Assembly (NCBI RefSeq): GCF_001427985.1
Contig: NZ_LMSA01000002.1
Location: 29,550 to 93,549, forward strand
DNA: 64,000 bases
Source of the DNA: Knoellia sp. Soil729
GTDB taxonomy: Bacteria > Actinomycetota > Actinomycetes > Actinomycetales > Dermatophilaceae
Direction: 5' to 3'
Shown: positions 1-64,000 of the stretch, piece after piece
How positions within the stretch are numbered: position 1 is the stretch's first letter
How the letters are laid out: every line of letters starts with the position of its first letter
Notes under the pieces: model-generated
Database searches by the model: none
Seen by the model: only the letters and a program-made list of their open reading frames with translations
Told to the model about the DNA's origin: nothing
Program-made: the position numbers and the translations under genes

Positions 1-680
1 CCCTGCCGTGCCTCCAGGTCCGCAAGCGGGTATGCCGTGTCGAGACCGAAGCCTCCCACCCGGGTCCGTCGCAGAGCAGTGAGGTGCCCGGCCGAGCCCA
101 GCGCCGTGCCGAGGTCACGGGCCAGGGCCCGGACGTAGGTGCCGGAGGAGACGGTGACGTCGACGTCCGCGTCGACGAGGTGCAGGCCCGCCTCCAGCGA
201 CCGGCGGACGCCACGGACCTCGAAGCGGGAGACGGTCACCGGACGGGCCGGGAGGTCGACGGACTCCCCCGCACGGGCCCGGTGGTAGGAGCGCTGGCCC
301 TTGACCTTGATGGCGCTGACCGAGCTGGGGACCTGCTGGATGTCACCGGTGAGGGTGCCCACGGCTGCGGCGATCGCCTCGTCGCTCACCCGCGCGGCAC
401 CGGGAGCGACGGTCACCTCGCCCTCCGCGTCATCGGTGAGCGTGGCCTGCCCGAGCCGGATCGTCGCCGTGTAGTCCTTGTCGCAGCCGACGAGGAAGGT
501 GAGCAGCCTGGTGGCGCGTCCGACGCCGAGGACGAGCACCCCCGTCGCCATCGGGTCGAGGGTGCCGGCGTGTCCGACCTTGCGGGTGTTGCACAGGCGC
601 CGGGCGCGGGCGACCACGTCGTGGCTGGTCCAGTCGGTCGGCTTGTCGACGATGAGCAGGCCGTCGACCGTCTCGCTCAC
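1..680 (-). CDS. truB: tRNA pseudouridine(55) synthase TruB (3' end outside window)
   Basis: Converts U55 of the tRNA T-loop to pseudouridine. The GTG start lies at 678-680 and overlaps the rbfA stop (GTGA), so the two genes are translationally coupled. About 226 residues are visible; the C-terminus runs off the left edge. The N-terminus reads VDGLLIVDKPTDWTSHDVV and is followed by GHAGTLDPMATGVL, the TruB catalytic motif with nucleophile Asp at about residue 42. The later segment with SSGTYVRALARDLG is also typical of the family. It is the last visible gene of the rbfA-truB unit. Confidence 0.95.
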   Translation of the reverse strand, partial: MSETVDGLLIVDKPTDWTSHDVVARARRLCNTRKVGHAGTLDPMATGVLVLGVGRATRLLTFLVGCDKDYTATIRLGQATLTDDAEGEVTVAPGAARVSDEAIAAAVGTLTGDIQQVPSSVSAIKVKGQRSYHRARAGESVDLPARPVTVSRFEVRGVRRSLEAGLHLVDADVDVTVSSGTYVRALARDLGTALGSAGHLTALRRTRVGGFGLDTAYPLADLEARQ

Positions 681-1195
681 GCGCGGTCGGTGCTGGGAGT
701 CCCGGTGACCGCGTCGGACGCTGGGGCCTGACGCACGTCGCCGGCGGGTGCCTGGTCGGCGTCGGCGTCGGCGTCCTCGTCGTCGTGGCGGTAGGGGTCG
801 GGGTCACCGGCGTGGGTGGCACCCGCGGCGGCGGCAGCGACCTGCGCGTCGCGCTCGCGTGCCTCCTGCAGGAGGACCTCGAGGTGCGCCGCCGTCTCGG
901 GGATGGCGTCGGCGATGAACTCGAGCGACGGTGTGAGGCGGATGCCGAGGTTCTTGCCGACGTGGCTGCGGAGCTTGCCGCGGTTCTCCTCGAGCAGGTA
1001 GGTCGTCTTGGCGCGCTGCGCGTCGTCACCGAACACGGTGTAGAACACCGACGCGTGCTGCAGGTCGTTGGTCACGCGCACGTCGGTGATGGTCACGAAA
1101 CCGAGGTCGGGGTCCTTGATGATCGAGCCCAGGCCTGCAGCGATGAGGGTCTTGATGCGGTCGGCGACCTTGCGGGCGCGGGCGGCGTCAGCCAC
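677..1195 (-). CDS. rbfA: 30S ribosome-binding factor RbfA
   Basis: Late 30S maturation factor that binds near 16S rRNA helix 1 and is needed at low temperature. I chose the GTG at 1193-1195 because GGAG sits six bases upstream; longer in-frame starts have no ribosome-binding site. The product is 172 residues. A KH-like RbfA core (RKVADRIKTLIA, then DPDLGFVTITDVRVTNDLQHA) covers about residues 6-115. It is followed by an Ala/Asp-rich tail of about 55 residues, longer than in E. coli RbfA. It overlaps truB downstream. A gene for a DUF4262 protein separates it from infB, its usual neighbour. Confidence 0.94.
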   Translation of the reverse strand: MADAARARKVADRIKTLIAAGLGSIIKDPDLGFVTITDVRVTNDLQHASVFYTVFGDDAQRAKTTYLLEENRGKLRSHVGKNLGIRLTPSLEFIADAIPETAAHLEVLLQEARERDAQVAAAAAGATHAGDPDPYRHDDEDADADADQAPAGDVRQAPASDAVTGTPSTDRA

Positions 1196-1372
1196 GACAA
1201 CTCCTTCACAGATGTTTGGTGGTGCCCGCACACACTATGCGCCCGGCGCGCAGGCGCAGAACCGGACAAGGGATCGACGTCGGAGTCGACATCGGGCGAC
1301 ACGCGTGCGCCATGACGCGGGCTGCGGCAGGTCGCCCGATCTCGACGTGATGGCGTGGGTGCCGCACGTCCA
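1196..1372. other. Intergenic region upstream of rbfA
   Basis: Between the DUF4262 stop and the rbfA start lie 177 bases. I see only the rbfA ribosome-binding site (GGAG near 1202-1205). No clear promoter boxes or hairpins were found, though transcription of rbfA-truB may begin here. Confidence 0.4.
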
Positions 1373-2287
1373 TCAGGGCACCGTCACCACGGTCCACTCG
1401 CAGTCGACGGTCGGGCGGTGTGCCTGCTCATCAAGGCCGAGCCCACTCAGGGCGCGCAGGCTCGGCGCCGAGCGGACCAGGTGGGCGAGATGCGCACGTC
1501 TCATCTCCTCGGTGGCGTGGCCCTCAGCGCCGCAGTGGAGGCTCCAGTCCTCGCTGTGCTCCCGGTCGGACTCCCGGGCCACGAACAGGACGGCTTCTCC
1601 GTGCTCCACGACGTGCACGCAGGAGAAAGCCAGCCGATCAGGTGGGACGGGGAAGTCCCACGAGGGGTCGACCGCCACGCCACCGGTGTGTGTGATCGGG
1701 TCGCGCCAGGACGGTGGCTGACGCTCGTCGAGGACAGGAGGCGCACCCGGCTGCCAGGCGAACAGGCCGGCGGTGCTGGGCCACACGATGGCCAGCGCTT
1801 CGGGCCGGCGTCGGTGGAACCACCCCGACCACGTCACCGTCTCGCGCAGCCCGTCGTCCGCGACGCCTTCCACGACGACCGGGACACCCGCCAGCACGTC
1901 CTCGAGGACATCGCCCGGGGCGAACCGTCGGCCAGCCATGACCTGGTGGGCCAGGTGGTTGAGCGCCTGGTGCATCACCGTGGGGTCCAGCCCGGACATG
2001 AGGAGCTCTGGGTGACCGCACCGGTGGCCGAGGCCAACGGTGTACGCGAAGGCTGGAACGGCAGTGCCGTGGTGGTCCTGCGCAGGGTGGTGATGGGCGT
2101 GGTCACCGTGCTCGCAACCGGCCTCGTCGGAGACCAGACTCACCTGCCAAACGTGACGCAGGATCGTGTCGATGGTCCGGCGATCCTCGACGTCGTAGGA
2201 CCCGGCCGGCCGGCAGATGTGGCAGTCACACCCCGCGGACGCCGGCAGCGGACCCATCCACTCGGGCTCAGCTCCTCGCTCTGACAT
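1373..2287 (-). CDS. DUF4262 domain protein
   Basis: A 304-residue protein of unknown function. The ATG at 2285-2287 is preceded by GGGGAGCGC. The DUF4262 features are visible: a Cys-rich start (CDCHIC, about residues 18-23), the AYTVGLGHRCGHPELLMSGL segment, and a region with HQALNHLAHQVMAG. A His-rich stretch (HGDHAHHHPAQDHH) lies near residues 65-80. It is placed between infB and rbfA, which normally adjoin, and the hairpin behind infB isolates it from that gene. Its own promoter should lie in 2288-2388. DUF4262 proteins have no established activity, so I give no function. Confidence 0.8.
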   Translation of the reverse strand: MSERGAEPEWMGPLPASAGCDCHICRPAGSYDVEDRRTIDTILRHVWQVSLVSDEAGCEHGDHAHHHPAQDHHGTAVPAFAYTVGLGHRCGHPELLMSGLDPTVMHQALNHLAHQVMAGRRFAPGDVLEDVLAGVPVVVEGVADDGLRETVTWSGWFHRRRPEALAIVWPSTAGLFAWQPGAPPVLDERQPPSWRDPITHTGGVAVDPSWDFPVPPDRLAFSCVHVVEHGEAVLFVARESDREHSEDWSLHCGAEGHATEEMRRAHLAHLVRSAPSLRALSGLGLDEQAHRPTVDCEWTVVTVP

Positions 2288-2388
2288 GCGCTCCCCACCT
2301 CGTGACTCAGCAGTGCCACCGGCGGCACTGGCGGTCACCCTAGAGCGTGCGGGCGACAACGCTCGGTGACCGCCGTCGTAAACGCGAG

Positions 2389-2421
2389 CGGCCGGCATAC
2401 CGAAAGTCGGTATGCCGGCCG
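2389..2421 (-). terminator. Hairpin behind infB built from an inverted CGGCATAC pair
   Basis: A perfect 15-bp stem (2389-2403 and 2407-2421) with a 3-base loop lies 21 bases past the infB stop. Each arm contains the window's over-represented octamer (CGGCATAC at 2393-2400, GTATGCCG at 2410-2417). There is no U-tract, as is common for GC-rich actinobacterial hairpins. Its position suggests termination of the nusA-infB transcript before the DUF4262 gene. Confidence 0.75.
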
Positions 2422-2441
2422 GTCACGTCAGGCGATCAGCC

Positions 2442-5369
2442 TCAGGCGCGGGGCTTCTCTCGCATCTCGTAGGTGGCGATGAGGTCGCCGAGCTGCAGGT
2501 CGTTGTAGGACCCCAGGTTGATGCCGCACTCGAAGCCCTCACGGACCTCGGTGACGTCATCCTTGAAGCGGCGCAGGCCGGCGATCTCGACGTTCTCGGA
2601 GACGACGACTCCGGCACGCGTGATGCGTGCCTTGGTGCCGCGCTTGATCTCGCCACTGCGCACGATCGAGCCGGCGATGTTGCCGAACTTGCTCGAGCGG
2701 AAGATCTCGCGGATCTCGGCGGTACCGAGCTCGACCTCTTCGTACTCGGGCTTGAGCATGCCCTTGAGCGACTGCTCGATCTCCTCGATGGCCTGGTAGA
2801 TCACCGAGTAGTAGCGGATCTCGACGCCCTCACGCTCGGCGTAGTCAGCGTTCAGGCCCTCGGCCCGGACGTTGAAGCCGATGATGATGGCGTTGGAGGC
2901 CACGGCCAGGTTGATGTTGTTCATCGTGATGGCGCCGACACCGCGGTCGATGATCCGCAGGTCAACGTCCTCGCCCACATCGATCTGGAGGAGTGCGTCC
3001 TCGAGGGCTTCGACGGAACCGGACACGTCACCCTTGAGGATGAGGTTGAGGGTGTCGACCTTGCCCTGCGCGATGGCCTCGTTGAGGTCCTCGAGCGAGA
3101 TGCGCTTGCGCGCCTTGGCCAGGCTGGCCTGACGGTCGGCCGACTCGCGGCGCTCCGCGATCTGTCGCGCGGTCCGGTCATCGGGTGCGACGACGAACGT
3201 GTCGCCTGCACGCGGGACCGAGCTCAGACCGAGCACCTGGACCGGACGCGACGGGGTCGCCTCCTGGAGGTTGTTGCCGTGCTCGTCGAGCATGGCGCGA
3301 ACGCGACCGTAGGAGCTGCCGGTGACGATGGCGTCACCGACGTGGAGCGTGCCGGACTGGATGAGCACCGTCGCGGTCGCACCACGACCCTTGTCGAGGT
3401 TGGCCTCGATCGCGACACCACGGGCGTCACGGTCGGGGTTGGCCCGCAGGTCGAGCGCGGCGTCGGCGGTGAGCAGGACTGCCTCGAGCAGTGCGTCGAT
3501 GTTCTCGCCCTGCTTGGCCGAGACGTCGACGAACATGGTCTCGCCGCCGTACTCCTCGGCGACGAGGTTGTACTCGGTGAGCTGCTGACGGATCTTGGAC
3601 GGGTTGGCGCCCTCGACGTCGATCTTGTTGACCGCGACGACGATCGGGACATCCGCAGCCTGGGCGTGGTTGAGCGCCTCGATGGTCTGCGGCATGACGC
3701 CGTCGTCGGCAGCGACGACGAGGATCGCGATGTCCGTGACCTTCGCACCACGAGCACGCATGGCGGTGAACGCCTCGTGACCCGGGGTGTCGATGAAGGT
3801 GATCGGACGATCGACGCCCTCGTGCTCCTTGTGGATCTGGTAGGCACCGATGTGCTGGGTGATGCCACCGGACTCACCACCAGCCACGTTCTCGTTGCGG
3901 ATCGCGTCGAGAAGTCGCGTCTTTCCGTGGTCGACGTGACCCATGACGGTCACGACCGGCGGGCGAGCCGCGAGGTCGTCCTCGTCCTCGGCGTCGACGC
4001 CGATCTCGAGGTTGATGGAGAAGGCGTCGAACAGCTCCTTCTCCTCCTCCTCGGGGGAGACCATGCGGATGTCGTAGCCGAGCTCGGCACCGAGCAGACG
4101 GAACGTGTCCTCGTCGAGGCTCTGGGTCGCGGTCGCCATCTCACCGAGGTGGAACATCACCGTGACGAGCGAGCCCGGGCTGGCGTTGATCTTGTCGGCG
4201 AAGTCCGTGAGGGAGGCACCCTGGCGCACCTGGATGATGGTCTTGCCATCACCACGGGGAACGCTCACGCCACCGATCGAGGGTCCCTGCATCTCCTCGA
4301 ACTCCATGCGCTTGGCGCGCTTGGACTTGCGGGCGCGACCGGGACGGCCACCTCCGCGACCGAATGCACCAGCGGTCGAGCCGCGACCGGCTCCACCGCG
4401 GAAGCCACCGCCACCGGGACGACCGGCAAAGCCGCCGCCTGCACCGGGACCGCCACCGGGACGACCCGGGCCACCGGCTCCGGGACGACCGCCGCGACCA
4501 CCGGGGCCGGGACGCTCACCCGGACGGGCGACCGCACTGGAGGACGGCATCATGCCGGGGCTCGGACGGGCGCCACCGGGACGGGGACCGGCTGCACCGG
4601 CGCCCGCACCTGCGGGACCACCGGGACGCGGACCACTGCGCGGACGCGGCATGCCCTGGCTCGGAGCGAACGGGTTGTTGCCCGGACGGGCGGCACCGCC
4701 GCCTTCGCGGCCACCCTCGCGGGGCGCATCACGACCGGCGTCACGACCGGCGTCACGACCGCCATCGCGGCCCTGGCGCATGCCCTGGCTGGGAGCGAAC
4801 GGGTTGTTGCCCGGGCGCGGGGAGCCCGCACCGGGGCGCGGCGCCGGACGGGCACCGGAGTCGGGGGTCGCCCGAGCGGCCGGGGCCGAGGGGGCGGGAG
4901 CCGCCGGAGTGGGGGCTGCGGGCGCGGGCGCGGCCGGAGCGGGTGCGGCCTTGGCAGCCGGAGCGGCAGGGGCCGGAGCCGCCGGGGCGGGAGCGCCCGG
5001 GGCAGGTGCTGCAGCAGCGGCGGGGGCAGGAGCCGGAGCGGACGCCGGAGCGGAGGGAGCCTTGGGGCCGGGAGCAGCCGGTGCGGCTGCAGCGGCGGAC
5101 TCAGCCGGGGCCGAGGGTGCTGCGGGCGCAGCAGGACCGGGCGTGCCCGGCTTGGCCGGCGCCTTCTGGGCGGCCGGCTTGGCTGCCTCGCTGGGGGCTG
5201 CTGCGGGGGCGGCGACCGGGAACTTCTCCTGGTAGCGGCGAACGACGGGCGCCTCGACGGTGGAGGACGCCGACTTGACGTACTCACCCATGTCGTTGAG
5301 GCGCTCGAGGAGGACCTTGCTGGTCACTCCCACTTCTTTGGCGAGTGCAGAGACTCGAACCTTTGCCAC
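2442..5369 (-). CDS. infB: Translation initiation factor IF-2
   Basis: GTPase that delivers fMet-tRNA to the 30S subunit and promotes subunit joining. The GTG start at 5367-5369 has a strong AGAAGGAGA site. The product is 975 residues. It has an N-terminal IF2-N helix domain (about 1-52) and a low-complexity Pro/Ala then Gly/Arg-rich linker (about 53-345) in which [10 protein letters not shown] occurs twice. The G domain follows, with GHVDHGKT at about 475-482, DTPGH and NKID. The C-terminal beta-barrel and IF2-C domains complete it. The linker is long even for actinobacteria. It lies downstream of rimP-nusA-ylxR and ends just before a hairpin. Confidence 0.97.
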
Positions 5370-5443
5370 GTTTCTTTCTCCTTCTTCCGGTCCGTGCGAC
5401 CTGACGAAGCAGAAGGGCGCGGACCTTTAGTACTGGGGGGAGC

Positions 5444-5848
5444 TCATTGCTGAGTTCTCATCGGGTGCTCATCAGCGTCAAACCCGCTCTCGGTTCCCTT
5501 GGGACGGTTGGTTGTCTGCTCGTGGGTGGTGATCCACTCCGCCACGGCGGCGGTGTCCAGCGGTGCGCTGACTCGCAGCGCACGCCCGAACGCCCGACGT
5601 CGGACGGCGAGGGCAAAACAGTCCTCGGTGGGATGCAGCCAAGCGCCGCGCCCCGGAAGACATCGTCGGAGGTCTGGGACAAGGTCCCCGTGACCTCCGG
5701 CGACCACTCGCAGGAGTGCCGACCGGCTATCCGTTGCTCTGCATCCCACACAGGTGCGCACGGGCTCCACCACAGACGATGTATGCCGTGTGCCCGCCTC
5801 AGCGTGCAACGCCCGAGCCCGGGTTCCAGTCCGGTCGGTCCCCTCCAC
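5444..5848 (-). CDS. ylxR: YlxR/DUF448 family RNA-binding protein
   Basis: Small basic protein always found between nusA and infB; B. subtilis YlxR is a nucleoid-associated regulator that also binds RNase P RNA. The core VRTCVGCRATDSRSALLRVV and the GRGAWLHPTEDCFALAVRRR segment are diagnostic, with the two Cys of CVGC visible. The longest frame starts with GTG at 5846-5848, 8 bases after nusA. A GTG at 5768-5770, just before EPVRTCVGC, would give a family-sized protein of 108 residues and is a serious alternative. Neither start has a convincing ribosome-binding site. A CGGCATAC octamer lies between the two candidate starts. Confidence 0.85.
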   Translation of the reverse strand: MEGTDRTGTRARALHAEAGTRHTSSVVEPVRTCVGCRATDSRSALLRVVAGGHGDLVPDLRRCLPGRGAWLHPTEDCFALAVRRRAFGRALRVSAPLDTAAVAEWITTHEQTTNRPKGTESGFDADEHPMRTQQ

Positions 5849-5856
5849 TCTAGCGC

Positions 5857-7032
5857 CTAGCGAGCGTCGGGCGCGTCATCGGAGGTGTCGGCCGTGCTCG
5901 GGGCAGGTGACTGACCGCCCGTTGCGCCGGGGTTGTCGGAGCGGATGTCGATGCGCCAGCCGGTGAGCTTGGCGGCGAGGCGGGCGTTCTGGCCCTCGCG
6001 CCCGATGGCCAGCGAGAGCTGGTAGTCGGGCACGATGACGCGGGCGGCGCGCAGGTTCCAGTCGACGATCTCGACCGACTGCACCCGCGAGGGGCTGAGC
6101 GCCGAGGCGATGAAGGTGGCCGGGTCGTCGCTGAAGTCGACGATGTCGATCTTCTCGCCGTGGAGCTCGGCCATGACGGCCCGCACGCGCGCACCCATGG
6201 GGCCGATGCAGGCGCCCTTGGCGTTGAGGCCGGCGACCTTGGTGTGCACGGCGATCTTGGTGCGGTGCCCGGACTCGCGAGCCAGGGCGGCGATCTCGAC
6301 GCTGCCGTCGGCGATCTCGGGGACCTCGAGGGCAAAGAGCTTGCGCACGAGGTTGGGGTGGGTGCGGGACAGGCCGATCTGCGGGCCGCGCAGGCCGCGC
6401 TTGACGCTCACGACGTAGACGCGCAGGCGCTGCCCGTGGACGTACTTCTCGCCGGGCACCTGCTCGGCGAGCGGCAGGATGCCCTCGACCGTGCCGAAGT
6501 CGACGGTGACGTGGCGCGGGTCCGGGCTCTGCTGGATGACGCCGGCGACGATGTCACCCTCGCGCCCCTTGAAGTCGCCCATGATCGCGTCGTCCTCGAT
6601 GTCGCGCAGGCGCTGGACGATGACCTGGCGGGCCGTCGCCGCGGCGACGCGGCCGAAGTCGGAGGGGGTGTCGTCGAACTCCGGACCGTACTCACGGCGC
6701 ATCCTCGGCGCACGCGGCTCGCTCGCCACCTCCGCTGCGTCTGCGGATCCGGTGGCTGGAGCAGCCGCATCCGCAGACGTTGCGTCGGAGGCAGGCGTGG
6801 CAGGGTCGGTGGGCTCGGCCGGCTCGTCCTCGACCGGGACCTCGAACTCCTCGCGGGCCCAGATCGTCACGTGACCGGTCTTGCGGTCCAGCTCCGCGCG
6901 CGAGCTGCGGTAGGCGCCCTCGGTGCGCTGGTAGGCGAGGAGGAGCGCCTGCTCGATGGCGGGGATGAGCACGTCGAGCGAGATGTCACGCTCGCGCTCG
7001 ACACCCCGGAGGACGGCGAGGTCGATGTCCAT
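5857..7032 (-). CDS. nusA: Transcription termination/antitermination factor NusA
   Basis: RNA polymerase-bound elongation factor that modulates pausing, termination and antitermination. ATG at 7030-7032 follows CAGGAGAGCTGACC, 2 bases after the rimP stop. The 391-residue protein has the NusA N-terminal domain, an S1 domain (about residues 165-240), and two KH domains ([18 protein letters not shown] and [19 protein letters not shown]). It lacks the E. coli C-terminal repeats, as other actinobacterial NusA do. An Ala/Asp/Pro-rich insertion (about residues 65-125) splits the N-terminal domain. Part of that insertion is encoded by a palindromic repeat also found upstream of pyrH. Confidence 0.96.
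6736..6780. repeat. Palindromic repeat inside nusA (family 2)
   Basis: Arms CGTCTGCGGAT (6738-6748) and ATCCGCAGACG (6769-6779) are perfect inverted copies around an inner GGCTG-CAGCC hairpin. The 44-base unit matches the minus strand of 42847-42894, between tsf and pyrH, at about 38 of 44 positions. Here it is read in frame and encodes about residues 85-99 of the NusA Ala-rich insertion. Confidence 0.75.
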
Positions 7033-7034
7033 GG

Positions 7035-7565
7035 TCAGCTCTCCTGATCTTGTGGTGCGTGGTCCGGGCGCGAGAACTCGACCTGCACGTCGGCACGCTC
7101 GATCGCGGCATACGCAAAGGTCTCGTTGCGGGCGGGGTCCTTCTTCTTGGCCGGGACCTCGAGGGTGAGGTCGTCGGTGCCGGCGCGCACGACGCGCCCG
7201 GTGACGGGCTCGGCCCCCTGGGGAGCGAGCACGACCAGGCGGCCCACGTTGCGGCGGAAGTGTGAGGCGTTCGTGAGTGGCCGGGAGACGCCGGGCGAGG
7301 TGACCTCGAGGGTGTAGGGCTGCTCGCCGAGCACGTCGGACTCGTCGAGAGCGTCGCTCACTGTGCGGGTCGCGGCCGCGATCTCGTCGAGGGAGAGGGA
7401 GGGCAGGGTCTGCGTGACGTCACCGGTGGCGTCCAGGGCGCGGTCCACGACGACCTTGACGACGCGACGACGTCCGGCGGGGGTGACGACGACGTCCTCG
7501 AGGACGACTCCTGAGCCGTCCAACGCACCAGCGATGAGCTGCTGCACCTCGGTGTCCCGGGTCAT
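7035..7565 (-). CDS. rimP: Ribosome maturation factor RimP
   Basis: 30S maturation factor acting early in assembly of the S12/S5 region. ATG at 7563-7565 follows GGGAGACCG. The 176-residue product has the RimP N-terminal alpha/beta domain ([20 protein letters not shown]) and the diagnostic [19 protein letters not shown] and [14 protein letters not shown] motifs, followed by the SH3-like C-terminal domain. It heads the rimP-nusA-ylxR-infB unit. The 102-base gap to the divergent lipoprotein gene (7566-7667) should hold the operon promoter; I could not identify boxes in it. Confidence 0.95.
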
Positions 7566-7667
7566 CGGTCTCCCTCTCTGTAGTTCTCCTCGCTGCACGT
7601 ACCGCTGCGGCGTCGCCCACTCTAGCCGTGGACGGCCGCGCGCTTCCACGCGTGCGAGGATGCCGCC

Positions 7668-8687
7668 ATGCGTGAGGTCACCCCGCCGGGCACCCCGAGC
7701 CCGTCCCGGCGCGTCGTCGCGCTGGGAGCGCTGGGCGTGGCCGTGGCCTCGCTCACGGGCTGCGGCATCCGGCTCGAGGACGACGCGCCGCACGTCCCGC
7801 TGGTGCCGGACCGCTCGCCCATCCCGGGCGAGCAGGCCCTCCTGCACCTCCTGTCGGCCGTGCACGCAGCGGCCCTGGCGCCGGTCGACCCCAGGACACC
7901 GCTCTCGCCCCTCCTCGCCCCCCTGCACCGCACGCAGGCAACAGTCCTCCACGACGCCCTGCGCCAGCGCGGGGTGCCGGAGGACGAGCTCCCCTCGGGC
8001 ACCCCCACGCCGACACCGTCGCTCACGTCGTCGGCCCCTCCGCAGGCGAGCACCACCACTGCGAGCTCACCCACGCCGAGCAGCACAGGGTCGCCTCCGC
8101 CGCCGCCGCCGACGCAGGCCGTGGCCATCGAGGAGACGATCATCTCGGCCGGGGCCGGCTGCGCCGAGGCCGCCGAGGACCTGCGACCCACCGTGGTCGC
8201 CATCCTCGGGCAGGCCCATGCCGCGGTTGACCTTGCGGGCCCCGGCTTCTCAGCGCCCACCACCGCTCCGCCGACGTGGAGCACGCCCGAGGTGTTGGTG
8301 CCTCTCCTCGAGGCGGTGCGCACGTCGACGTACGACCTCCAGGTGGCGGCCGCGCGGTCGTCGCGGTCCGTGCGTGACGAGTGGGCAGTGGGCATCGGCC
8401 GCCTCGAGCGGCTCACCGCCGAGCTCGTGGCCGCGATCGGCGACGGCGCGCCCGCGCCCGATCTCGGCCGGCCACTCCCCCACCCTGTGACGACCGCGGC
8501 CGAGGCGGCCACCCTCGCCACCGAGGCCCTGTCGACCGTGCTCAGCACGTTCGGGAGAACGCTGCGCTCGCTCACGGACGCGGACCCGGAGGCCGCCTTC
8601 GCCGTCGTGCCCGGGTGGCTCGGCACCGTTGCGGCGCAGGCACGCCGGCATGGTGTGCCCCTCACCGCCTTCCCCGGTCTGGCGTGA
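7668..8687 (+). CDS. Lipoprotein with ferritin-like DUF4439 domain
   Basis: A 339-residue secreted lipoprotein. A basic N-terminus, hydrophobic segment and lipobox LTGC (Cys at about residue 28) predict lipidation. Residues 109-140 form a Thr/Ser/Pro linker ending in six prolines. The C-terminal half is alpha-helical and Ala-rich (AAEDLRPTVVAILGQAHAAV, VPLLEAVRTSTYDLQVAAA), in keeping with the DUF4439 ferritin-like fold. Conserved proteins of this type also sit divergently beside rimP in mycobacteria. Metal binding is not shown by the sequence. The GTG of the next gene overlaps its stop, so the two are coupled. Confidence 0.75.
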   Translation: MREVTPPGTPSPSRRVVALGALGVAVASLTGCGIRLEDDAPHVPLVPDRSPIPGEQALLHLLSAVHAAALAPVDPRTPLSPLLAPLHRTQATVLHDALRQRGVPEDELPSGTPTPTPSLTSSAPPQASTTTASSPTPSSTGSPPPPPPTQAVAIEETIISAGAGCAEAAEDLRPTVVAILGQAHAAVDLAGPGFSAPTTAPPTWSTPEVLVPLLEAVRTSTYDLQVAAARSSRSVRDEWAVGIGRLERLTAELVAAIGDGAPAPDLGRPLPHPVTTAAEAATLATEALSTVLSTFGRTLRSLTDADPEAAFAVVPGWLGTVAAQARRHGVPLTAFPGLA

Positions 8688-9610
8688 ACGCGGGGCGGGC
8701 AGGCGAACCGCTGGCACCCCAGGAGTGGCTCACGTGGATGAGCCGCCTCCCCGCCGACGGCGGGCCGACCGGTGAGGACTGGGTCCGTGACGTCGGCCGG
8801 CTGACCCGGGAGTCCATGGACCAGTGGGGCCTTGCCCTGGACGGCGACCCGATGACCGGATGGACGGCTGTCGTCCATCCGGTGGTCCGTCGCGACGACC
8901 CGGACTCGGCTCCGCTCGTCCTCAAGATCGGCTGGCCCCACGTCGAGTCCGCCCAAGAGCACCTCGCCCTGCGTGCCTGGGGCGCGAGGGGCGCCGTCCG
9001 GCTCGTCGCGGCCGACCCGTCGCGAGGCGCGTCCCTGCTCGAACGACTCGACTCCGGCCGCGACCTCAGGACGGTCGACATCGACGAGGCGTGCTCGGTA
9101 ATCGGAGGCCTCTATCGCGACCTCCACATCCCGGCACCACCGAGCTTCAGGACGCTCGCGGGCTACCTCGATCCCTATCTCACGCGCCTGCGCCAGCGCA
9201 CCGACGTGCCACGACGCGTCGTGACCCGCGTGACCGGGCTGGCCCGCGACCTGCTCGCGGAGCCAGGACCGAGGGTGCTGCTCCACACCGACCTCCACTT
9301 CGAGAACGTGCTCGCGGCGAGGCGGGCACCGTGGCTCGCCATCGACCCCAAGCCCTTGGCGGGACCGGCCGGCTACGAGCTGCACCCGTTGCTGCGCAAC
9401 AGGTTCGACGAGCTCGGCACCGGTCCGTCCATGCGCTGGTCCGTGCGTCGCCGGCTCGAGGTGGCCTGTGACGCCGCCGGCCTCGACGCAGACATCGGCA
9501 GGCTGTGGTGCATCGTGCGCTGCGGTGTCGAGATCCTCTGGGCCGCCGTCGACGGGGACGAGGACCAGCTGTCGAAGAACCTCACCCTCCTCAAGGCGCT
9601 CGAGGACTGA
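8684..9610 (+). CDS. Aminoglycoside/hydroxyurea phosphotransferase family protein
   Basis: A 308-residue member of the APH(6)/hydroxyurea phosphotransferase family, kinase-fold enzymes that phosphorylate streptomycin or hydroxyurea; the true substrate here is unknown. GTG at 8684-8686 overlaps the upstream stop (GTGA). Visible features are the N-terminal lobe with LVLKIGWPH (ATP-anchoring Lys), the catalytic loop LLHTDLHFENVLAA, the metal-binding AIDPKPLAGPAGYE and a helical C-terminus. The coupling to a surface lipoprotein gene and the chromosomal setting argue for a housekeeping role rather than acquired resistance. It converges on the response regulator gene with only 7 bases between stops. 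Confidence 0.85.
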   Translation: MNAGRAGEPLAPQEWLTWMSRLPADGGPTGEDWVRDVGRLTRESMDQWGLALDGDPMTGWTAVVHPVVRRDDPDSAPLVLKIGWPHVESAQEHLALRAWGARGAVRLVAADPSRGASLLERLDSGRDLRTVDIDEACSVIGGLYRDLHIPAPPSFRTLAGYLDPYLTRLRQRTDVPRRVVTRVTGLARDLLAEPGPRVLLHTDLHFENVLAARRAPWLAIDPKPLAGPAGYELHPLLRNRFDELGTGPSMRWSVRRRLEVACDAAGLDADIGRLWCIVRCGVEILWAAVDGDEDQLSKNLTLLKALED

Positions 9611-9617
9611 GTCCGGT

Positions 9618-10301
9618 TCAGCTGCTCCAGCGGTACTCGACCTCGGGACGGCCGGCACCGGCATAGCGTGAGCGCCGGGTTGCCAGACCGCTCTCCTGCA
9701 GGTGCTCGAGGTAGCGGCGAGCCGTCACCCGGCTCACCCCGAGGGCCGCGGCGAGCTCCCTGGCCGACAGGGCTTCCGGTGCCTCCCGCAGCGCCGTCAC
9801 GACCCGGCCCAGGAGCTCCTCGGACATGCCCTTGGGCAGAGTCGTCGACCGGGTCGGGCGCACCGCCGCGAAGACCTCGTCGACCTCGGCCTGGGTGCCG
9901 ACCTCGAGCGTGGTCACGTGCGCCTCCCGGTAGTCGAGGTAGGCGCGGAGCCGGTCGCGCAGGGTCGCGAACGCGAAGGGCTTGAGGACGTACTGCACCA
10001 CCCCGAGAGAGACCGCTGAGCGCATGAGGTCGAGGTCCCGCGCCGAGCTCACGGCGATGACGTCGGCCCGGTGGCCCGCCGCCCGCATCGCCCGCACGAC
10101 CTCCAGGCCGTGCACGTCGGGAAGGTTCATGTCGAGCAGCACCACGTCGATGTTGCTCTCCTGCAACATTTTGAGCGCCGCGCGTCCGGTGGCTGCCACT
10201 CCGGCCACGACGAGGCCGGGGACCTGCCCCACACAGGTCGCGTGTGCCTCGGCGGCGATGGGCTCGTCCTCGACCACGAGGACGCGCAGGGGCTCAGCCA
10301 T
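9618..10301 (-). CDS. CitB/DcuR-type response regulator
   Basis: A 227-residue response regulator. The receiver domain (about 5-120) has acidic residues E11/D12, phosphoacceptor D57 in LLDMNLPD, the SS of AVSSARD and the Lys of YVLKPF. A C-terminal winged-helix domain (LSARELAAALGVSRVTARRYLEHL) matches the CitB/DpiA/DcuR class. It overlaps the sensor kinase gene by 8 bases. The divergently placed dicarboxylate carrier is the expected target, since this class controls C4-dicarboxylate or citrate uptake in other bacteria. Confidence 0.92.
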   Translation of the reverse strand: MAEPLRVLVVEDEPIAAEAHATCVGQVPGLVVAGVAATGRAALKMLQESNIDVVLLDMNLPDVHGLEVVRAMRAAGHRADVIAVSSARDLDLMRSAVSLGVVQYVLKPFAFATLRDRLRAYLDYREAHVTTLEVGTQAEVDEVFAAVRPTRSTTLPKGMSEELLGRVVTALREAPEALSARELAAALGVSRVTARRYLEHLQESGLATRRSRYAGAGRPEVEYRWSS

Positions 10302-11979
10302 GATCGGCCTCGGTGTCGAAGGGCAGCCGGATGACGAAGCGCGCCCCGGGCGGCCCCGTCACGGCGAGGGTGCCGTGGAGCCGGTCGACGGTCTGCGACA
10401 CGAGGGCGAGGCCGATGCCACGCCGGCCGGCGCTGCCCTGCCCCTTGGTGCTGAACCCACGCCGGGCGACGAGCTCCACCGTGTCGGCCGGCAGCCCCGG
10501 CCCGGAGTCGGCCACCTCGAGCACCACCGACCGGATCTCCCCCTCGCTCGCCACGGAGATGTCGACGTCCACCCGGCGCTCGGCCTTCGAGGCACCGCCC
10601 GTCACGGCGTCGAAGGCGTTGTCGATGAGGTTGCCGACGATCGTGACGATGTCACGCACCGGCACCGCTCCCGGCGGCCAGTCGGCGTCCCCCGAGATCC
10701 GCAGGTCGATGCCGCGCTCACTGGCCTGGGCGCTCTTGCCGACGAGCAGGGCGGCGAGCACCGGCTCGGTTCCCGCACCCACGACCTGGTCAGCCAGCCT
10801 CTGCGTCACTGCCAGCTCGTCCGTGGCGAACTCGAGGGCACGTTCGGTGTGGCCGAGCTCGATGAGGGAGACGATCGTGTGGATCCGGTTGGCCGACTCG
10901 TGCGCCTGGGACCGCAGCGCCTCGGTGACTCCTCGGGCAGAGTCGAGCTCTCCGGTCAGGTGCTCGAGGTCGGTGCGGTCGCGCAGCGTGGCCACGGTCC
11001 CGAGCCGTCGGCCCTCCCACGTGGCAGGGGCCGTGCTGAGCACGAGGATCCGGTCCTCGGTGAGGCGCAGCTCGTCCTCGCGGTGTGCCCCGTCGGACAG
11101 GGCGGTGGTCAGGGAGGGGCTGAGCCCGAGCTCGGCCAGCGGCCGGCCGGTGGCGTCGTCCGGGAGGCCGAGGAGGCGGATGGCCTCGTCGTTGGCGAGC
11201 TGTAGCCGACCCTCCTGGTCCACGAGGATCAGGCCCTCGGTGACGGCGTGCAGGACGGCGTCGTAGTACTCGTACATCTCCCGCAGCTGCCGCTCCCCCA
11301 GACCCAGGGTCTGGCGACGTGTGCGCCGGGCGACGAGGGCGGCGCCCAGGCCGGAGAGCAGGGCGGCCGCCGCGCCCGCGGCCAGCAGTACGGGCAGCTG
11401 GTTGCTCACGGCCCTGGACAGGGCCGTGCGCGTGATGCCGACCGCCACCAGGCCGACCACCGACCCGGTGTCCGACTCGACGGGCACCACCACCCGGCGC
11501 GACGGGCCCAAGGTCCCGGTGTAGTCCTCGACCACCTCACCGCCTCTCACGGCGTTCTCGATGTGCCCGATGAACCGCTCGCCGACCCGCGCGGGGTCCG
11601 GGTGGGAGTAGCGCACGCCTTGGGTGTTCATCACGACGACGAAGTCGGTCGCGGTCTCCTTGCGGACCTCCTCGGCGAAGTCCTGCACTGCTGGGGACGG
11701 GGTGCCCGACGACAGCGCCTGCACGACCTCAGGAGTCGAGGCGACGGTGCGGGCCACGGACATGGCGCGCGAGGTGGCCTCCTGGGTCTGCGACCGGCGA
11801 GCCTGGACGTAGGCCGCCACGAGCCCGACCGCGACGACGAGCAGCGCGACCGCGACCTGGAGCGCGAAGGTCTGGGTGGCGACGCTCCAGCGTCTCGGTG
11901 ACGCGCGCACGCGAGCCGGGCTCACCGGCATACGGAGTGCGAGGGCCGTCGGGGCACCCGCCCGACGTCGCCCCGGCAC
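10294..11979 (-). CDS. CitA/DcuS-type sensor histidine kinase
   Basis: Membrane sensor kinase of 561 residues. It has a first membrane segment (about 40-60), an extracytoplasmic PDC sensor domain (about 60-185, with MNTQGVRYSHPDPARVGE as in DcuS/CitA), a second membrane segment (about 190-212) and a PAS domain. The SPOB-type dimerisation helix carries the phosphoaccepting His in SQAHESANRIHTI, and an HATPase domain follows (NLIDNAFDAV, DSGPGL, GIGLALV). The long frame starts with GTG at 11977-11979. An ATG at 11929-11931, inside a CGGCATAC octamer, is an alternative start. Ligand is probably a C4-dicarboxylate or citrate, judged from the adjacent carrier. Confidence 0.92.
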   Translation of the reverse strand: MPGRRRAGAPTALALRMPVSPARVRASPRRWSVATQTFALQVAVALLVVAVGLVAAYVQARRSQTQEATSRAMSVARTVASTPEVVQALSSGTPSPAVQDFAEEVRKETATDFVVVMNTQGVRYSHPDPARVGERFIGHIENAVRGGEVVEDYTGTLGPSRRVVVPVESDTGSVVGLVAVGITRTALSRAVSNQLPVLLAAGAAAALLSGLGAALVARRTRRQTLGLGERQLREMYEYYDAVLHAVTEGLILVDQEGRLQLANDEAIRLLGLPDDATGRPLAELGLSPSLTTALSDGAHREDELRLTEDRILVLSTAPATWEGRRLGTVATLRDRTDLEHLTGELDSARGVTEALRSQAHESANRIHTIVSLIELGHTERALEFATDELAVTQRLADQVVGAGTEPVLAALLVGKSAQASERGIDLRISGDADWPPGAVPVRDIVTIVGNLIDNAFDAVTGGASKAERRVDVDISVASEGEIRSVVLEVADSGPGLPADTVELVARRGFSTKGQGSAGRRGIGLALVSQTVDRLHGTLAVTGPPGARFVIRLPFDTEADHG

Positions 11980-12074
11980 TCAATGAACACAAGGGTGACC
12001 CTAGCCACTTCCGTCTGCAGAATCGGTGACGCTCAGGACCCGGAACGACCGGGACGCAACCGAGGGAGAAACCC
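11980..12074. promoter_or_regulatory. Divergent promoter region between sensor kinase and dicarboxylate carrier
   Basis: A 95-base divergent gap that must hold promoters for both sides. It contains a small GGGTGACCC inverted repeat (about 11994-12002) and the carrier's ribosome-binding site GAGGGAGAA (12062-12070). A response-regulator site is plausible but not identified. Confidence 0.4.
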
Positions 12075-13457
12075 GTGACCGACACCGCCGTCGATCGACC
12101 TGTCCGCAGGGATCGCACCCACTGGCTCTACATCGCCGTCGTCATCGCCATGGTCCTGGGCATCGCGGTCGGCCTCATCGCCCCGGAGTTCGGGGTCAAG
12201 CTCAAGTGGCTCGGAACCGGGTTCGTCAACCTCATCAAGATGATGATCAGCCCGATCATCTTCTGCACCATCGTCCTCGGCATCGGCTCCGTGCGCCGCG
12301 CCGCGCAGGTCGGCAAGGTCGGTGGCCTCGCGCTGGGCTACTTCCTCACCATGTCGACCGTCGCCCTGGCCATCGGCCTCCTCGTCGGCAACATCATCAA
12401 GCCCGGAGCGGGTCTGCACCTCACCGACGAGCTCGCCTCCAGCGGCCAGAAGGCCGTCGGCGAGGAGCACACCTCGACCGTGGACTTCATCCTCGGACTC
12501 GTCCCCGACACGCTCGTGTCGGCGCTGACGTCTGGGTCCGTCCTCCAGGCCCTGCTCGTCGCCCTGCTCGTGGGCTTCGCCCTGCAGAAGATGGGGCGGG
12601 CCGGTGAGCCGATCCTCGGCGGCATCAAGCACCTCGAGCGGCTCGTCTTCCGCCTCATGGCGATGATCATGTATGCCGCCCCGATCGGCGCGTTCGGAGC
12701 GATGGCTGCCGTCGTGGGTGCCACCGGCTGGGAGGCGCTGAAGTCGCTGGCGCTCATCATGGTCGCCTTCTATGTCACCTGCTTCCTCTTCGTCTTCGTC
12801 ATCCTCGGGTCGATCCTCAAGGCCGTCACGGGCGTCAACGTCTTCTCCCTGCTGCGCTACCTGTCGCGCGAGTTCCTCCTCATCCTGTCGACGTCGTCCT
12901 CGGAGTCAGCCCTGCCGCGGCTCATCGCCAAGATGGAGCACGCCGGCGTCTCGCGCCCGGTCGTCGGGATCACCGTCCCGACGGGCTACTCGTTCAACCT
13001 CGACGGCACGGCGATCTACCTCACGATGGCCTCGCTGTTCATCGCCGAGGCCATGGACAAGCCGTTCTCGATCGGTCAGCAGATCTCCCTGCTCGTCTTC
13101 ATGGTCATCGCGTCCAAGGGCGCTGCCGGTGTGACCGGCGCCGGGCTGGCCACCCTGGCCGGCGGGCTCCAGTCGCACCGCCCCGACCTCGTGGACGGCG
13201 TCGGCTTCATCGTGGGGATCGACCGCATGATGAGCGAGGCGCGCGCCCTGACGAACTTCGCCGGCAACTCGATCGCCACGGTCCTCATCGGGCACTGGGT
13301 CGGCGAGCTCGACCGGCCCCAGCTCGACCGGGTGCTCGCCGGCGAGGACCCGTTCGACGAGGCGTCCATGGTCGACGACCACGACCATGACGTCCACGAC
13401 CGCACCGGCGACCGCGACCTCGTCGCCGAGCCGGCGTCCGGCACGACCACCCGCTGA
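12075..13457 (+). CDS. dctA: C4-dicarboxylate transporter (DctA-like cation symporter)
   Basis: Inner-membrane dicarboxylate/cation symporter (DAACS family) for substrates such as succinate, fumarate and malate. GTG at 12075-12077 follows GAGGGAGAA. The 460-residue protein has the family's hydrophobic helices, the Ser-rich re-entrant hairpin ([15 protein letters not shown]), the [12 protein letters not shown] motif and the cation-site region [19 protein letters not shown]. The C-terminal 50 residues are hydrophilic and His/Asp-rich. Placement next to a CitAB/DcuSR-like system suggests substrate induction. Glutamate/aspartate carriers share the fold, so substrate choice is inferred from context. 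Confidence 0.9.
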
Positions 13458-13519
13458 CTGCACGGCCCGCGTCCGGGGTGAGTCGGTCACGCGGGCCGCG
13501 GACGGCATACGGTGACGTC

Positions 13520-15507
<1,988 letters not shown>

Positions 15508-15511
<4 letters not shown>

Positions 15512-16347
15512 AGCCGGACCTCGCCCTCGATGCGCGTCACCGCATCACCCGAGACCCAGACCTCGCCGTCGGCGGCCTCGATGCGCACGCGTCCGTCCCG
15601 GCCGATGACCGACCCCTGCCGCGCGACATAGCTGTCGGGCAGCGCGCCCGTGCCGATGAGCCACTGGGCGAGAGCGGCGTTCGCGCTGCCGGTCACCGGG
15701 TCCTCGGCGAAGTCGCGCCCGTCGGCATAGAAGGCACGCACCTCGACGTCCGCGCCGAGCTCAGCGGCGTGGGCAGCGTCCCAGCGCCCGATGACGGCCA
15801 CCTTGAGATCGGTAAAGGCGGCGATGTCGGGCACGAGGCGGACGACGGTTTCGGCGTCTCCGAGGTCCACAGCCACCCATCCCGGCCCGTTGTCGGCCCA
15901 CGCCATGTCGACGACCGCGGACTCCTCGATCGCCAGCGCCGTGACGATCCGGGCGCGCAGCGCGCCCTCGACCTCACCGGACCGATGCAGCGGTGGGGAG
16001 GCGAACCCGAGCCTCGGTGTCCGCCGGACGGTGACCAGCCCGGCACCGCACTCCTGCACCACGGACTCACCCTGCGGCACCCCGCCGGCCTCGAGCCAGG
16101 CGTGGGCGCTGCCGATCGTGGGGTGCCCGGCAAAGGGCAGCTCACCCGTGGTGGTCCAGATCCGCACCCGGTAGTCGGCGCGGGGGTCGGTCGGCGCGCT
16201 GAGGAACGTCGTCTCGGACAGGTTGGTCCAGCGCGCGAAGTCGGCCATCTGCGCCTCGGTCAGCCCGTCGGCGTCGTGCACCACGGCGAGCGGGTTGCCG
16301 AGCCACGGCTCGGCACTGAAGACGTCGACCTGGCGGAAGGGCAGCAT
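15508..16347 (-). CDS. PhzF family isomerase/epimerase
   Basis: A 279-residue PhzF-like protein with the diaminopimelate-epimerase fold. ATG at 16345-16347 begins [22 protein letters not shown], the canonical N-terminus. The active-site Glu lies in [21 protein letters not shown] is the conserved GHP motif, and [15 protein letters not shown] closes the second half. True PhzF isomerises a phenazine precursor, but no phenazine genes are nearby. The substrate here is unknown. It lies 25 bases downstream of apbE. Confidence 0.88.
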
Positions 16348-16372
16348 GCGCCCATCCCAGCACATGCGCCCG

Positions 16373-17146
16373 TCACAGGACGATGAGCCGGTATGCCGGG
16401 TCACGGGCTTCCAGCAGCCGTCGCGTCGTCGTGGGGTCCACGAAGGCCGCGGTGGCCCACACGTCCGCCCACAACAGGTCGGGCCCCACAACGGTCGTCG
16501 AGCCGGGGCGCGAAAGGGGCTGCCCCGTGCGGGGATCCACGATGTGCGCACCCCTGGCTGCGGCGCCGGAGGTGGCGACGGCACCGCGGCTGAGGGTCAC
16601 CACGTCGGCCACCTGGCTGCGGTCGCGGGCGTTCTCGATGCCGATCCGCCAGATCGGTCGGGCATCGAGCATCCCGTGGCCCACCCCGACGACGATGTCG
16701 CCGCCGGCACCGATGCTGAACGCGATGTCGGCGACGGTCTCCAGGTGGGCCGCTGCGGCTGCCACGGCCCAGCCCTTGACCAGGCCGGTCGGGTCGAAGG
16801 TGGGGCGCCCACCCGCGCGTGACCGCCAGGCCCGGAAGAGCCCGTCGGTCCGGTCCTCGGCCTCGAGGCACAGGTCGGTGACCTCCGCGAGCCACGGGTG
16901 GGCCTGGTCGGCGTCGAGCTCGCCGTGCTGGAGACGCAGCAGGTCGCTGTCGGCGCGCCACGTGCTGAGCACCCGGTCGACCCGCTCGAGGTGCGCGAAG
17001 ACGCGACCGGCGGCGAGCTCGATCTCGGGGCGATCAGGCTCGACCGCCCGGACGTGGAGGCTGACCGGCAGCCCCATGAGCTGGCGCACGAAGACACGAC
17101 GCCCAGGAGCTTGCGGCGTCCGCTGCGGGGCCACGAGGGTGCTCAC
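16373..17146 (-). CDS. apbE: FAD:protein FMN transferase (ApbE)
   Basis: Attaches FMN covalently from FAD to Ser/Thr of target proteins outside the cytoplasm. GTG at 17144-17146 overlaps the stop of the FMN-binding protein gene (GTGA), linking enzyme to substrate. The 257-residue product has LSTWRADSDLLRLQ, the DPTGLVKGWAV motif, SIGAGGDIVVG and ATSGAAARGAHIVDPRTGQP, with a metal-binding Asp in WADVWATAAFV. No signal peptide is evident, though many ApbE proteins have one. The neighbours form a flavin electron-transfer module. Confidence 0.93.
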   Translation of the reverse strand: MSTLVAPQRTPQAPGRRVFVRQLMGLPVSLHVRAVEPDRPEIELAAGRVFAHLERVDRVLSTWRADSDLLRLQHGELDADQAHPWLAEVTDLCLEAEDRTDGLFRAWRSRAGGRPTFDPTGLVKGWAVAAAAAHLETVADIAFSIGAGGDIVVGVGHGMLDARPIWRIGIENARDRSQVADVVTLSRGAVATSGAAARGAHIVDPRTGQPLSRPGSTTVVGPDLLWADVWATAAFVDPTTTRRLLEARDPAYRLIVL

Positions 17147-17667
17147 AGCCCGGCCTGGTCGAGGGCCGACTGCAGCGACTGCGCGTAGCCCTGCGAGGTG
17201 TAGCTCGCCCCGGAGACCATGTCGATGTGTGCGCTCTGCGCCGACACCGCCTCCTCGTTGAGGATCGGCACCGCCTGCGAGTTGATCTCCTGGTCCCGGT
17301 GGTCGCGCCAGGGGACCTGGGTGACCGTGGCGGCGGTGACCTTGCCGTTGGCGACGGTGATCTTGACCTGGACATCACCGAACCGGGTCGAGGCCGCGGC
17401 CCCGGTGTAGGTCTTGGTTGACGACTGCGTTGAGCCCGAGGATGACCCTGAGCCCGAGGAGGAGCCCGAGGAAGAGCCCGACGATGACCCCGAGGTTGGG
17501 CTGGAGTCCGAGCTCGGTCCCGAGCTGGAGCCAGCGGCGGCCACGGAGCCGCCGTTGGCGGGTGAGGAGATGCTCGTCGTCGTGCCCGAGGACGTGGACG
17601 TGTGATAGCTGAACAGCAGGACCAGCGTCGTCGCAGTGCTGGCCAGCCAGAGGGTGATGCGGCGCAT
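17143..17667 (-). CDS. Secreted FMN-binding domain protein
   Basis: A 174-residue protein with an N-terminal signal anchor (about 5-22) and a long Ser/Gly/Thr linker (about 25-85). The C-terminal FMN-bind domain carries the flavinylation motif SGASYTS (Thr about residue 158), where ApbE attaches FMN by phosphoester. It lies between apbE (overlapping) and the ferric-reductase-like gene (16 bases upstream). I infer that it relays electrons on the outer face of the membrane from the reductase to an extracellular acceptor. Confidence 0.9.
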   Translation of the reverse strand: MRRITLWLASTATTLVLLFSYHTSTSSGTTTSISSPANGGSVAAAGSSSGPSSDSSPTSGSSSGSSSGSSSGSGSSSGSTQSSTKTYTGAAASTRFGDVQVKITVANGKVTAATVTQVPWRDHRDQEINSQAVPILNEEAVSAQSAHIDMVSGASYTSQGYAQSLQSALDQAGL

Positions 17668-17682
17668 GATGCGTCTCCTGGG

Positions 17683-19107
17683 TCAGTAGGTGAAACGTTC
17701 GTGGTGGATGTTCTGCGCCGGGACGCCCGCGGCCGCGAGCGCCGCACGCGCCGCGTCCATCCAGCCGGGACTGCCGCAGAGGTAGGCGTCGTGGTCCGCG
17801 ACGTCCGGCACGAGGTGGCGCAGGGCGGCGGTGTCGCTGAGGTGCTGGGCGCCCACGGGCAGCCACGTGTCCCGTCCGGGGATGCGCGGCCCACTGACGA
17901 GGTGGTAGCGCGCACCCCGTGCGGCGGCCAGGCCCGAGAGCTCGTCGGCGAGCACAGCAGAGTCCGCACTGCGGACGCGGTGGATGACGGTGACGTCACC
18001 GGGTGCCTGCTGGAGGTCCTCGAGAAGGGCTCGCATCGGGGTGATGCCGATGCCGGAGGCCATGAGGAGCACCTTGCGCCGGGTCCGCACGCCTTGGTGG
18101 AGCCGCCCGTAGGGGCCCTCGACGAGGACGCGGGCACCGGGCTGGAGGGTGGCCAGCCGGCTCGTGCCGTCACCGACGTGGGCGGCGGTGAAGCGCAGGG
18201 ACCTCCCGTCCGGAGCCGCTGACAGGGAGTACGGGTGTGCACGCGTCCAGCCGGGGCCGTCGAGCAGCCGCCACTGGAAGAACTGCCCACCGTGCGCCCG
18301 GATCCGCCGCACCCCCCGACCGGCCACGGTCACCGTGGTGACGTCGGTGGCGTCGTGCCGGACCTCCACGACCCTCAGCGGCGCCCGCAGCGACCTCACG
18401 AGGGGGACGGCGATGCGGAAGACGAGGACGGAGCCGGCGGCAACGGCATACAGGGTCCACCAGAACCAGGTCGCGACGGGAGACGCCGTGAGGTCGCGAC
18501 CGGTCCACAGCTGGTGCGGCAGGGCCAGACCGGCGCCGAGGTAGCCGTAGAGGTGGATGAGGTGCCACGACTCGTAGCGCAACCGGGCGCGTGCCTTGCG
18601 CACCGAGGTGACGACGACCATGGCCAGGGCGGCCGTCCCGGCGATGCCGAGGAGCATGCCCGGGTAGTTCACCGCGAGGTTCCACACCGTGCTCCAGAGA
18701 CCGAGGTTCGACGAGGCGGCGTATCCCAGGACGACGAGCACGATGTGCGCGAGCATGAGGTTGAACGACGTCAAGCCCACGAGGCGGTGGGTCCGAGCCA
18801 GCTCGTCCTGGCCCCACGCCTGCTCGAACCAGGGGATCCGGGCCATGAGCAGGACCTGGATGAGGAGCAGTGCCGATGCGAGGAGTCCGCAGAGGCGCCC
18901 GGCGGCGGTGAGGCCGTCACCGAGGGACCCGAAGTCGCCGAGCCCGCCGTGCACCACCCAGAGGCAGGTCACCGCGACGAGGAGTGCCCACCCGGTCACC
19001 CCCGAGGCGTCACGCCACCAGCGGGGCACGGGAGCAGGGACGCGGCGTGGCGCTGGTGTCAGGTCGCCGGGTGGGCCCTCGGACACACGCGGTGCGGTCA
19101 TCGTCAT
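17683..19107 (-). CDS. Ferric-reductase-like transmembrane flavoprotein
   Basis: A 474-residue membrane oxidoreductase. Residues about 35-240 form six helices of the ferric reductase domain, with candidate haem-ligand His in ARTHRLVGL, MLAHIVL, WHLIHLYGY and ALPHQLW. The C-terminal part is a ferredoxin-NADP reductase module with FAD motif HPYSLSAAP, NAD(P)-binding GIGITPMRALLEDL and terminal YLCGSPGWMDAARAAL. It probably passes electrons from NAD(P)H across the membrane to the FMN protein encoded next. ATG is at 19105-19107, and the 149 bases upstream (19108-19256) should contain the promoter of this three-gene operon. Confidence 0.9.
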   Translation of the reverse strand: MTMTAPRVSEGPPGDLTPAPRRVPAPVPRWWRDASGVTGWALLVAVTCLWVVHGGLGDFGSLGDGLTAAGRLCGLLASALLLIQVLLMARIPWFEQAWGQDELARTHRLVGLTSFNLMLAHIVLVVLGYAASSNLGLWSTVWNLAVNYPGMLLGIAGTAALAMVVVTSVRKARARLRYESWHLIHLYGYLGAGLALPHQLWTGRDLTASPVATWFWWTLYAVAAGSVLVFRIAVPLVRSLRAPLRVVEVRHDATDVTTVTVAGRGVRRIRAHGGQFFQWRLLDGPGWTRAHPYSLSAAPDGRSLRFTAAHVGDGTSRLATLQPGARVLVEGPYGRLHQGVRTRRKVLLMASGIGITPMRALLEDLQQAPGDVTVIHRVRSADSAVLADELSGLAAARGARYHLVSGPRIPGRDTWLPVGAQHLSDTAALRHLVPDVADHDAYLCGSPGWMDAARAALAAAGVPAQNIHHERFTY

Positions 19108-19256
19108 GAGATGAGAATCAGGCCCGCGGCTGTGCGCCGGCTGTGGGTGGGTCCTGTCCGAGCCGTGAAGGGGCCGTTTTGTCAGGTGCGGTTCGGGTTG
19201 ACGAGAGGCCCGCGTCGTCAGGCGGCCCAGGAGTGGCCTTCGTAGGCGTGGTCGAG

Positions 19257-20717
19257 CTAGTCGCCGAACTGTTCAGCGAATCGCTCCTGCTCCTCGGTGA
19301 GCTCCAGGTGGTAGCCGATGTCGGCGTCACTTCCGGGCTTGGGGTGGTCAGCTCCGGGCGGTGGGACCCAACCCTCACCCAGGATCGGGGGTGCGGTGGA
19401 GTCGTGAACCCGCCCGGTCGGGGTCGTGATCCGCACCGAGTGCGAGCCCATCCCGTCGAGGCCGGTCGACCGCACCCGCACGTGCCAGCCGTCGAGCTCC
19501 TTGACCAAGTTGTGCCGTTGGCACAGCCCCTGACCGTTGTCGGCGTGCGTGGTCCCGCCGTCGTGGACGGCCCGGGCGTGGTCGGACTGGATCGCGGGGG
19601 CATCGCACCACGGGACACGGCACGTCGGGTCCCGCAGCTCCAGGAAACGACGCAACCCGCCCTCGAACCGGCGACGCACCGAGTCCAGGGCCACGAGGTC
19701 CCGCCCGGTCGGGTCGGTGAAAAGGCGCCGCAACCACACGAACGCCGTGTTGTCCGTGGTGTCACCGGCATGATCGAGATGGGCGGCGATGTGGGCGCGG
19801 GCTTCGGCACCGGGCATGGCACCCCAGCCGGGGATGACCGCCACATCATCGACCGGGGCCTTGCCGCCGAATGCTGCGGGCAGCAGGACACGGTCCGTCA
19901 TGACCAGGTTGACCTCGACAGGTTGCGGCTGGTCCTTGGCCCGACCGCTGAGGAGCTCCAGGGCGCGGTCACACAACCACGCACCCTTGCCACGGTCATC
20001 CGCGCGGGCGGCAGCAGCGGCGGCGTCCCACTGCTCACTCGGGAGGTCGGGATCGATGATGTGGCGGCGCTTCTCCTCCGCGGTGAGGGCGACGTGGGCT
20101 CCGATGATGTCCTTGACCGGTCCCAGGATCGACAGCTAGGCCATCCCGTCCGCCGCAGCGCGCACGCTCATCCGCCGTGAGGCCACGGCGCGACGGTTGC
20201 GTGCAGCCAGAGACTCCGCATCCAACCTCGCACCAGCCCTGCGGGCGGCACCAGCCAACTTCTTGTCACCCATGGTTGCCAGTTTCGGGGCGAGCTGCTT
20301 GTCGACCTCGCGGCGGTGTTCCACGCTCAGGCAGGCTGTCTCTCGCACCATGAGCATCGCTCGCCGCTCGCTGATCTCCCCACGGGTGAGCGCGGCCATC
20401 GTCTCGGGCATCTCACCCACAAGAGCCTTGGCGACCCCGACGTTCTGGTCCGCCAAACTCGGGGAACACCGCCGCGCCAGAGCCAGGTCGGCGCGCACAC
20501 TGCGCGAGTCCTCACTCAACGCCTCACGATCGATGACCGCAGCGGCCGTCAGTCGGGCCTGCGCCGCAGCCGCCGCGCCCTTGAGCGCCTCCAACGCCGC
20601 GACGCTATCGAGCCGCTGCTTCTCGGTCACACCCTCGGCATCAACCGACGCCAACCACGACACGAGAGAGGTCACCTGCGCTGCAGGTTCGTCGCCTCGA
20701 ATCGCGATCGTTTCCAT
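19257..20717 (-). pseudogene. DUF222-HNH endonuclease gene interrupted by an in-frame amber codon
   Basis: Read from ATG 20715-20717, the frame encodes a DUF222 domain (helical, Ala/Arg-rich). It meets TAG at 20136-20138 just after ADGMA. The same frame then continues with LSILGPVKDIIGAHVAL and the C-terminal HNH domain (CRVPWCDAPAIQSDHARAVHDGG, then NGQGLCQRHNLVK) to a second TAG at 19257-19259. One base change (probably from TAC) explains the first stop. Beyond the second TAG the frame stays open for 12 codons to TGA at 19218-19220. These repeat-prone nuclease-like genes are abundant in actinobacteria and often decay. Without recoding, the product is two fragments. Confidence 0.85.
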
Positions 20718-20796
20718 GTCCCCAAACCTACAAGCCAGCACTGACAGCCACTCCGTTCGGCATCCAGCACCGTTGCACCACAGGGGCATGCGGAAG

Positions 20797-21468
20797 TCAG
20801 CCCTCGCGGACGACCACACCGTCCAGCAGCACGACGTCCGCCCGCTCCGCTCCCCCGTCGACCAGCTGCGCGTTCGCCTCGTCGGACCGCAGCACCCACT
20901 GCGTGGCGTCGACGACCTCACGCCCCGTCCCCACATGGCGTGAGACGAGCCGCTCCACCCGGACGTCACCGTCGAGGGCACACCACCAGACCTCGTCGAG
21001 CAGGTCCGTGACCCCCGTCCAGTCCCCCGACCCGAGCAGCAGGTAGTTGCCCTCCGTCACCACCAGGTCCGCCTCGACCGGGACGATGCAGGAGTGCGGG
21101 ACCGGCTCCCCCACGACGTGGTCGAAGCTCGGGGCGGCGACGACAGCGCGAGGCTCGGCGCGCACGGACGCCAGCACACCGGCATACGCCACGGCGTCGA
21201 ACGTGTCGGGGGCACCCTTGCGGTCTCGTCGGCCCAGCGACTCGAGGGTCGCGTTGGTGAGGTGGAAGCCGTCCATCGGCACGTGCGCGACCCGACCGGA
21301 CAACGCGGGGTATGCCGTGACGGCCGTGAGCAGCCGAGTCACCAACGTGGTCTTGCCGGCTCCCGGCGGTCCAGCGATCCCCAGGACGGCGCGCCGTGGT
21401 GCGACCCGGGCCACGAGGGCCTCGAGCCGGCCCACCAGGTCCTCGACGGAACGCGACTCACCAGACAC
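20797..21468 (-). CDS. Nucleoside/nucleotide kinase family protein (P-loop, uridine/pantothenate kinase-like)
   Basis: A 223-residue P-loop kinase. GTG at 21466-21468 overlaps the end of the TauE-like gene by 11 bases. Walker A is GPPGAGKTT (about residues 30-38), the substrate region is MDGFHLTNATL, and EGNYLLLGSGDW plus RHVGTGRE form the lid and Arg-rich region. This matches the YggC/fructose-transport FrcK subgroup related to uridine and pantothenate kinases. The phosphate acceptor is unknown. It is the last gene of the proS-HAD-TauE-kinase operon. Confidence 0.85.
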   Translation of the reverse strand: MSGESRSVEDLVGRLEALVARVAPRRAVLGIAGPPGAGKTTLVTRLLTAVTAYPALSGRVAHVPMDGFHLTNATLESLGRRDRKGAPDTFDAVAYAGVLASVRAEPRAVVAAPSFDHVVGEPVPHSCIVPVEADLVVTEGNYLLLGSGDWTGVTDLLDEVWWCALDGDVRVERLVSRHVGTGREVVDATQWVLRSDEANAQLVDGGAERADVVLLDGVVVREG

Positions 21469-22237
21469 CGAGCACCTGTCCTCCGATGCGGATCGTGAAC
21501 GCGGCCACCACGACGACGAAGATGACGCGGACGAAGCCACTGCCCCGCGACACCGCGGTGCGAGCTCCGACGTAGCCACCCGCGAGGTTGGCCATGGCCA
21601 TGACCGCACCAATCTTCCACATGACGTGGCCACCGGGGGCGAAGACGGTCAGGGCGCCCAGGTTGGTCGCGAAGTTGGCGATCTTGGCCTTGGCGCTGGC
21701 CTCGAGGAACGCGTATCCCATGAGCCCGACCAGCGCGAACACCATGAACGACCCGGTCCCCGGCCCCAGCGCCCCGTCGTAGATCCCGATGACGAAGCCG
21801 ACGGCCATGGCCGTGACGGTGTGTCGCGTGCCGTCCCACCGCAGCGCGGTCTGGGTGCCGAGCGTCGGTTTGAAGAGCGTGTACGCACCGACCGCCACAA
21901 GCATGACGAGGATGATGGGGTTGAACGCCGACTTGGGGATGTGCAGGCCGATCAGTGCACCACCGATGGCCCCGAAGTAGGCCACCCCCGCCATGGGAAG
22001 GGCGGTCCGCAGGTCCGGCCTGACCCGGCGCCAGTAGGTCGTCGCGCTCGCCACCGTGCCCGCGATGGACCCGATCTTGTTGGTCGCGAGGACCTGGGCG
22101 GGGCTTGCCCCGGGGAAGCCCAGGAGCAGAGCCGGGATCTGGATGAGTCCCCCACCACCGACGACCGCGTCGACCCAGCCCGCGACGAAGCCGGCGAGTG
22201 CCATGAGCGCATAGGTCGTCAGTTCGGGATCGCTCAT
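21458..22237 (-). CDS. TauE/SafE family sulfite or small-molecule exporter
   Basis: A 259-residue inner-membrane protein with about eight hydrophobic helices and internal duplication of the TauE/SafE family. The N-terminal GFVAGWVDAVVGGGGLIQIPALL and ATNKIGSIAGT motifs, and IYDGALGPGTGSFMVF in the second half, are typical. Members export sulfite, sulfoacetate or related anions; the substrate here is unknown. ATG overlaps the stop of the HAD gene (ATGA). Confidence 0.9.
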   Translation of the reverse strand: MSDPELTTYALMALAGFVAGWVDAVVGGGGLIQIPALLLGFPGASPAQVLATNKIGSIAGTVASATTYWRRVRPDLRTALPMAGVAYFGAIGGALIGLHIPKSAFNPIILVMLVAVGAYTLFKPTLGTQTALRWDGTRHTVTAMAVGFVIGIYDGALGPGTGSFMVFALVGLMGYAFLEASAKAKIANFATNLGALTVFAPGGHVMWKIGAVMAMANLAGGYVGARTAVSRGSGFVRVIFVVVVAAFTIRIGGQVLGVW

Positions 22238-23016
22238 TCCCCGGAAGCGCCTGCCCAGCGGTCGACGATGTCGAGGATGTCGAGCAGCTCGTGGGCCACG
22301 GCGTCGGGGGTGACGTCGACGTCGACCTGCTGGTCGACGGGGATGTCCGAGTGCGGCACCCAGATGGCGCGCATCCCGACCTGCTGGGGACCGTGGATGT
22401 CCTCGAAGGGCCGGTCACCGACGTAGGCCGCGCACTCCGGCTCGACACCGAGGGCGTCGCACGCAGCGCGGAAGGCGTCGGCGTGCGGCTTCACCACGTG
22501 GATCTCGGAGGAGTAGATGTCGGCGTCGAGCAGGTCCAGCACACCGTCGCGCGCGAAGACCTCGCGGTGGTACTCGCGCGACCAGATCGTGTTGGACAGC
22601 ACGCCGATGCGCAGGCCCCTGTCCCGCAACCCCTCCCAGAGCGGACGGACCTGTTCGTCGGTGTGGGTGTGCGGCTCCCAGAAGCCCCGGTAGGCGGCGA
22701 GGGCCAGGTGGTGCCGGTCGTGTGCCGGGTCCACGCCCGCGACGTCGAGGATCGCCTCGAGGGAGGAGCTCGAGTGGTCGGTCCGGCCACGCTTCCACGC
22801 CTCGCCCTCGGCCTCGAGGATGCGCAGCGCGAGGGAGTCGGCCTCGGCCAGCTCCTCGGGAGGCATCTCGCTCGAGTCGACGGGGATGCCGTGCACCTGG
22901 CGCGCGAACACGCGCCACTGCTCGGGCAGGTCGACCTCGTGCCACGGCGTGAGCGTGCCGCCCCAGTCGAAGACCACCGCCTCGAGGGGTCGAGGGGAGC
23001 CTGCGGCCGCACTCAC
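22234..23016 (-). CDS. HAD-superfamily phosphatase
   Basis: A 260-residue haloacid dehalogenase-like hydrolase. Motif I is [11 protein letters not shown], where the usual DxD has Gly at the second acidic position (DWGGT). Motif II is VLSNTIWS, motif III is the Lys in [10 protein letters not shown], and motif IV is [12 protein letters not shown]. Such DxGGT variants occur in HAD-IA proteins; the substrate is unknown. GTG overlaps the proS stop (GTGA), so it is cotranslated with the tRNA synthetase. Confidence 0.88.
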
Positions 23017-24800
23017 GCGGAGTCCCCGCGCACCTCGGCCAGCACCTCGTCGAGGGCCGAGTCGACCGCGACCTCGCGGCGTTCGCCGGTGCGGCGGTCC
23101 TTGATCTCGATGACGCCGTTCTCGAGCGACTTGCCGACGACGACGATGGTCGGGATGCCGATGAGCTCGGAGTCCTTGAACTTCACGCCGGGGCTGACCT
23201 TCTCGCGGTCGTCGTAGAGGACCTCGAGGCCGTGCGCCTCGAGGGCGGCGGTGAGCTCGTCGGCCTTGGCGAAGACGGCCCCGTCGCGCTCACGGTTCTT
23301 GCCCGTGGCCACGACGTGGACGTCGGCGGGGGTGACGGCCCGGGGCCAGCACAGCCCCACCTCGTCGAGGGTGTCCTCCGCGATGGCCGCGACGGCCCGC
23401 GAGACGCCGATGCCGTAGGAGCCCATCGTCACGGTGACGAGCTTGCCGTTCTCGTCGAGCACCTTGAGGTCGAGCGCCTCGGCGAACTTGCGGCCGAGCT
23501 GGAAGATGTGGCCCATCTCGATGCCACGTGCCGTGTGCAGCACGCCGTTGCCGTCCGGGCTGGGGTCCCCGTCACGGATCTCGGCGGCCTGGACGGTGCC
23601 GTCGGCGGTGAAGTCGCGACCGTGGACGAGGTCGAGCACGTGCTTGCCGTGCTCGTCGGCGCCGGTGACCCACGCGGATCCCTCGGCGATCGACGGGTCG
23701 AGGAGGTAGCGGATCTTGGACTCCCGCTCGGCACCGAGCACGCCCGGACCGATGTACCCCTTGGCCAGGACCGGGTTCGCGGCGAAGTCCTTCTCGTCGA
23801 AGGCTGCCACCTCGGCGGGCGCGACGTGGGCCTCGAGTCGCTTGGGGTCGACCTCGCGGTCGCCCGGCACGCCGATGGCGAGCGGCTCGCGGGTGCCGTC
23901 GGGGTGCACGAGCATGACGATGACGTTCTTCAGGGTGTCGGCCGCGGTCCACTCCCGTCCGTCACTGCGCGCGTGGTGGGCGTTGAGCGCGGCGACCAGC
24001 GACTCGATCGTCGGGGTGTCAGGGGTGTCCTCGACGTGCGCGGCCGGCACGCCCGAGGCGTCGACGCCGGCAGCCTGGGGCACGACGACTGCCTCGACGT
24101 TCGCGGCATACGTGCCGGCGTCGTTGCGGACGAAGGTGTCCTCGCCGATCGTGCTCACGGCGAGGAACTCCTCGCTCGCCGAGCCGCCCATGGCACCGGA
24201 CATCGCGGCGACGATGACGTACTCGAACCCGAGCCGGTCGAAGATCCTGATGTAGGCCGCGCGGTGCGCCTGGTACGACGCCTCCAGACCCTCGTCGCTG
24301 ACGTCGAACGAGTACGAGTCCTTCATGATGAACTCGCGCCCGCGCAGGAGCCCGGCACGCGGACGAGCCTCGTCGCGGTACTTGTTCTGGATCTGGTAGA
24401 GGCTGAGCGGCAGGTCCTTGTAGGAGCTGTACATGTCCTTGACGGTGAGGGTGAACATCTCCTCGTGCGTCGGCCCGAGCAGGTAGTCACCACCCTTGCG
24501 GTCCTGGAGCCGGAAGATGTTGTCGCCGTACTCGGTCCACCGGTTCGTCGCCTCGTAGGGCTCACGCGGCAGCAGCGCGGGGAAGGTCAGCTCCTGCGCG
24601 CCGATCGCGTCCATCTCCTCGCGCACGATCGCCTCGACCTTGCGAAGGACCCTCAGCCCCAAGGGCAGCCACGTGTAGATGCCGGGAGCGGCACGGCGCA
24701 CGTAGCCGGCACGCACGAGGAGACGGTGGCCCGGCAGCTCGGCGTCGGCCGGGTCCTCGCGCAGGGTTCGCAGGAAGAGCGAGGACATGCGCAGCGCCAC
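23013..24800 (-). CDS. proS: Prolyl-tRNA synthetase (bacterial type)
   Basis: Charges tRNA-Pro. The 595-residue protein has class II motif 1 to 3 segments ([58 protein letters not shown]). It also has the editing insertion domain (about 225-400) that removes Ala-tRNA-Pro, and a C-terminal anticodon-binding domain (about 485-595). GTG at 24798-24800 is preceded by GGAG; an ATG four codons later is possible. It heads an operon with HAD, TauE and kinase genes, all overlapping. Confidence 0.97.
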
Positions 24801-24863
24801 GGGAAGTCTCCAGGTGTCAGTGAGGGGGAACTCGCCAAGGATAACGACGCCGGTGTATGCCGT

Positions 24864-26123
24864 TCACCCGCATTCCGCGTGGCTCGCCGTGGGTGCCGCC
24901 CGCCGCAGGGCCGGCACCCAGGTGAGCAGGGCCGCGCACCCGTTGGCCAGGGCGACGACGACCAGGGCTGTTGGCACTCCCGCACGCGACGCCACCTGCC
25001 CGGAGAGGAGGACCCCGAGGGTCGCTCCCCCACCCCACGAGATCGTCCTCGACGCGGTGCTGACCCGCGAGAGCAGTTGCTCGGGGATGACCTGCATCCG
25101 GTAGGTCACCGTCGCCGAGATGACCAGCACGTGAAGCACTGCGTAGGTGACGTAGACCGCGAGCGCCGGTCCGTAGCGGTCGAGCCGGCTCAGCACCCCG
25201 AGCAGCACCGTCATCACCGGGAAGAGGACCTGCGCGAGCCGGATGGCACCGAAGCGGCGGCTGAGCCGGGGCATGACGAGCGAGGCGGCGAACGCCCCGG
25301 CCGCCCAGCCGCCGAAGAGGAGGCCGAACCGCCAGCCGCTCGTGCCGACACCGAGGACCCGGTCGGCCCAGGGCACGATCAGCCCCAGGAGGGCGGCGGC
25401 CGAGCCGGCCCCGAAGAAGGCGACCATCGCCAGCGGCCACAGGGTGGGGTGCCTGCGCAGGAAGTGCAGGCCCTCGCGGAGGTCGGCCCACAGGACGGTG
25501 GGCGTGACGGGTGCCGCGCGGTCGCGCACACCGTTCAGGGCGGTCCTGATGGCCCGCACGAGCAACAGGCTGCCGAGGAACGACAGCACGTCGACGACGA
25601 GCAGCGTCGCCGGGGACCAGATCGCGAGGGCAAGTCCGGCGGCGGCCGGCATCGCGACCTCCAGCACGCCCTGCGTTCCCCAGATGCGGGCGTTGGCGTC
25701 CGGCAGTCGCAGGCGGCCCACGAGCGACGGAAGCGCTCCGGCACTGGACCCGTCGAAGAGGACGGCGGCTGATGCCGAGGCGAAGGCGGCGGCATACACA
25801 TGGGGAAGCGTGAGCACGCCGGCGACGTGCGCGATCACAAGGCTCGCGATGGCCGACGCGCTGACGAGGTCCGCGGCGATCATGATGCGACGCCGGTCGA
25901 AGCGGTCGCCCAGCACGCCGCCGGCCAGCCCGAAGAAGGCCATCGAGAGCGTGCTCGTCGCCATGAGCGCCGAGGTGAGCGCTGGCGAGCCGGTGAGCTG
26001 GTAGATGAGCACCGGCAGCGCGACCGCCGTGACGGAGGAGCCGATCATCGTCACCGCGCGTGAGGCCCAGTAGCGCAGGAAGTCGCCGTGCCGCCACAGG
26101 CTCGGGGCGGCGGTCTGGGTCAC
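24864..26123 (-). CDS. MFS transporter (EntS-like exporter)
   Basis: A 419-residue major facilitator with about twelve membrane helices. The loop between helices 2 and 3 reads GGVLGDRFDRRRIMIAADL, the MFS signature A region. The overall pattern resembles the enterobactin-exporter EntS/antibiotic efflux group (MFS_3). Substrate is unknown. GTG at 26121-26123 opens with TQTAAPSLWRHGDFLRYWASR. It is divergent from the alkyltransferase-like gene, with 23 bases between starts. Confidence 0.88.
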   Translation of the reverse strand: MTQTAAPSLWRHGDFLRYWASRAVTMIGSSVTAVALPVLIYQLTGSPALTSALMATSTLSMAFFGLAGGVLGDRFDRRRIMIAADLVSASAIASLVIAHVAGVLTLPHVYAAAFASASAAVLFDGSSAGALPSLVGRLRLPDANARIWGTQGVLEVAMPAAAGLALAIWSPATLLVVDVLSFLGSLLLVRAIRTALNGVRDRAAPVTPTVLWADLREGLHFLRRHPTLWPLAMVAFFGAGSAAALLGLIVPWADRVLGVGTSGWRFGLLFGGWAAGAFAASLVMPRLSRRFGAIRLAQVLFPVMTVLLGVLSRLDRYGPALAVYVTYAVLHVLVISATVTYRMQVIPEQLLSRVSTASRTISWGGGATLGVLLSGQVASRAGVPTALVVVALANGCAALLTWVPALRRAAPTASHAECG

Positions 26124-26146
26124 TGCGCCAGCCTAGGCTGGCCGCC

Positions 26147-26677
26147 ATGGCGAGCGAGCTGACGATCGAGCGGGTGCTGACCCTGGTCGAGCTGGTGCCG
26201 CGCGGGCGGGTCGTGAGCTATGGCGACCTGGGCGCCATCGTCGGGATCGGGCCGCGCCAGGTGGGTTCGTTTCTGCGCCACCACAGCGACGGGCTGCCGT
26301 GGTGGCGGATCACCAACGCGTCGGGTGACCTGCCGGCGCCCCTGCTCACCCAGGCCATACCGCACTGGGCGGACGAGGGGATCCTCCTCAAGCGCAACGG
26401 CCTGGGCTGCCGGATCGCCGACTACCGCGCGGACCTCGACGCCCTCGCCACCGCCTACCGGCAGCGGATCGCCGACACGCTCGCCACGATGGGGACACCG
26501 CTGCCGACGACGAGCGCCCCGGCCGCTCGAGCCCTTGCCTCGGCCTCGATCACCACCCTCGAAGAGCTGAGCGAGTGGCGTCGTGCAGACGTCGCCGGCC
26601 TGCACGGCATGGGCCCCGAGGCGCTCGGCGTCCTGGACTCAGCGCTGCGTGATGCCGGCCTCGGGTGGAGGCGATGA
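26147..26677 (+). CDS. Alkyltransferase-like (ATL) DNA repair protein
   Basis: A 176-residue protein. The N-terminal MGMT DNA-binding domain has VVSYGDLGAIVGIGPRQVGSF, and the active-site motif PCHR is replaced by PWWR at about residue 51. It therefore lacks the alkyl-accepting Cys. ATL proteins bind O6-alkylguanine and recruit nucleotide excision repair. The C-terminal 60 residues (TTLEELSEWRRADVAGLHGMGPEAL) resemble a helix-hairpin-helix DNA-binding domain, making this a two-domain ATL. ATG at 26147-26149 was chosen for the conserved start ELTIERVLTLVELVP. Confidence 0.85.
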   Translation: MASELTIERVLTLVELVPRGRVVSYGDLGAIVGIGPRQVGSFLRHHSDGLPWWRITNASGDLPAPLLTQAIPHWADEGILLKRNGLGCRIADYRADLDALATAYRQRIADTLATMGTPLPTTSAPAARALASASITTLEELSEWRRADVAGLHGMGPEALGVLDSALRDAGLGWRR

Positions 26678-26701
26678 CTCGATGCCCGACGTCGGCGTCA
26701 T

Positions 26702-26743
26702 GGTCATGCCGGACGCGTCGGATGTGACGCGTTCGGCATGACC
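26702..26743. repeat. Palindromic repeat before the DUF559 gene (family 3)
   Basis: Two 18-base arms (26702-26719 and 26726-26743; start GGTCATGCC) pair with one wobble around a 6-base loop, 24 bases after the ATL gene. A second copy with the same 41-base layout lies at 27738-27777, so the two bracket the DUF559 gene. It may terminate the ATL transcript. Confidence 0.75.
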
Positions 26744-26747
26744 TTGG

Positions 26748-26811
26748 CTGTCCACAGGTGAGTGGACCGGCCCGCGCTGTCCACAGGTCACGCTCCGCGG
26801 CCTTGTCCACC
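26748..26811 (+). promoter_or_regulatory. DnaA-box-like cluster upstream of the DUF559 gene
   Basis: CTGTCCACA at 26748-26756 and again at 26778-26786, both followed by GG, are 30 bases apart in the same orientation. TTGTCCACC follows at 26803-26811. The actinobacterial DnaA-box consensus is TTGTCCACA. DnaA binding is an inference. Confidence 0.5.
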
Positions 26812-26837
26812 GAGGACGTCCCCCGCAGGGTCGCTGC

Positions 26838-27776
26838 ATGCCCTCACCCAGCCCTTCCCGGCGCGCCACCGTGGCCGAGGCGATTGCCCTCGACCACGGA
26901 GGAGTGGCCCATCGGGCCGAGCTGCGACGCCACGGCGTGGACCGCCATGCCGTCCGGACGGAGGTCCGCTCCCGGCGGTGGGAGGTCGTGGGCAGGCACA
27001 CCGTGCGAGTCCTCTCCGTCCCCGAGGCGCCGGCCGCCGCGTGGTGGACGGCGGTCTGGGAGTCGGGCTCCGGTGCCGTGCTCGACGGGGCCGCTGCCTT
27101 GGTGGCCCAGGGCATGACCGGCTTCACGCCCGACCTCATCGACGTCTCGCTTCCCAGGGCGTCGACGCGCTTCGACGTGCCGGGGGTGCGGCCGCACGTG
27201 TGGCGTCAGCTCCCACCCACGATTCGCGCCGGGGTGCCACGAGTGCGTCCCGAGCAGGCCCTCATCCATGCCGCTCAATGGGCACGCACCGACCGGCAGG
27301 CCGCACTCGTCATCTGCCTGCCCGTCCAGCAACGGCTGGTGCGACCCGCCGCTGTGCTCGCTGCGTGGGCAGAGGTGACGCGATCTCCACGACGAGCGTT
27401 CGTCGGGCACGTCATCGGCGACGTCTGCGACGGGGCCCACTCCCTCGGTGAGCTCGACTTCACCACGTGGTGCCGGCGCTACCGCATCCCTCCTCCGCGC
27501 CGGCAGGTGGTGCGCGTGCTGCCCTCGGGTCGGGCCTACCTCGACGCCGAGTGGGAGGGACTCGTGGTCGAGATCGATGGTGGCCACCACCTCCTCGGCA
27601 TGAACCCGCTCGATGACGCACTGCGCTCCAACGACGTCGTCATCGAGGGTTCGCGGGTGCTGCGGCTCCCCGTGCTCGGGCTGCGGCTCGAGCCCGAACG
27701 GTTCATGATGCAGGTGAAGCTCGCGGTCGAGCGTTACGTCATGCCAAACGCGTCACAGATGCCGCGTCTGGCATGA
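26838..27776 (+). CDS. AbiEi-like N-terminal domain plus DUF559 endonuclease-like protein
   Basis: A 312-residue protein. Residues about 10-55 (VAEAIALDHGGVAHRAELRRHG) resemble the AbiEi antitoxin winged helix. The C-terminal part (AYLDAEWEGLVVEIDGGHHL, then DALRSNDVVIEGSRVLRLPV) is a DUF559 domain of the very-short-patch-repair/PD-(D/E)xK nuclease type. No AbiEii-like toxin gene is adjacent, so a complete type IV toxin-antitoxin system is not supported. Matching palindromes lie on both sides, and the downstream one encodes the last residues and overlaps the stop. Function unknown. Confidence 0.8.
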   Translation: MPSPSPSRRATVAEAIALDHGGVAHRAELRRHGVDRHAVRTEVRSRRWEVVGRHTVRVLSVPEAPAAAWWTAVWESGSGAVLDGAAALVAQGMTGFTPDLIDVSLPRASTRFDVPGVRPHVWRQLPPTIRAGVPRVRPEQALIHAAQWARTDRQAALVICLPVQQRLVRPAAVLAAWAEVTRSPRRAFVGHVIGDVCDGAHSLGELDFTTWCRRYRIPPPRRQVVRVLPSGRAYLDAEWEGLVVEIDGGHHLLGMNPLDDALRSNDVVIEGSRVLRLPVLGLRLEPERFMMQVKLAVERYVMPNASQMPRLA

Positions 27777-27777
27777 C
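27738..27777. repeat. Palindromic repeat over the DUF559 stop codon (family 3)
   Basis: Arms of 15 bases (27738-27752 and 27763-27777) pair with one mismatch. The copy shares the GTCATGCC...ACGCG...GGCATGACC frame with 26702-26743. It encodes the last dozen residues of the DUF559 protein and includes its TGA. It may act as terminator. Confidence 0.7.
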
Positions 27778-27819
27778 CGGGATGGGGTCCGGGCTCTGTG
27801 GCACCGACCGAACCAGCCG

Positions 27820-28230
27820 TCAGTGGCGACCGGCGGCGCGCAGTGCCGTGCGGATGAGCGGCCACTGCATCGGCAGGCGCGCGATCGTCGCCGCGAGGAA
27901 GGCCTTGGACCCGGTGTCCCCCTTGCGCTGGGCCCGCTTGGCATGGTCGGTGCTCATCTTGACGTTGCCCGGGAACACCGCGACGAGGAGCACGGCGCTG
28001 GCCAGACCCGCGGCCTTGCGGGTGCGCGGGTGCAACAGTCCCACCCCGCAGACGATCTCGGCGACACCGCTGACGAAGACCAGCTCGCGGCGGCGGGGCA
28101 GTGCGTCAGGCACCATCCCCTCGAACGTCTGGGGCCGCACGAGGTGGGTGGCTCCCGAGCTGAGGAACAGCGTCGCCAGCCCGATGGTGGCCTTGTCGAG
28201 CGGCGGGATCGTCCGCGGGGTCACTGGCAT
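27820..28230 (-). CDS. DoxX-like small membrane protein
   Basis: A 136-residue membrane protein with four hydrophobic segments, matching the DoxX-like group (ATLFLSSGATHLVRPQTFEGMVPDALP, then LVFVSGVAEIVCGVGLL). DoxX-like proteins are linked to redox balance in some bacteria, but the biochemical role is unclear. The C-terminus is basic. An inverted repeat lies 18 bases upstream of the start. Single-gene unit. Confidence 0.75.
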   Translation of the reverse strand: MPVTPRTIPPLDKATIGLATLFLSSGATHLVRPQTFEGMVPDALPRRRELVFVSGVAEIVCGVGLLHPRTRKAAGLASAVLLVAVFPGNVKMSTDHAKRAQRKGDTGSKAFLAATIARLPMQWPLIRTALRAAGRH

Positions 28231-28247
28231 GCCGTCATCCTGTCAGG

Positions 28248-28265
28248 GGTCACACACCTGTGACC
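28248..28265. promoter_or_regulatory. Inverted repeat upstream of the DoxX-like gene, operator candidate
   Basis: A perfect 7-base inverted repeat, GGTCACA and TGTGACC with 4 bases between, lies 18 bases before the DoxX-like start and 55 bases after the YCII gene. The position suits a repressor site; a weak terminator is the alternative. Confidence 0.4.
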
Positions 28266-28319
28266 GGGAGCAGTTGCGCCAGCTGGCGTTCATGGAGCCA
28301 TGCGGTCGACGGTGGTTGT

Positions 28320-28673
28320 TCAGCCCTCGAAGGGCCACATCTCCCGCACCTCGATGACCCCACCGTGCGCCATGGAGTGCCCGGACGCGATCTGCACGGC
28401 CTCCTCCATCGAGTCGCACTCGAGCACGTCGAAGCCGGCGATCAGCTCGCTGGTCTCGGTGAACGGCCCCTCCGTCAGCACGACTTCGCCGCTGCGCACG
28501 CGGACGCTGCGGGCCTCGGACACCGGACGCAGCCTCTCCCCCATGACGTACTTGCCGGCGTCGTTGGCCGCCCGCCACCACTGCTCGACGTCGGGTGCCC
28601 CGTCACGGTCCGCCTGCGAGGGCGGCTGGGGCGAGTCGGCGCGGTCGCGGCAGACGAGCATGAGGTACTGCAT
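28320..28673 (-). CDS. YCII-related domain protein
   Basis: A 117-residue dimeric-alpha-beta-barrel protein of the YCII/DGPF group (MQYLMLVCRD at the start, LTEGPFTETSELIAGFDVLEC in the middle, HGGVIEVREMWPF at the end). Such proteins often accompany extracytoplasmic-function sigma factors, but none is adjacent here. ATG at 28671-28673 was chosen because MQYLMLV is the conserved start and GGA lies upstream. Function unknown. Confidence 0.85.
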   Translation of the reverse strand: MQYLMLVCRDRADSPQPPSQADRDGAPDVEQWWRAANDAGKYVMGERLRPVSEARSVRVRSGEVVLTEGPFTETSELIAGFDVLECDSMEEAVQIASGHSMAHGGVIEVREMWPFEG

Positions 28674-28773
28674 GGGAGGTCCTTCTTTCGTTGGGGTCAT
28701 GGGCGAACTTCACCTCGATGACGAACGGGGACGGCCGTCATCGACAGAGCGAGCCGAGAAGTTTCGAGCCCGC

Positions 28774-29619
28774 TCAGAGCAGGACCGTGGTGAAGTCGCC
28801 GACAGGGGTGAGGCCCAGTCGCGCATAGGTCGCGAGCGCCGGGGCGTTGAAGTCGTTGACATAGAGCGAGACCATCGGCGCCGGCCCGGCCATCACCTGC
28901 TCCATCACCGAGGCGAGCATCGGTGCCGCGAGCCCCTGCCCGCGCAGGTGCGGCGCCAGCCACACCCCCTGCAGCTGGGCGCACCCCAGGGCCAGCGACC
29001 CGACGTCCGTCTTGAAGATGACCTCGCCATCCTCGACGACGACATAGGTGTGGCCCTGCGCGATGAGCGCCGCGAGCGACCCGCGATAGCCGCGGCTGTT
29101 GCCGGAGTAGGGCGCATAGCCGATTTCTGCGGTGAACATGTGCACGGCCGCCGGGAGCACGAGGTCGAGCTCCTCGGCCCGGGCCAGCCGCACCCGCGGA
29201 TCCATGTCGACGCCCAGGACCGACGGCGGGGTGGACGTCGAGAGCAGCGGCTGGTGGGAACGCACCGCCCGGGGCGCTCCCCAGTGCGGCTCCAGCGCGT
29301 TCCACAGGTCGACGACCTCGTCGCGCGAGCCCAGCAACGATGCGACGCGACCGCGCCACCGACGCATGCGCTCGGCATACAGGGCTCGTGAATCGGCCGA
29401 CGTCTCGACGGGGACCACGTTGGCGCTGGCCCAGCACACCGAGGTGAGGCGACCGTCCTCACGCACGCCCATCGCCGAGGAGACCGATCCGGTCCTGACG
29501 GACTCGAGGATGCGCGCGGCGACGAAGACGTGCGCCGCGACATTGCGCGAGCAGAGCTCGAGGGCGTCGTCGACGTCGGTTCTGGTGAGCGACCTCACCG
29601 GGGTGCGGGTGCGAAGCAC
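28774..29619 (-). CDS. GNAT acetyltransferase with DUF4081 (Rv2867c-like)
   Basis: A 281-residue protein with an N-terminal DUF4081 region and a C-terminal GNAT fold. The acetyl-CoA loop reads VWLAPHLRGQGLAAPML at about 220-236, followed by LYVNDFNAPALATYARLGL. In mycobacteria the equivalent gene also lies downstream of ispG-rip1-dxr, so the order is conserved. GTG at 29617-29619 is used. The substrate is unknown. Confidence 0.87.
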   Translation of the reverse strand: MLRTRTPVRSLTRTDVDDALELCSRNVAAHVFVAARILESVRTGSVSSAMGVREDGRLTSVCWASANVVPVETSADSRALYAERMRRWRGRVASLLGSRDEVVDLWNALEPHWGAPRAVRSHQPLLSTSTPPSVLGVDMDPRVRLARAEELDLVLPAAVHMFTAEIGYAPYSGNSRGYRGSLAALIAQGHTYVVVEDGEVIFKTDVGSLALGCAQLQGVWLAPHLRGQGLAAPMLASVMEQVMAGPAPMVSLYVNDFNAPALATYARLGLTPVGDFTTVLL

Positions 29620-29708
29620 GTGCTCAGCCTAAGCGGCGAGCACCCTTCTCACCGGCAGTTGTGAGTCCCTTTGCCGACAGCACGTATGCCGCCCGCCCGC
29701 CGAACGCG

Positions 29709-30878
29709 TCAGCTGACCGTGACGCTCGGAGCACCTGCGGACGCCTCGTCCATGGGCTCGCCCATCTCGTCGGCGATGCGCATGGCCTCCTCGATGAGCG
29801 TCTCGACGATCATCGCCTCGGGCACGGTCTTGATGACCTCGCCCTTGACGAAGATCTGGCCCTTGCCGTTGCCGGAGGCGACACCGAGGTCGGCCTCACG
29901 GGCCTCGCCGGGGCCGTTGACGACACAGCCCATGACGGCCACCCGCAGGGGCACGGTCATGCCCTCGAGGCCTGCCGTGACCTGCTCGGCCAAGGTGTAG
30001 ACGTCGACCTGGGCGCGACCGCACGACGGGCACGACACGATCTCGAGCTTGCGCGGCTTGAGGTTGAGCGACTGCAGGATCTGGTTGCCGACCTTGACCT
30101 CCTCCACCGGAGGGGCGGAGAGGGAGACACGGATGGTGTCGCCGATGCCCTGGGAGAGCAGCGCCCCGAAGGCGGTCGCCGACTTGATGGTGCCCTGGAA
30201 GGCGGGACCGGCCTCGGTGACGCCGAGGTGCAGGGGCCAGTCGCCCCGCTCGGAGAGCATCTCGTAGGCGCGGACCATGACGACGGGGTCGTTGTGCTTG
30301 ACCGAGATCTTGAAGTCGTGGAAGTCGTGCTCCTCGAACAGGCTGGCCTCCCACACCGCGGACTCGACGAGCGCCTCGGCGGTGGCCTTGCCGTACTTCT
30401 GGAGCAGGCGCGGGTCGAGCGAGCCGGCGTTGACGCCGATGCGGATCGAGACACCCGCGTCCTTGGCGGCCGCGGCGATCTGCTTGACCTGGTCGTCGAA
30501 CTTGCGGATGTTGCCCGGGTTGACCCGGACCGCGGCGCAGCCGGCGTCGATGGCGGCGAAGACGTACTTGGGCTGGAAGTGGATGTCGGCGATCACCGGG
30601 ATCTGCGACTTGCGCGCGATCGCGGGCAGTGCCTCGGCGTCGTCCTGGCTCGGGCACGCGACGCGCACGATGTCGCAGCCGGTCGCCGTGAGCTCGGCGA
30701 TCTGCTGGAGCGTGGCGTTGATGTCGGTCGTCGGGGTGGTCGTCATCGACTGCACCGAGATGGGTGCGTCGCCGCCGACCTCGACCTTGCCGACCTTGAT
30801 CTTGCGGGTCTTGCGGCGCGGAGCCAACACGGGGGCGGGCAGGGACGGCATACCGAGACCAACAGTCATGTCATCCAT
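29709..30878 (-). CDS. ispG: 4-hydroxy-3-methylbut-2-enyl diphosphate synthase IspG (GcpE)
   Basis: Fe4S4 enzyme of the MEP isoprenoid pathway converting MEcPP to HMBPP. The 389-residue product has the TIM-barrel half ([19 protein letters not shown]) and the cluster-binding Cys in [11 protein letters not shown] and [21 protein letters not shown] at 30876-30878 (MDDMTVG) is used; an ATG three codons later is equally possible, and neither has a clear ribosome-binding site. A longer upstream frame crosses the inverted repeat and is unlikely. It follows rip1 and dxr, another MEP gene. Confidence 0.95.
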
Positions 30879-30930
30879 TATCACGCACGCAACCGACACC
30901 CCCGAACGCCGCACCCACCTCGCCCTGCGC

Positions 30931-31002
30931 ACGTTTCTCACCCAATTCCCCCGAAATGCACAGACACGCCGGTGCACAACCCGGGAATTGGGTGAAAAAC
31001 GT
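30931..31002. terminator. Long inverted repeat between rip1 and ispG
   Basis: Arms of 20 bases (30931-30950 and 30983-31002) match at 19 positions around a 32-base centre. They start 11 bases after the rip1 stop. The arms hold runs of A/T (TTTCTCACCCAATT), unusual for this sequence. It probably attenuates or terminates rip1 transcripts, leaving ispG with its own promoter in 30879-30930. Confidence 0.65.
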
Positions 31003-31012
31003 ACGGAACTGG

Positions 31013-32377
31013 TCAGCCGCCGAGGTTGATGGGGTTGACCAGGTCCGCATAGATGAGCAACGCCGACATCACCAGCAGACCCAGCGACACGGCATACGCG
31101 ACCGGCAGTGCCTTGGCGACGTCGACGTGACCGGGGTCGGGCCTGCCGCGCAGGCGGGCCCAGCCCTTCTTGGTGCCCTCCCAGAGGGCGCCGGCGACGT
31201 GGCCGCCGTCGAGTGGGAGGAGCGGGATGAGGTTGAAGACGAAGAGCATGAAGTTCAGCGAGGCGATGAGCATGACCAGGAACCACACCTTGTCGCCCCA
31301 CGACTCCCCCACGAAGCTGTCGAGCTTGCCCGCGGAGACCTCGCCCGCGACCCGCCCGACACCGACGACGGACATGGGGCTCTCGACGTCACGCTCCTGG
31401 CCAGAGAAGGCGGCGTTCCAGACGCCCACCATCTTCTGCGGGATCCGGAAGGTCGCTCCTGCCGTGCGCCAGAGGTTGTCGCCGATGATCCCCGGCACCG
31501 CCGTGACGGGCTGGGTCTCGTAGTCGAGCACTGCTCCCGAGGACACACCGAGGTAGCCGGTCTCGATGACCTTCTGGGTCCCGTCCTCGGCGAGGATCGG
31601 CTGTCCCTGGTCGTCGTAGGCGGGCAGGGTGTTGAGGATGGGCGTGACCGTGAGGGTCTGCTCGGCACCGTCGCGCACGACGACGATCGAGGTGGGCTGG
31701 TCCACGCGAGGGCGCACCAGGCGGCCGACGTCGGCGGAGGACGTGACGGCCTCACCGTTGATGGAGCGGATCTCGTCACCGGGCAGGATGCCGGCGGCGT
31801 TCGCCGGGGTCGGGGGCGCGTCGGCGCAGCTCGGGTCGGTCTGCGCCTGCTCGACCGTCTTGACGCACTGCGCCACGCTGGCGACCCGCGCGCCGTCCTG
31901 CACCGCCAGCATGCCGTGGGCGGTGACGAGGATGGTGAGGAGCACGGTACCGATGACGAGGTTCATGAACGGGCCGCCGAGCATGACGACGACCTTGTGC
32001 AGCACGGGCAAGCGGTAGAAGACGCGCTTGTCGTCTCCGGGACGCAGCTCCTCGAGGGAGGCCTTGCGTGCCTCGTCGGCGAGCTGGCTGAAGCGTCCCG
32101 TCGACGAGACGCGGACCATGGCCGGGTCCTCGCCGGCCCGCGGAGGGAACATGCCGATCATCCGGATGTAGCCGCCCAGCGGGATGGCCTTGATGCCGTA
32201 CTCGGTCTCGCCACGCCGCCGCGACCACACCGTCGGCCCGAAGCCGACCATGTACTGGGTGACGCGCACGCCGAACCTCTTGGCCGGCACGAGGTGACCG
32301 ATCTCGTGCAGGGCGATGGACGCGGCCACGCCGAAGGCGAGGACGAGGACGCCCACCACGTATGCGAGAACGGTCAT
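31013..32377 (-). CDS. rip1: Site-2 intramembrane metalloprotease (Rip1/RseP, M50)
   Basis: Zinc protease in the membrane that cleaves anti-sigma factors and other membrane proteins. The 454-residue product has HEIGH at residues 24-28, one or two PDZ domains in the extracytoplasmic part ([19 protein letters not shown]), and the LDGGHVAG motif (about residue 390) with the third zinc ligand. ATG lies 3 bases after the dxr stop. The dxr-rip1-ispG order is that of mycobacteria. Confidence 0.95.
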
Positions 32378-32380
32378 GAG

Positions 32381-33640
32381 TCAGTGCACCTCGGTGTGTC
32401 GCGGTCTTGGCGTCTGGGGCTCGAAGGCTGACAGACCCAGCTCGGCAGCGGCCTGCCCCCGGGCCCATGCGTCAGCGCCGAGCACTCCCTCAACGGTTGA
32501 CGCGTCGAAATCACTCCCAGTATGCGCGTCGGCATGGACATCGACCACACGCTTCACGGAGTCGACGATGTCGACGAAGCCGATGCGGCCCTCATGGAAG
32601 GCGTCCACCGCGACCTCGTTGGCGGCGTTGTAGACGGCTGGGAACGTCCCACCGGCCTCCCCCACCTGCCGGGCCAGTCGCACCGCCGGGAACGCCTCGT
32701 CGTCCAGCGGCTCGAACTGCCAGGACTGCGCCCTGGTCCAGTCGCACGGCACGTCGACGTCGTCGAGGCGCTCGGGCCACGACAGTCCCAGGGCGATCGG
32801 CACGAGCATCCGCGGTGGTCCGAGCTGGGCGATCGTGGATCCGTCACGGAACTCGACCATCGAGTGGATCTGCTGCTGCGGGTGGACCACGACGTCGATG
32901 CGGTCGTAGGGGATGTCGAAGAGCAGGTGCGCCTCGATGACCTCGAGCCCCTTGTTGACCAGGGTCGCGGAGTTCGTCGTGATGACCCGCCCCATCGAGA
33001 AGTTGGGGTGCGCGAGCGCCTGCTCGGGGGTGACGTCCGCCAGCTCGGCGCGTGTGCGGCCACGGAACGGTCCGCCGCTGGCCGTGACGACCAGCCGGCG
33101 CACCTCCTCGGCGCGCCCGCCACGCAGTGACTGTGCGATGGCGCTGTGTTCGGAGTCGACCGGCACCAGCTGGTCCGGTCCGGCAGCGCGCTTGACCAGC
33201 TCGCCACCGATGATGAGTGACTCCTTGTTGGCGAGCGCGAGCGTGGAGCCGGCCGCGAGGGCAGCGAGGGTGGGACGCAGCCCGATGGAGCCGGTGATGC
33301 CGTTGAGGACGACATCGGCACCGACCCCTGCGGCCGTCTCGGCCGCTTCGTCCCCGACCACGATCTGCGGTGCGTATGCCGGCCCACGCAGGGCGTGGGA
33401 CCCGCGCCCCGGGCTCGCGGCATACGCCGCGATCGCGGAGCGCACGTCGTCGGCCGAGCCGGACGCCATGGCGACGAGGGGGACCTCGAAGTCGACCGCC
33501 TGGCGGGCGACGAGGTCGATGTTGCTGCCCGCGGAGAGGGCGACGACGATGAAGCGGTCACGGTTGCGGCCGATGACGTCGAGCGCCTGGGTGCCGATCG
33601 ACCCGGTGGAGCCGATGAGGGCAACGGTGCGTGCGGTCAT
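32381..33640 (-). CDS. dxr: 1-deoxy-D-xylulose-5-phosphate reductoisomerase
   Basis: NADPH enzyme that makes MEP, the committed step of the pathway continued by IspG. The 419-residue product has LIGSTGSIGTQALDVI (NADPH site), LANKESLIIGGEL, DSEHSAIAQ (metal and substrate site), SGGPFRG and MGRVITTNSATLVNKGLE. Compared with E. coli Dxr, about 15-18 residues are inserted near residues 72-90, encoded by a palindromic repeat (33372-33427). ATG overlaps the upstream thioesterase stop (ATGA). Confidence 0.95.
   Translation of the reverse strand: MTARTVALIGSTGSIGTQALDVIGRNRDRFIVVALSAGSNIDLVARQAVDFEVPLVAMASGSADDVRSAIAAYAASPGRGSHALRGPAYAPQIVVGDEAAETAAGVGADVVLNGITGSIGLRPTLAALAAGSTLALANKESLIIGGELVKRAAGPDQLVPVDSEHSAIAQSLRGGRAEEVRRLVVTASGGPFRGRTRAELADVTPEQALAHPNFSMGRVITTNSATLVNKGLEVIEAHLLFDIPYDRIDVVVHPQQQIHSMVEFRDGSTIAQLGPPRMLVPIALGLSWPERLDDVDVPCDWTRAQSWQFEPLDDEAFPAVRLARQVGEAGGTFPAVYNAANEVAVDAFHEGRIGFVDIVDSVKRVVDVHADAHTGSDFDASTVEGVLGADAWARGQAAAELGLSAFEPQTPRPRHTEVH
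33372..33427. repeat. In-frame palindromic repeat inside dxr (family 1)
   Basis: Outer arms GCGTATGCCG (33372-33381) and CGGCATACGC (33418-33427) are perfect inverted copies. An inner CCCACGC-GCGTGGG hairpin lies at 33383-33399. The first 38 bases recur at 62269-62306 upstream of rpsP with differences almost only in the 3-base inner loop. Both outer arms contain the over-represented octamer. It encodes a linker of about 18 residues in Dxr. Confidence 0.85.
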
Positions 33641-34158
33641 GCCTGCACCTCGGTCTCGCTCTGCTCGGGTGCCCGGGAGGCCTCGATGGCGGCGCGCATG
33701 GCGAGGCGGTGCTGGCGCCGGATCTCGGCCTCGCGGAAGCGCCGCCTCTCGTCGGGAGTCTGGAGGTCGAGCGCCGGGATGGACTTGGGCTTGCCGTCGG
33801 CGTCCACCGCGACGAAGACCAGGTAGGCACTGGAGACGTGGACGCGCTCGGTGATGGAGTCCCAGCGGTCAGCCTCGACGCGTACGCCGATCTCCATCGA
33901 GGAGCGGCCGGCCCAGTTGAGCTGTGCACTCGTGTGGAGGATGTCGCCGACGCGCACGGGCGTGAGGAAGCTCATCTCGTCCATCGCTGCGGTCACGGCC
34001 GGGCCTCCCGCATAGCGGTTGGCGACCACCCCCGCGACGTTGTCGACCGCCTTCATGAGCGTGCCCCCGTGGACGTTGCCGAGGAGGTTGACCTCGGTGG
34101 CGCCCATGATCGCGGAGAGGGTCACTACGGTCTCGCTGGGTGTCGTCACACCGCCCAT
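33637..34158 (-). CDS. Hotdog-fold acyl-CoA thioesterase (YciA/BACH type)
   Basis: A 173-residue acyl-CoA hydrolase. The hotdog core has LLGNVHGGTLMKAVDNVAG, with the typical N/D-x-x-x-GG arrangement, and MDEMSFLTPVRVGDILHTSAQLNW. The C-terminal basic helix (ERRRFREAEIRRQHR) is common in this group. ATG 34156-34158 gives the longest product. It overlaps dxr by ATGA. It may release acyl groups from CoA esters; chain length is unknown. Confidence 0.87.
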   Translation of the reverse strand: MGGVTTPSETVVTLSAIMGATEVNLLGNVHGGTLMKAVDNVAGVVANRYAGGPAVTAAMDEMSFLTPVRVGDILHTSAQLNWAGRSSMEIGVRVEADRWDSITERVHVSSAYLVFVAVDADGKPKSIPALDLQTPDERRRFREAEIRRQHRLAMRAAIEASRAPEQSETEVQA

Positions 34159-34225
34159 CCTGCCAGCGTCGGTGCAGTGCTCCGGGTGCCCGGGTCCGCC
34201 CCGACGCTGGCTGCCAGGCGCGACG

Positions 34226-34573
34226 TCAGCGGTCGATCAGGGTGACGTGGACGCGCGGGAACTCCTCGTCGATCTCACGCAGGATGCCCTCGATGCCGCT
34301 CGCGGCCCGTGGGTCCTCGCGGCGCAGGTCGGCGACACCGTCCCAGACGATCTCCCACTCCCCCTCGCTCTCCCGGGCGAGCGTGTCGAGGCAGTCGGCG
34401 AGGGCGTCGAGGTTCATGCCGAACCACTCGGGGAAGTTCAGCTCCTGCGAGAACGCCTCGAGGGTCGCCTGCTTCGTCGCGCGGCCCCGGACCACCTGCA
34501 CCTGGCGGCCCTCCTCGACAGCGTCGGCGAGGAGCCCGGCGAGGTCGACCTTGTCACCAATAACCCGCATCAC
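34226..34573 (-). CDS. Barstar family ribonuclease inhibitor
   Basis: A 115-residue acidic barstar-like protein. It has the family core ATLEAFSQELNFPEWFGMNLDAL (about residues 36-58), where barstar uses an acidic helix to plug the barnase active site. GTG 34571-34573 overlaps the stop of the ribonuclease gene (GTGA), so inhibitor and enzyme are made together. The cytoplasmic inhibitor would protect the cell before export of the RNase. Confidence 0.9.
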   Translation of the reverse strand: MMRVIGDKVDLAGLLADAVEEGRQVQVVRGRATKQATLEAFSQELNFPEWFGMNLDALADCLDTLARESEGEWEIVWDGVADLRREDPRAASGIEGILREIDEEFPRVHVTLIDR

Positions 34574-35070
34574 GTGCCCTCCTGGATCTGGCGGAAGCTG
34601 TCGTAGTGGTCGTCCGTGTAGTAGCGGTCACCCTCGCGGCCCCCGATGATGCGGCGAGCGCCCCGGTCGTTCGATCCCGGTGTCTCGACGGTGTACTCGC
34701 GGTAGTAGCCCTTCTTCTGCGGCGGCAGGGTGCCCTCCCTGTTCTGGAAGGTCTTGTCGTCCTGGTCGTACCTGTAGGGCCCGCCTGCCCGGATCAGCTG
34801 CAGCACGGCGCGGGCCTCCTTGGGCAGCTTCGACTCGGCCACGGTGTCCAGTCCCGAGTCGGGCGTGTTCGCAACCGAACCACTCGGGTATGCCGTCCGG
34901 TCCTGTCCCGCGGTCGCCGTCGCCCGGGTGCCGGGGTTCGCTGCCGAACCCGTCGAGCTGTCGCGGGTCGCCAGCCACCACGCACCAGCGACGAGCGCGA
35001 TGACCAGCAATGGGGCGAGCCAGGTGAGGGAGGAGCGTGCTCCGGTGACGGGTCTGGACACGTGCGCCAT
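34570..35070 (-). CDS. Secreted or membrane-anchored guanyl-specific ribonuclease (barnase/N1 family)
   Basis: A 166-residue protein with one N-terminal membrane segment (about 14-33) and a Thr/Ala/Gly linker. The C-terminal ribonuclease domain (about 75-166) is of the barnase/RNase N1 type. It shows LPKEARAVLQLIRAGGPYRYDQDDKTFQNREG, YYREYTVETPGSNDRGARRI with the catalytic Glu, and a terminal DDHYDSFRQI with His. It is coupled to the barstar gene downstream. Nutrient scavenging or competition are both possible roles. Confidence 0.9.
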   Translation of the reverse strand: MAHVSRPVTGARSSLTWLAPLLVIALVAGAWWLATRDSSTGSAANPGTRATATAGQDRTAYPSGSVANTPDSGLDTVAESKLPKEARAVLQLIRAGGPYRYDQDDKTFQNREGTLPPQKKGYYREYTVETPGSNDRGARRIIGGREGDRYYTDDHYDSFRQIQEGT

Positions 35071-35084
35071 TGTGCCCGTGCCCG

Positions 35085-36548
35085 TCAGGGGTTGAGCGAG
35101 ATGTAGGCCGTCTCGAGGTACTCGTGGATGCCCTCGAAGCCACCCTCCCGGCCGAAGCCCGACTGCTTGACGCCACCGAAGGGTGCCGCGGCGTTGGAGA
35201 CGATGCCGGTGTTGATGCCGACCATCCCGAACTCGAGCCCCTCGCTGAGGCGCAGTACCCGGGCGTGGTCGCGCGTGTAGGCGTAGGCGACGAGGCCGTA
35301 CTCGGTGGAGTTCGCGACCCGGATCGCCTCGGCCTCGTCGCCGAACGTCGTGATGGGTGCGACCGGGCCGAAGATCTCCTGGGTGAGCACGCGGGCCCGC
35401 GCCGGGACGTCGACCAGCACCGTCGGGGCGTAGAAGTGTCCTCGACCGGCAACCTTCTCGCCACCGGTGAGGACCTGCGCGCCCTGCTCGACAGCCTCAC
35501 GCACCAGCTCGTGGACGCCGTCTCGCGCCTTGTCGGTGATGAGCGGACCGACCTCGACGCCCTTCTTGGTGCCCTTGCCGAGGGTGAGCGCACCCATGCG
35601 CCGGGCCAGGGCCTGGCCGAACTCGTCGGCCACGGACTCATGGACCAGGAACCGGTTCGCCGAGGTGCACGCCTCGCCGATGTTGCGCATCTTGGCGAGC
35701 ATCGCCCCTTCCACCGCGGCGTCGACGTCGGCGTCGGCGAAGACGAGGAACGGGGCATTGCCACCGAGCTCCATCGACACACGCAGCAGATGCTCGGCCG
35801 ACTGCTCGACGAGCTTGCGGCCCACGGCGGTCGACCCGGTGAAGGTCAGCTTGCGCAGGCGGGGGTCGCGGATGATCGGCTCGGACACGGTCGCCGTGTC
35901 GGTCGTCGTGACCACGTTGAGCACCCCTGCGGGCAGGCCGGCCTCCTCGAGGACGGCGGCGAGGGCGAGCATCGACAGGGGCGTCTCGTGCGCCGGCTTG
36001 ACCACCATGGTGCAGCCCGCCGCCACGGCCGGCCCGATCTTGCGCGTCCCCATGGCGAGGGGGAAGTTCCACGGGGTGATCATGAACGTCGGACCCACCG
36101 GCCGCTGCAGCGTCAGGAGACGTGACCCGCCGGCGGGATTGACGGCATACCGGCCGTGGATGCGCACGGCCTCCTCGCTGAACCAGCGGAAGAACTCCGC
36201 GGCATAGGCGACCTCTCCGCGCGACTCGGCGAGCGGCTTGCCCATCTCGAGCGTCATGAGGAGGGCGAACTCCTCCGTGCGCTCCGTGATGAGCTCGAAG
36301 GCCCGCCGCAGGATCTCACCGCGCTCGCGCGGCGGAGTCGCGGCCCAGTCCGCCTGTGCCGCAACCGCTGCGTCCAGGGCGGCCGTCCCGTCGGGGATGG
36401 TCCCGTTGGCCACATGGGCGAGGACCGACCCCGTCGCCGGGTCCTCGACGGGGAACGTCGTCGAGCTGCTGGAGTCGACCCACCTCCCGCCGATGAACAG
36501 CTGGGTGGGCACCGAGGAGAGCACGGACTTCTGGGTCGCTGGAGCCAT
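35085..36548 (-). CDS. gabD: NAD(P)-dependent succinate-semialdehyde dehydrogenase-type aldehyde dehydrogenase
   Basis: A 487-residue aldehyde dehydrogenase. It has the NAD(P) site FTGSTAVGRKLVEQ, the catalytic Glu of VSMELGGNAPF and the nucleophile Cys of NIGEACTSANRFLV, where the canonical GQxC is GEAC as in the GabD group. ATG at 36546-36548 was chosen over a longer frame because it precedes the usual N-terminus (TQLFIGGRWVDS). No GABA transaminase is nearby, so succinate semialdehyde as substrate is the family-based guess. Confidence 0.88.
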   Translation of the reverse strand: MAPATQKSVLSSVPTQLFIGGRWVDSSSSTTFPVEDPATGSVLAHVANGTIPDGTAALDAAVAAQADWAATPPRERGEILRRAFELITERTEEFALLMTLEMGKPLAESRGEVAYAAEFFRWFSEEAVRIHGRYAVNPAGGSRLLTLQRPVGPTFMITPWNFPLAMGTRKIGPAVAAGCTMVVKPAHETPLSMLALAAVLEEAGLPAGVLNVVTTTDTATVSEPIIRDPRLRKLTFTGSTAVGRKLVEQSAEHLLRVSMELGGNAPFLVFADADVDAAVEGAMLAKMRNIGEACTSANRFLVHESVADEFGQALARRMGALTLGKGTKKGVEVGPLITDKARDGVHELVREAVEQGAQVLTGGEKVAGRGHFYAPTVLVDVPARARVLTQEIFGPVAPITTFGDEAEAIRVANSTEYGLVAYAYTRDHARVLRLSEGLEFGMVGINTGIVSNAAAPFGGVKQSGFGREGGFEGIHEYLETAYISLNP

Positions 36549-36599
36549 GACTCGACCATAGCCACCCCGTGCCCCCGTCGGCCTTGGCAGGATGGCGAC

Positions 36600-37706
36600 G
36601 TGAACGAGATCGAGAACCTGCGCGACCTCGGGGCAGCCCTGAGCAGCGGTGACTCGCTCGCCGGGTTGAGGCTGCAGGACCTCGACCTCACCCGCCACGA
36701 GGACCGGCTCCTCGCCCGCACCGACCTCGAGGGCCTCGTCGTCCTCGGCGGGCGGCTCTCCCCCGAGCTCGACGAGCACCTGCGCCTCCACGGTGCCCTC
36801 GTCTTCCCCACCGACCCTCACGCACCGGTCAACCCCTACCGGGCCAGCCTCTACCAGCCGCACGAGCTGTATGCCGGTCTGGCCACGTACGGCTACGACC
36901 ACACTCCCGACGCCCGCGCCTACACGTGGGCACGCGAGGCCGTCGCGCACCGCGACGTGTTCGTCACGCTGCTGCGCGCGATCCACGACGACTCGGTGAA
37001 CGACGCCCTCACCGAGTTCGTCGGCGCCTCACCGGTCGTGGGTGTCATGGGCGGCCACGCCCTGACGCGCGACAGCGAGGAGTATGCCGGAGCAGCCCGT
37101 CTCGGGCACCGGCTCGCCGAGGCAGGACTGGTCGTCGCCACCGGTGGTGGCCCAGGGGCGATGGAGGCCGCGAACCTCGGCGCACTGTGCCCGTCGGAGC
37201 AGGCGGTGACCGAGGCACTGGGGCGACTGGCCGGCATACCGTCGTTCCACCCCTCCGTCGGCGAGTGGGCCGGCTCGGCCCTGGCGGTCTATGACGACTT
37301 GATCCGGGTTCCGTTGCCGGACAGCCGGGTCCGGTCGATCGGTCTCCCGACGTGGTTCTACGGTCATGAGCCGCCCAACGTGTTCTGCAACGGCATCGCG
37401 AAGTACTTCAGCAACGCGCTGCGCGAGGACGGGCTCCTCGCCCGGTCGACCGCGGGCCTCATCGTCCTGCACGGCGCCGCCGGCACGGTGCAGGAGATCT
37501 TCCAGTCGATCACTCCCCTGTACTACGCGGAGGTGGAGTTCCCGCTCGCGCCGCTCGTGCTTGTCGGAACGGATCACTGGACCCGTGAGGTGCCGGTGTG
37601 GCCGGCCGTCGAGGCCCTCGGGCGTGACCGGGGTCTGGCCAACGCGGTGCACCTCGTCGACACGGTCGAGGAGGCTGCCGAGCTCGTGATCAGCTCGCGC
37701 GGGTGA
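36600..37706 (+). CDS. LOG-family nucleotide 5'-monophosphate nucleosidase-like protein
   Basis: A 368-residue protein with a Rossmann-like LOG domain. VVGVMGGHALTRDSEEY and VATGGGPGAMEAANLGA provide the GGGxGxME phosphoribohydrolase motif (about residues 180-190). LIVLHGAAGTVQEIFQ resembles the PGGxGTxxE motif with PG changed to HG. LOG proteins cleave the N-glycosidic bond of nucleoside monophosphates. The long N- and C-terminal parts place it near PpnN rather than short plant-type LOG. GTG at 36600-36602. It overlaps the converging monooxygenase gene by 17 bases. Confidence 0.8.
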   Translation: MNEIENLRDLGAALSSGDSLAGLRLQDLDLTRHEDRLLARTDLEGLVVLGGRLSPELDEHLRLHGALVFPTDPHAPVNPYRASLYQPHELYAGLATYGYDHTPDARAYTWAREAVAHRDVFVTLLRAIHDDSVNDALTEFVGASPVVGVMGGHALTRDSEEYAGAARLGHRLAEAGLVVATGGGPGAMEAANLGALCPSEQAVTEALGRLAGIPSFHPSVGEWAGSALAVYDDLIRVPLPDSRVRSIGLPTWFYGHEPPNVFCNGIAKYFSNALREDGLLARSTAGLIVLHGAAGTVQEIFQSITPLYYAEVEFPLAPLVLVGTDHWTREVPVWPAVEALGRDRGLANAVHLVDTVEEAAELVISSRG

Positions 37707-38880
37707 ACAGCACGATGCCCAGGCACATCTCGTCGGTCGTGCCCTCGCCCCAGGCGACGTAGCGCTCGGGGATGCCCTTGTAGGCCGGCAGGACGTCACG
37801 CAAGGCCTGGTCGTGCGTGCAGGTCACCGTGACCTTGTCACCCTTCTGGACCGCCACGGGCTTCTTGAGCGGCACCGCGCCCTGGTCGTCGAAGTTCCAG
37901 ACGGGGATGTCGAGGACACGCTTGGCCTGGGGCGTGCCCTTGTTGACGTCGACGGTGATGGACTTGCCGAGCAGGTGCATGTGACCGGCGACGGCGCGGA
38001 TCAGTCCGGGCTCCCTCACGGGACGCGTGCACGACTGCGTCGGTCCCGGCTCGAGCCCACCGCAGAGCAGGTGCAGGAGGTCGGCTGTCGCGACCTGCTC
38101 CCCGAAGCGCTGGCGGATGTCGGCCACCGCCGGCGTGCGCGCGCACAGCTCACCGGGAGTGCCCTTGCGGCAGGGAAGCTCGACCGGGGCCGGGAGCAGC
38201 ATCGTCTCGAGCGGAGTCTTCTTGCCAGCACTCGCGGGGCTGAGCCGCAGGCGGGCCGAGCTCTGGTCAGCGCCACCGCCGGCCAAGAGGTTGTAGTGGA
38301 CCTGCATCACGACCTGCGACCCCTTGGGCAGCGGGATGCCGATGTCGTCGCCCAGCACACGCTCGCCCCCGCCCGGCGCCCACGCCGAGACCCACTCGTC
38401 GTTGTTGAGCTGTGCGCCCGGCCCCGCGTTGATGCCGCTGCCCCCGAAGCAGGTCCAGCCCTCACCGGGCTCAGCCGCATCCTTGGCCTGAGCCGCACCG
38501 ACGTTGGCCGGGTCGACCTTGTAGAGGATGACGTGGTGGACGACCGCGGGGTTCTGGGGCTGGAACTGGACGCCGCTGACGATCATGTCCTGCGCGAACT
38601 TCGGGTCGACGAGGAAGCAGCGGTAGTCGTCGGTCCCCGAGCCGAAGGGCGCCTTGGGCGTGTACTTCGCCGGCATCGTGAGCTCCTGGAAGCGCTCGCC
38701 GGCACGCAGCGGCTCGTCGGCAGGGGCGGGCTTGCTCTTGCCTGCAGTGGCCGAGGGCGACGCGGCGTGGCCTGAGGCACCGTGCGAGTCCCCGCCGCGG
38801 AGGTTGTCGGGCAGCGTCCCGCCGCAGGCGGAGAGGCTGAGGGCGGCCACGAGGCCGACCACGGTGAGACGCAGGCGCAT
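37690..38880 (-). CDS. Lipoprotein with copper type II monooxygenase-like (PHM/DBH) domains
   Basis: A 396-residue secreted lipoprotein with lipobox LSAC (Cys at about residue 19) and a Ser/Ala/Pro linker. The first domain has VVHHVILYKV (HH pair of the CuA/CuH site) and a conserved Cys pair. The second has VMQVHYNLL and GHMHLLGKSI, the His ligands of the CuM/CuB site, followed by VWNFDDQG. This is the two-domain layout of peptidylglycine alpha-hydroxylating and dopamine beta monooxygenases. Substrate unknown. ATG 38878-38880 begins RLRLTVVGLVAALSLSAC. Confidence 0.82.
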   Translation of the reverse strand: MRLRLTVVGLVAALSLSACGGTLPDNLRGGDSHGASGHAASPSATAGKSKPAPADEPLRAGERFQELTMPAKYTPKAPFGSGTDDYRCFLVDPKFAQDMIVSGVQFQPQNPAVVHHVILYKVDPANVGAAQAKDAAEPGEGWTCFGGSGINAGPGAQLNNDEWVSAWAPGGGERVLGDDIGIPLPKGSQVVMQVHYNLLAGGGADQSSARLRLSPASAGKKTPLETMLLPAPVELPCRKGTPGELCARTPAVADIRQRFGEQVATADLLHLLCGGLEPGPTQSCTRPVREPGLIRAVAGHMHLLGKSITVDVNKGTPQAKRVLDIPVWNFDDQGAVPLKKPVAVQKGDKVTVTCTHDQALRDVLPAYKGIPERYVAWGEGTTDEMCLGIVLFTRAS

Positions 38881-38951
38881 GAGGTCAGGGTAGTCGCTGG
38901 CGGCTGGGTGGCTCGGGCGTCCGGGACGAGCTGGGCAGGTGGGCTGCTCCC

Positions 38952-38963
38952 GACCTGCAGGTC
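38952..38963. promoter_or_regulatory. Perfect palindrome upstream of the copper monooxygenase gene
   Basis: GACCTGCAGGTC is a 12-base perfect palindrome, 71 bases before the lipoprotein start. The 208-base gap 38881-39088 otherwise holds only a CGGCATAC octamer at 39057-39064 behind rlmN and a short open frame without coding character. The palindrome could be an operator; chance is possible. Confidence 0.35.
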
Positions 38964-39088
38964 CCGCCCATGCCTGTCGTTCCCGTCGAGCCATGCCCCC
39001 ATGACGCCCTGGAGGAGCGAGAACGCCATGGTGCGTCGCCAACGGAGGCGGGCGGACGGCATACGCCCGGGGTGTCGGGTGCGGGAGG

Positions 39089-40330
39089 TCAGGCGGTCGC
39101 GGCAGCGAGCTGGCCGCAGGCGCCGTCGATGTCGGACCCCCGGGTGTCGCGCACCGTCGTCGGGATGCCGTGGGCCCGCAACCGCTCGACGAACTGCTGC
39201 TCGACGCCGTGGCGGGACGCCGTCCACTTCGAGCCGGGCGTCGGGTTGAGCGGGATCGGGTTGACGTGGACCCAGCCCTTGCCGCGCGACGTGAGCTTCT
39301 TGCCGAGGAGGTCGGCGCGCCACGCCTGGTCGTTGATGTCCTTGATGAGGGCGTACTCGATGCTCACCCGCCGGCCGGTCGCCTCGTAGTAGCGGTAGGC
39401 GGCGTCGAGGGCCTCGTCGACCTTCCATCGCGTGTTGATCGGCACGAGCTCGTCGCGCAGCTCGTCGTCCGGGGCGTGGAGGCTGAGGGCGAGGGTGATG
39501 GGGATGCCCTCGGCGGCGAGCTTGTCGATGGCGGGCACGAGGCCGACCGTGGACATCGTGATGCCCCGAGCGCTCATGCCGAGGCCATTGGGTGCGGGGT
39601 CGGTGAGGCGGCGGATCGCACCGATCGCCGCCTTGTAGTTGGCCAGGGCCTCGCCCATGCCCATGAAGACCACGTTGCTCACGCGCTGGGGGCCGGCACC
39701 CTTCGAACCGTCCGACGCCTCGGCCGGCTCGTCCTGCTCGTCCTGTTCGCTCTCGTCGCCGAGGCCGGCCTCGGCCGGGTGGGTGGCACCGAGCGCCGGG
39801 AGGGCCCCGTGGCGCAGCTTGCGGTTGGCGTCGACGACCTGCTCGACGATCTCGGCCGCGGACATGTTGCGGGTGAGCCCGGCCTGGCCGGTGGCGCAGA
39901 ACGGGCAGTTCATGCCGCAGCCGGCCTGGCTCGAGATGCAGATGGTCACCCGGCGCGGGTAGCGCATGAGCACCGACTCGACGAGGGCACCGTCGTGCAG
40001 GCGCCAGACCGACTTGAGCGTCGCGCCGCGGTCCGCCTCGAGCGTGCGCACGGGCGTGAGCAGCGTGGGCATGAGGTCGGCGACGAGCTGGTCGCGCACG
40101 TCCTTGGGGAGGTCGGTCATGTCCTCGGGAGACTCGACCAGGCGCTCGAAGTAGTGGGTCGACAGCTGCTTGGCCCGGAAGCCCTTGTGTCCGAGCTCCT
40201 CGACGGCCGCCTTGCGTTCGGTCGGAGAGAGGTCGGCGAGGTGGCGCGGCGGCTTGCCACGCCGGGGCGCGGTGAACGTCAGCTGCCCGGGGACTGGCGG
40301 GCCGACCTTGGGCTCAGGAAGAGAAGTCAT
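39089..40330 (-). CDS. rlmN: Dual-specificity 23S rRNA/tRNA adenine C2-methyltransferase RlmN
   Basis: Radical-SAM enzyme that methylates A2503 of 23S rRNA and A37 of some tRNAs. The 413-residue product has CGMNCPFC, the CxxxCxxC cluster motif. The methyl-carrying and resolving Cys are expected near the C-terminal [10 protein letters not shown] and upstream. An acidic Asp/Glu/Gln insertion of about 38 residues (around 205-242, [13 protein letters not shown]) precedes [13 protein letters not shown], where the usual GMGEPLANY has Pro changed to Ala. ATG at 40328-40330. Confidence 0.94.
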
Positions 40331-40385
40331 CGAGGCCCATTCTCTCACTGCACCGCGCCCGCCTCGCACCTCTCGGGGTGTGGGC

Positions 40386-41333
40386 TCAGGGATGAGCCCA
40401 CAGGAGCAGGGCCCACACCACGGGGATGCACACCACGAGGGAGTCCAGGCGGTCCATGAGGCCACCGTGGCCGGGGAGCAGGGTGCCCATGTCCTTGACG
40501 CCGAGGTCGCGCTTGATGCTCGACTCGATGAGGTCACCGACCGTGGCCGCCGCCGCGACGACGACCCCGATGACCAGGCCCATCCACCACGTGCCGTCGA
40601 GCAGCAGGGCAAGCGCCAGCGCGCCGACGACCGCACAGGTGAAGGCCGAACCAGCGAAGCCCTCCCAGGACTTCTTGGGCGACAGGGACGGCGCCATCGG
40701 GTGCTTGCCCAGGAAGACCCCGAAGGCATAGCCGCCGATGTCCGACGCGACGGTCACGAGGATGAAGAAGACGATCCTCAGGTGGCCGTCGTCGGGGGCC
40801 AACAGGAGAGCGGCGAACCCCCCGAGGAAGCACGGGTAGAGAGCGACGAGGAAGGCTCCCCCGATGTCGCCGATGGCGCCCTCCAGCCCATCGGCGACCC
40901 GCCAGATGAGGATGCCGACGCACGTGAGGCCGAACGTGAGGACGAGGGCTTCGGGTCCGCGGTAGAACGCGGCGAGCACCATGGAGACAGCCCCCAGGAC
41001 GACGGGCACGAGCGGCACGTCGAGCCCTGCCTGGCGCAACGCCCGCCGCATCTCCCAGGCACCGACCCCCATCGCCCCGACGAGGACGAGGAGGAAGGCG
41101 TCACGGCGGAAGGCCAACGACGCAATGACGAGGACGGCGAGCCCCACGCCGACGCCGATGGCTGCGGGCAGGTTGCGTCCGGCCTTTGGCGCCTTGGACC
41201 CTGCCCCGGGCACCGGGCTCGCGTCCGGGGCCGTCGCGGCCGTGGAGGTGGTGGGCGGCGCGGCGGTTGGCGCGGTTGGGGTGGCCCGCGGGTCCTCAGT
41301 CGCGGAGAAGTCGCTCATCTCGGGGACGTCCAC
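40386..41333 (-). CDS. cdsA: Phosphatidate cytidylyltransferase
   Basis: Makes CDP-diacylglycerol from phosphatidate and CTP in the membrane. The 315-residue product has a Pro/Ala/Thr-rich cytoplasmic N-terminus (about 1-52) and about eight hydrophobic helices. The signature [14 protein letters not shown] is followed by [38 protein letters not shown] at 41331-41333, with GAGGT upstream, is used; ATG five codons later is possible. It follows frr with 6 bases between. Confidence 0.95.
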
Positions 41334-41339
41334 TCAAGG

Positions 41340-41897
41340 TCAGACCTCGAGCAGCTCGGTCTCCTTGCCCTTGAGCACCTCGTCGATGGTGTCGACGTAC
41401 TTCTTCGTCGTGGACTCGAGGTCCTTCTCGGCGCGCGAACCCTCGTCCTCGCCGATGTCGCCGTCCTTGACGAGCTTCTCGATGCTCTCCTTGGCCGTGC
41501 GACGGATGTTGCGGATCGCGACCTTGGCGTCCTCGGCCTGGTTGCGGGCCATCTTGATGTACTCCTTGCGGCGCTCCTCGGTGAGCTGCGGGAGGATGCA
41601 CCGGATGATGTTGCCGTCGTTGGAGGGGTTCACCCCGAGGTCGGCGTCGCGCAGTGCCTTCTCGATGTTGGTCATCGCGCCCTTGTCGAACGGGGAGATG
41701 AGGATCGTGCGCGCCTCGGGCGTCTGGAAGGACGCCAGCTGCTGAAGCGGCGTGGGCGCGCCGTAGTAGTCGACGACGACCTTGTTGAACATGCTGGGGT
41801 GGGCCCGTCCGGTGCGGATGCCCGCAAAGTTGTCCTTGGCCACCTCGACGGCCTTCTCCATCTTTTCCTCGGCCTCGAGCATGGTGTCGTCGATCAT
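41340..41897 (-). CDS. frr: Ribosome recycling factor
   Basis: Splits post-termination ribosomes together with EF-G. The 185-residue protein has the full RRF pattern: FAGIRTGRAHPSMFNKVVVDYYG, ILISPFDKGAMTNIEKALRDADLGVNP and LTEERRKEYIKMAR. ATG at 41895-41897 gives the standard length. The 93-base gap to pyrH (41898-41990) includes a GTATGCCG octamer at 41916-41923. It belongs to the pyrH-frr-cdsA unit. Confidence 0.97.
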   Translation of the reverse strand: MIDDTMLEAEEKMEKAVEVAKDNFAGIRTGRAHPSMFNKVVVDYYGAPTPLQQLASFQTPEARTILISPFDKGAMTNIEKALRDADLGVNPSNDGNIIRCILPQLTEERRKEYIKMARNQAEDAKVAIRNIRRTAKESIEKLVKDGDIGEDEGSRAEKDLESTTKKYVDTIDEVLKGKETELLEV

Positions 41898-41990
41898 GGG
41901 GTCCCGTCTCCTTCGGTATGCCGCGCCGGAAAGTGGTGCGTCAGGGTTCAGTCTGTCAAACAATGCCGGCCGGCCGAGGTGCTGCCTGCG

Positions 41991-42743
41991 TCAGGCCGTG
42001 ACGAGCGTGCCGATGCGCTCGCCCTGGATGGCCCGGGTGATGTTGCCCTCGCCCTCCATGCCGAAGACCATCATGGGCAGGCCGTTCTCCATGCAGAGGC
42101 TGAACGCGGCCGCGTCGACCACCTTGAGGCCCTTCTGGAGCGCCTCCGAGTAGGTCAGGGTGTCGAGCTTGCGGGCGTCGGGGTTGGTGCGCGGGTCCGA
42201 GTCGTAGACCCCGTCGACACCGCTCTTGGACATGAGCACGATGTCGCACTGGCACTCGAGCGCACGCTGGGCGCTGACCGTGTCGGTGGAGAAGTAGGGC
42301 ATGCCAGCGCCGGCGCCGAAGATCACGGCGCGCCCCTTCTCGAGGTGGCGGATGGCGCGGCGCGGGATGTAGGGCTCGGCGACCTGGCCCATCGCGATGG
42401 CCGTCTGCACGCGTGTATCGATGCCTTCCTTCTCGAGGAAGTCCTGCAGCGCCAGGCAGTTCATCACCGTGCCGAGCATGCCGATGTAGTCGGCGCGCGA
42501 GCGCTCCATGCCCTTCTGCTGCAGCTCGGCCCCGCGGAAGAAGTTGCCACCGCCGACGACGATCGCGACCTGGCTGCCACCACGGATGGCCTCGGCCAGC
42601 TGGCGGGCGATGCCGCGCACGACGTCGGGGTCGACGCCGACGTTGCCGCCACCGAAGACCTCTCCGCTGAGCTTGAGAAGTACTCGTCGAGGTCGTCGCC
42701 CGGTCCGGGTGGGAGCGAGCTGCGTCTGGACGTCAGTGGTCAC
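41991..42743 (-). CDS. pyrH: UMP kinase
   Basis: Phosphorylates UMP to UDP. The 250-residue product has [36 protein letters not shown] and [14 protein letters not shown], all typical of bacterial UMPK of the amino-acid kinase fold. GTG at 42741-42743 follows AGGAGG, a strong site that decides the start. It begins its own unit, because a hairpin behind tsf and a palindromic repeat occupy the 246 bases upstream. Confidence 0.96.
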
Positions 42744-42846
42744 CGTGCCTCCTCGGCTGTGTCTGCTGGCGGTGCCCGAATCCTCGCACACTGCGAGCGC
42801 GACGACAGCCCTCGGGTTGGCACTCGCGGCACCCCGAAGCCACTCG

Positions 42847-42894
42847 TTGCGTCCGCGGATGGGGCTGCCCCAGCGACCGCATCCGCGGACGCAA
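42847..42894. repeat. Palindromic repeat between tsf and pyrH (family 2)
   Basis: Perfect 15-base arms (42847-42861 and 42880-42894; TTGCGTCCGCGGATG and its complement) flank an 18-base centre with its own small GCTG-CAGC hairpin. The minus strand matches the copy inside nusA (6736-6780) at about 38 of 44 positions. It lies about 104 bases before the pyrH start. Confidence 0.8.
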
Positions 42895-42919
42895 GCGCGA
42901 GAAGGTGCCCGCAGACGCA

Positions 42920-42955
42920 GGTATGCCGCCCGCTCTCGTGAGCGGACGGCATACC
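42920..42955 (-). terminator. Hairpin behind tsf built from an inverted GTATGCCG pair
   Basis: Arms of 15 bases (42920-42934 and 42941-42955) pair with one mismatch around a 6-base loop, 35 bases past the tsf stop. Both arms carry the over-represented octamer (42921-42928 and 42947-42954). Likely terminator of rpsB-tsf. Confidence 0.72.
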
Positions 42956-42989
42956 GGATGCGCTGTTGCGCGGCTTTCAGACCCGTCGG

Positions 42990-43820
42990 TCAGCCACCGA
43001 CGCGGAAGCGCGCGAAGGACGTCGCCGTGGCGCCGGCCTCCTCGAGCACCTTGGCAACGGTCTTCTTCGGCTCCTTGGCGAACGGCTGCTCGAGCAGGAC
43101 GTTCTCCTTGAAGTAGCCGTTGACGCGACCCTCGACGATCTTGGGGAGCGCAGCCTCGGGCTTGCCCTCCTCCTTGGCCGTGGCCTCGGCGACGCGACGC
43201 TCGTTCTCGACCGTCTCGGCGTCGACCTCGTCACGCGTGAGCACGGTGGGGCTGAACGCGGCGATGTGCATCGCGACGTCACGCGCAACCTGCTCGTCGC
43301 CACCCTCGGTCGCCACGAGGACGCCGATCTGGGCCGGGAGGTCAGGGCTGGTCTTGTGCTGGTATGCAGCGACCACGGGCGCCTGGATGCGGGCAACCCG
43401 CTTGACCTCGATCTTCTCGCCGATCGTCGCGTTGGACGCGTCGAGCAGCTCCTTGACCGACTGGCCGTCGGCGAAGGTGCTGTCGAGGAGCTCGTCCGCC
43501 GAGGCAGCCTTGGTCTCGACGGCCTGCGTGAAGACCTTCTCGGCGAGGGCGATGAACTTCTCACCCTTGGCGACGAAGTCGGTCTCGCAGAGGACCTCGA
43601 CGAGCGTGCCGACGCCACCCTCGGCCCTGGCGATGACCAAGCCGTTGGAGGTGGTGCGACCCTCACGCTTGGTCACGCCCTTGAGGCCCTTGACCCGCAG
43701 GATCTCGGTGGCCTTGGCCTGGTCGCCGTCGGCCTCGTCGAGAGCCTTCTTGACGTCGAGCATGCCGGCACCCGTGGACTCACGGAGCGCCTTGATGTCA
43801 GCGGCGGTGTAGTTCGCCAT
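42990..43820 (-). CDS. tsf: Elongation factor Ts
   Basis: Guanine-nucleotide exchange factor for EF-Tu. The 276-residue product starts ANYTAADIKALRESTGAGMLDVKKAL and has the EF-Ts signature LCETDFVAKGEKF, followed by the dimerisation domain. ATG at 43818-43820. It lies 61 bases downstream of rpsB and ends before a hairpin. Confidence 0.97.
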   Translation of the reverse strand: MANYTAADIKALRESTGAGMLDVKKALDEADGDQAKATEILRVKGLKGVTKREGRTTSNGLVIARAEGGVGTLVEVLCETDFVAKGEKFIALAEKVFTQAVETKAASADELLDSTFADGQSVKELLDASNATIGEKIEVKRVARIQAPVVAAYQHKTSPDLPAQIGVLVATEGGDEQVARDVAMHIAAFSPTVLTRDEVDAETVENERRVAEATAKEEGKPEAALPKIVEGRVNGYFKENVLLEQPFAKEPKKTVAKVLEEAGATATSFARFRVGG

Positions 43821-43881
43821 ATGTGTGTGCGCTTCTTTCTCTAACGAAGACGGGCAGAGAGGAGGTGGAGCAGAGGGTGGC

Positions 43882-44853
43882 TCAGGCCTGCTCGGCCGGA
43901 GCAGCCTCTGCCTCGACCGGGGCAGCCTCGACGGGAGCCTCGGCCTCGGTGACCTCGGCAGTGTCAGCCACAGGTGCCTCGAGGGGCGCCTCGGCAGGTG
44001 CCTCGGCCGGAGCAGCCTCGGCAGCGTCGGCTGCAGCGGTCTCGCCAGCGGCGGGGGCAACGGCCTCGGCGGTCGCCTCGGCGTCGCCACCGAGGAGCTC
44101 GCGCTCCCACTCGGGCAGGGGCTCGTCGCCAGCACCCTCGGCGTCGGCGGCGGCGTTGCCACCGGAGCGCGAGATGAGGCCCTCGGCGACGGCGTCGGCG
44201 ATGACCCGCGTCAGCAGGGTGACGGAGCGGATGGCGTCGTCGTTGCCCGGGATCTTGTAGTCGACCTCGTCGGGGTCGCAGTTGGTGTCGAGGATCGCGA
44301 TGACCGGCAGGCCGAGCTTGCGAGCCTCGTCAACGGCGAGGTGCTCCTTCTTGGTGTCGACGATCCACACGGCGGACGGGACCTTGGCCATGCCGCGGAT
44401 GCCACCGAGGGTCTTGTCGAGCTTGTCGCGCTCACGCTTGAGGAGCAGGAGCTCCTTCTTGGTGTGCGAGGAGCCGGCGACGTCCTCGAAGTCGATCTCG
44501 TCGAGCTCGACGAGACGGGTCAGACGCTTGGAGATCGTCTGGAAGTTGGTGAGCATGCCACCGAGCCAGCGGTGGTTGACGTAGGGCATGCCGACGCGCG
44601 TCGCCTGCTCGGCGATGGGCTCCTGGGCCTGCTTCTTGGTGCCGACGAAGAGGATGCTTCCGCCGTGGGCAACGGTCTCGCGGACGAACTCGTACGCGTT
44701 GTTGATGTAGGTCACCGACTGCTGCAGGTCGATGATGTAGATCCCGTTGCGCTCGGTCATGATGAAGCGCTTCATCTTCGGGTTCCAACGTCGGGTCTGG
44801 TGCCCGAAGTGGACGCCGCTCTCGAGGAGCTGGCGCATGGTGACAACGGCCAT
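43882..44853 (-). CDS. rpsB: 30S ribosomal protein S2
   Basis: Structural protein of the 30S subunit. ATG at 44851-44853 follows AAGGAG. The body (about 1-225) has [22 protein letters not shown] and [27 protein letters not shown]. An Ala/Glu/Pro-rich C-terminal tail of about 90 residues follows, long even among actinobacteria. It heads the rpsB-tsf operon; its promoter and leader should lie in 44854-45207. Confidence 0.97.
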
Positions 44854-45207
44854 GCCGGTGTTCTCCTTGTGCTGGGTTCTCAGTTGCGTCGGCGGAGCAC
44901 GGGTCGTGCACTGCCTGCCTGGCGACTCGACGGACCACGCCGTATGCCGTGTGCTCCAGTGGAGCTGGCACAAGGACTGTCGTGGTGCGCCCCGCTTCGT
45001 GGTGATCCAGTCAGCGGTCGTGAGTCGCGCGAATTTGGATCCCGGGTGCGAGCACACGAGAACCAGCGCTCATCGTACGCGCGGGGACGGCATACCGAGA
45101 AATCCGCCGCCGCTCCCCTCGCCTCGTGTGCCCCACGCAGACGTATGTGCCTGCCTCAGGCACACGAGGCGAACGTCCGGCTCATGTGCCGCGTAGCCTC
45201 ACCTCTC
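44854..45207. promoter_or_regulatory. 354-base divergent region between rpsB and an MFS gene
   Basis: The longest non-coding stretch of the window. It contains the rpsB ribosome-binding site, two over-represented octamers (44942-44949 and 45088-45095), and the 13-bp inverted repeat at 45120-45171. It also has a GGCATACSGAGAAATC segment at 45089-45104 that recurs upstream of rplS. Promoters for both directions must lie here, but I could not assign boxes. No RNA gene was recognised. Confidence 0.5.
45120..45171. repeat. Inverted repeat before the MFS gene
   Basis: Perfect 13-base arms (45120-45132, CGCCTCGTGTGCC, and 45159-45171) flank a 26-base centre, ending 36 bases before the exporter start. 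It could be an operator or part of a leader hairpin. Confidence 0.55.
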
Positions 45208-46470
45208 GTGTCACGCCTCGGGGAAGCTCTCGCGCCGACCCGTCTCGGCACGCCGTTCCGCTGGCTCATGTCGGCGTCGTGGTCGAGCAACATCGGCGAC
45301 GGCATCGCCCTCGCGGCGGGGCCGCTCCTCGTGGCCTCGCAGACCCGCAGCCCGACGCTCGTCGCGATGGCCGCCCTGCTGCAGCGGCTGCCGTGGCTGC
45401 TGCTCGGGCTGTGGGCGGGAGCGATCGCCGACCGGCTGGACCGCAAGCGCATCATCATCGTCGCCAACGCCCTGCGCGTGCTCGTCGTCGTGGCCCTGTG
45501 CGGGTTCATCGTCAGCGACCAGGTGTCCATCGGCATCGTCCTCGCGACGATGTTCGTCTACGGCGTGTGCGAGGTCTTCGCGGACTCCACGACCGGGACG
45601 TTGCTCCCCATGGTGGTCCGGCGCGACGACCTGCGCACCGGACAGGTCCGGCTCCAGGCCGGCTTCCTCACCGCCAACCAGCTGGTCGGGCCGCCGGTGG
45701 GTGCGTTCCTCTTCGCCGCCGGCATGGTCTGGCCGTTCGTCACGCAGGTCCTGCTCGTCGTGGTGGCCATCGGGCTGGTGAGCCGCATGGAGCTCCCCCG
45801 TGGTGGCGTGCGCGGAGCCGTCGACACCCACGTGCGGGCCGACATCGTCGACGGGCTGCGCTGGGTGCGCCACCACGCGGCGATGCGCACCCTGGCGCTG
45901 GTCATCCTCACCTTCAACATCACGTGGGGTGCGGCGTGGTCGGTGTTGGTCCTCTACTCGCTGGACCACCTGCACATGGGCGCCGTGGGCTTCGGCCTCC
46001 TCACCACCGCGAGCGCCGTCGGAGGCGTGCTGGCCACGACGAACTTCGACCGGCTCTCGCCTCGCTTCTCATTGGCGACCCTGATGAAGGTCTGCCTGCT
46101 CGCGGAGGTCGTGACCCACCTCGCCCTGGCGCTGGCCACCACCGGCTGGGTGGCCATCATCATCATGACCGTCTTCGGTGCCTACGCCTTCACCTGGGGA
46201 ACCGTGAGCAACACGGTCCGCCAGCGGGCCGTGCCCACGGCGTACCAGGGACGGGTCGGCAGTGTCTACATGACGGGGCTCTTCCTCGGTCTGGTCATCG
46301 GGCAGGCGATCGGCGGCCCGATCGCCGAGCACTGGGGACTGACCGCACCGTTCTGGTTCGCCTTCGTGGGCACGGCGCTCATCCTCGCCCTCGTCTGGCG
46401 CCAGCTCGGCTCCATCGCGCACGCCGGCGACGACGACCCTGACCTCAAGGGACACCCGGATCATGGATGA
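45208..46470 (+). CDS. MFS transporter (EntS-like exporter)
   Basis: A 420-residue major facilitator with about twelve helices, same group as the exporter at 24864-26123. The N-terminal region has FRWLMSASWSSNIGDGIALAAGP, and the loop 2-3 signature is WAGAIADRLDRKRIIIVANAL. GTG at 45208-45210 is chosen because it starts just before the conserved N-terminus; a longer open frame upstream is non-coding. Substrate unknown. Its end overlaps a broken DUF1232-like gene. Confidence 0.87.
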   Translation: MSRLGEALAPTRLGTPFRWLMSASWSSNIGDGIALAAGPLLVASQTRSPTLVAMAALLQRLPWLLLGLWAGAIADRLDRKRIIIVANALRVLVVVALCGFIVSDQVSIGIVLATMFVYGVCEVFADSTTGTLLPMVVRRDDLRTGQVRLQAGFLTANQLVGPPVGAFLFAAGMVWPFVTQVLLVVVAIGLVSRMELPRGGVRGAVDTHVRADIVDGLRWVRHHAAMRTLALVILTFNITWGAAWSVLVLYSLDHLHMGAVGFGLLTTASAVGGVLATTNFDRLSPRFSLATLMKVCLLAEVVTHLALALATTGWVAIIIMTVFGAYAFTWGTVSNTVRQRAVPTAYQGRVGSVYMTGLFLGLVIGQAIGGPIAEHWGLTAPFWFAFVGTALILALVWRQLGSIAHAGDDDPDLKGHPDHG

Positions 46471-46791
46471 CGTGATCCGGACGGTGTTGATCGCCATCGC
46501 CGTGCTGCTGGGCCTGTTCCTGGTCGTGGTTGCACTCCTGATGTGGCGCAACCGGATTCTGCCGCGTGGCTGGTGGCCCTGGGCCTTGCCGGCTTCTACC
46601 TGGTCACGCCCATCGGCGTCGTCCCGGAAGCCCTGCTCGGGCCACTGGGCCTGGCCGACGATGCTGGCGTCGTCGGACTGACGTTCTGCGCCGCTCGCGC
46701 GACCGGCGCCCGCCGTGGTGACCGGCGCTCGCATGGGAGTAGCGGTCATCAGCCTGAGTGGCGGTCGCGCCAGCGGCTCACAGGTGCTTGA
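46463..46791 (+). pseudogene. DUF1232-like small membrane protein gene with a frameshift
   Basis: The ATG at 46463 overlaps the MFS stop and encodes a membrane helix (TVLIAIAVLLGLFLVVVALLMWR). That frame then loses sense. In another frame from about 46550 the text continues as WLVALGLAGFYLVTPIGVVPEALLGPLGLADDAGVVGL, the DUF1232 (YkvA) core with its P-I-x-x-x-P and DD motifs. A single indel around 46545-46575 would join them. The gene is either decayed or misread at one base. Confidence 0.6.
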
Positions 46792-47470
46792 GGGCCTCGC
46801 GCCGGCTCAGCGCCGACAGTCGCTCGCCGTGCTCCGCGACGAAGGTGCGCACCCACTGCGGGTCTGTCCGGGCGTACTGGCGCAGCGCCCACCCGATGGC
46901 CTTGCGGATGAAGAACTCACGGTCGTCGAGGTTGGGCTCGATGACGTCCTCGAGGAGGCTGGTGTCGGTCCGGTCCCCGTGGCGCAGCTGGCTGAGGATC
47001 GCTGAGCGTCGCAGCCAGAGGTCCTCACGCTCCGACCACGCCCTCATCCGCCGTCCCTCCCCCTCGGGGTCGAGCAGCACCACCTCGCCCACCACGTTGC
47101 CCACCTCGTCGACGTAGTCCCACCACGCACCCGTGACGACGATGTGTTCGACGAGCGGCATGACGTCGGGGTCGCGCCACGAGCGGTAGGTGCGGTGGCG
47201 GAGCAGGGCCAGTGCGGCATACCGGTCCTCCCGGAACTCGGCACCGTCCCACAGCTCGCGGATCGAGCGTTCCCAGGCGGAACGGGAGTCGATCCGCAGG
47301 GCCGGGTCGGCCAGCAGCGGCGCCAGGAGCGCGCGGCGTTGCGGCGAGGTCACGCCGAGGAAGGGCATCTCGCTCTTCATGTAGCGCTGCTGTCCGATCG
47401 CGCGCTCCGGGTTCGCGCCCGAACGAAGGGCGGTCCGCATCGCCTCGAGCAGCTCGGAACCGTCGGTCAT
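46778..47470 (-). CDS. alkD: AlkD-like DNA alkylation repair protein
   Basis: A 230-residue HEAT-repeat DNA glycosylase family member. AlkD removes 3- and 7-methylpurines without base flipping. The helices GQQRYMKSEMPFLGVTSPQRRAL, VTGAWWDYVDEVGNVVG and FFIRKAIGWALRQYARTDPQWV carry the conserved Trp, Asp and Arg residues of the active face. ATG 47468-47470. It lies divergent from the aminotransferase gene, with 43 bases between. Confidence 0.88.
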   Translation of the reverse strand: MTDGSELLEAMRTALRSGANPERAIGQQRYMKSEMPFLGVTSPQRRALLAPLLADPALRIDSRSAWERSIRELWDGAEFREDRYAALALLRHRTYRSWRDPDVMPLVEHIVVTGAWWDYVDEVGNVVGEVVLLDPEGEGRRMRAWSEREDLWLRRSAILSQLRHGDRTDTSLLEDVIEPNLDDREFFIRKAIGWALRQYARTDPQWVRTFVAEHGERLSALSRREALKHL

Positions 47471-47513
47471 GACGCCGAGCCTAGGACCGAGACTCGACGC
47501 GTAGCCTGCAGAC

Positions 47514-48674
47514 ATGGATTCGCCTCTGGTGCAACGGATGCAGGGCTTCGGGTCGACGATCTTCGCCGAGATGACCGCGCTGGCCAACGAGCACGGCGCG
47601 CTCAACCTCGGCCAGGGCTTCCCTGACACCGACGGGCCGCAGGAGATCCTCGACGCGGCGAAGGCGGCGATCGACGGCGGCCGCAACCAGTACCCACCTG
47701 GCGCCGGCGTCCCGGAGCTGCTCGACGCGATCGCCGCCCACCAGAAGCGTTTCTATGGCATCGGCCTCGACCCGCGCAGCGAGGTCCTCGTGACGGTCGG
47801 TGCGACGGAGGCCATCGCCGCGACGATCCTCGCGCTGTGCGAGACGGGCGACGAGGTGGTCACCTTCGAGCCCTACTACGACTCGTATGCCGCGTCGATC
47901 GCCCTCGCGGGAGCGGTGCGCCGGACGTCGGTGCTGCGCTTCCCCGACTTCGCCGTCGACGAGGAGTCGCTGCGTGCGGCGTTCTCGCCACGGACCCGGC
48001 TCGTGCTGCTCAACACCCCGCACAACCCGACGGGCAAGGTCTTCACCCGTGCCGAGCTCGAGCTGATCTGCGCGCTGGCCCGCGAGCACGACGCGTGGGT
48101 GGTCACCGACGAGGTCTACGAGCACCTCGTCTTCGACGGGCTGAGCCATCTGCCGGTCGCCAGCCTGCCCGGGATGCGCGAGCGGACGCTGACGATCTCC
48201 TCGGCGGGCAAGACCTTCTCGACCACCGGCTGGAAGGTGGGCTGGGTCAGCGGTCCGGCGCAGGCCGTCGCGGCTGTGCGCACGGTGAAGCAGTTCCTCA
48301 CCTATGTCGCGTCCGGCCCGTTCCAGCCTGCGGTGGCACTCGGCCTGGGTCTCGGGGACGAGGTGTATGCCGGTCTGTCGCGTTCGTTGCAGGGCAAGCG
48401 CGACGTCCTGGTCGAGGCCTTGCAGGGCATCGGCCTTGACGTGTCCGTGCCGTCAGGGACGTACTTCGTCGTGGCAGACGTCGCTCCCCTCGGCGCCACG
48501 GACGCCTTGGCATTCTGCCGTGAGCTGCCCGCCCGGGTCGGGGTCGCAGGGGTGCCGGTGTCGGTGTTCCACGACGACGTCGACGCGGCGCGAACGCTCG
48601 TGAGGTTTGCGTTCTGCAAGCAGGACGCGGTGCTGCGCGAGGCCGCGGCGAGGCTCTCGACGCTGCGCGCCTGA
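47514..48674 (+). CDS. PLP-dependent class I aminotransferase (YbdL/DapC-like)
   Basis: A 386-residue fold-type I aminotransferase. The conserved NLGQGFPDTDGP start, NTPHNPTGKV, TDEVYEHLVFDG and the PLP-binding Lys in SSAGKTFSTTGWKVGW are visible. The kynurenine/methionine aminotransferase YbdL group and mycobacterial DapC share these features. The substrate could be N-succinyl-LL-2-amino-6-oxopimelate (lysine pathway), methionine or another amino acid. ATG 47514-47516. Confidence 0.88.
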   Translation: MDSPLVQRMQGFGSTIFAEMTALANEHGALNLGQGFPDTDGPQEILDAAKAAIDGGRNQYPPGAGVPELLDAIAAHQKRFYGIGLDPRSEVLVTVGATEAIAATILALCETGDEVVTFEPYYDSYAASIALAGAVRRTSVLRFPDFAVDEESLRAAFSPRTRLVLLNTPHNPTGKVFTRAELELICALAREHDAWVVTDEVYEHLVFDGLSHLPVASLPGMRERTLTISSAGKTFSTTGWKVGWVSGPAQAVAAVRTVKQFLTYVASGPFQPAVALGLGLGDEVYAGLSRSLQGKRDVLVEALQGIGLDVSVPSGTYFVVADVAPLGATDALAFCRELPARVGVAGVPVSVFHDDVDAARTLVRFAFCKQDAVLREAAARLSTLRA

Positions 48675-48712
48675 TCGTCCACAGCGTCCGGCCCGCTTCT
48701 CGCTCGTCCACA
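48675..48712 (+). promoter_or_regulatory. Pair of DnaA-box-like sites before the M23 peptidase gene
   Basis: TCGTCCACA at 48675-48683 and again at 48704-48712, same orientation and 29 bases apart, each followed by G. Similar pairs lie at 26748-26786 and 54481-54519. DnaA binding is an inference. Confidence 0.45.
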
Positions 48713-48764
48713 GATCGTCGGAGGAGGCTGGCGCCCGTCGGGGTCAGCGCCACAGGCTCGCCAC

Positions 48765-49322
48765 ATGCCCATGCGTACGTCCTACCGTCGTCTCCTCCTG
48801 GCGCTCAGCGCGGTGGGCAGCCTGCTCCCGGGAGCGGGGCTGCCCGTCCCCGGCTCCGTTTCCGAGCCTGCTCGTTCGGCGGCCGTCGTGGACCCGGCTG
48901 CGCTGCACCGGACCTGGTCCTGGCCGCTGACACCTCGACCGAGCGTGCTCGCGCCCTACGTCGCGCCCCGCTCCACCTATGGCGCAGGACATCGCGGCAT
49001 CGACGTGGCGGCGGCTCAGGGCCAGGAGGTGCTCTCCGTCGACGCCGGCGTGGTGACCCACGTGGGCGTCGTCGCCGGCCGGGGCACCGTGAGCGTCACC
49101 CATGCGTCTGGCCTGCGCAGCACCTACGAGCCGGTCCGGGGGTCCGCGGACACCGGCTCGACGGTGGTGGCCGGGCAGGTCATCGGCACCGTGGTGGGAC
49201 GCACCCACTGCGGCTCCGTGTGCCTGCACCTGGGCGCGCGGCGCGGCGAGGGCTACACCGACCCCCGGCCGCTGCTCGGCGGCGGCCCGGTGATCCTCCT
49301 GCCCCTGGAGGCCGGGTCGTGA
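48765..49322 (+). CDS. Secreted M23 family metallopeptidase
   Basis: A 185-residue exported LytM-like protein with an N-terminal signal peptide (about 8-30). The metal-binding GHRGIDVAAAQGQEVLS gives His and Asp, and CLHLGARRGEGYTDPRPLL gives the HxH-like segment, reading HLG rather than the usual H-H-H. It probably cuts peptidoglycan cross-bridges or serves as an amidase activator. M23 genes sit near rpsB in mycobacteria too. Confidence 0.85.
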   Translation: MPMRTSYRRLLLALSAVGSLLPGAGLPVPGSVSEPARSAAVVDPAALHRTWSWPLTPRPSVLAPYVAPRSTYGAGHRGIDVAAAQGQEVLSVDAGVVTHVGVVAGRGTVSVTHASGLRSTYEPVRGSADTGSTVVAGQVIGTVVGRTHCGSVCLHLGARRGEGYTDPRPLLGGGPVILLPLEAGS

Positions 49323-49331
49323 CCCTGCGGG

Positions 49332-50348
49332 TCAGCCGGCGGTGGGCCAGGGGTTCTGGGCACACCCGTCCAGGCCCTTGCTCTGCTGGAGCATGACGGG
49401 GGCGATCTCGCCCTTGCCGGGGCACTCGACGTGTCCGTGGTAGAGCCCGTGCCCGACCTCGTGGTTGACCATGTACTGGCGATAGGCCGGAAGGTTGCCG
49501 GCATATCCCGACACTCCCTGCGACCAGCGACGCACGTTGAGCACCACCTTGCGCAGGTTGAAGCACGACACCTCGCCCCGGGTCCGAAGCGGCGCGCAGA
49601 GCTCATCGGTGAGGTCGGGGCTGGCGAGGACGATCGTGAGGTCCACGTCGCCGGCCTTGACGTCTGCAGCCGAGGCCGCACGGAACCTGACCTTGTCGAG
49701 CGTCTGCCACCCGCGTTCGTCCCCGAGCGTCGCCGAGATGACGGAGGCAGCCTCGTCCACGTCGATGCCCGTGCCACCCTCGACCTCGAGGCCGATCGTC
49801 ACGGTGCGGTTCGGGTTGAGCGTCGGGGGCGCGATGGCGGGAAGACTGACAGGGGTCACCTTGCCGGTGCCCGACTGCGCCACCGGGGTGTTGCCGGCAC
49901 GAGGTGTCGTCGTCGGCATCGAGGCAATGTCCTCGGCAGCGGGCTCCGGGTCGCTCTTCTCCCGCAGGGCGGTCGCAGTGAGGTCGGCCGTGTCCCGGGA
50001 GGGCGAGCTCGAGTCCTGGCTCGGCCAGAACGACCACAGGAGCAGAGCGAGCGCGGTCGTCAGCACGAGGGCCGTCACGATACGTCGACGGGCGAAGGTC
50101 AGGGCGGAGGTGGTTCCCGAGCGGCCCCTGCTCACACGACGTCGTGGGCCTGCCCCCGGCTCCACGGGCGGGGAGGGAGGGACCATCTCCACCGGTTGGG
50201 GAGTGGTTCGCGTCGACGTCTGGTGCGGGGCGTCGCCCGGCAGACGCCGACGACGGTCACTGCCGCGCGAGGCGCGGGTGTCGTCGCGGTCAGGGAGCGA
50301 TGCGCGGACCTCGCTCACCCAGTCGGGGACGTCGATGTCGTCAGGCAC
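49332..50348 (-). CDS. DUF3152 membrane-anchored zinc-protease-like protein
   Basis: A 338-residue protein. The N-terminal 90 residues are hydrophilic and Arg/Pro-rich. One membrane segment follows (about 95-115), then a Ser/Thr linker and an extracytoplasmic DUF3152 domain. That domain contains NHEVGHGLYHGHVEC, an HExxHxxxxxH zinc motif of metzincin type. Proteolysis is plausible but untested. GTG at 50346-50348 overlaps the xerC end by 8 bases. Confidence 0.82.
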   Translation of the reverse strand: MPDDIDVPDWVSEVRASLPDRDDTRASRGSDRRRRLPGDAPHQTSTRTTPQPVEMVPPSPPVEPGAGPRRRVSRGRSGTTSALTFARRRIVTALVLTTALALLLWSFWPSQDSSSPSRDTADLTATALREKSDPEPAAEDIASMPTTTPRAGNTPVAQSGTGKVTPVSLPAIAPPTLNPNRTVTIGLEVEGGTGIDVDEAASVISATLGDERGWQTLDKVRFRAASAADVKAGDVDLTIVLASPDLTDELCAPLRTRGEVSCFNLRKVVLNVRRWSQGVSGYAGNLPAYRQYMVNHEVGHGLYHGHVECPGKGEIAPVMLQQSKGLDGCAQNPWPTAG

Positions 50349-51318
50349 GCGGGTGCGCCTGTGCGTAGGAGGCGGCAAGTCGCTCGATCGAGACGTGGGT
50401 GTAGATCTGGGTCGTGGCCAGAGATGCGTGACCGAGAAGCTCCTGCACCATGCGCAGGTCGGCTCCCCCCTCGAGGAGGTGAGTGGCCGCGCTGTGCCGC
50501 AGCCCGTGGGGGCCGAGATCGGGGGCATCGGGCACGTGGGTCAGCATGTCGTGGACGAGGGTACGCACCTGCCTGGGATCGATGCGCCTCCCCCTGCGAC
50601 CGAGGAACAGGCTTGGGCCGGAGCCGGACGCGACGAGGCGGGGACGTCCCCGCTCCAACCACTCCTGCAGGGCGCGGCTCGCCGGTGCCCCGAAGGGAAC
50701 GCGGCGTTCCTTGTCGCCCTTGCCGATGACCCGCACGACCGTGCTGGCGAAGTCCACGTCGTCGATGTCGAGGCCGGTGAGCTCCCCCACGCGAATGCCG
50801 GTGGCATAGAGCAGCTCGAGGATCGCCCTGTCCCGCAGGTGCACCGGGTCGTCGTCGTCCGCCGCGACCGCCGCCACGTCGAGCAGGCCAACTGCATCGT
50901 CCTTGGCGAGCACGGGGGGCAGGGTGCGGTGCCGCTTCGGCGCGACGAGCCGCAACGAGGGGTCGAGGTCCACGTGTCCCTGACGGGTCGCCCAACCGAA
51001 GAACGTGCGCAGCGCCGCCGAGCGCCGGGCGACGGTCGAACGGGCAGCCCCGGCAGAGGCGAGGGCGCCCAGCCAGGCCCGGAGGTCGGCCAGCCTGATG
51101 TCCTGCAGCGGCGTCTCGGGCCGTGCCACCGTGTCCGGCGGAGGTGTCACCGCGCCGCCGGCGCCTCCACTCGAGTGCGCACCCCCCTCCCCGTCCACGT
51201 GGGCGAGGAAGTCGCGGAGATCCGCGAGGTAGGCGCGCACGGTGTGCGCTGAGCGGCCGCGCTCCAGGCGGAGATGACGCTCATACGCGTCGACCACGTC
51301 CTGTCGGCTGCCACTCAC
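50341..51318 (-). CDS. xerC: Tyrosine recombinase XerC
   Basis: Resolves chromosome dimers at dif with XerD and FtsK. The catalytic set is visible: Arg in TGIRVGELTGL, Lys in IGKGDKERRVPFG, HGLRHSAATHLLEGG (His and Arg), His in LLGHASLATTQ and Tyr in IYTHVS. A Gly/Ser-rich insertion of about 25 residues lies between the two N-terminal helical parts. GTG at 51316-51318 gives the usual XerC N-terminus; a TTG at 51352-51354 would add 12 residues. It is downstream of dprA by 59 bases. Confidence 0.92.
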   Translation of the reverse strand: MSGSRQDVVDAYERHLRLERGRSAHTVRAYLADLRDFLAHVDGEGGAHSSGGAGGAVTPPPDTVARPETPLQDIRLADLRAWLGALASAGAARSTVARRSAALRTFFGWATRQGHVDLDPSLRLVAPKRHRTLPPVLAKDDAVGLLDVAAVAADDDDPVHLRDRAILELLYATGIRVGELTGLDIDDVDFASTVVRVIGKGDKERRVPFGAPASRALQEWLERGRPRLVASGSGPSLFLGRRGRRIDPRQVRTLVHDMLTHVPDAPDLGPHGLRHSAATHLLEGGADLRMVQELLGHASLATTQIYTHVSIERLAASYAQAHPRA

Positions 51319-51377
51319 ATCCCGCACCGTCTCATCGGGGAGGTGCCCGATCAACTACCCGACCGGCGGGTCCGGTC

Positions 51378-52532
51378 TCACCATCGCGACTTGGGGACCT
51401 TGCGCCACCGCTCCCCCACCCGCTCGACGATGCCGAGCATCGAGAGCCGTCCCAGGGTGCTGAGCAGCGTGGCGGAGTCCAGGGCGGTCAGCTCCTGCAG
51501 TCGGCCGAGGTCTGCCGGGACGCGGACGGGCACCGCGGACCACACGCTGCGGTCACGGTCGCCGAGCTCGGACTCCAGGGTGGCCACCGCCCGTGCTGGT
51601 CCCACTGCGTCCATGCCGAGCCGGCCCATGAGGTCCAGGACCTCCGCGACGTCGGTCACCAGGGTGGCGTCGGTCTCGCGGAGGAGCTTGTGGCACCCGG
51701 CGGACTGCACCGAGGTGACGGGTCCCGGGACGGCCGCGACGTGACGCACGAGCTTGCGTGCCTCCTTGGCCGTGTTGAGCGACCCTGACCTCAGCCCGGC
51801 CTCCACCACCACCGTGCCCACGCTCATGGCCGCGATGAGCCGGTTGCGGGCGATGAACCTCTGTCGGTAGGGAGCCCAGCCCGGGGGGAGCTCGCTGACG
51901 ACCGCTCCCTCCGCGGCGATCTCACGCAGCAGGCCCTCGTGCGCCTGCGGGTAGGCCCGGTCGAGACCCCTGGCCAGCACGGCGATCGTCGGCCCGCCTC
52001 CGGCGAGCGCCCCGCGGTGGGCTGCCGCATCGATGCCGAACGCTGCTCCGGACACGACCGTGACGCCGCGCTGGACGAGGCCCTCTCCCAGGTCGGCAGC
52101 GACCCTCAGCCCGTAGGCCGTCGCCGCGCGGGAGCCCACCACCGCGATGCTTCCCTCGGCGATGCCCAGATCGGCGGAACCGCGCACGTAGAGGCACATC
52201 GGCGGGCACGCGAGCTGGTCGAGGCCGAGCGGCCACTCCTCGTCGCCGGGGATGACCACTCTCACCTGCAGCCGGTCGAGGGCATGACGGGCCTGGTCGA
52301 TGTCGAGTGCCGCGACGCGCTGGTCGTAGCGCCCGTCCGGCACCAGCGTCCCGCCCAGCAGGCGGTCCATCGACTCGACGGCTCCGTGCCGACCGATCCA
52401 GTCACGCACCGACGCGGTCTCGGGCTCGGCGATCCGGCTCCAGGCCATCCGCGCCCACCGCTCCTGCGCGAGGGCCGCGACTCCGCGGGGCCCCGACTCC
52501 TCCGGAGCTTCCGGAGCTGGTTTTGCGGTCAT
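51378..52532 (-). CDS. dprA: DNA-processing protein DprA
   Basis: Loads RecA on incoming single-stranded DNA during natural transformation. The 384-residue product has a helical N-terminus and the Rossmann-like domain with IAVVGSRAATAYGLRVAADL, VVSGAAFGIDAAAHRGAL and VEAGLRSGSLNTAKEA. A C-terminal winged-helix region is present (about 315-380). ATG overlaps the comM stop (ATGA). The presence of dprA and comM is compatible with competence but not proof. Confidence 0.94.
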   Translation of the reverse strand: MTAKPAPEAPEESGPRGVAALAQERWARMAWSRIAEPETASVRDWIGRHGAVESMDRLLGGTLVPDGRYDQRVAALDIDQARHALDRLQVRVVIPGDEEWPLGLDQLACPPMCLYVRGSADLGIAEGSIAVVGSRAATAYGLRVAADLGEGLVQRGVTVVSGAAFGIDAAAHRGALAGGGPTIAVLARGLDRAYPQAHEGLLREIAAEGAVVSELPPGWAPYRQRFIARNRLIAAMSVGTVVVEAGLRSGSLNTAKEARKLVRHVAAVPGPVTSVQSAGCHKLLRETDATLVTDVAEVLDLMGRLGMDAVGPARAVATLESELGDRDRSVWSAVPVRVPADLGRLQELTALDSATLLSTLGRLSMLGIVERVGERWRKVPKSRW

Positions 52533-54073
52533 GCTGCAGCCCTCCCCTGGCTGCGCAGCGTGAAGGCCAGCCCGACGTCCTCGGCCGTGGGTGAGACCCG
52601 GCCGAACAGGTCGGCTGCCGACCACGCGAGCCGCACGGTCCGGTCGTAGCCACGCAGGGTGAGCTGGCCCAGGTCGAGCGCCCGGTCGATGGAGGCCGTG
52701 GCCCCGCTCGGCAGCCGCCAGGGCCGGCGCCGCAGGGCGTGCCCCGGGACGCGGGAGTTCGTCGTCCAGCCATGCCTGGACCACCGCTCCCGCTGGACAG
52801 CCCGGGCGCGCAGGACGCGCTCGAGCACCACCTCGCTGGACTCCCCCACCTCGTCGCCGAACGCAGCCCGCGACACCGGCGGCACGACCACCTGGATGTC
52901 GACCCGGTCGATGAGCGGCCCTGAGAGCTTGGCCTGGTAGCTGCGGAGCTCGACCGCACTGCACATGCAGTCGATGCCCTTGCCCCACGCGCGTCCGCAG
53001 GGACAGGGGTTCGTCGCGAGGACCAGCTGGAAGCGCGCCGGGTAACGGACGAGCTGCTTGGCCCGTGCGATCGTCACCTCCCCCGACTCCAACGGTTGGC
53101 GCAGCTGCTGCAGCACGGAGGTCTTGAACTCCCCGGCCTCGTCCAGGAACAGGACGCCGCAGTGCGCCCGGGAGATCGCTCCGGGCAGCACGACGCCCGA
53201 GCCACCGCCGGTGATCGAGGCCATGGACGCGCTGTGGTGCGGCGCCACGAAGGGCGGAGTGAGGTCGAGCTCGCTCGCCCGGATCTCGTCCCCGGTGAGC
53301 GAACGGATCGCATGGGTCTGCAGGGCCTGCTCCCGGGAGAGCGGAGGCAGGATCGTCACCAGGCGCTCCGCCAACATGGTCTTACCGACCCCGGGTGGGC
53401 CGTTCATCAGCAGGTGGTGCCCACCGACCGCCGCCATCTCGACGGCCAGCCGTGCCTCAGGCTGACCGACGACGTCGGCGAGGTCGCCCCGACGCGCCGT
53501 CGCCTCGGCCTGCTCGCTCACCGCACCCGCGACCGGCAACGGGTCGACCCCACCACGGGCGGCATACCAGTGCACCAGCGTGGCCAGGGTCGGCGCGCAG
53601 TGCACCGTAACGCCGTCGACGAGCTGCGCCTCGGCGACGTTCTCCGGTGGGACGACCACGTGCCGCACGCCGGCCCGTGCCGCCGCCAGGACAGCGGGCA
53701 GGATGCCCCGCACGCCCCGCACCCGTCCGTCGAGACCCAGCTCGCCCAGGTGCACGACCTGCGCGATGCGACGTGCGTCGACGGCCCCCGACGCTGCCAG
53801 GACCGCCAGGGCGATCGCGATGTCGAAGCCGGTGCCCTGCTTGGGGATCGAGGCCGGCGAGAGGTTGACCGTGATGCGTTGAGGCGGCAGGGGGCAACCA
53901 CTGGTCGCGGCAGCGGACCGGACGCGGTCGGGCGCCTGGCCGCACGCCTTGTCGGGCAGGCCGGTGACGCTGAAGTTCGGCAGCTGTGAGGAGATGTGGG
54001 CCTCGACGTCGACGAGGCGGCCCTCGAGCCCGCTGAGGGCCACGCAGAGCGTCCGCCCGAGCTTGGCGCTCAT
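52529..54073 (-). CDS. comM: Competence-associated Mg-chelatase-like ATPase ComM (YifB)
   Basis: AAA+ helicase that helps integrate divergent DNA by branch migration in Vibrio. The 514-residue product has the N-terminal ChlI-like domain (NFSVTGLPDKACGQAPDRVRSA), Walker A GPPGVGKTM (about 225-233), Walker B VLFLDEAGEF and the zinc-ribbon-like Cys cluster CPCGRAWGKGIDCMC. It ends in a Mg_chelatase C-terminal domain. ATG overlaps the yraN stop (ATGA). Confidence 0.94.
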   Translation of the reverse strand: MSAKLGRTLCVALSGLEGRLVDVEAHISSQLPNFSVTGLPDKACGQAPDRVRSAAATSGCPLPPQRITVNLSPASIPKQGTGFDIAIALAVLAASGAVDARRIAQVVHLGELGLDGRVRGVRGILPAVLAAARAGVRHVVVPPENVAEAQLVDGVTVHCAPTLATLVHWYAARGGVDPLPVAGAVSEQAEATARRGDLADVVGQPEARLAVEMAAVGGHHLLMNGPPGVGKTMLAERLVTILPPLSREQALQTHAIRSLTGDEIRASELDLTPPFVAPHHSASMASITGGGSGVVLPGAISRAHCGVLFLDEAGEFKTSVLQQLRQPLESGEVTIARAKQLVRYPARFQLVLATNPCPCGRAWGKGIDCMCSAVELRSYQAKLSGPLIDRVDIQVVVPPVSRAAFGDEVGESSEVVLERVLRARAVQRERWSRHGWTTNSRVPGHALRRRPWRLPSGATASIDRALDLGQLTLRGYDRTVRLAWSAADLFGRVSPTAEDVGLAFTLRSQGRAAA

Positions 54074-54429
54074 GAGCCGACCGCCACGACGTGACGCAGC
54101 ACGGGGCGGCGTCCGGGCTCGGCCAGGATGCCGATGACGTCGATGCGTACCTGCGGCACGGCGCTCGGACGAGAGCGCAGGTAGGCCGCGGCAAGTCGTC
54201 GCAGCCGGCGCGCCTTGCGCCACGTCACGGCCTCGAGCGGGTCACCCAGGCCGGTGCCGCGGCGGGTCTTGACCTCGCAGACGACGAGGCAGTCCCCGTC
54301 GAGGGCGACGAGGTCGATCTCGCCCTCGGGGCACCTCCAGTTGCGCTCGAGGACCTGAAGGCCGCGATCGCGCAGGTATCGCGCCGCGAGGTCCTCGCCG
54401 TACCTGCCCAGGTCCACGTGTCCGTCCAT
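54070..54429 (-). CDS. yraN: YraN/UPF0102 nuclease-like protein
   Basis: A 119-residue protein of the UPF0102 family with a restriction-endonuclease-like fold. ARYLRDRGLQVLERNWRC and GEIDLVALDGDCLVVCEVKTRRG carry the D-x-(D/E)xK nuclease residues. Its cellular role is unsettled. ATG at 54427-54429. First gene of the yraN-comM-dprA-xerC-DUF3152 unit. Confidence 0.92.
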   Translation of the reverse strand: MDGHVDLGRYGEDLAARYLRDRGLQVLERNWRCPEGEIDLVALDGDCLVVCEVKTRRGTGLGDPLEAVTWRKARRLRRLAAAYLRSRPSAVPQVRIDVIGILAEPGRRPVLRHVVAVGS

Positions 54430-54480
54430 GCGAGGAGCATCGGTCGGAGCGAGAGCCCGTCGCCAGCGGCTCAGTTGATC

Positions 54481-54519
54481 TGTGGACAGACTGGGACGCC
54501 GACCACCGCCTGTGGACGA
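54481..54519 (-). promoter_or_regulatory. Pair of DnaA-box-like sites before yraN-comM-dprA
   Basis: TGTGGACAG at 54481-54489 and TGTGGACGA at 54511-54519 are CTGTCCACA and TCGTCCACA on the minus strand, 30 bases apart and 52-90 bases before the yraN start. They lie where the competence-gene promoter should be. Confidence 0.45.
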
Positions 54520-54537
54520 CCGGACGTGCTCAGCAGG

Positions 54538-54852
54538 TCAGAAATCACCCTTGGGGAGCTCGAGCTCGGACTTGGCCAGCTCCTCGACGTTGACGTCCTT
54601 GAAGGTCACGACGCGCACCTGCTTGGCGAAGCGGGCAGGACGGTAGATGTCCCAGACCCAGGCGTCCTGCATGGTCACGTCGAAGAACACCTCGCCTCCG
54701 TCACTGCGCACCTTCACGTCGACGGAGTTGCAGAGATAGAAACGGCGCTCGGTCTCGACGACGTGCGAGAACAGCCCGACGACGTCGCGGTACTCGCGGT
54801 AGAGCGAGAGCTCCATCTCGCTCTCGTACTTCTCGAGGTCCTCAGCGCTCAT
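54538..54852 (-). CDS. DUF2469 domain protein
   Basis: A 104-residue acidic protein conserved in actinobacteria (Rv2901c-like). [38 protein letters not shown] is the diagnostic N-terminal half. Function unknown. ATG overlaps the rnhB end by 11 bases. It lies upstream of the yraN-comM unit in conserved order. Confidence 0.88.
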
Positions 54853-55627
54853 GCGTCACCGCTCCGTCGTCGTGGGCGTCGGAGGTCACCGACACCAGTG
54901 GTGGTGGCATCGCCGAGGCCGCGTCCTGCTCGGCGAAGCCTCCATCATCGTCCATCGTTCCCGGGAGCCGCCACGAGCGTCGGTGCAGCACCGTCGGGCC
55001 GAAGGCTCGCAGGGCCTCGATGTGCTCGGGTGCGGAGTAGCCCTTGTTGAGGTCCCACCGGTATGCCGTGTGCTCCGGTGCCAGCTCGACCATGATCCTG
55101 TCGCGCTCCACCTTGGCCAGGACGCTGGCCGACGCCACCGAGGAGCACCTGAGGTCGGCCTTGATCATGGTCGTCACGGGCGGGGTGTGGACCTCGCTCG
55201 AGCCGAACGCCAGCAGTCCGACCTCGTCGGGCACGGAGAGCCAGTCGTGGTTGCCGTCGAGGATCACGAGGTCGGGGACGACGTCGAGCGCCGCCAGCGC
55301 GCGACGGCCGGCGAGTCGCAGGGCGGCGATGATGCCGATCGCGTCGATCTCGGCCGGCGACGCATGACCCACCGCGTGCGCGAAGGCCCACCGACGGATC
55401 CGCGGGACCATGACCTCACGGGCGTGCGGCTGCAGCAGCTTCGAGTCGCGCACGCCCTGGGGTGCGGACCGGCAGGACTCATCGATGACGACGACACCCA
55501 CCGACACCGGCCCGGCCAGTGCACCCCGCCCGACCTCGTCCATCCCGGCGAGGAGGCGGTAGCCGTCGCGCTGGAGGGCGCGCTCGACGCGCAGGCTGGG
55601 CTTGCGGGAACGGGGTGCGGGGGGCAT
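54842..55627 (-). CDS. rnhB: Ribonuclease HII
   Basis: Removes single ribonucleotides and RNA from RNA-DNA hybrids. The 261-residue product has [21 protein letters not shown] (catalytic Asp and Glu), [24 protein letters not shown] and [25 protein letters not shown] at 55625-55627 was chosen over an upstream TTG. The C-terminal about 50 residues extend beyond the catalytic fold and are Asp/Ala-rich. Confidence 0.94.
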
Positions 55628-55701
55628 GGCCGGTGGTGCGGACTCTCTCAAGCGGTGGGGTTCAGTGGCAGTGGTCAGTGGTGCAGCAGGTCAGGGAGGT
55701 C

Positions 55702-56544
55702 TCAGGGACTGCTGGAGGGCGACCCGGAGGGTGCAGGCGAGGCCGCGCCGGGTGCGGGAACCTTGTCGAACGTGGTCCCAGGCCGGCTCAGCCAGCCCGC
55801 CCGGTCGAGGGGCCAGACGATCGCGACAGCCCGCCCGGTGATCCGGTCGATCGGCACGGAACCCTCGGCACCGGTGCCGGCCGGGTCGTGGAAGCGCGAG
55901 TCCTCGGAGTCACCACGGTGGTCGCCCATGACCCACACCTTGCCCTCGGGGACGGTGATGTCGAAGGTGATGGAGCTCGGCACGTCACCGGGCTTGATGT
56001 AGGACTCGGTGATCGGCACCCCGTTGACCGTGAGGTGGCCCTGGGCGTCGCAGCAGACGATGTGGTCGCCCGGCAGGCCGATGACGCGCTTGATGAGGTG
56101 GTTGTCGGAGGTGTTGGGCAGCAGCCCGACGAAGGTCAGCACGCGCTCGACGCCGTCGCGCACGGGGCCGTGGCTCACGGCGGGCACCGACGAGAGCCAC
56201 TCCCCCGGGTCCTCGAAGACGATGACGTCACCGTGCTCGAGGTCCATGACGTCGGGGACGAGCTTGTTGACGACCACGCGGTCGTTGAGGATCAGGGTGT
56301 CCTCCATCGACCCCGAAGGGATGTAGAAGGCCTGGATGAGCCACGTCTTGACGACGAACGACAGCGCGAGCGCCATCGCCACGACGACGACGAACTCACG
56401 GATCGCGGCCCCCGCTGCACCCGCCGCCGAGCGAGCGCGCGAGGGCCCGTCCTGCGGGGGCTCGACGGGACCGTCGTCGGGCCCTCCCGGGGGCGCGTCA
56501 GGGTCGAACTGACCCGGCTCGAACCGGGCCTCGTTGCTCGTCAT
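55702..56544 (-). CDS. lepB: Signal peptidase I
   Basis: Cleaves signal peptides on the outer face of the membrane. The 280-residue protein has an acidic Pro-rich N-terminus and one membrane helix (about 48-70). The nucleophile Ser is in YIPSGSMEDTL, the general-base Lys in HLIKRVIGLPGDHIV, and box E reads GDHRGDSEDSR. A GTG one codon upstream of the ATG 56542-56544 is possible. It follows a second, divergent paralogue by 17 bases. Confidence 0.94.
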   Translation of the reverse strand: MTSNEARFEPGQFDPDAPPGGPDDGPVEPPQDGPSRARSAAGAAGAAIREFVVVVAMALALSFVVKTWLIQAFYIPSGSMEDTLILNDRVVVNKLVPDVMDLEHGDVIVFEDPGEWLSSVPAVSHGPVRDGVERVLTFVGLLPNTSDNHLIKRVIGLPGDHIVCCDAQGHLTVNGVPITESYIKPGDVPSSITFDITVPEGKVWVMGDHRGDSEDSRFHDPAGTGAEGSVPIDRITGRAVAIVWPLDRAGWLSRPGTTFDKVPAPGAASPAPSGSPSSSP

Positions 56545-56561
56545 CACTGTTGTCCGCGCTC

Positions 56562-57245
56562 TCAGGGCTGGGTGGTGGTCGGTGTGGCAGGGGAACCCAT
56601 CTCGCCGAGCGGCCAGATGCGCGTGACGACGGTCCCGATGAGGGCGTCCTCGGGGACGGTCCCGTCGGTGCTGAGCGACCCGGCCCCCACGTGGGTACGC
56701 GAGTCCATCGCGTCGGAGGCACTGTCACTGAGGAGGAAGTATCGACCCGTCGGCACCCGAATCCGAAACGGCGCCGCATTGTCGGCGAGCCGCGGCCCCA
56801 CCGACGTGCCATTGACCGCGACGTGCCCCCCGTCGCAGCAGACCACCTCGTCGCCCTCGCCGGCGACGACGCGAGCCAGCACCGAGCGCTCGCCGAGGTC
56901 GATGCCCAGGGCCCCGGCGGCCGCACCCAGGGTCCGTCCGATGACGCCGTCGTCGGTGTGCGTCGAACGGTCCGGCCCGGGCCACGCGTGGGTGACGTCC
57001 GCGACGACGACGTCCCCCACGGAAGGCGTGCCGACCTTGGCGATGAGGACACGCTGGCCGGCTTCGAAGGTGGGCGACATCGAGTCGCTCGCCACGGCAT
57101 ACGGCTGCAGGAGGAACGCCCGCACGAGCATGACCGCCAGGACACCGGCACCGAGCATCACCGGAAGGCGGTACGCATGACTCGACCCGGCCCCTGCCGT
57201 GGTGGCGGGGACCGGGTCGGTGTCGTGTGGGGCCGGCGAGGTCAT
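56562..57245 (-). CDS. Signal peptidase I paralogue lacking the canonical Lys
   Basis: A 227-residue S26-family protein with one N-terminal membrane helix (about 27-47). It has the nucleophile box ASDSMSPTFEAGQRVLI and box E SASDAMDSRTHVG. The box D segment reads VLARVVAGEGD instead of hKRVvGlPGD, so the general-base Lys is replaced by Ala. It may be inactive, use another base, or assist LepB. ATG at 57243-57245. It sits between rplS and lepB, where many actinobacteria have one lepB. Confidence 0.88.
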   Translation of the reverse strand: MTSPAPHDTDPVPATTAGAGSSHAYRLPVMLGAGVLAVMLVRAFLLQPYAVASDSMSPTFEAGQRVLIAKVGTPSVGDVVVADVTHAWPGPDRSTHTDDGVIGRTLGAAAGALGIDLGERSVLARVVAGEGDEVVCCDGGHVAVNGTSVGPRLADNAAPFRIRVPTGRYFLLSDSASDAMDSRTHVGAGSLSTDGTVPEDALIGTVVTRIWPLGEMGSPATPTTTQP

Positions 57246-57303
57246 CGAGATGATGCTAGTCGCCGAGCTCGAGAAGGTGCAGCGTGAGGGGACCTTGGCG
57301 AAG

Positions 57304-57660
57304 TCAGCTCGCGGGGGTCTCGCGCTTCTCCTTGATCTTGGCAGCCTTGCCGCGCAGGTCGCGCAGGTAGTAGAGCTTGGCGCGACGGACGTCACCGCGG
57401 GTCACGAGCTCGATGTGGTCGATGACCGGCGTGTGGAGCGGGAAGGTGCGCTCGACACCGACGCCGAAGGAGACCTTGCGAACCGTGAAGGTCTCGCCGA
57501 GGCCGCCACCGTGGCGACGGATGACGATGCCCTTGAAGACCTGGACACGCGAGCGCGTGCCCTCGATGACCTTGACGTGGACGTTGACGGTGTCGCCGGC
57601 GCGGAAGGCCGGGATGTCCTCCCGCAGGGAGGCCTTGTCGATCTCGTCGAAACGCTGCAT
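57304..57660 (-). CDS. rplS: 50S ribosomal protein L19
   Basis: Located at the 30S-50S interface. The 118-residue product has [29 protein letters not shown] and [40 protein letters not shown], standard for L19. ATG at 57658-57660. The 215 bases upstream (57661-57875) should hold its promoter and leader. They include a GGCATACGGAGAAATC element at 57842-57857 and no recognised RNA structure. Confidence 0.97.
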
Positions 57661-57841
57661 GACTGGTTCGCTTTCTCGTGCGGTGCCACAGGTCACCCAC
57701 AGGTGCTGGTGCTGCAATGAATGGTGGTGCGACGTCGTGCCTCATGCGGAAGCTGCCGGGCCGGGGCCCGCACGCTCCGCACTCCCCCTGTGGCAGGGGC
57801 GTGAATCGACGGACGCAAGGAGCAAGTTTGCCAGAGCACCC

Positions 57842-57857
57842 GGCATACGGAGAAATC
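57842..57857. promoter_or_regulatory. Element shared with the rpsB upstream region
   Basis: GGCATACGGAGAAATC here and GGCATACCGAGAAATC at 45089-45104 differ at one base. Both lie in the regions upstream of ribosomal protein genes (rplS and rpsB) and each begins with the over-represented octamer. The meaning is unknown. Confidence 0.4.
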
Positions 57858-57875
57858 GGGCGTGCGCCGTGGCGG

Positions 57876-58037
57876 CTAGGGAGTCGCCGACTCCGTCGGG
57901 TTCGGGCGGGTTCGACGCCGGGCGTTGGCGATGAGGACGATGTCGGGGTCGACCTTGTCCTCGCCACCGCGCAGCCGGATGAGCAGCTTGGCGGACTCGA
58001 TCTGGTCACGGGTGACCTTGACGATGCGCTCAGTCAT
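57876..58037 (-). CDS. Short conserved-looking basic protein, 53 residues
   Basis: ATG at 58035-58037 follows GAGGAG at good distance, and the frame reads TERIVKVTRDQIESAKLLIR, then VDPDIVLIANARRRTRP. The codon pattern is normal for the window. It overlaps the upstream 143-residue gene by 8 bases. Not recognised; no motif assigned. Confidence 0.65.
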   Translation of the reverse strand: MTERIVKVTRDQIESAKLLIRLRGGEDKVDPDIVLIANARRRTRPNPTESATP

Positions 58038-58461
58038 GTGCGGCTCCTCTCGCTGCCTCATCTCCATCATCCTCCACAACCCGGACGTCGTCCACGGCCA
58101 TTCCCTGGGCGCCGAGGCCGACCTCGTCACCCTCCTGGTCGAACCGGGCGTGCGCGAGCAGGACGTCCTCCAGGAGCTGGCGGTCCTCCGGCGAGGTGAG
58201 ATCGCTGTCGACCAGCGCCGCGAGCACGATGCGGCCGAACTGGCGGCGGCGGAACGAGTCGTCCGAGTTGAGGTCGGCCAGGGCCGCGGTGAAACGTCGC
58301 CCCCACTCCTCGCGGGCACTGGCGCGCTCACGCTGGTGGAGATCGTCGGCCGCCGCACTCGCCTGCGCCTGGGTGTCGCGTCGCGCGGCGTAGAAGCTCG
58401 CCCCCGAACCGACCGCTGCCCCGACGAAGGCGAGGATCGCCGGCCACCACTCCCCTGTCAT
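58030..58461 (-). CDS. Hypothetical membrane-anchored protein with charged helix
   Basis: A 143-residue protein with one N-terminal hydrophobic segment (WWPAILAFVGAAVGSGASFYAARR). A charged, probably coiled helix follows (ASAAADDLHQRERASAREEWGRRF), then an acidic C-terminus. ATG at 58459-58461; an ATG four codons upstream is possible. It is coupled to the 53-residue gene. Not recognised. Confidence 0.65.
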   Translation of the reverse strand: MTGEWWPAILAFVGAAVGSGASFYAARRDTQAQASAAADDLHQRERASAREEWGRRFTAALADLNSDDSFRRRQFGRIVLAALVDSDLTSPEDRQLLEDVLLAHARFDQEGDEVGLGAQGMAVDDVRVVEDDGDEAARGAAHD

Positions 58462-58525
58462 GGCTCCCAGCATGCCAAGGCGCGCCGACAGCCGCTCGGT
58501 CGGCGCGCGGCATACGGTGTGCCCC

Positions 58526-59284
58526 GTGAGCATCGATCCCGGGTGGCCGGTCGGCCTGGCGTGCGTTGCGCTCCTCGCACTGACGTTGGTCATGTATGCC
58601 GTGGGGCGGCTCCCGCACGCCGGCTCCACCCTCGTCGCGGCCGGGCGGGCGGTCCTCCAGCTCGGGGTGGCGGCCCTGGTCATCGCCGCCGTGGCCCAGA
58701 ACCTGCTGCTCTCGGTGCTGCTGCTCTGCTTCATGTTCGCCGTCGCGGTGTTCACGACGACGCGACGGGTCGAGGCCGAGCCGGCATGGCCGTGGGCGAC
58801 GGCGGCCATGCTCGCCGGGCTGCTGCCGGTCGTGGCGATCATCCTGGGAACGCGGACCGTGCCGCTCGAGGGCATCGCCCTCATCCCCGTCGTCGGCATC
58901 GTCCTGGGCAACACGATGAACGGCCACACGCTGGTGGGGCGTCGCGCGTTCGCGGCGCTGCGTGAGGAGACGGCCCAGTACGACGCGGGGTTGTCCATCG
59001 GGCTGACGAGGGCACAGTCCATCGACGAGATCGTGCACCGGCGCCTGCCCGAGGCCCTCATCCCGGGGCTCGACCAGGTCCGGACCGCTGGCGTCGTGAC
59101 GCTTCCCGGAGCCTTCATCGGCGTGCTGCTCGGTGGCGGCTCGCCCGCCCAGGCCGCCGCTGCCCAGGTGCTCGTGCTACTGGGGATCATGGCCGCCCAG
59201 ACCACGACCGCAGTGGTGGCGGGCCGACTCATCCGCTCAGCGCGGCTGCTGCCCGAGGACCTGCACGCCCGCCTGCGCCCCTAG
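58526..59284 (+). CDS. FetB-like ABC exporter permease (UPF0014)
   Basis: A 252-residue inner-membrane protein with seven or so helices of the FetB/YbbM family. It includes IPVVGIVLGNTMNGHTLVGRRA and VVTLPGAFIGVLLGGGSPAQAAAAQVLVLLGIMAAQTTTAVVAG. E. coli FetB with ATPase FetA exports iron and improves oxidative-stress resistance. No FetA-like ATPase gene is adjacent, so it is an orphan permease here. GTG 58526-58528; an octamer CGGCATAC lies 10 bases upstream. Confidence 0.85.
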   Translation: MSIDPGWPVGLACVALLALTLVMYAVGRLPHAGSTLVAAGRAVLQLGVAALVIAAVAQNLLLSVLLLCFMFAVAVFTTTRRVEAEPAWPWATAAMLAGLLPVVAIILGTRTVPLEGIALIPVVGIVLGNTMNGHTLVGRRAFAALREETAQYDAGLSIGLTRAQSIDEIVHRRLPEALIPGLDQVRTAGVVTLPGAFIGVLLGGGSPAQAAAAQVLVLLGIMAAQTTTAVVAGRLIRSARLLPEDLHARLRP

Positions 59285-59308
59285 CCGGGCTCGGCAGGCC
59301 GCACCAGG

Positions 59309-59382
59309 CGGTTCACGAACCCTGACGTCACTCGCAGACCGGGTCGTTCAGGCTCGCGAGCCACCGTGAGGTTCGTGAGCCG
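59309..59382. terminator. Nested inverted repeats between convergent fetB-like and trmD genes
   Basis: Arms of 13 bases (59309-59321, CGGTTCACGAACC, and 59370-59382) match at 12 positions, and a 12-base perfect palindrome GGCTCGCGAGCC sits inside at 59351-59362. The gap lies between two converging stops, so a bidirectional terminator is likely. Confidence 0.65.
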
Positions 59383-59407
59383 TTTCGTGCACGCCCGCGC
59401 GGTGTGG

Positions 59408-60598
59408 TCATTCCGGCGCGCCGGTCGCCGCCCTGCGCTTGGTGAGGTCGACCGTTCCGGGGAACTCACCCTCGCCGGGGCGGATGCGGTAGCCGGCCTT
59501 CTTGTACATGCGCAGGTTCTCCGTGCTCTTCGCACCGGTGTTGAGCCAGTAGGTGCGCACGTCCTCGGAGGCCAGCGACTCGGCATACGCGAGCAGCTCC
59601 CGTCCGAGCCCACGTCCCTGGAGATAGGGCGCGATCATGAGGCGGCCGATCTGCCACGTCGCCTCCTGCGTGGGGTGGCGCCGGACCCGCAGTGAGGCGA
59701 GCAGCTGCCCGTCCTTGCGCCAGACCCGGGTGTCCCATTCCTGTATGCCGTCGCGCACCGTCTCGAGGTCCTCCTCGCCTGCGCCGAACATGCCGTAACG
59801 CGCGAACTCCGGCGCCCAGCAGGCGCGCGTGAGCACCTGGAGGTCCGGGGCGTCCGCCGGCGTCGCCACCCGCTCCTCGAGCTGGCTCAACGCCGACGCC
59901 GCAGCGGTCGGTGGCAGGAGGTCGGGGCGGCGCTCGGCGGTGCGCTGGACCCGCTGCTCGTGACGCCACGCCGCGATGGCCCGGTGGTTGCCGCTGAGGA
60001 GGACCTCGGGCACGGCGCGCCCCTCCCACTCGGCAGGCTTGGTGTAGACGGGGTACTCGAGGAGGCCGTCCTCGTGCGACTCCTCGACGAGGGACTCGGC
60101 GTTGCCGAGAACTCCCGGCAGGAGGCGTGCCACGGCCTCGACCATGGCGAGGACCGCGACCTCGCCACCGTTGAGGACATAGTCGCCGAGGGACAGGACA
60201 CGCACGGGCATCCGCTCGCCGGCCCACTCGTAGACGCGCTCGTCGATGCCCTCGTAGCGCCCGCAGGCGAAGGCGAGCCAGGGTTCGTCGGCGAGCTCGC
60301 GCGCGACCTGCTGCGTGAAGGGCTCGCCACCGGGACCAGGGATGACGAGAGTCGGCACGGCCGCACTGCGCTGCGCGGCAACGTGGTCCAGCGCCTCTGC
60401 CCAGGGGCCCGGCTTCATGACCATGCCCGCTCCCCCGCCGTAGGGGCTGTCGTCGACCGTGCGGTGCCTGTCGTGCGCGAAGTCCCGCAGGTCGTGCACG
60501 TGAAGCTCGAGCAGACCCTCGCGGCGGGCCTTGCCGATGAGGGAGAGGTCGAGGGGCGCGAGGTACTCGGGGAAGATCGTGACGACGTCGAGTCTCAT
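59408..60598 (-). CDS. trmD: tRNA (guanine(37)-N1)-methyltransferase TrmD fused to a GNAT domain
   Basis: Residues 1-235 are TrmD, which methylates G37 next to the anticodon. They show [56 protein letters not shown] and the trefoil-knot AdoMet site. A linker and an acetyltransferase domain follow (about 245-390), with [25 protein letters not shown] (acetyl-CoA loop) and [18 protein letters not shown]. The stop codon comes only after the GNAT part. Typical TrmD is about 240 residues, so this is a real domain addition. Confidence 0.93.
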
Positions 60599-60612
60599 GC
60601 GTGCTGCCGCTC

Positions 60613-61164
60613 TCAGGTCTCGTCGAGGTCGAACAGGCCGGCGGGTGCGTCGACCACGACGTGACCTGCCTCGGTGTCGACCTCGGTGACGATCGCCTCG
60701 ACGAACGGGACCAGCGCCTCGCGGCCGTCGCTCAGGCGCACCTCCAGCAGGTCCTGCACGGCCCCCACCACGAGGCCGGTGACCTCCCCGAGGACAGCGC
60801 CGTCGGGGTCCCGGACGCTCAGCCCCACGAGGTCGTGCTCGTACCAGCCGTCGTCATCGGCGTCCGCGTCCTCCTCCACGGTGTCGAGGTCGAGGAACAG
60901 GCGGGTGCCGCGCAACGACTCGGCCCCCGTGCGGTCCGGGATCTCGGCGAACCCGAGCAGCCAGACCTCGCGGTGCTTGCGCGCGGTGGACAGGGTGAGC
61001 TGCCTCGGGACGCCGGTGCCGGGCTGCGCCTCGGTCTCGAAGAGGGTGCCCGGGGCGTAGCGGCTCTCGGGGTCGTCGGTGTGCGTCTGGACCGTCACCT
61101 CACCGCGCAGCCCATGGGGCTTGCCGATGCGGGCAACGAGGAGCGAGTCGGTGGTGCGAGCCAT
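60613..61164 (-). CDS. rimM: 16S rRNA processing protein RimM
   Basis: 30S maturation factor acting on the 3' domain with S19. The 183-residue product has the N-terminal domain [19 protein letters not shown] and the C-terminal PRC-barrel ([32 protein letters not shown]). ATG at 61162-61164 follows GAGAGGAT. It lies between the KH gene and trmD. Confidence 0.95.
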
Positions 61165-61255
61165 GGGACAGATCCTCTCAGGGGCCGGGCAGACGAACGC
61201 GCCGCCCCACGAGGGACGGCGCGTTCGATGCCCGACGGCTGTGCTGCTGCTGCGC

Positions 61256-61498
61256 TCAGCGCACCCGGTCGGTGTCGACGATGTCGATCCGCACGGGGCG
61301 ACCACCGGAGAGGGCGGTCAGCACCGTGCGCAGGGCACTGGCGGTGCGGCCGGAGCGGCCGATGACGCGACCGAGGTCGTCGGGGTGGACCCGGACCTCG
61401 ATGATCTCGCCGCGACGGAGCTCCTTGCGCTGCACCGCGACGTCGTCCTTGTGGTCGACGATCCCGGTGACGAGGTGCTCCAGCGCCTCCTCGAGCAT
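61256..61498 (-). CDS. khpA: KH-domain RNA-binding protein KhpA (YlqC)
   Basis: An 80-residue single KH domain. The RNA-binding loop GRVIGRSGRTASAL is at about 43-56. KhpA with KhpB binds many small RNAs and mRNAs in Gram-positive bacteria. ATG lies 2 bases after the rpsP stop. The rpsP-khpA-rimM-trmD-rplS order is standard. Confidence 0.94.
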   Translation of the reverse strand: MLEEALEHLVTGIVDHKDDVAVQRKELRRGEIIEVRVHPDDLGRVIGRSGRTASALRTVLTALSGGRPVRIDIVDTDRVR

Positions 61499-61500
61499 GG

Positions 61501-62073
61501 TCAGGACCCAGCCTTGGCGTCGTCGCCTGCGGCGGCGTCGGTGCTCTCGGTGGCCGCAGCGGTGTCGGCGCCCTCTGCGGGCTCCTGCGCGTGCTCGGTG
61601 GTCGCGGCGCTGGAGTCGGTGTCGGCCGCCGGAGCGGTCTCCTCGGCCGTGTCCTCAGCCTTGGGGGCGTCGGCCTTGGGGGCCTCGTCCTTGGGGGCGT
61701 CAGCCTTCTTGGCCGCCTTCTTCTTGGCGGTGGTGGCGCCCGAGGCGTCATCGCCCCCGGACTTGCCGGCGGCGGCAAGAGCGGCCTCGTAGAGGTCCTT
61801 CTTGTTGGCCTTGGGCTCGGCGACCTTGAGGGTGCCCTCGTCCATGATCTTCAGGAGAGCGGCGACGGCCTCGGTCGGCTGAGCACCCTTGGAGCGCCAG
61901 TGATTGGCGCGCTCCATGTCGATCTCGATGAGCGACGGCTCCTGGTTGGGGTCGTACTTGCCGATCTCCTCGATGGCCCGGCCATCGCGCTTGGTGCGCG
62001 AGTCCATGACGACGACGCGGTAGATGGCGGTACGGATCTTGCCCATACGCTTGAGACGGATCTTGACGGCCAC
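61501..62073 (-). CDS. rpsP: 30S ribosomal protein S16
   Basis: Early-binding 30S protein. GTG at 62071-62073 opens [23 protein letters not shown], and the body ends near residue 90. A Lys/Ala then Asp/Glu/Ala-rich tail brings it to 190 residues, about twice the E. coli length. Actinobacterial S16 proteins often have such tails. The 264 bases upstream (62074-62337) carry palindromic repeat copies. Confidence 0.96.
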
Positions 62074-62245
62074 GTGTGTGGTCTCGCTTTCAGTTGTGGG
62101 CACGGCCAGACCGCGGGAGCAAACACGCGGGGTACCGAACGGCCCGGGGTAGGCATCCAGCCGACATCAGCGCCAGCCAGAAGGTGTACAGCGGACCATT
62201 CTGCCAGACCGCGCGCGGTGCGCCGAACCGGCGGACGCGGCTCCC

Positions 62246-62278
62246 CGGCATACCGGGAAGAGCCGGCGGCGTATGCCG
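62246..62278. repeat. Inverted pair of over-represented octamers upstream of rpsP
   Basis: CGGCATAC at 62246-62253 and GTATGCCG at 62271-62278 form an inverted pair 17 bases apart; the first lies in its own CCCGG...CCGGG palindrome. The second is also the left end of the family 1 repeat. Confidence 0.6.
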
Positions 62279-62306
62279 GCCCACGCCGAGCGTGGGACCC
62301 GCGCCC
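62269..62306. repeat. Family 1 repeat copy between rpsP and a membrane protein gene
   Basis: About 35 of 38 bases match 33372-33409 inside dxr, with the same CCCACGC-GCGTGGG inner hairpin (62280-62286 and 62290-62296) and differences almost only in its 3-base loop. The right outer arm is missing here. The repeat lies 32 bases before the + strand gene. Confidence 0.85.
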
Positions 62307-62337
62307 ACCCTTGCGAGTGTGCGTCACCGCGAGGACG

Positions 62338-62781
62338 ATGAGTGCCATGCCGCTGCTCCTCGGCCTGTGGACGCTCACCGGTCTCGCCTGGGTCCTCACC
62401 TTCATGGGGATGTTCTCGATCGGCATCTTCGTCCTGCCCGTGGCGGTGGGTCTGCTCGTCCTCTCGATCGTGCGGACCGTGCAGCGACCGGGCTGGTGGC
62501 CCGCCCTGGCAGGGCTGGGGGTGGCGCTGTCGGTGGGTGTCGCCTGGCTCGGCTGGACCTTGGCCAGTGCCGGGCCCTCGCAGCTGTCGTGCTCCGGGTC
62601 CTCGGACGGCCCGACCGTCTGCACGTCCGGTGGCAAGGTCATCGACCCGGACGCGGTCGACTGGGCCGTGGCCACTCCGTCCTTCGTCATGGCGGGCGTC
62701 ATCGCACTCGTGTCGGTGGTCGGCTATGCCCTGCTCGCGGCGCGCAGCACCCGCGCGAGCGCGGCCATCGTGGGCAGGTAG
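62338..62781 (+). CDS. Small integral membrane protein, unknown function
   Basis: A 147-residue protein with four hydrophobic segments (about 5-27, 30-48, 53-75 and 116-135). A short extracytoplasmic loop with two Cys (LSCSGSSDGPTVCTSG) may form a disulfide. ATG 62338-62340 follows GAGGA. Its 3' end overlaps the converging phosphotransferase gene by 58 bases. Not recognised. Confidence 0.72.
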   Translation: MSAMPLLLGLWTLTGLAWVLTFMGMFSIGIFVLPVAVGLLVLSIVRTVQRPGWWPALAGLGVALSVGVAWLGWTLASAGPSQLSCSGSSDGPTVCTSGGKVIDPDAVDWAVATPSFVMAGVIALVSVVGYALLAARSTRASAAIVGR

Positions 62782-63707
62782 TCCGCGACCGCCTCCCTGA
62801 CCTCCCCGCGAGCCTGTTCGCGCCTCGCGGGCAAGGCGCTCGTGTCGAGCGCAAGACGGATCTGGCTGGCGAGGAAGTTGGTCTCGGCGCACAGCACCAT
62901 GGCGAAGTCCTCGACGCCGGCGACCACTCCCGGACCGGCCGCGGCGCGGTAGGCCCTCGTGGTCACGGCAACGGCGCCCTCGTCGACGTCGTCGCCGAGC
63001 ACGTGCCACTGCACGAGCGTCTTGGCCAGCTCGCGCGAGGGCTGCAGTGGCCCGCAGTCCTCCCAGTCGAGGGCACGCAGGCTGCCATCCGGGCCGAGGA
63101 CCACGTTGTCGGGATGCAGGTCGCAGTGGCCGAGGACGAAGGGACCTGCAGGCCGGCCGGCCCGCCGCACGACCTCGGCGTATGCCGTGAGGTCACCCAG
63201 TCGGGCCGCGAGCGCTCCGTGCCACGCCTGCCCGTGTGACCTCTGCACGAGCTCGGCCCAGGCCTGCGCCGAAGGCATCGTGGAGTGCCAGTCCCTCGGC
63301 GGCTCGACCGTCGTCGGACCGGCGCGGTGTAGCTGTGCGACAAGGGTGCCCAGCTCGCCGGCCACCTCGGAGGTACGGTCGGTGACCGGCGTCCCGGCGA
63401 CCCAGTGGCTCACGCGCGCGCTGCCACCGCCCAGCTCGGCGGGGACGTCCCTGACGAGGTGGCCGTCCGAGGTGGCGACGTGCGTGGGCACCTCCACGCC
63501 CTGCATGGCGAGCTGGTGCAGGAGCGCAGCCTCCCGCCGAACGGCCGCCGCGTCGAGCGCCCGGAAGGGCCGCTTGACCGCGAAGTCCCGCCCCGCGACC
63601 GACAGGTGCCAAACGTCGCCGTCGGCGCCACGTCCCCCGACCCGCGACGTGATCGTGCCTGTCCCCAAGCCGAACTCGGACCGGACCCACTCAGCGAAGG
63701 CGTCCAC
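62724..63707 (-). CDS. Aminoglycoside-phosphotransferase-like kinase-fold protein
   Basis: A 327-residue APH-family protein. The N-lobe has FAVKRPFRALDAAAVRREAALLHQL (ATP Lys and helix C Glu), the catalytic loop FVLGHCDLHPDNVVL, and the metal-binding LRALDWEDCGPLQPSREL. Substrates of chromosomal APH-like proteins vary (choline, homoserine, antibiotics) and none can be named here. GTG at 63705-63707; a CGGCATAC octamer sits 1 base upstream. Confidence 0.82.
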   Translation of the reverse strand: MDAFAEWVRSEFGLGTGTITSRVGGRGADGDVWHLSVAGRDFAVKRPFRALDAAAVRREAALLHQLAMQGVEVPTHVATSDGHLVRDVPAELGGGSARVSHWVAGTPVTDRTSEVAGELGTLVAQLHRAGPTTVEPPRDWHSTMPSAQAWAELVQRSHGQAWHGALAARLGDLTAYAEVVRRAGRPAGPFVLGHCDLHPDNVVLGPDGSLRALDWEDCGPLQPSRELAKTLVQWHVLGDDVDEGAVAVTTRAYRAAAGPGVVAGVEDFAMVLCAETNFLASQIRLALDTSALPARREQARGEVREAVADYLPTMAALARVLRAASRA

Positions 63708-63725
63708 GCGGCATACCTCGTCCTG

Positions 63726-64000
63726 TCACCAAGGACTGGGTTCGTAGTCCTTGACGAAGGCTCCGTAGAGGTCCTCGCCGGCCTCGCCTCGCACGATCGG
63801 GTCATAGACGCGGGCGGCGCCGTCGACGAGGTCGAGCGGTGCGTGCCACCCCTCGGCGGCGATGCGCAGCTTCTCGTGATGGGGACGCTCGTCGGTGATC
63901 CAGCCGGTGTCGACCGCGGTCATGAGGATGCGGTCGGTCTCGAACATCTCCCCCGAGCTGGTGCGGGTGAGCATGTTGAGCGCGGCCTTGGCCATGTTGG
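63726..64000 (-). CDS. Short-chain dehydrogenase/reductase, C-terminal part (5' end outside window)
   Basis: About 91 residues are visible. They start NMAKAALNMLTRTSS, the helix after the catalytic Tyr-x-x-x-Lys whose Lys is in NMAKAAL, then DTGWITDERPH, the usual PGxxxT region with changes. The protein ends VKDYEPSPW. The N-terminal NAD(P)-binding half lies beyond 64000. Substrate unknown. Confidence 0.78.
   Translation of the reverse strand, partial: NMAKAALNMLTRTSSGEMFETDRILMTAVDTGWITDERPHHEKLRIAAEGWHAPLDLVDGAARVYDPIVRGEAGEDLYGAFVKDYEPSPW

What the first reader, a model, noticed from the sequence alone, without database searches (positions are those of the whole stretch)
1..64000. An octamer (CGGCATAC / GTATGCCG) about 20-fold over-represented, with uptake-sequence-like behaviour
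By hand I count about 48 copies in 64 kb (26 as CGGCATAC, 22 as GTATGCCG). With about 71 % G+C the random expectation is near 2 on both strands together. Essentially every GGCATAC heptamer seen is preceded by C, so the unit is at least 8 bases. About 16 copies lie in the roughly 3.9 kb of intergenic DNA, e.g. 2393, 2410, 13503, 24855, 29684, 39057, 41916, 42921, 42947, 44942, 45088, 57841, 58508, 62246, 62271 and 63709. In genes it is read as Tyr-Ala (TAT GCC) or Ala-Tyr (GCA TAC) with codons rare here, and near 37213 it even gives an ATA Ile codon. There is no strand skew, which argues against Chi- or KOPS-like polar signals. Four inverted pairs form hairpins, two behind infB and tsf, as Neisseria and Haemophilus uptake sequences do. 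dprA and comM are in the window. I know of no described uptake sequence in actinobacteria; alternatives are a nucleoid-protein site, a methylation motif, or a seed of palindromic repeats.
Basis: partly seen in the sequence, partly recalled or inferred. Interest (0 to 1): 0.88.

Follow-up and report, generated by a model that had tools for sequence, protein, structure and literature searches.

The report
Uptake-sequence-like word in soil actinobacteria
A family of soil bacteria has the same eight-letter DNA word written thousands of times through its genomes, with clade-specific spelling variants, in the way that Neisseria and Haemophilus mark DNA for sexual uptake; I found no earlier description of such marks in Gram-positive bacteria.

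Summary
CGGCATAC/GTATGCCG occurs 48 times in the window (0.7 expected) and 2138 times in the 3.6-Mb Knoellia-type genome (reversed control 89). It is non-polar, concentrated between genes, paired as terminator-like hairpins, and held in place across Knoellia species. In its family, 112 of 186 genomes carry the word or its one-letter dialect CGGCATCC; no sampled genome outside comes near. The dialect sits on three branches of a 61-genome tree, two genomes hold both words, and one hairpin switched words on both arms. Other clades relax or change positions 1, 2 or 3, and Janibacter carries an unrelated word, CGAAGGGGG, with the same anatomy.

Best reading: an uptake-sequence-like self mark, spread by biased natural transformation and read by a sequence-specific receptor. 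Competence genes are present, but in motif-free relatives too. It was not found; the one candidate tested family-wide failed. Uptake was not tested. Ten open-access searches listed no actinobacterial uptake sequence.

The parts
30..37 (-). CGGCATAC copy, coding
2393..2400 (+). CGGCATAC copy, intergenic; arm of the hairpin 3' of infB
   Evidence: hairpin z -9.05
2410..2417 (-). CGGCATAC copy, intergenic; other arm of the infB hairpin
5781..5788 (-). CGGCATAC copy, intergenic
7106..7113 (+). CGGCATAC copy, coding
11926..11933 (+). CGGCATAC copy, intergenic
12671..12678 (-). CGGCATAC copy, coding
13503..13510 (+). CGGCATAC copy, intergenic
15429..15436 (+). CGGCATAC copy, coding
16391..16398 (-). 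CGGCATAC copy, coding
18444..18451 (+). CGGCATAC copy, coding
21180..21187 (+). CGGCATAC copy, coding
21310..21317 (-). CGGCATAC copy, coding
24104..24111 (+). CGGCATAC copy, coding
24855..24862 (-). CGGCATAC copy, intergenic
25790..25797 (+). CGGCATAC copy, coding
29373..29380 (+). CGGCATAC copy, coding
29684..29691 (-). CGGCATAC copy, intergenic
30846..30853 (+). CGGCATAC copy, coding
31090..31097 (+). CGGCATAC copy, coding
33374..33381 (-). CGGCATAC copy, coding; weak inverted pair with 33418
   Evidence: z -2.0
33418..33425 (+). CGGCATAC copy, coding; weak inverted pair with 33374
34888..34895 (-). CGGCATAC copy, coding
36143..36150 (+). CGGCATAC copy, coding
36869..36876 (-). CGGCATAC copy, probably coding (gap of my gene caller); identical in 2 of 7 other Knoellia that could be compared
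37082..37089 (-). CGGCATAC copy, probably coding; identical in 6 of 8 other Knoellia
37232..37239 (+). CGGCATAC copy, probably coding; identical in 6 of 8 other Knoellia
39057..39064 (+). CGGCATAC copy, intergenic; identical in 6 of 6 other Knoellia that could be compared
41916..41923 (-). CGGCATAC copy, intergenic between pyrH and frr; identical in 8 of 8 other Knoellia
42921..42928 (-). CGGCATAC copy, arm of the tsf-pyrH hairpin (16-bp stem); 8 of 8 other Knoellia; CGGCATCC in clade g119
42947..42954 (+). CGGCATAC copy, other arm of the tsf-pyrH hairpin; switches together with 42921
44942..44949 (-). CGGCATAC copy, gene call doubtful here (reader: intergenic)
45088..45095 (+). CGGCATAC copy, gene call doubtful here (reader: intergenic)
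47215..47222 (+). CGGCATAC copy, coding; identical in 8 of 8 other Knoellia
47885..47892 (-). CGGCATAC copy, coding; identical in 8 of 8 other Knoellia
48365..48372 (-). CGGCATAC copy, coding; identical in 7 of 7 other Knoellia that could be compared
53560..53567 (+). CGGCATAC copy, inside comM
55061..55068 (-). CGGCATAC copy, coding
57095..57102 (+). CGGCATAC copy, coding
57841..57848 (+). CGGCATAC copy, intergenic
58508..58515 (+). CGGCATAC copy, intergenic
58594..58601 (-). CGGCATAC copy, coding
59581..59588 (+). CGGCATAC copy, coding
59743..59750 (-). CGGCATAC copy, coding
62246..62253 (+). CGGCATAC copy, intergenic; weak inverted pair with 62271
   Evidence: z -1.68
62271..62278 (-). CGGCATAC copy, intergenic; weak inverted pair with 62246
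63180..63187 (-). CGGCATAC copy, coding
63709..63716 (+). CGGCATAC copy, intergenic
51378..52448 (-). dprA (recombination mediator of transformation); its part in this system is inferred
   Evidence: Pfam PF02481, E 1.2e-69
52529..54073 (-). comM / Mg-chelatase-like; its part in this system is inferred
   Evidence: Pfam PF01078 and PF13541

Best explanation
CGGCATAC is the DNA uptake word of this actinobacterial family. During natural competence a sequence-specific receptor in the envelope binds duplex DNA that carries the word, and the DNA is passed to ComEA and ComEC, protected by DprA and recombined with the help of ComM. Kin DNA that carries the word is recombined more often, so copies spread by biased transmission. 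They settle at permissive places (spacers, synonymous positions, terminators), are restored when mutated, and stay rare in newly acquired DNA. When the receptor changes its preferred base, the same drive rewrites the genome in the new spelling, which gives dialects. Shown here: abundance, non-polarity, intergenic and terminator placement, positional conservation, family-limited distribution, dialects, and the presence of ComEA, ComEC, DprA, ComM and Tad loci in this genome. Inferred: competence itself, receptor binding, drive, and depletion from foreign DNA.
For: Abundance: 2138 copies in 3.6 Mb, control 89; 105 of 186 family genomes with 394-4724 copies and 7 more with the CGGCATCC dialect, 2 of these holding both words. 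Restricted to the family: 0 of 362 other genomes of the order exceed 180 and 0 of 293 others of the phylum sample exceed 386, that one in 7.5 Mb. No strand bias over 21 stretches. Intergenic 64 of 254 against 25.5 expected. Adjacent pairs within 60 bp: 33 inverted, 1 direct, in the loci of 39 motif-bearing genomes. Conservation at the same place in Knoellia: mean 0.88 over ten sites against 0.28 in matched controls, 0 of 5000 draws as high. Sites sit in permissive surroundings. Cost paid: 87 of 330 TAT and 14 of 38 ATA codons lie inside the word. Dialect on three tree branches; tsf-pyrH hairpin switched on both arms with every cell of the stem still paired. Position 1, 2 or 3 relaxed or changed in other clades; a different word with the same anatomy in Janibacter. 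Flank code differs by genus and is constant within several: T at -1 is 1-3% in 9 Knoellia, 25-27% in 5 Flexivirga-type genomes, though 11-42% within g11. ComEC in 180 of 186; ComEA and ComEC in this genome.
Against: No uptake experiment exists here. ComEC is in all 65 motif-free genomes (the 6 of 186 without a hit are incomplete or fragmented motif-bearing or weak ones) and Tad-type ATPases are in 27 of 27 tested, motif-bearing or not, so machinery does not predict the word. No reader was found. The one candidate followed across the family, a TadF-like pilin, is absent from motif-rich G224, G499 and G542 and marginal in G122. Knoellia shows no excess of one-mismatch copies, unlike Haemophilus and Neisseria (PMC1939737, passages). 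Depletion from foreign DNA rests on one island and one phage, and the phage had 2 copies where 0.65 are expected. Under-dispersion holds only if the island stretch is left out.
Confidence: 0.7

Rival explanations
1. Binding site of a chromosome-organising or nucleoid-associated protein, kept by selection for even spacing along the chromosome.
For: Uniform density: counts per 20 kb vary less than Poisson in 19 of 20 stretches (variance/mean 0.30, p 0.002; 0.67 and p 0.14 when the island stretch is kept). Non-polar and family-wide. No uptake data.
Against: Thousands of sites carry a one-letter variant on three branches, two genomes hold both words, and Janibacter has an unrelated word of the same anatomy. 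Without transmission bias, selection on each single site must do this. Placement in terminator hairpins with both arms switching together is not predicted.
Confidence: 0.12
2. Chi-like self mark for a helicase-nuclease (AdnAB or AddAB type) that spares and recombines DNA carrying the word.
For: Octamer length and a self-marking role fit. RecC-free genera carry the word more often: 21 of 28 motif genera lack RecC, 8 of 20 others lack it (48 genera with a genome at least 90% complete, weak genera counted as others, kinship not corrected for).
Against: RecC is absent from all 9 Knoellia and present in 89 of 186 genomes, motif-bearing and motif-free alike, so RecBCD is not the general reader. No local strand bias. 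Intergenic enrichment and inverted terminator pairs are not Chi features (recalled). AdnAB and AddAB were not searched for.
Confidence: 0.08
3. Recognition site of a DNA methyltransferase or defence system that tells self from foreign, over-represented so that every fragment is marked.
For: Self-marking explains abundance and non-polarity. Methylation-guided uptake is known in Campylobacter (recalled).
Against: Restriction sites are usually avoided, not 30-fold enriched (recalled). Clade-specific preferences outside the octamer (almost no T at -1, T favoured at +8 in Knoellia) and the lack of neighbour words fit a binding protein better. No modification data are held and no methyltransferase was searched for.
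Confidence: 0.07
4. No function: mutation bias, codon-pair bias, a dispersed repeat or Illumina adapter carry-over (the adapter holds CGGCATAC).
For: A P7 adapter primer quoted in an abstract listed contains the octamer.
Against: A 15-base piece of the adapter occurs once in all held sequence. Sites are conserved for place among nine species and force the rare codons TAT and ATA. Flanks are mixed. Reversed control 24-fold lower.
Confidence: 0.01

Closest known systems
DNA uptake sequence (DUS) of Neisseriaceae, read by minor pilin ComP
   Same: Short word with thousands of copies, inverted pairs at terminators, conserved in permissive places, dialects that differ by single bases, one genome with two dialects at once (PMC3630211, PMC2397512: passages read).
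   Different: Monoderm actinobacteria; type IVa pilins found in 3 of 70 genomes; no excess of one-mismatch copies in Knoellia; uptake untested; Janibacter word unrelated in sequence.
Uptake signal sequence (USS) of Pasteurellaceae (AAGTGCGGT, ACAAGCGGT; PMC3630211 passage)
   Same: Abundance, two spellings, inverted terminator pairs (PMC5217627 passage), base preference downstream of the core (recalled for Haemophilus).
   Different: Different word, phylum and envelope; Haemophilus shows over-represented mismatched forms (PMC1939737, passages).
Flp/Tad-pilus-dependent transformation of Micrococcus luteus
   Same: Actinobacterium with comEA, comEC and Tad clusters holding TadA, TadE and TadF (PMC6370729, passages; PMC4322843, passages and abstract start). 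The Knoellia locus L239 has similar gene content.
   Different: No uptake word appears for M. luteus in the passages read; CGGCATAC is not enriched in the 19 other families sampled in the order, which carry no names, so whether Micrococcus is among them is unknown.
HIP1 of cyanobacteria
   Same: Octamer with thousands of copies, lineage-limited (recalled).
   Different: HIP1 is a palindrome (recalled); this word is not.
Chi and KOPS
   Same: Octamers that guide recombination or translocation (recalled).
   Different: Both are polar (recalled); this word is not, and RecC is absent in Knoellia.

Membership tests
DUS/USS uptake sequences | Non-palindromic word of 8-12 bases, strongly over-represented genome-wide | tested here: met
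   2138 vs reversed control 89; 288 vs 8.8 expected, 33-fold, in 524 kb
DUS/USS uptake sequences | No replication polarity | tested here: met
   130 vs 124 over 21 stretches, chi2 9.2 on 21 df
DUS/USS uptake sequences | Intergenic enrichment and inverted pairs as terminators | tested here: met
   64 of 254 vs 25.5; 33 inverted vs 1 direct pair; hairpin covariation; termination itself not tested
DUS/USS uptake sequences | More conserved than surroundings, in permissive places | tested here: met
   0.88 vs 0.28; flank identity below 23/30 in 36% vs 22% of comparisons
DUS/USS uptake sequences | Rare in recently acquired DNA | tested here: inconclusive
   One catabolic island with 2 sites in 20 kb; phage TJE1 2 in 49 kb, 0.65 expected
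DUS/USS uptake sequences | Dialects that follow phylogeny | tested here: met
   CGGCATCC on three branches; CCGCATAC, CGNCATAC and NGGCATAC clades
DUS/USS uptake sequences | Excess of one-mismatch copies | tested here: not met
   Knoellia own 335 vs 345 expected, other Knoellia 133 vs 113; 147 vs 93 in the Flexivirga group, where position 3 is relaxed
DUS/USS uptake sequences | The word raises DNA uptake and transformation | not testable with these tools
   needs a transformation assay
ComP-type (type IVa minor pilin) reading system | Type IVa pilins with N-methylation motif | tested here: not met
   PF07963 in 3 of 70 family genomes at E 0.1, 2 over the cut-off; none in G000
Natural transformation machinery | ComEA, ComEC, DprA, ComM | tested here: met
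   in this genome; ComEC in 180 of 186
Chi / RecBCD | Polar word and a RecC reader | tested here: not met
HIP1 | Palindrome | tested here: not met
   CGGCATAC is not its own reverse complement

The most novel reading that the evidence does not exclude
A whole Gram-positive family practises sequence-marked DNA uptake with a receptor unrelated to the known type IV minor pilins, probably on a Tad pilus. Its base preference has changed repeatedly (positions 1, 2, 3, 7, the flank, and in Janibacter the entire word), and each time biased transformation rewrote thousands of genomic sites, leaving intermediates with two words at once.
Probability: 0.5. Interest if true: 0.95.

Novelty: new variant of a known kind. 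Interest (0 to 1): 0.9.

Why it matters
Genome-wide uptake words are described for two Gram-negative families (PMC3630211, passages), and whether they arise by drive or by selection is an old question. An independent case in Gram-positive soil bacteria, with more than 100 genomes at hand, clades that keep, switch, relax or lack the word, and genomes caught with two words, would make receptor-word co-evolution directly testable. It would also point to an unknown class of sequence-specific DNA receptor, imply frequent homologous exchange in this family, and give a practical handle for transforming it (add the word to donor DNA).

Tried and rejected
Chi/KOPS polarity: no local strand bias. RecBCD as reader: RecC absent in all 9 Knoellia. 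ComEC presence as predictor: in 180 of 186, among them all 65 motif-free genomes. comEA-comEC neighbourhood compared by eye in 20 genomes: in 18 the caller found comEC and I saw no gene special to motif genomes; in G402 and G426 it failed. My ComEA search pattern found 2 of 20, so ComEA was not compared; ComEA of this genome was confirmed later. Tad locus of class 2 in 19 genomes (10 motif-bearing, 9 not; a twentieth was too short): no gene family shared by the motif genomes and missing from the others. I thought that G462, motif-free beside motif-rich sisters, had lost the minor pilins of the class 3 Tad locus. The family search showed a TadF-like copy elsewhere in G462, and absence from motif-rich G224, G499 and G542 with only a marginal hit in G122: rejected. 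TadF-like absence is still commoner in motif-free genomes (10 of 54 vs 4 of 89, p 0.009; genomes at least 95% complete, weak ones left out, G122 counted as absent, kinship not corrected for). Two literature searches for the letters themselves held 2606 and 643 papers; the 20 rows shown of each were unrelated by title and abstract start. Illumina adapter carry-over: rejected. My gene caller is home-made and failed on L156-L157 and on the g111 loci (noncoding 0.45), so intergenic figures outside Knoellia and Janibacter are rough. On checking I mended one count: T at -1 in the 400-kb sample is 1 of 206, not 0.

Full report
OBSERVATION. The window holds exactly 48 copies of CGGCATAC/GTATGCCG (26 and 22), where dinucleotide-preserving shuffles give 0.70 on average and at most 4. 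Against an order-2 Markov model it is the most over-represented octamer of the window (48 vs 1.16). The window is 29550-93549 of contig 2 of a 3,605,744-base genome, which has 1083 + 1055 = 2138 copies; the word read backwards has 89. NCBI family Intrasporangiaceae; the GTDB name Dermatophilaceae for the wider family is recalled. The tools give these genomes no names, so names below rest on contig-length identity: g1 Knoellia (G458), g15 Terrabacter (G539), g118 Flexivirga (G419), g5 Janibacter melonis (G066), g111 Austwickia (G403). g8 is an unnamed genus that is sister to g5 in the tree.

ANATOMY. In 464 kb of this genome (20 stretches plus the window) there are 254 sites. 64 are intergenic where 25.5 are expected, a density of 13.8 per 10 kb against 4.5 in genes (home-made gene caller, 3 sites straddle edges). 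Of 187 coding sites, 87 read TAT-GCC and 63 GCA-TAC. The word is costly to the code: 87 of all 330 TAT codons and 14 of all 38 ATA codons in the sample lie inside it. It has no polarity: over 21 stretches strand use is 130 vs 124 and the stretches scatter no more than chance (chi2 9.2 on 21 df). Density is even: variance/mean 0.30 over 19 of 20 stretches (p 0.002), but 0.67 (p 0.14) if the twentieth is kept. That one, L128 with 2 sites in 20 kb, is a catabolic island with a transposase-like gene, recognised from the translations and excluded after the fact. The word is sharp in Knoellia: its 24 one-mismatch neighbours occur 335 times against 345 expected. Only CGGCATAG is modestly high there (21 vs 6.1). 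Flanks extend it: T is nearly forbidden at -1 (1 of 206 in the 400-kb sample, 2 of 48 in the window; 50 of 2138 genome-wide) and at +1 (5 of 206), A is favoured at -1 (94 of 206), and T is favoured at +8 (80 of 206; background 15%) and +11 (68 of 206). These preferences appear in coding and intergenic sites alike, so they are not codon effects.

HAIRPINS. Of 34 adjacent pairs within 60 bp in the loci of 39 motif-bearing genomes, 33 are inverted and 1 direct. Behind infB (2393/2410) and tsf (42921/42947) the pairs fold with z -9.1 and -7.2; the pairs at 33374 and 62246 are weak. The tsf-pyrH hairpin has a 16-bp stem, of which the word forms eight pairs. In 11 aligned genomes every cell is a standard pair, and four pairs change on both sides (12 such cells vs 3.8 in shuffles). 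Gene names tsf, pyrH, frr and infB are recognised from the translations, not from a family scan; dprA and comM are by Pfam. That these hairpins end transcription is inferred.

CONSERVATION. In an alignment of about 20 kb around pyrH from nine Knoellia genomes, whose aligned letters agree with this genome at 70-79%, the octamer is identical in 420 of 562 ordered comparisons, against 175 expected for octamers matched for G+C and flank identity. By site, ten usable sites of this genome have a mean conserved fraction of 0.88 against 0.28 (sd 0.10) in matched controls, with 0 of 5000 draws as high. One of the ten, 36869, is kept in 2 of 7 only, and many word positions of the other genomes are found in one genome alone (11 of 25 well-aligned columns). 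The sites lie in less conserved surroundings than average (flank identity below 23 of 30 in 36% of comparisons, 22% overall). This is what was reported for neisserial DUS (PMC2397512, passages).

DISTRIBUTION. All 186 held genomes of the family were counted (tallied). 105 have 394-4724 copies of CGGCATAC, 5 have the dialect CGGCATCC (3619-4480 copies), 2 have both words (1217 + 2195 and 1189 + 2099), 9 are weak (153-341) and 65 have 7-149. The background of CGGCATCC in genomes without the dialect is some hundreds, up to about 1300. Of 362 other genomes of the order none exceeds 180 copies of CGGCATAC; of 293 others in a phylum sample none exceeds 386, that one in 7.5 Mb with control 176. The highest ratio outside the family that I noticed is G816, 161 in 1.8 Mb against 30.

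DIALECTS. A five-protein tree of 61 genomes (1341 columns, FastTree, midpoint root, supports not examined) puts CGGCATCC on three branches: g114, g146 beside Terrabacter, and g119. In g119 two genomes hold both words and two are almost pure CGGCATCC. The genus g10, which falls beside the pure ones, has no more than 35 CGGCATAC and keeps a residue of CGGCATCC (59 vs 15 expected in 160 kb). At the tsf-pyrH hairpin both arms read CGGCATAC in nine Knoellia, G432 and G529, both read CGGCATCC in four g119 genomes, and both are decayed in G235 and G395. Searching held loci of other clades, I found more spellings. g117 (two genomes) has CCGCATAC: 11 in 28 kb, 0.6 expected. The Flexivirga group accepts any base at position 3 (G 88, C 30, T 25, A 20 in 100 kb; 25-, 11-, 15- and 9.5-fold); g3 shows G, T and C. 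g11 accepts C, G and A at position 1 (13-, 13- and 7-fold). Janibacter-type genomes (g5 and g8), with 7-41 copies of CGGCATAC each, carry CGAAGGGGG: 117 in 240 kb against 7.2 expected, 60 on one strand, 45 of 117 between genes where 9-12% of the DNA is non-coding, 10 inverted against 4 direct close pairs, some of them perfect hairpins, and sharp except at positions 8 and 9. Named loci of J. terrae, J. melonis and J. limosus have 9, 15 and 8 copies in 21 kb each. The -1 flank is steady within several genera: T 1.0-3.0% in nine Knoellia, 2-4% in three Terrabacter, 25-27% in five Flexivirga-type genomes, 23-32% in four g3 genomes, but 11-42% in six g11 genomes (69 genomes). No replacement word emerged in the held loci of g4, g6, g14, g120, G462, G490, G400 or g130; several of these samples are only about 20-40 kb.

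MACHINERY. ComEC is in 180 of 186 genomes, including all 65 motif-free ones; the six without a hit are drafts of 300 or more contigs (five) or 75% complete (one). In this genome ComEA (SLBB and helix-hairpin-helix) and ComEC are adjacent, and dprA and comM lie in the window. Type IVa prepilin signatures were found in 3 of 70 genomes and not in this one. Tad/T2SSE-type ATPases are in 27 of 27. One Tad locus of this genome, L239, has tadA-B-C, a small Flp-like ORF without Pfam match, two TadE-like genes (one of which I call TadF-like) and a TadE/G-like gene, a content like that described for the Micrococcus luteus competence pilus (PMC6370729, passages). None of this separates motif-bearing from motif-free genomes. 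The TadF-like gene has a hit in 166 of 186 genomes, and is missing or marginal in four nearly complete motif-rich genomes.

MECHANISM. The features fit an uptake word. An extracellular receptor favours DNA with the word, recombination of kin fragments spreads and restores it, and a change of receptor preference is followed by genome-wide rewriting. The strongest argument over a chromosomal binding site is the turnover. Three branches carry some thousands of sites with the same one-letter change, another lineage uses an unrelated word with the same placement, and intermediates hold two words, as in the neisserial relative S. muelleri (PMC3630211, passages). A site-by-site selective regime would have to do this without transmission bias. 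What is shown is pattern. Competence, binding and biased uptake are inferred, and the missing excess of mismatched copies is a real difference from Haemophilus and Neisseria (PMC1939737, passages).

COMPARISON AND NOVELTY. It works like DUS/USS. It is not filed under the ComP-type system, because type IVa pilins were tested and not found in most genomes. PMC3630211 (passages) calls the requirement for uptake words unique to Neisseria and Pasteurellaceae. My ten searches of an open-access library, which lacks most subscription papers, listed no actinobacterial case. I therefore rate it a new variant of a known kind, with a reader that must differ. Papers were seen as passages found by term (PMC1939737, PMC2346458, PMC2397512, PMC3630211, PMC4322843, PMC5217627, PMC6370729, PMC12236230) or as search listings only; none was read whole.

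Noticed in passing
L128 (G000 contig 5, 10001-30000): Aromatic-catabolism-like island with a transposase-like gene; only 2 copies of the word in 20 kb against about 11 elsewhere.
   Followed up: partly
186 family genomes: RecC (PF04257) is patchy: 89 of 186. At genus level 21 of 28 motif genera lack it while 12 of 20 other genera have it; kinship not corrected for.
   Followed up: partly
L098-L100, L158, L218, L236 (G136, g7): CGTACGTC 57 vs 6.1 expected and CGTACGCC 60 vs 9.3 in 111 kb, mostly coding; CGTACGCC/CGGCGTAC-type excess also in L051, L056 and L077.
   Followed up: partly
L139, L219, L239, L109-L111 (G000): ACTGATTG/CAATCAGT 12 vs 0.2 expected, 9 intergenic; possibly a local repeat array.
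   Followed up: no
L067 (Glycomyces algeriensis): ACCCACGA, ACGACCCA and CCCACGAC 27-30 copies in 21 kb where about 1 is expected.
   Followed up: no
L092-L094, L153, L213, L231 (Janibacter melonis): GGGGGGGG/CCCCCCCC: 61 octamer windows vs 9 expected, all intergenic.
   Followed up: no
G400: Labelled genus g3 by the tool but clusters with the Janibacter clade in the five-protein tree; its lack of CGGCATAC fits the tree.
   Followed up: partly
G462 vs G463, G464 (g133): Same genus: 19 copies against 3681 and 1062; the TadF-like gene of G462 lies about 40 kb from its tadABC.
   Followed up: partly
G464 C2:210147-221974; G546 C233, C236: Rare type IVa-like prepilins in the family; in G464 within about 11 kb of a strong T2SSE-type ATPase (449.7 bits).
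   Followed up: no
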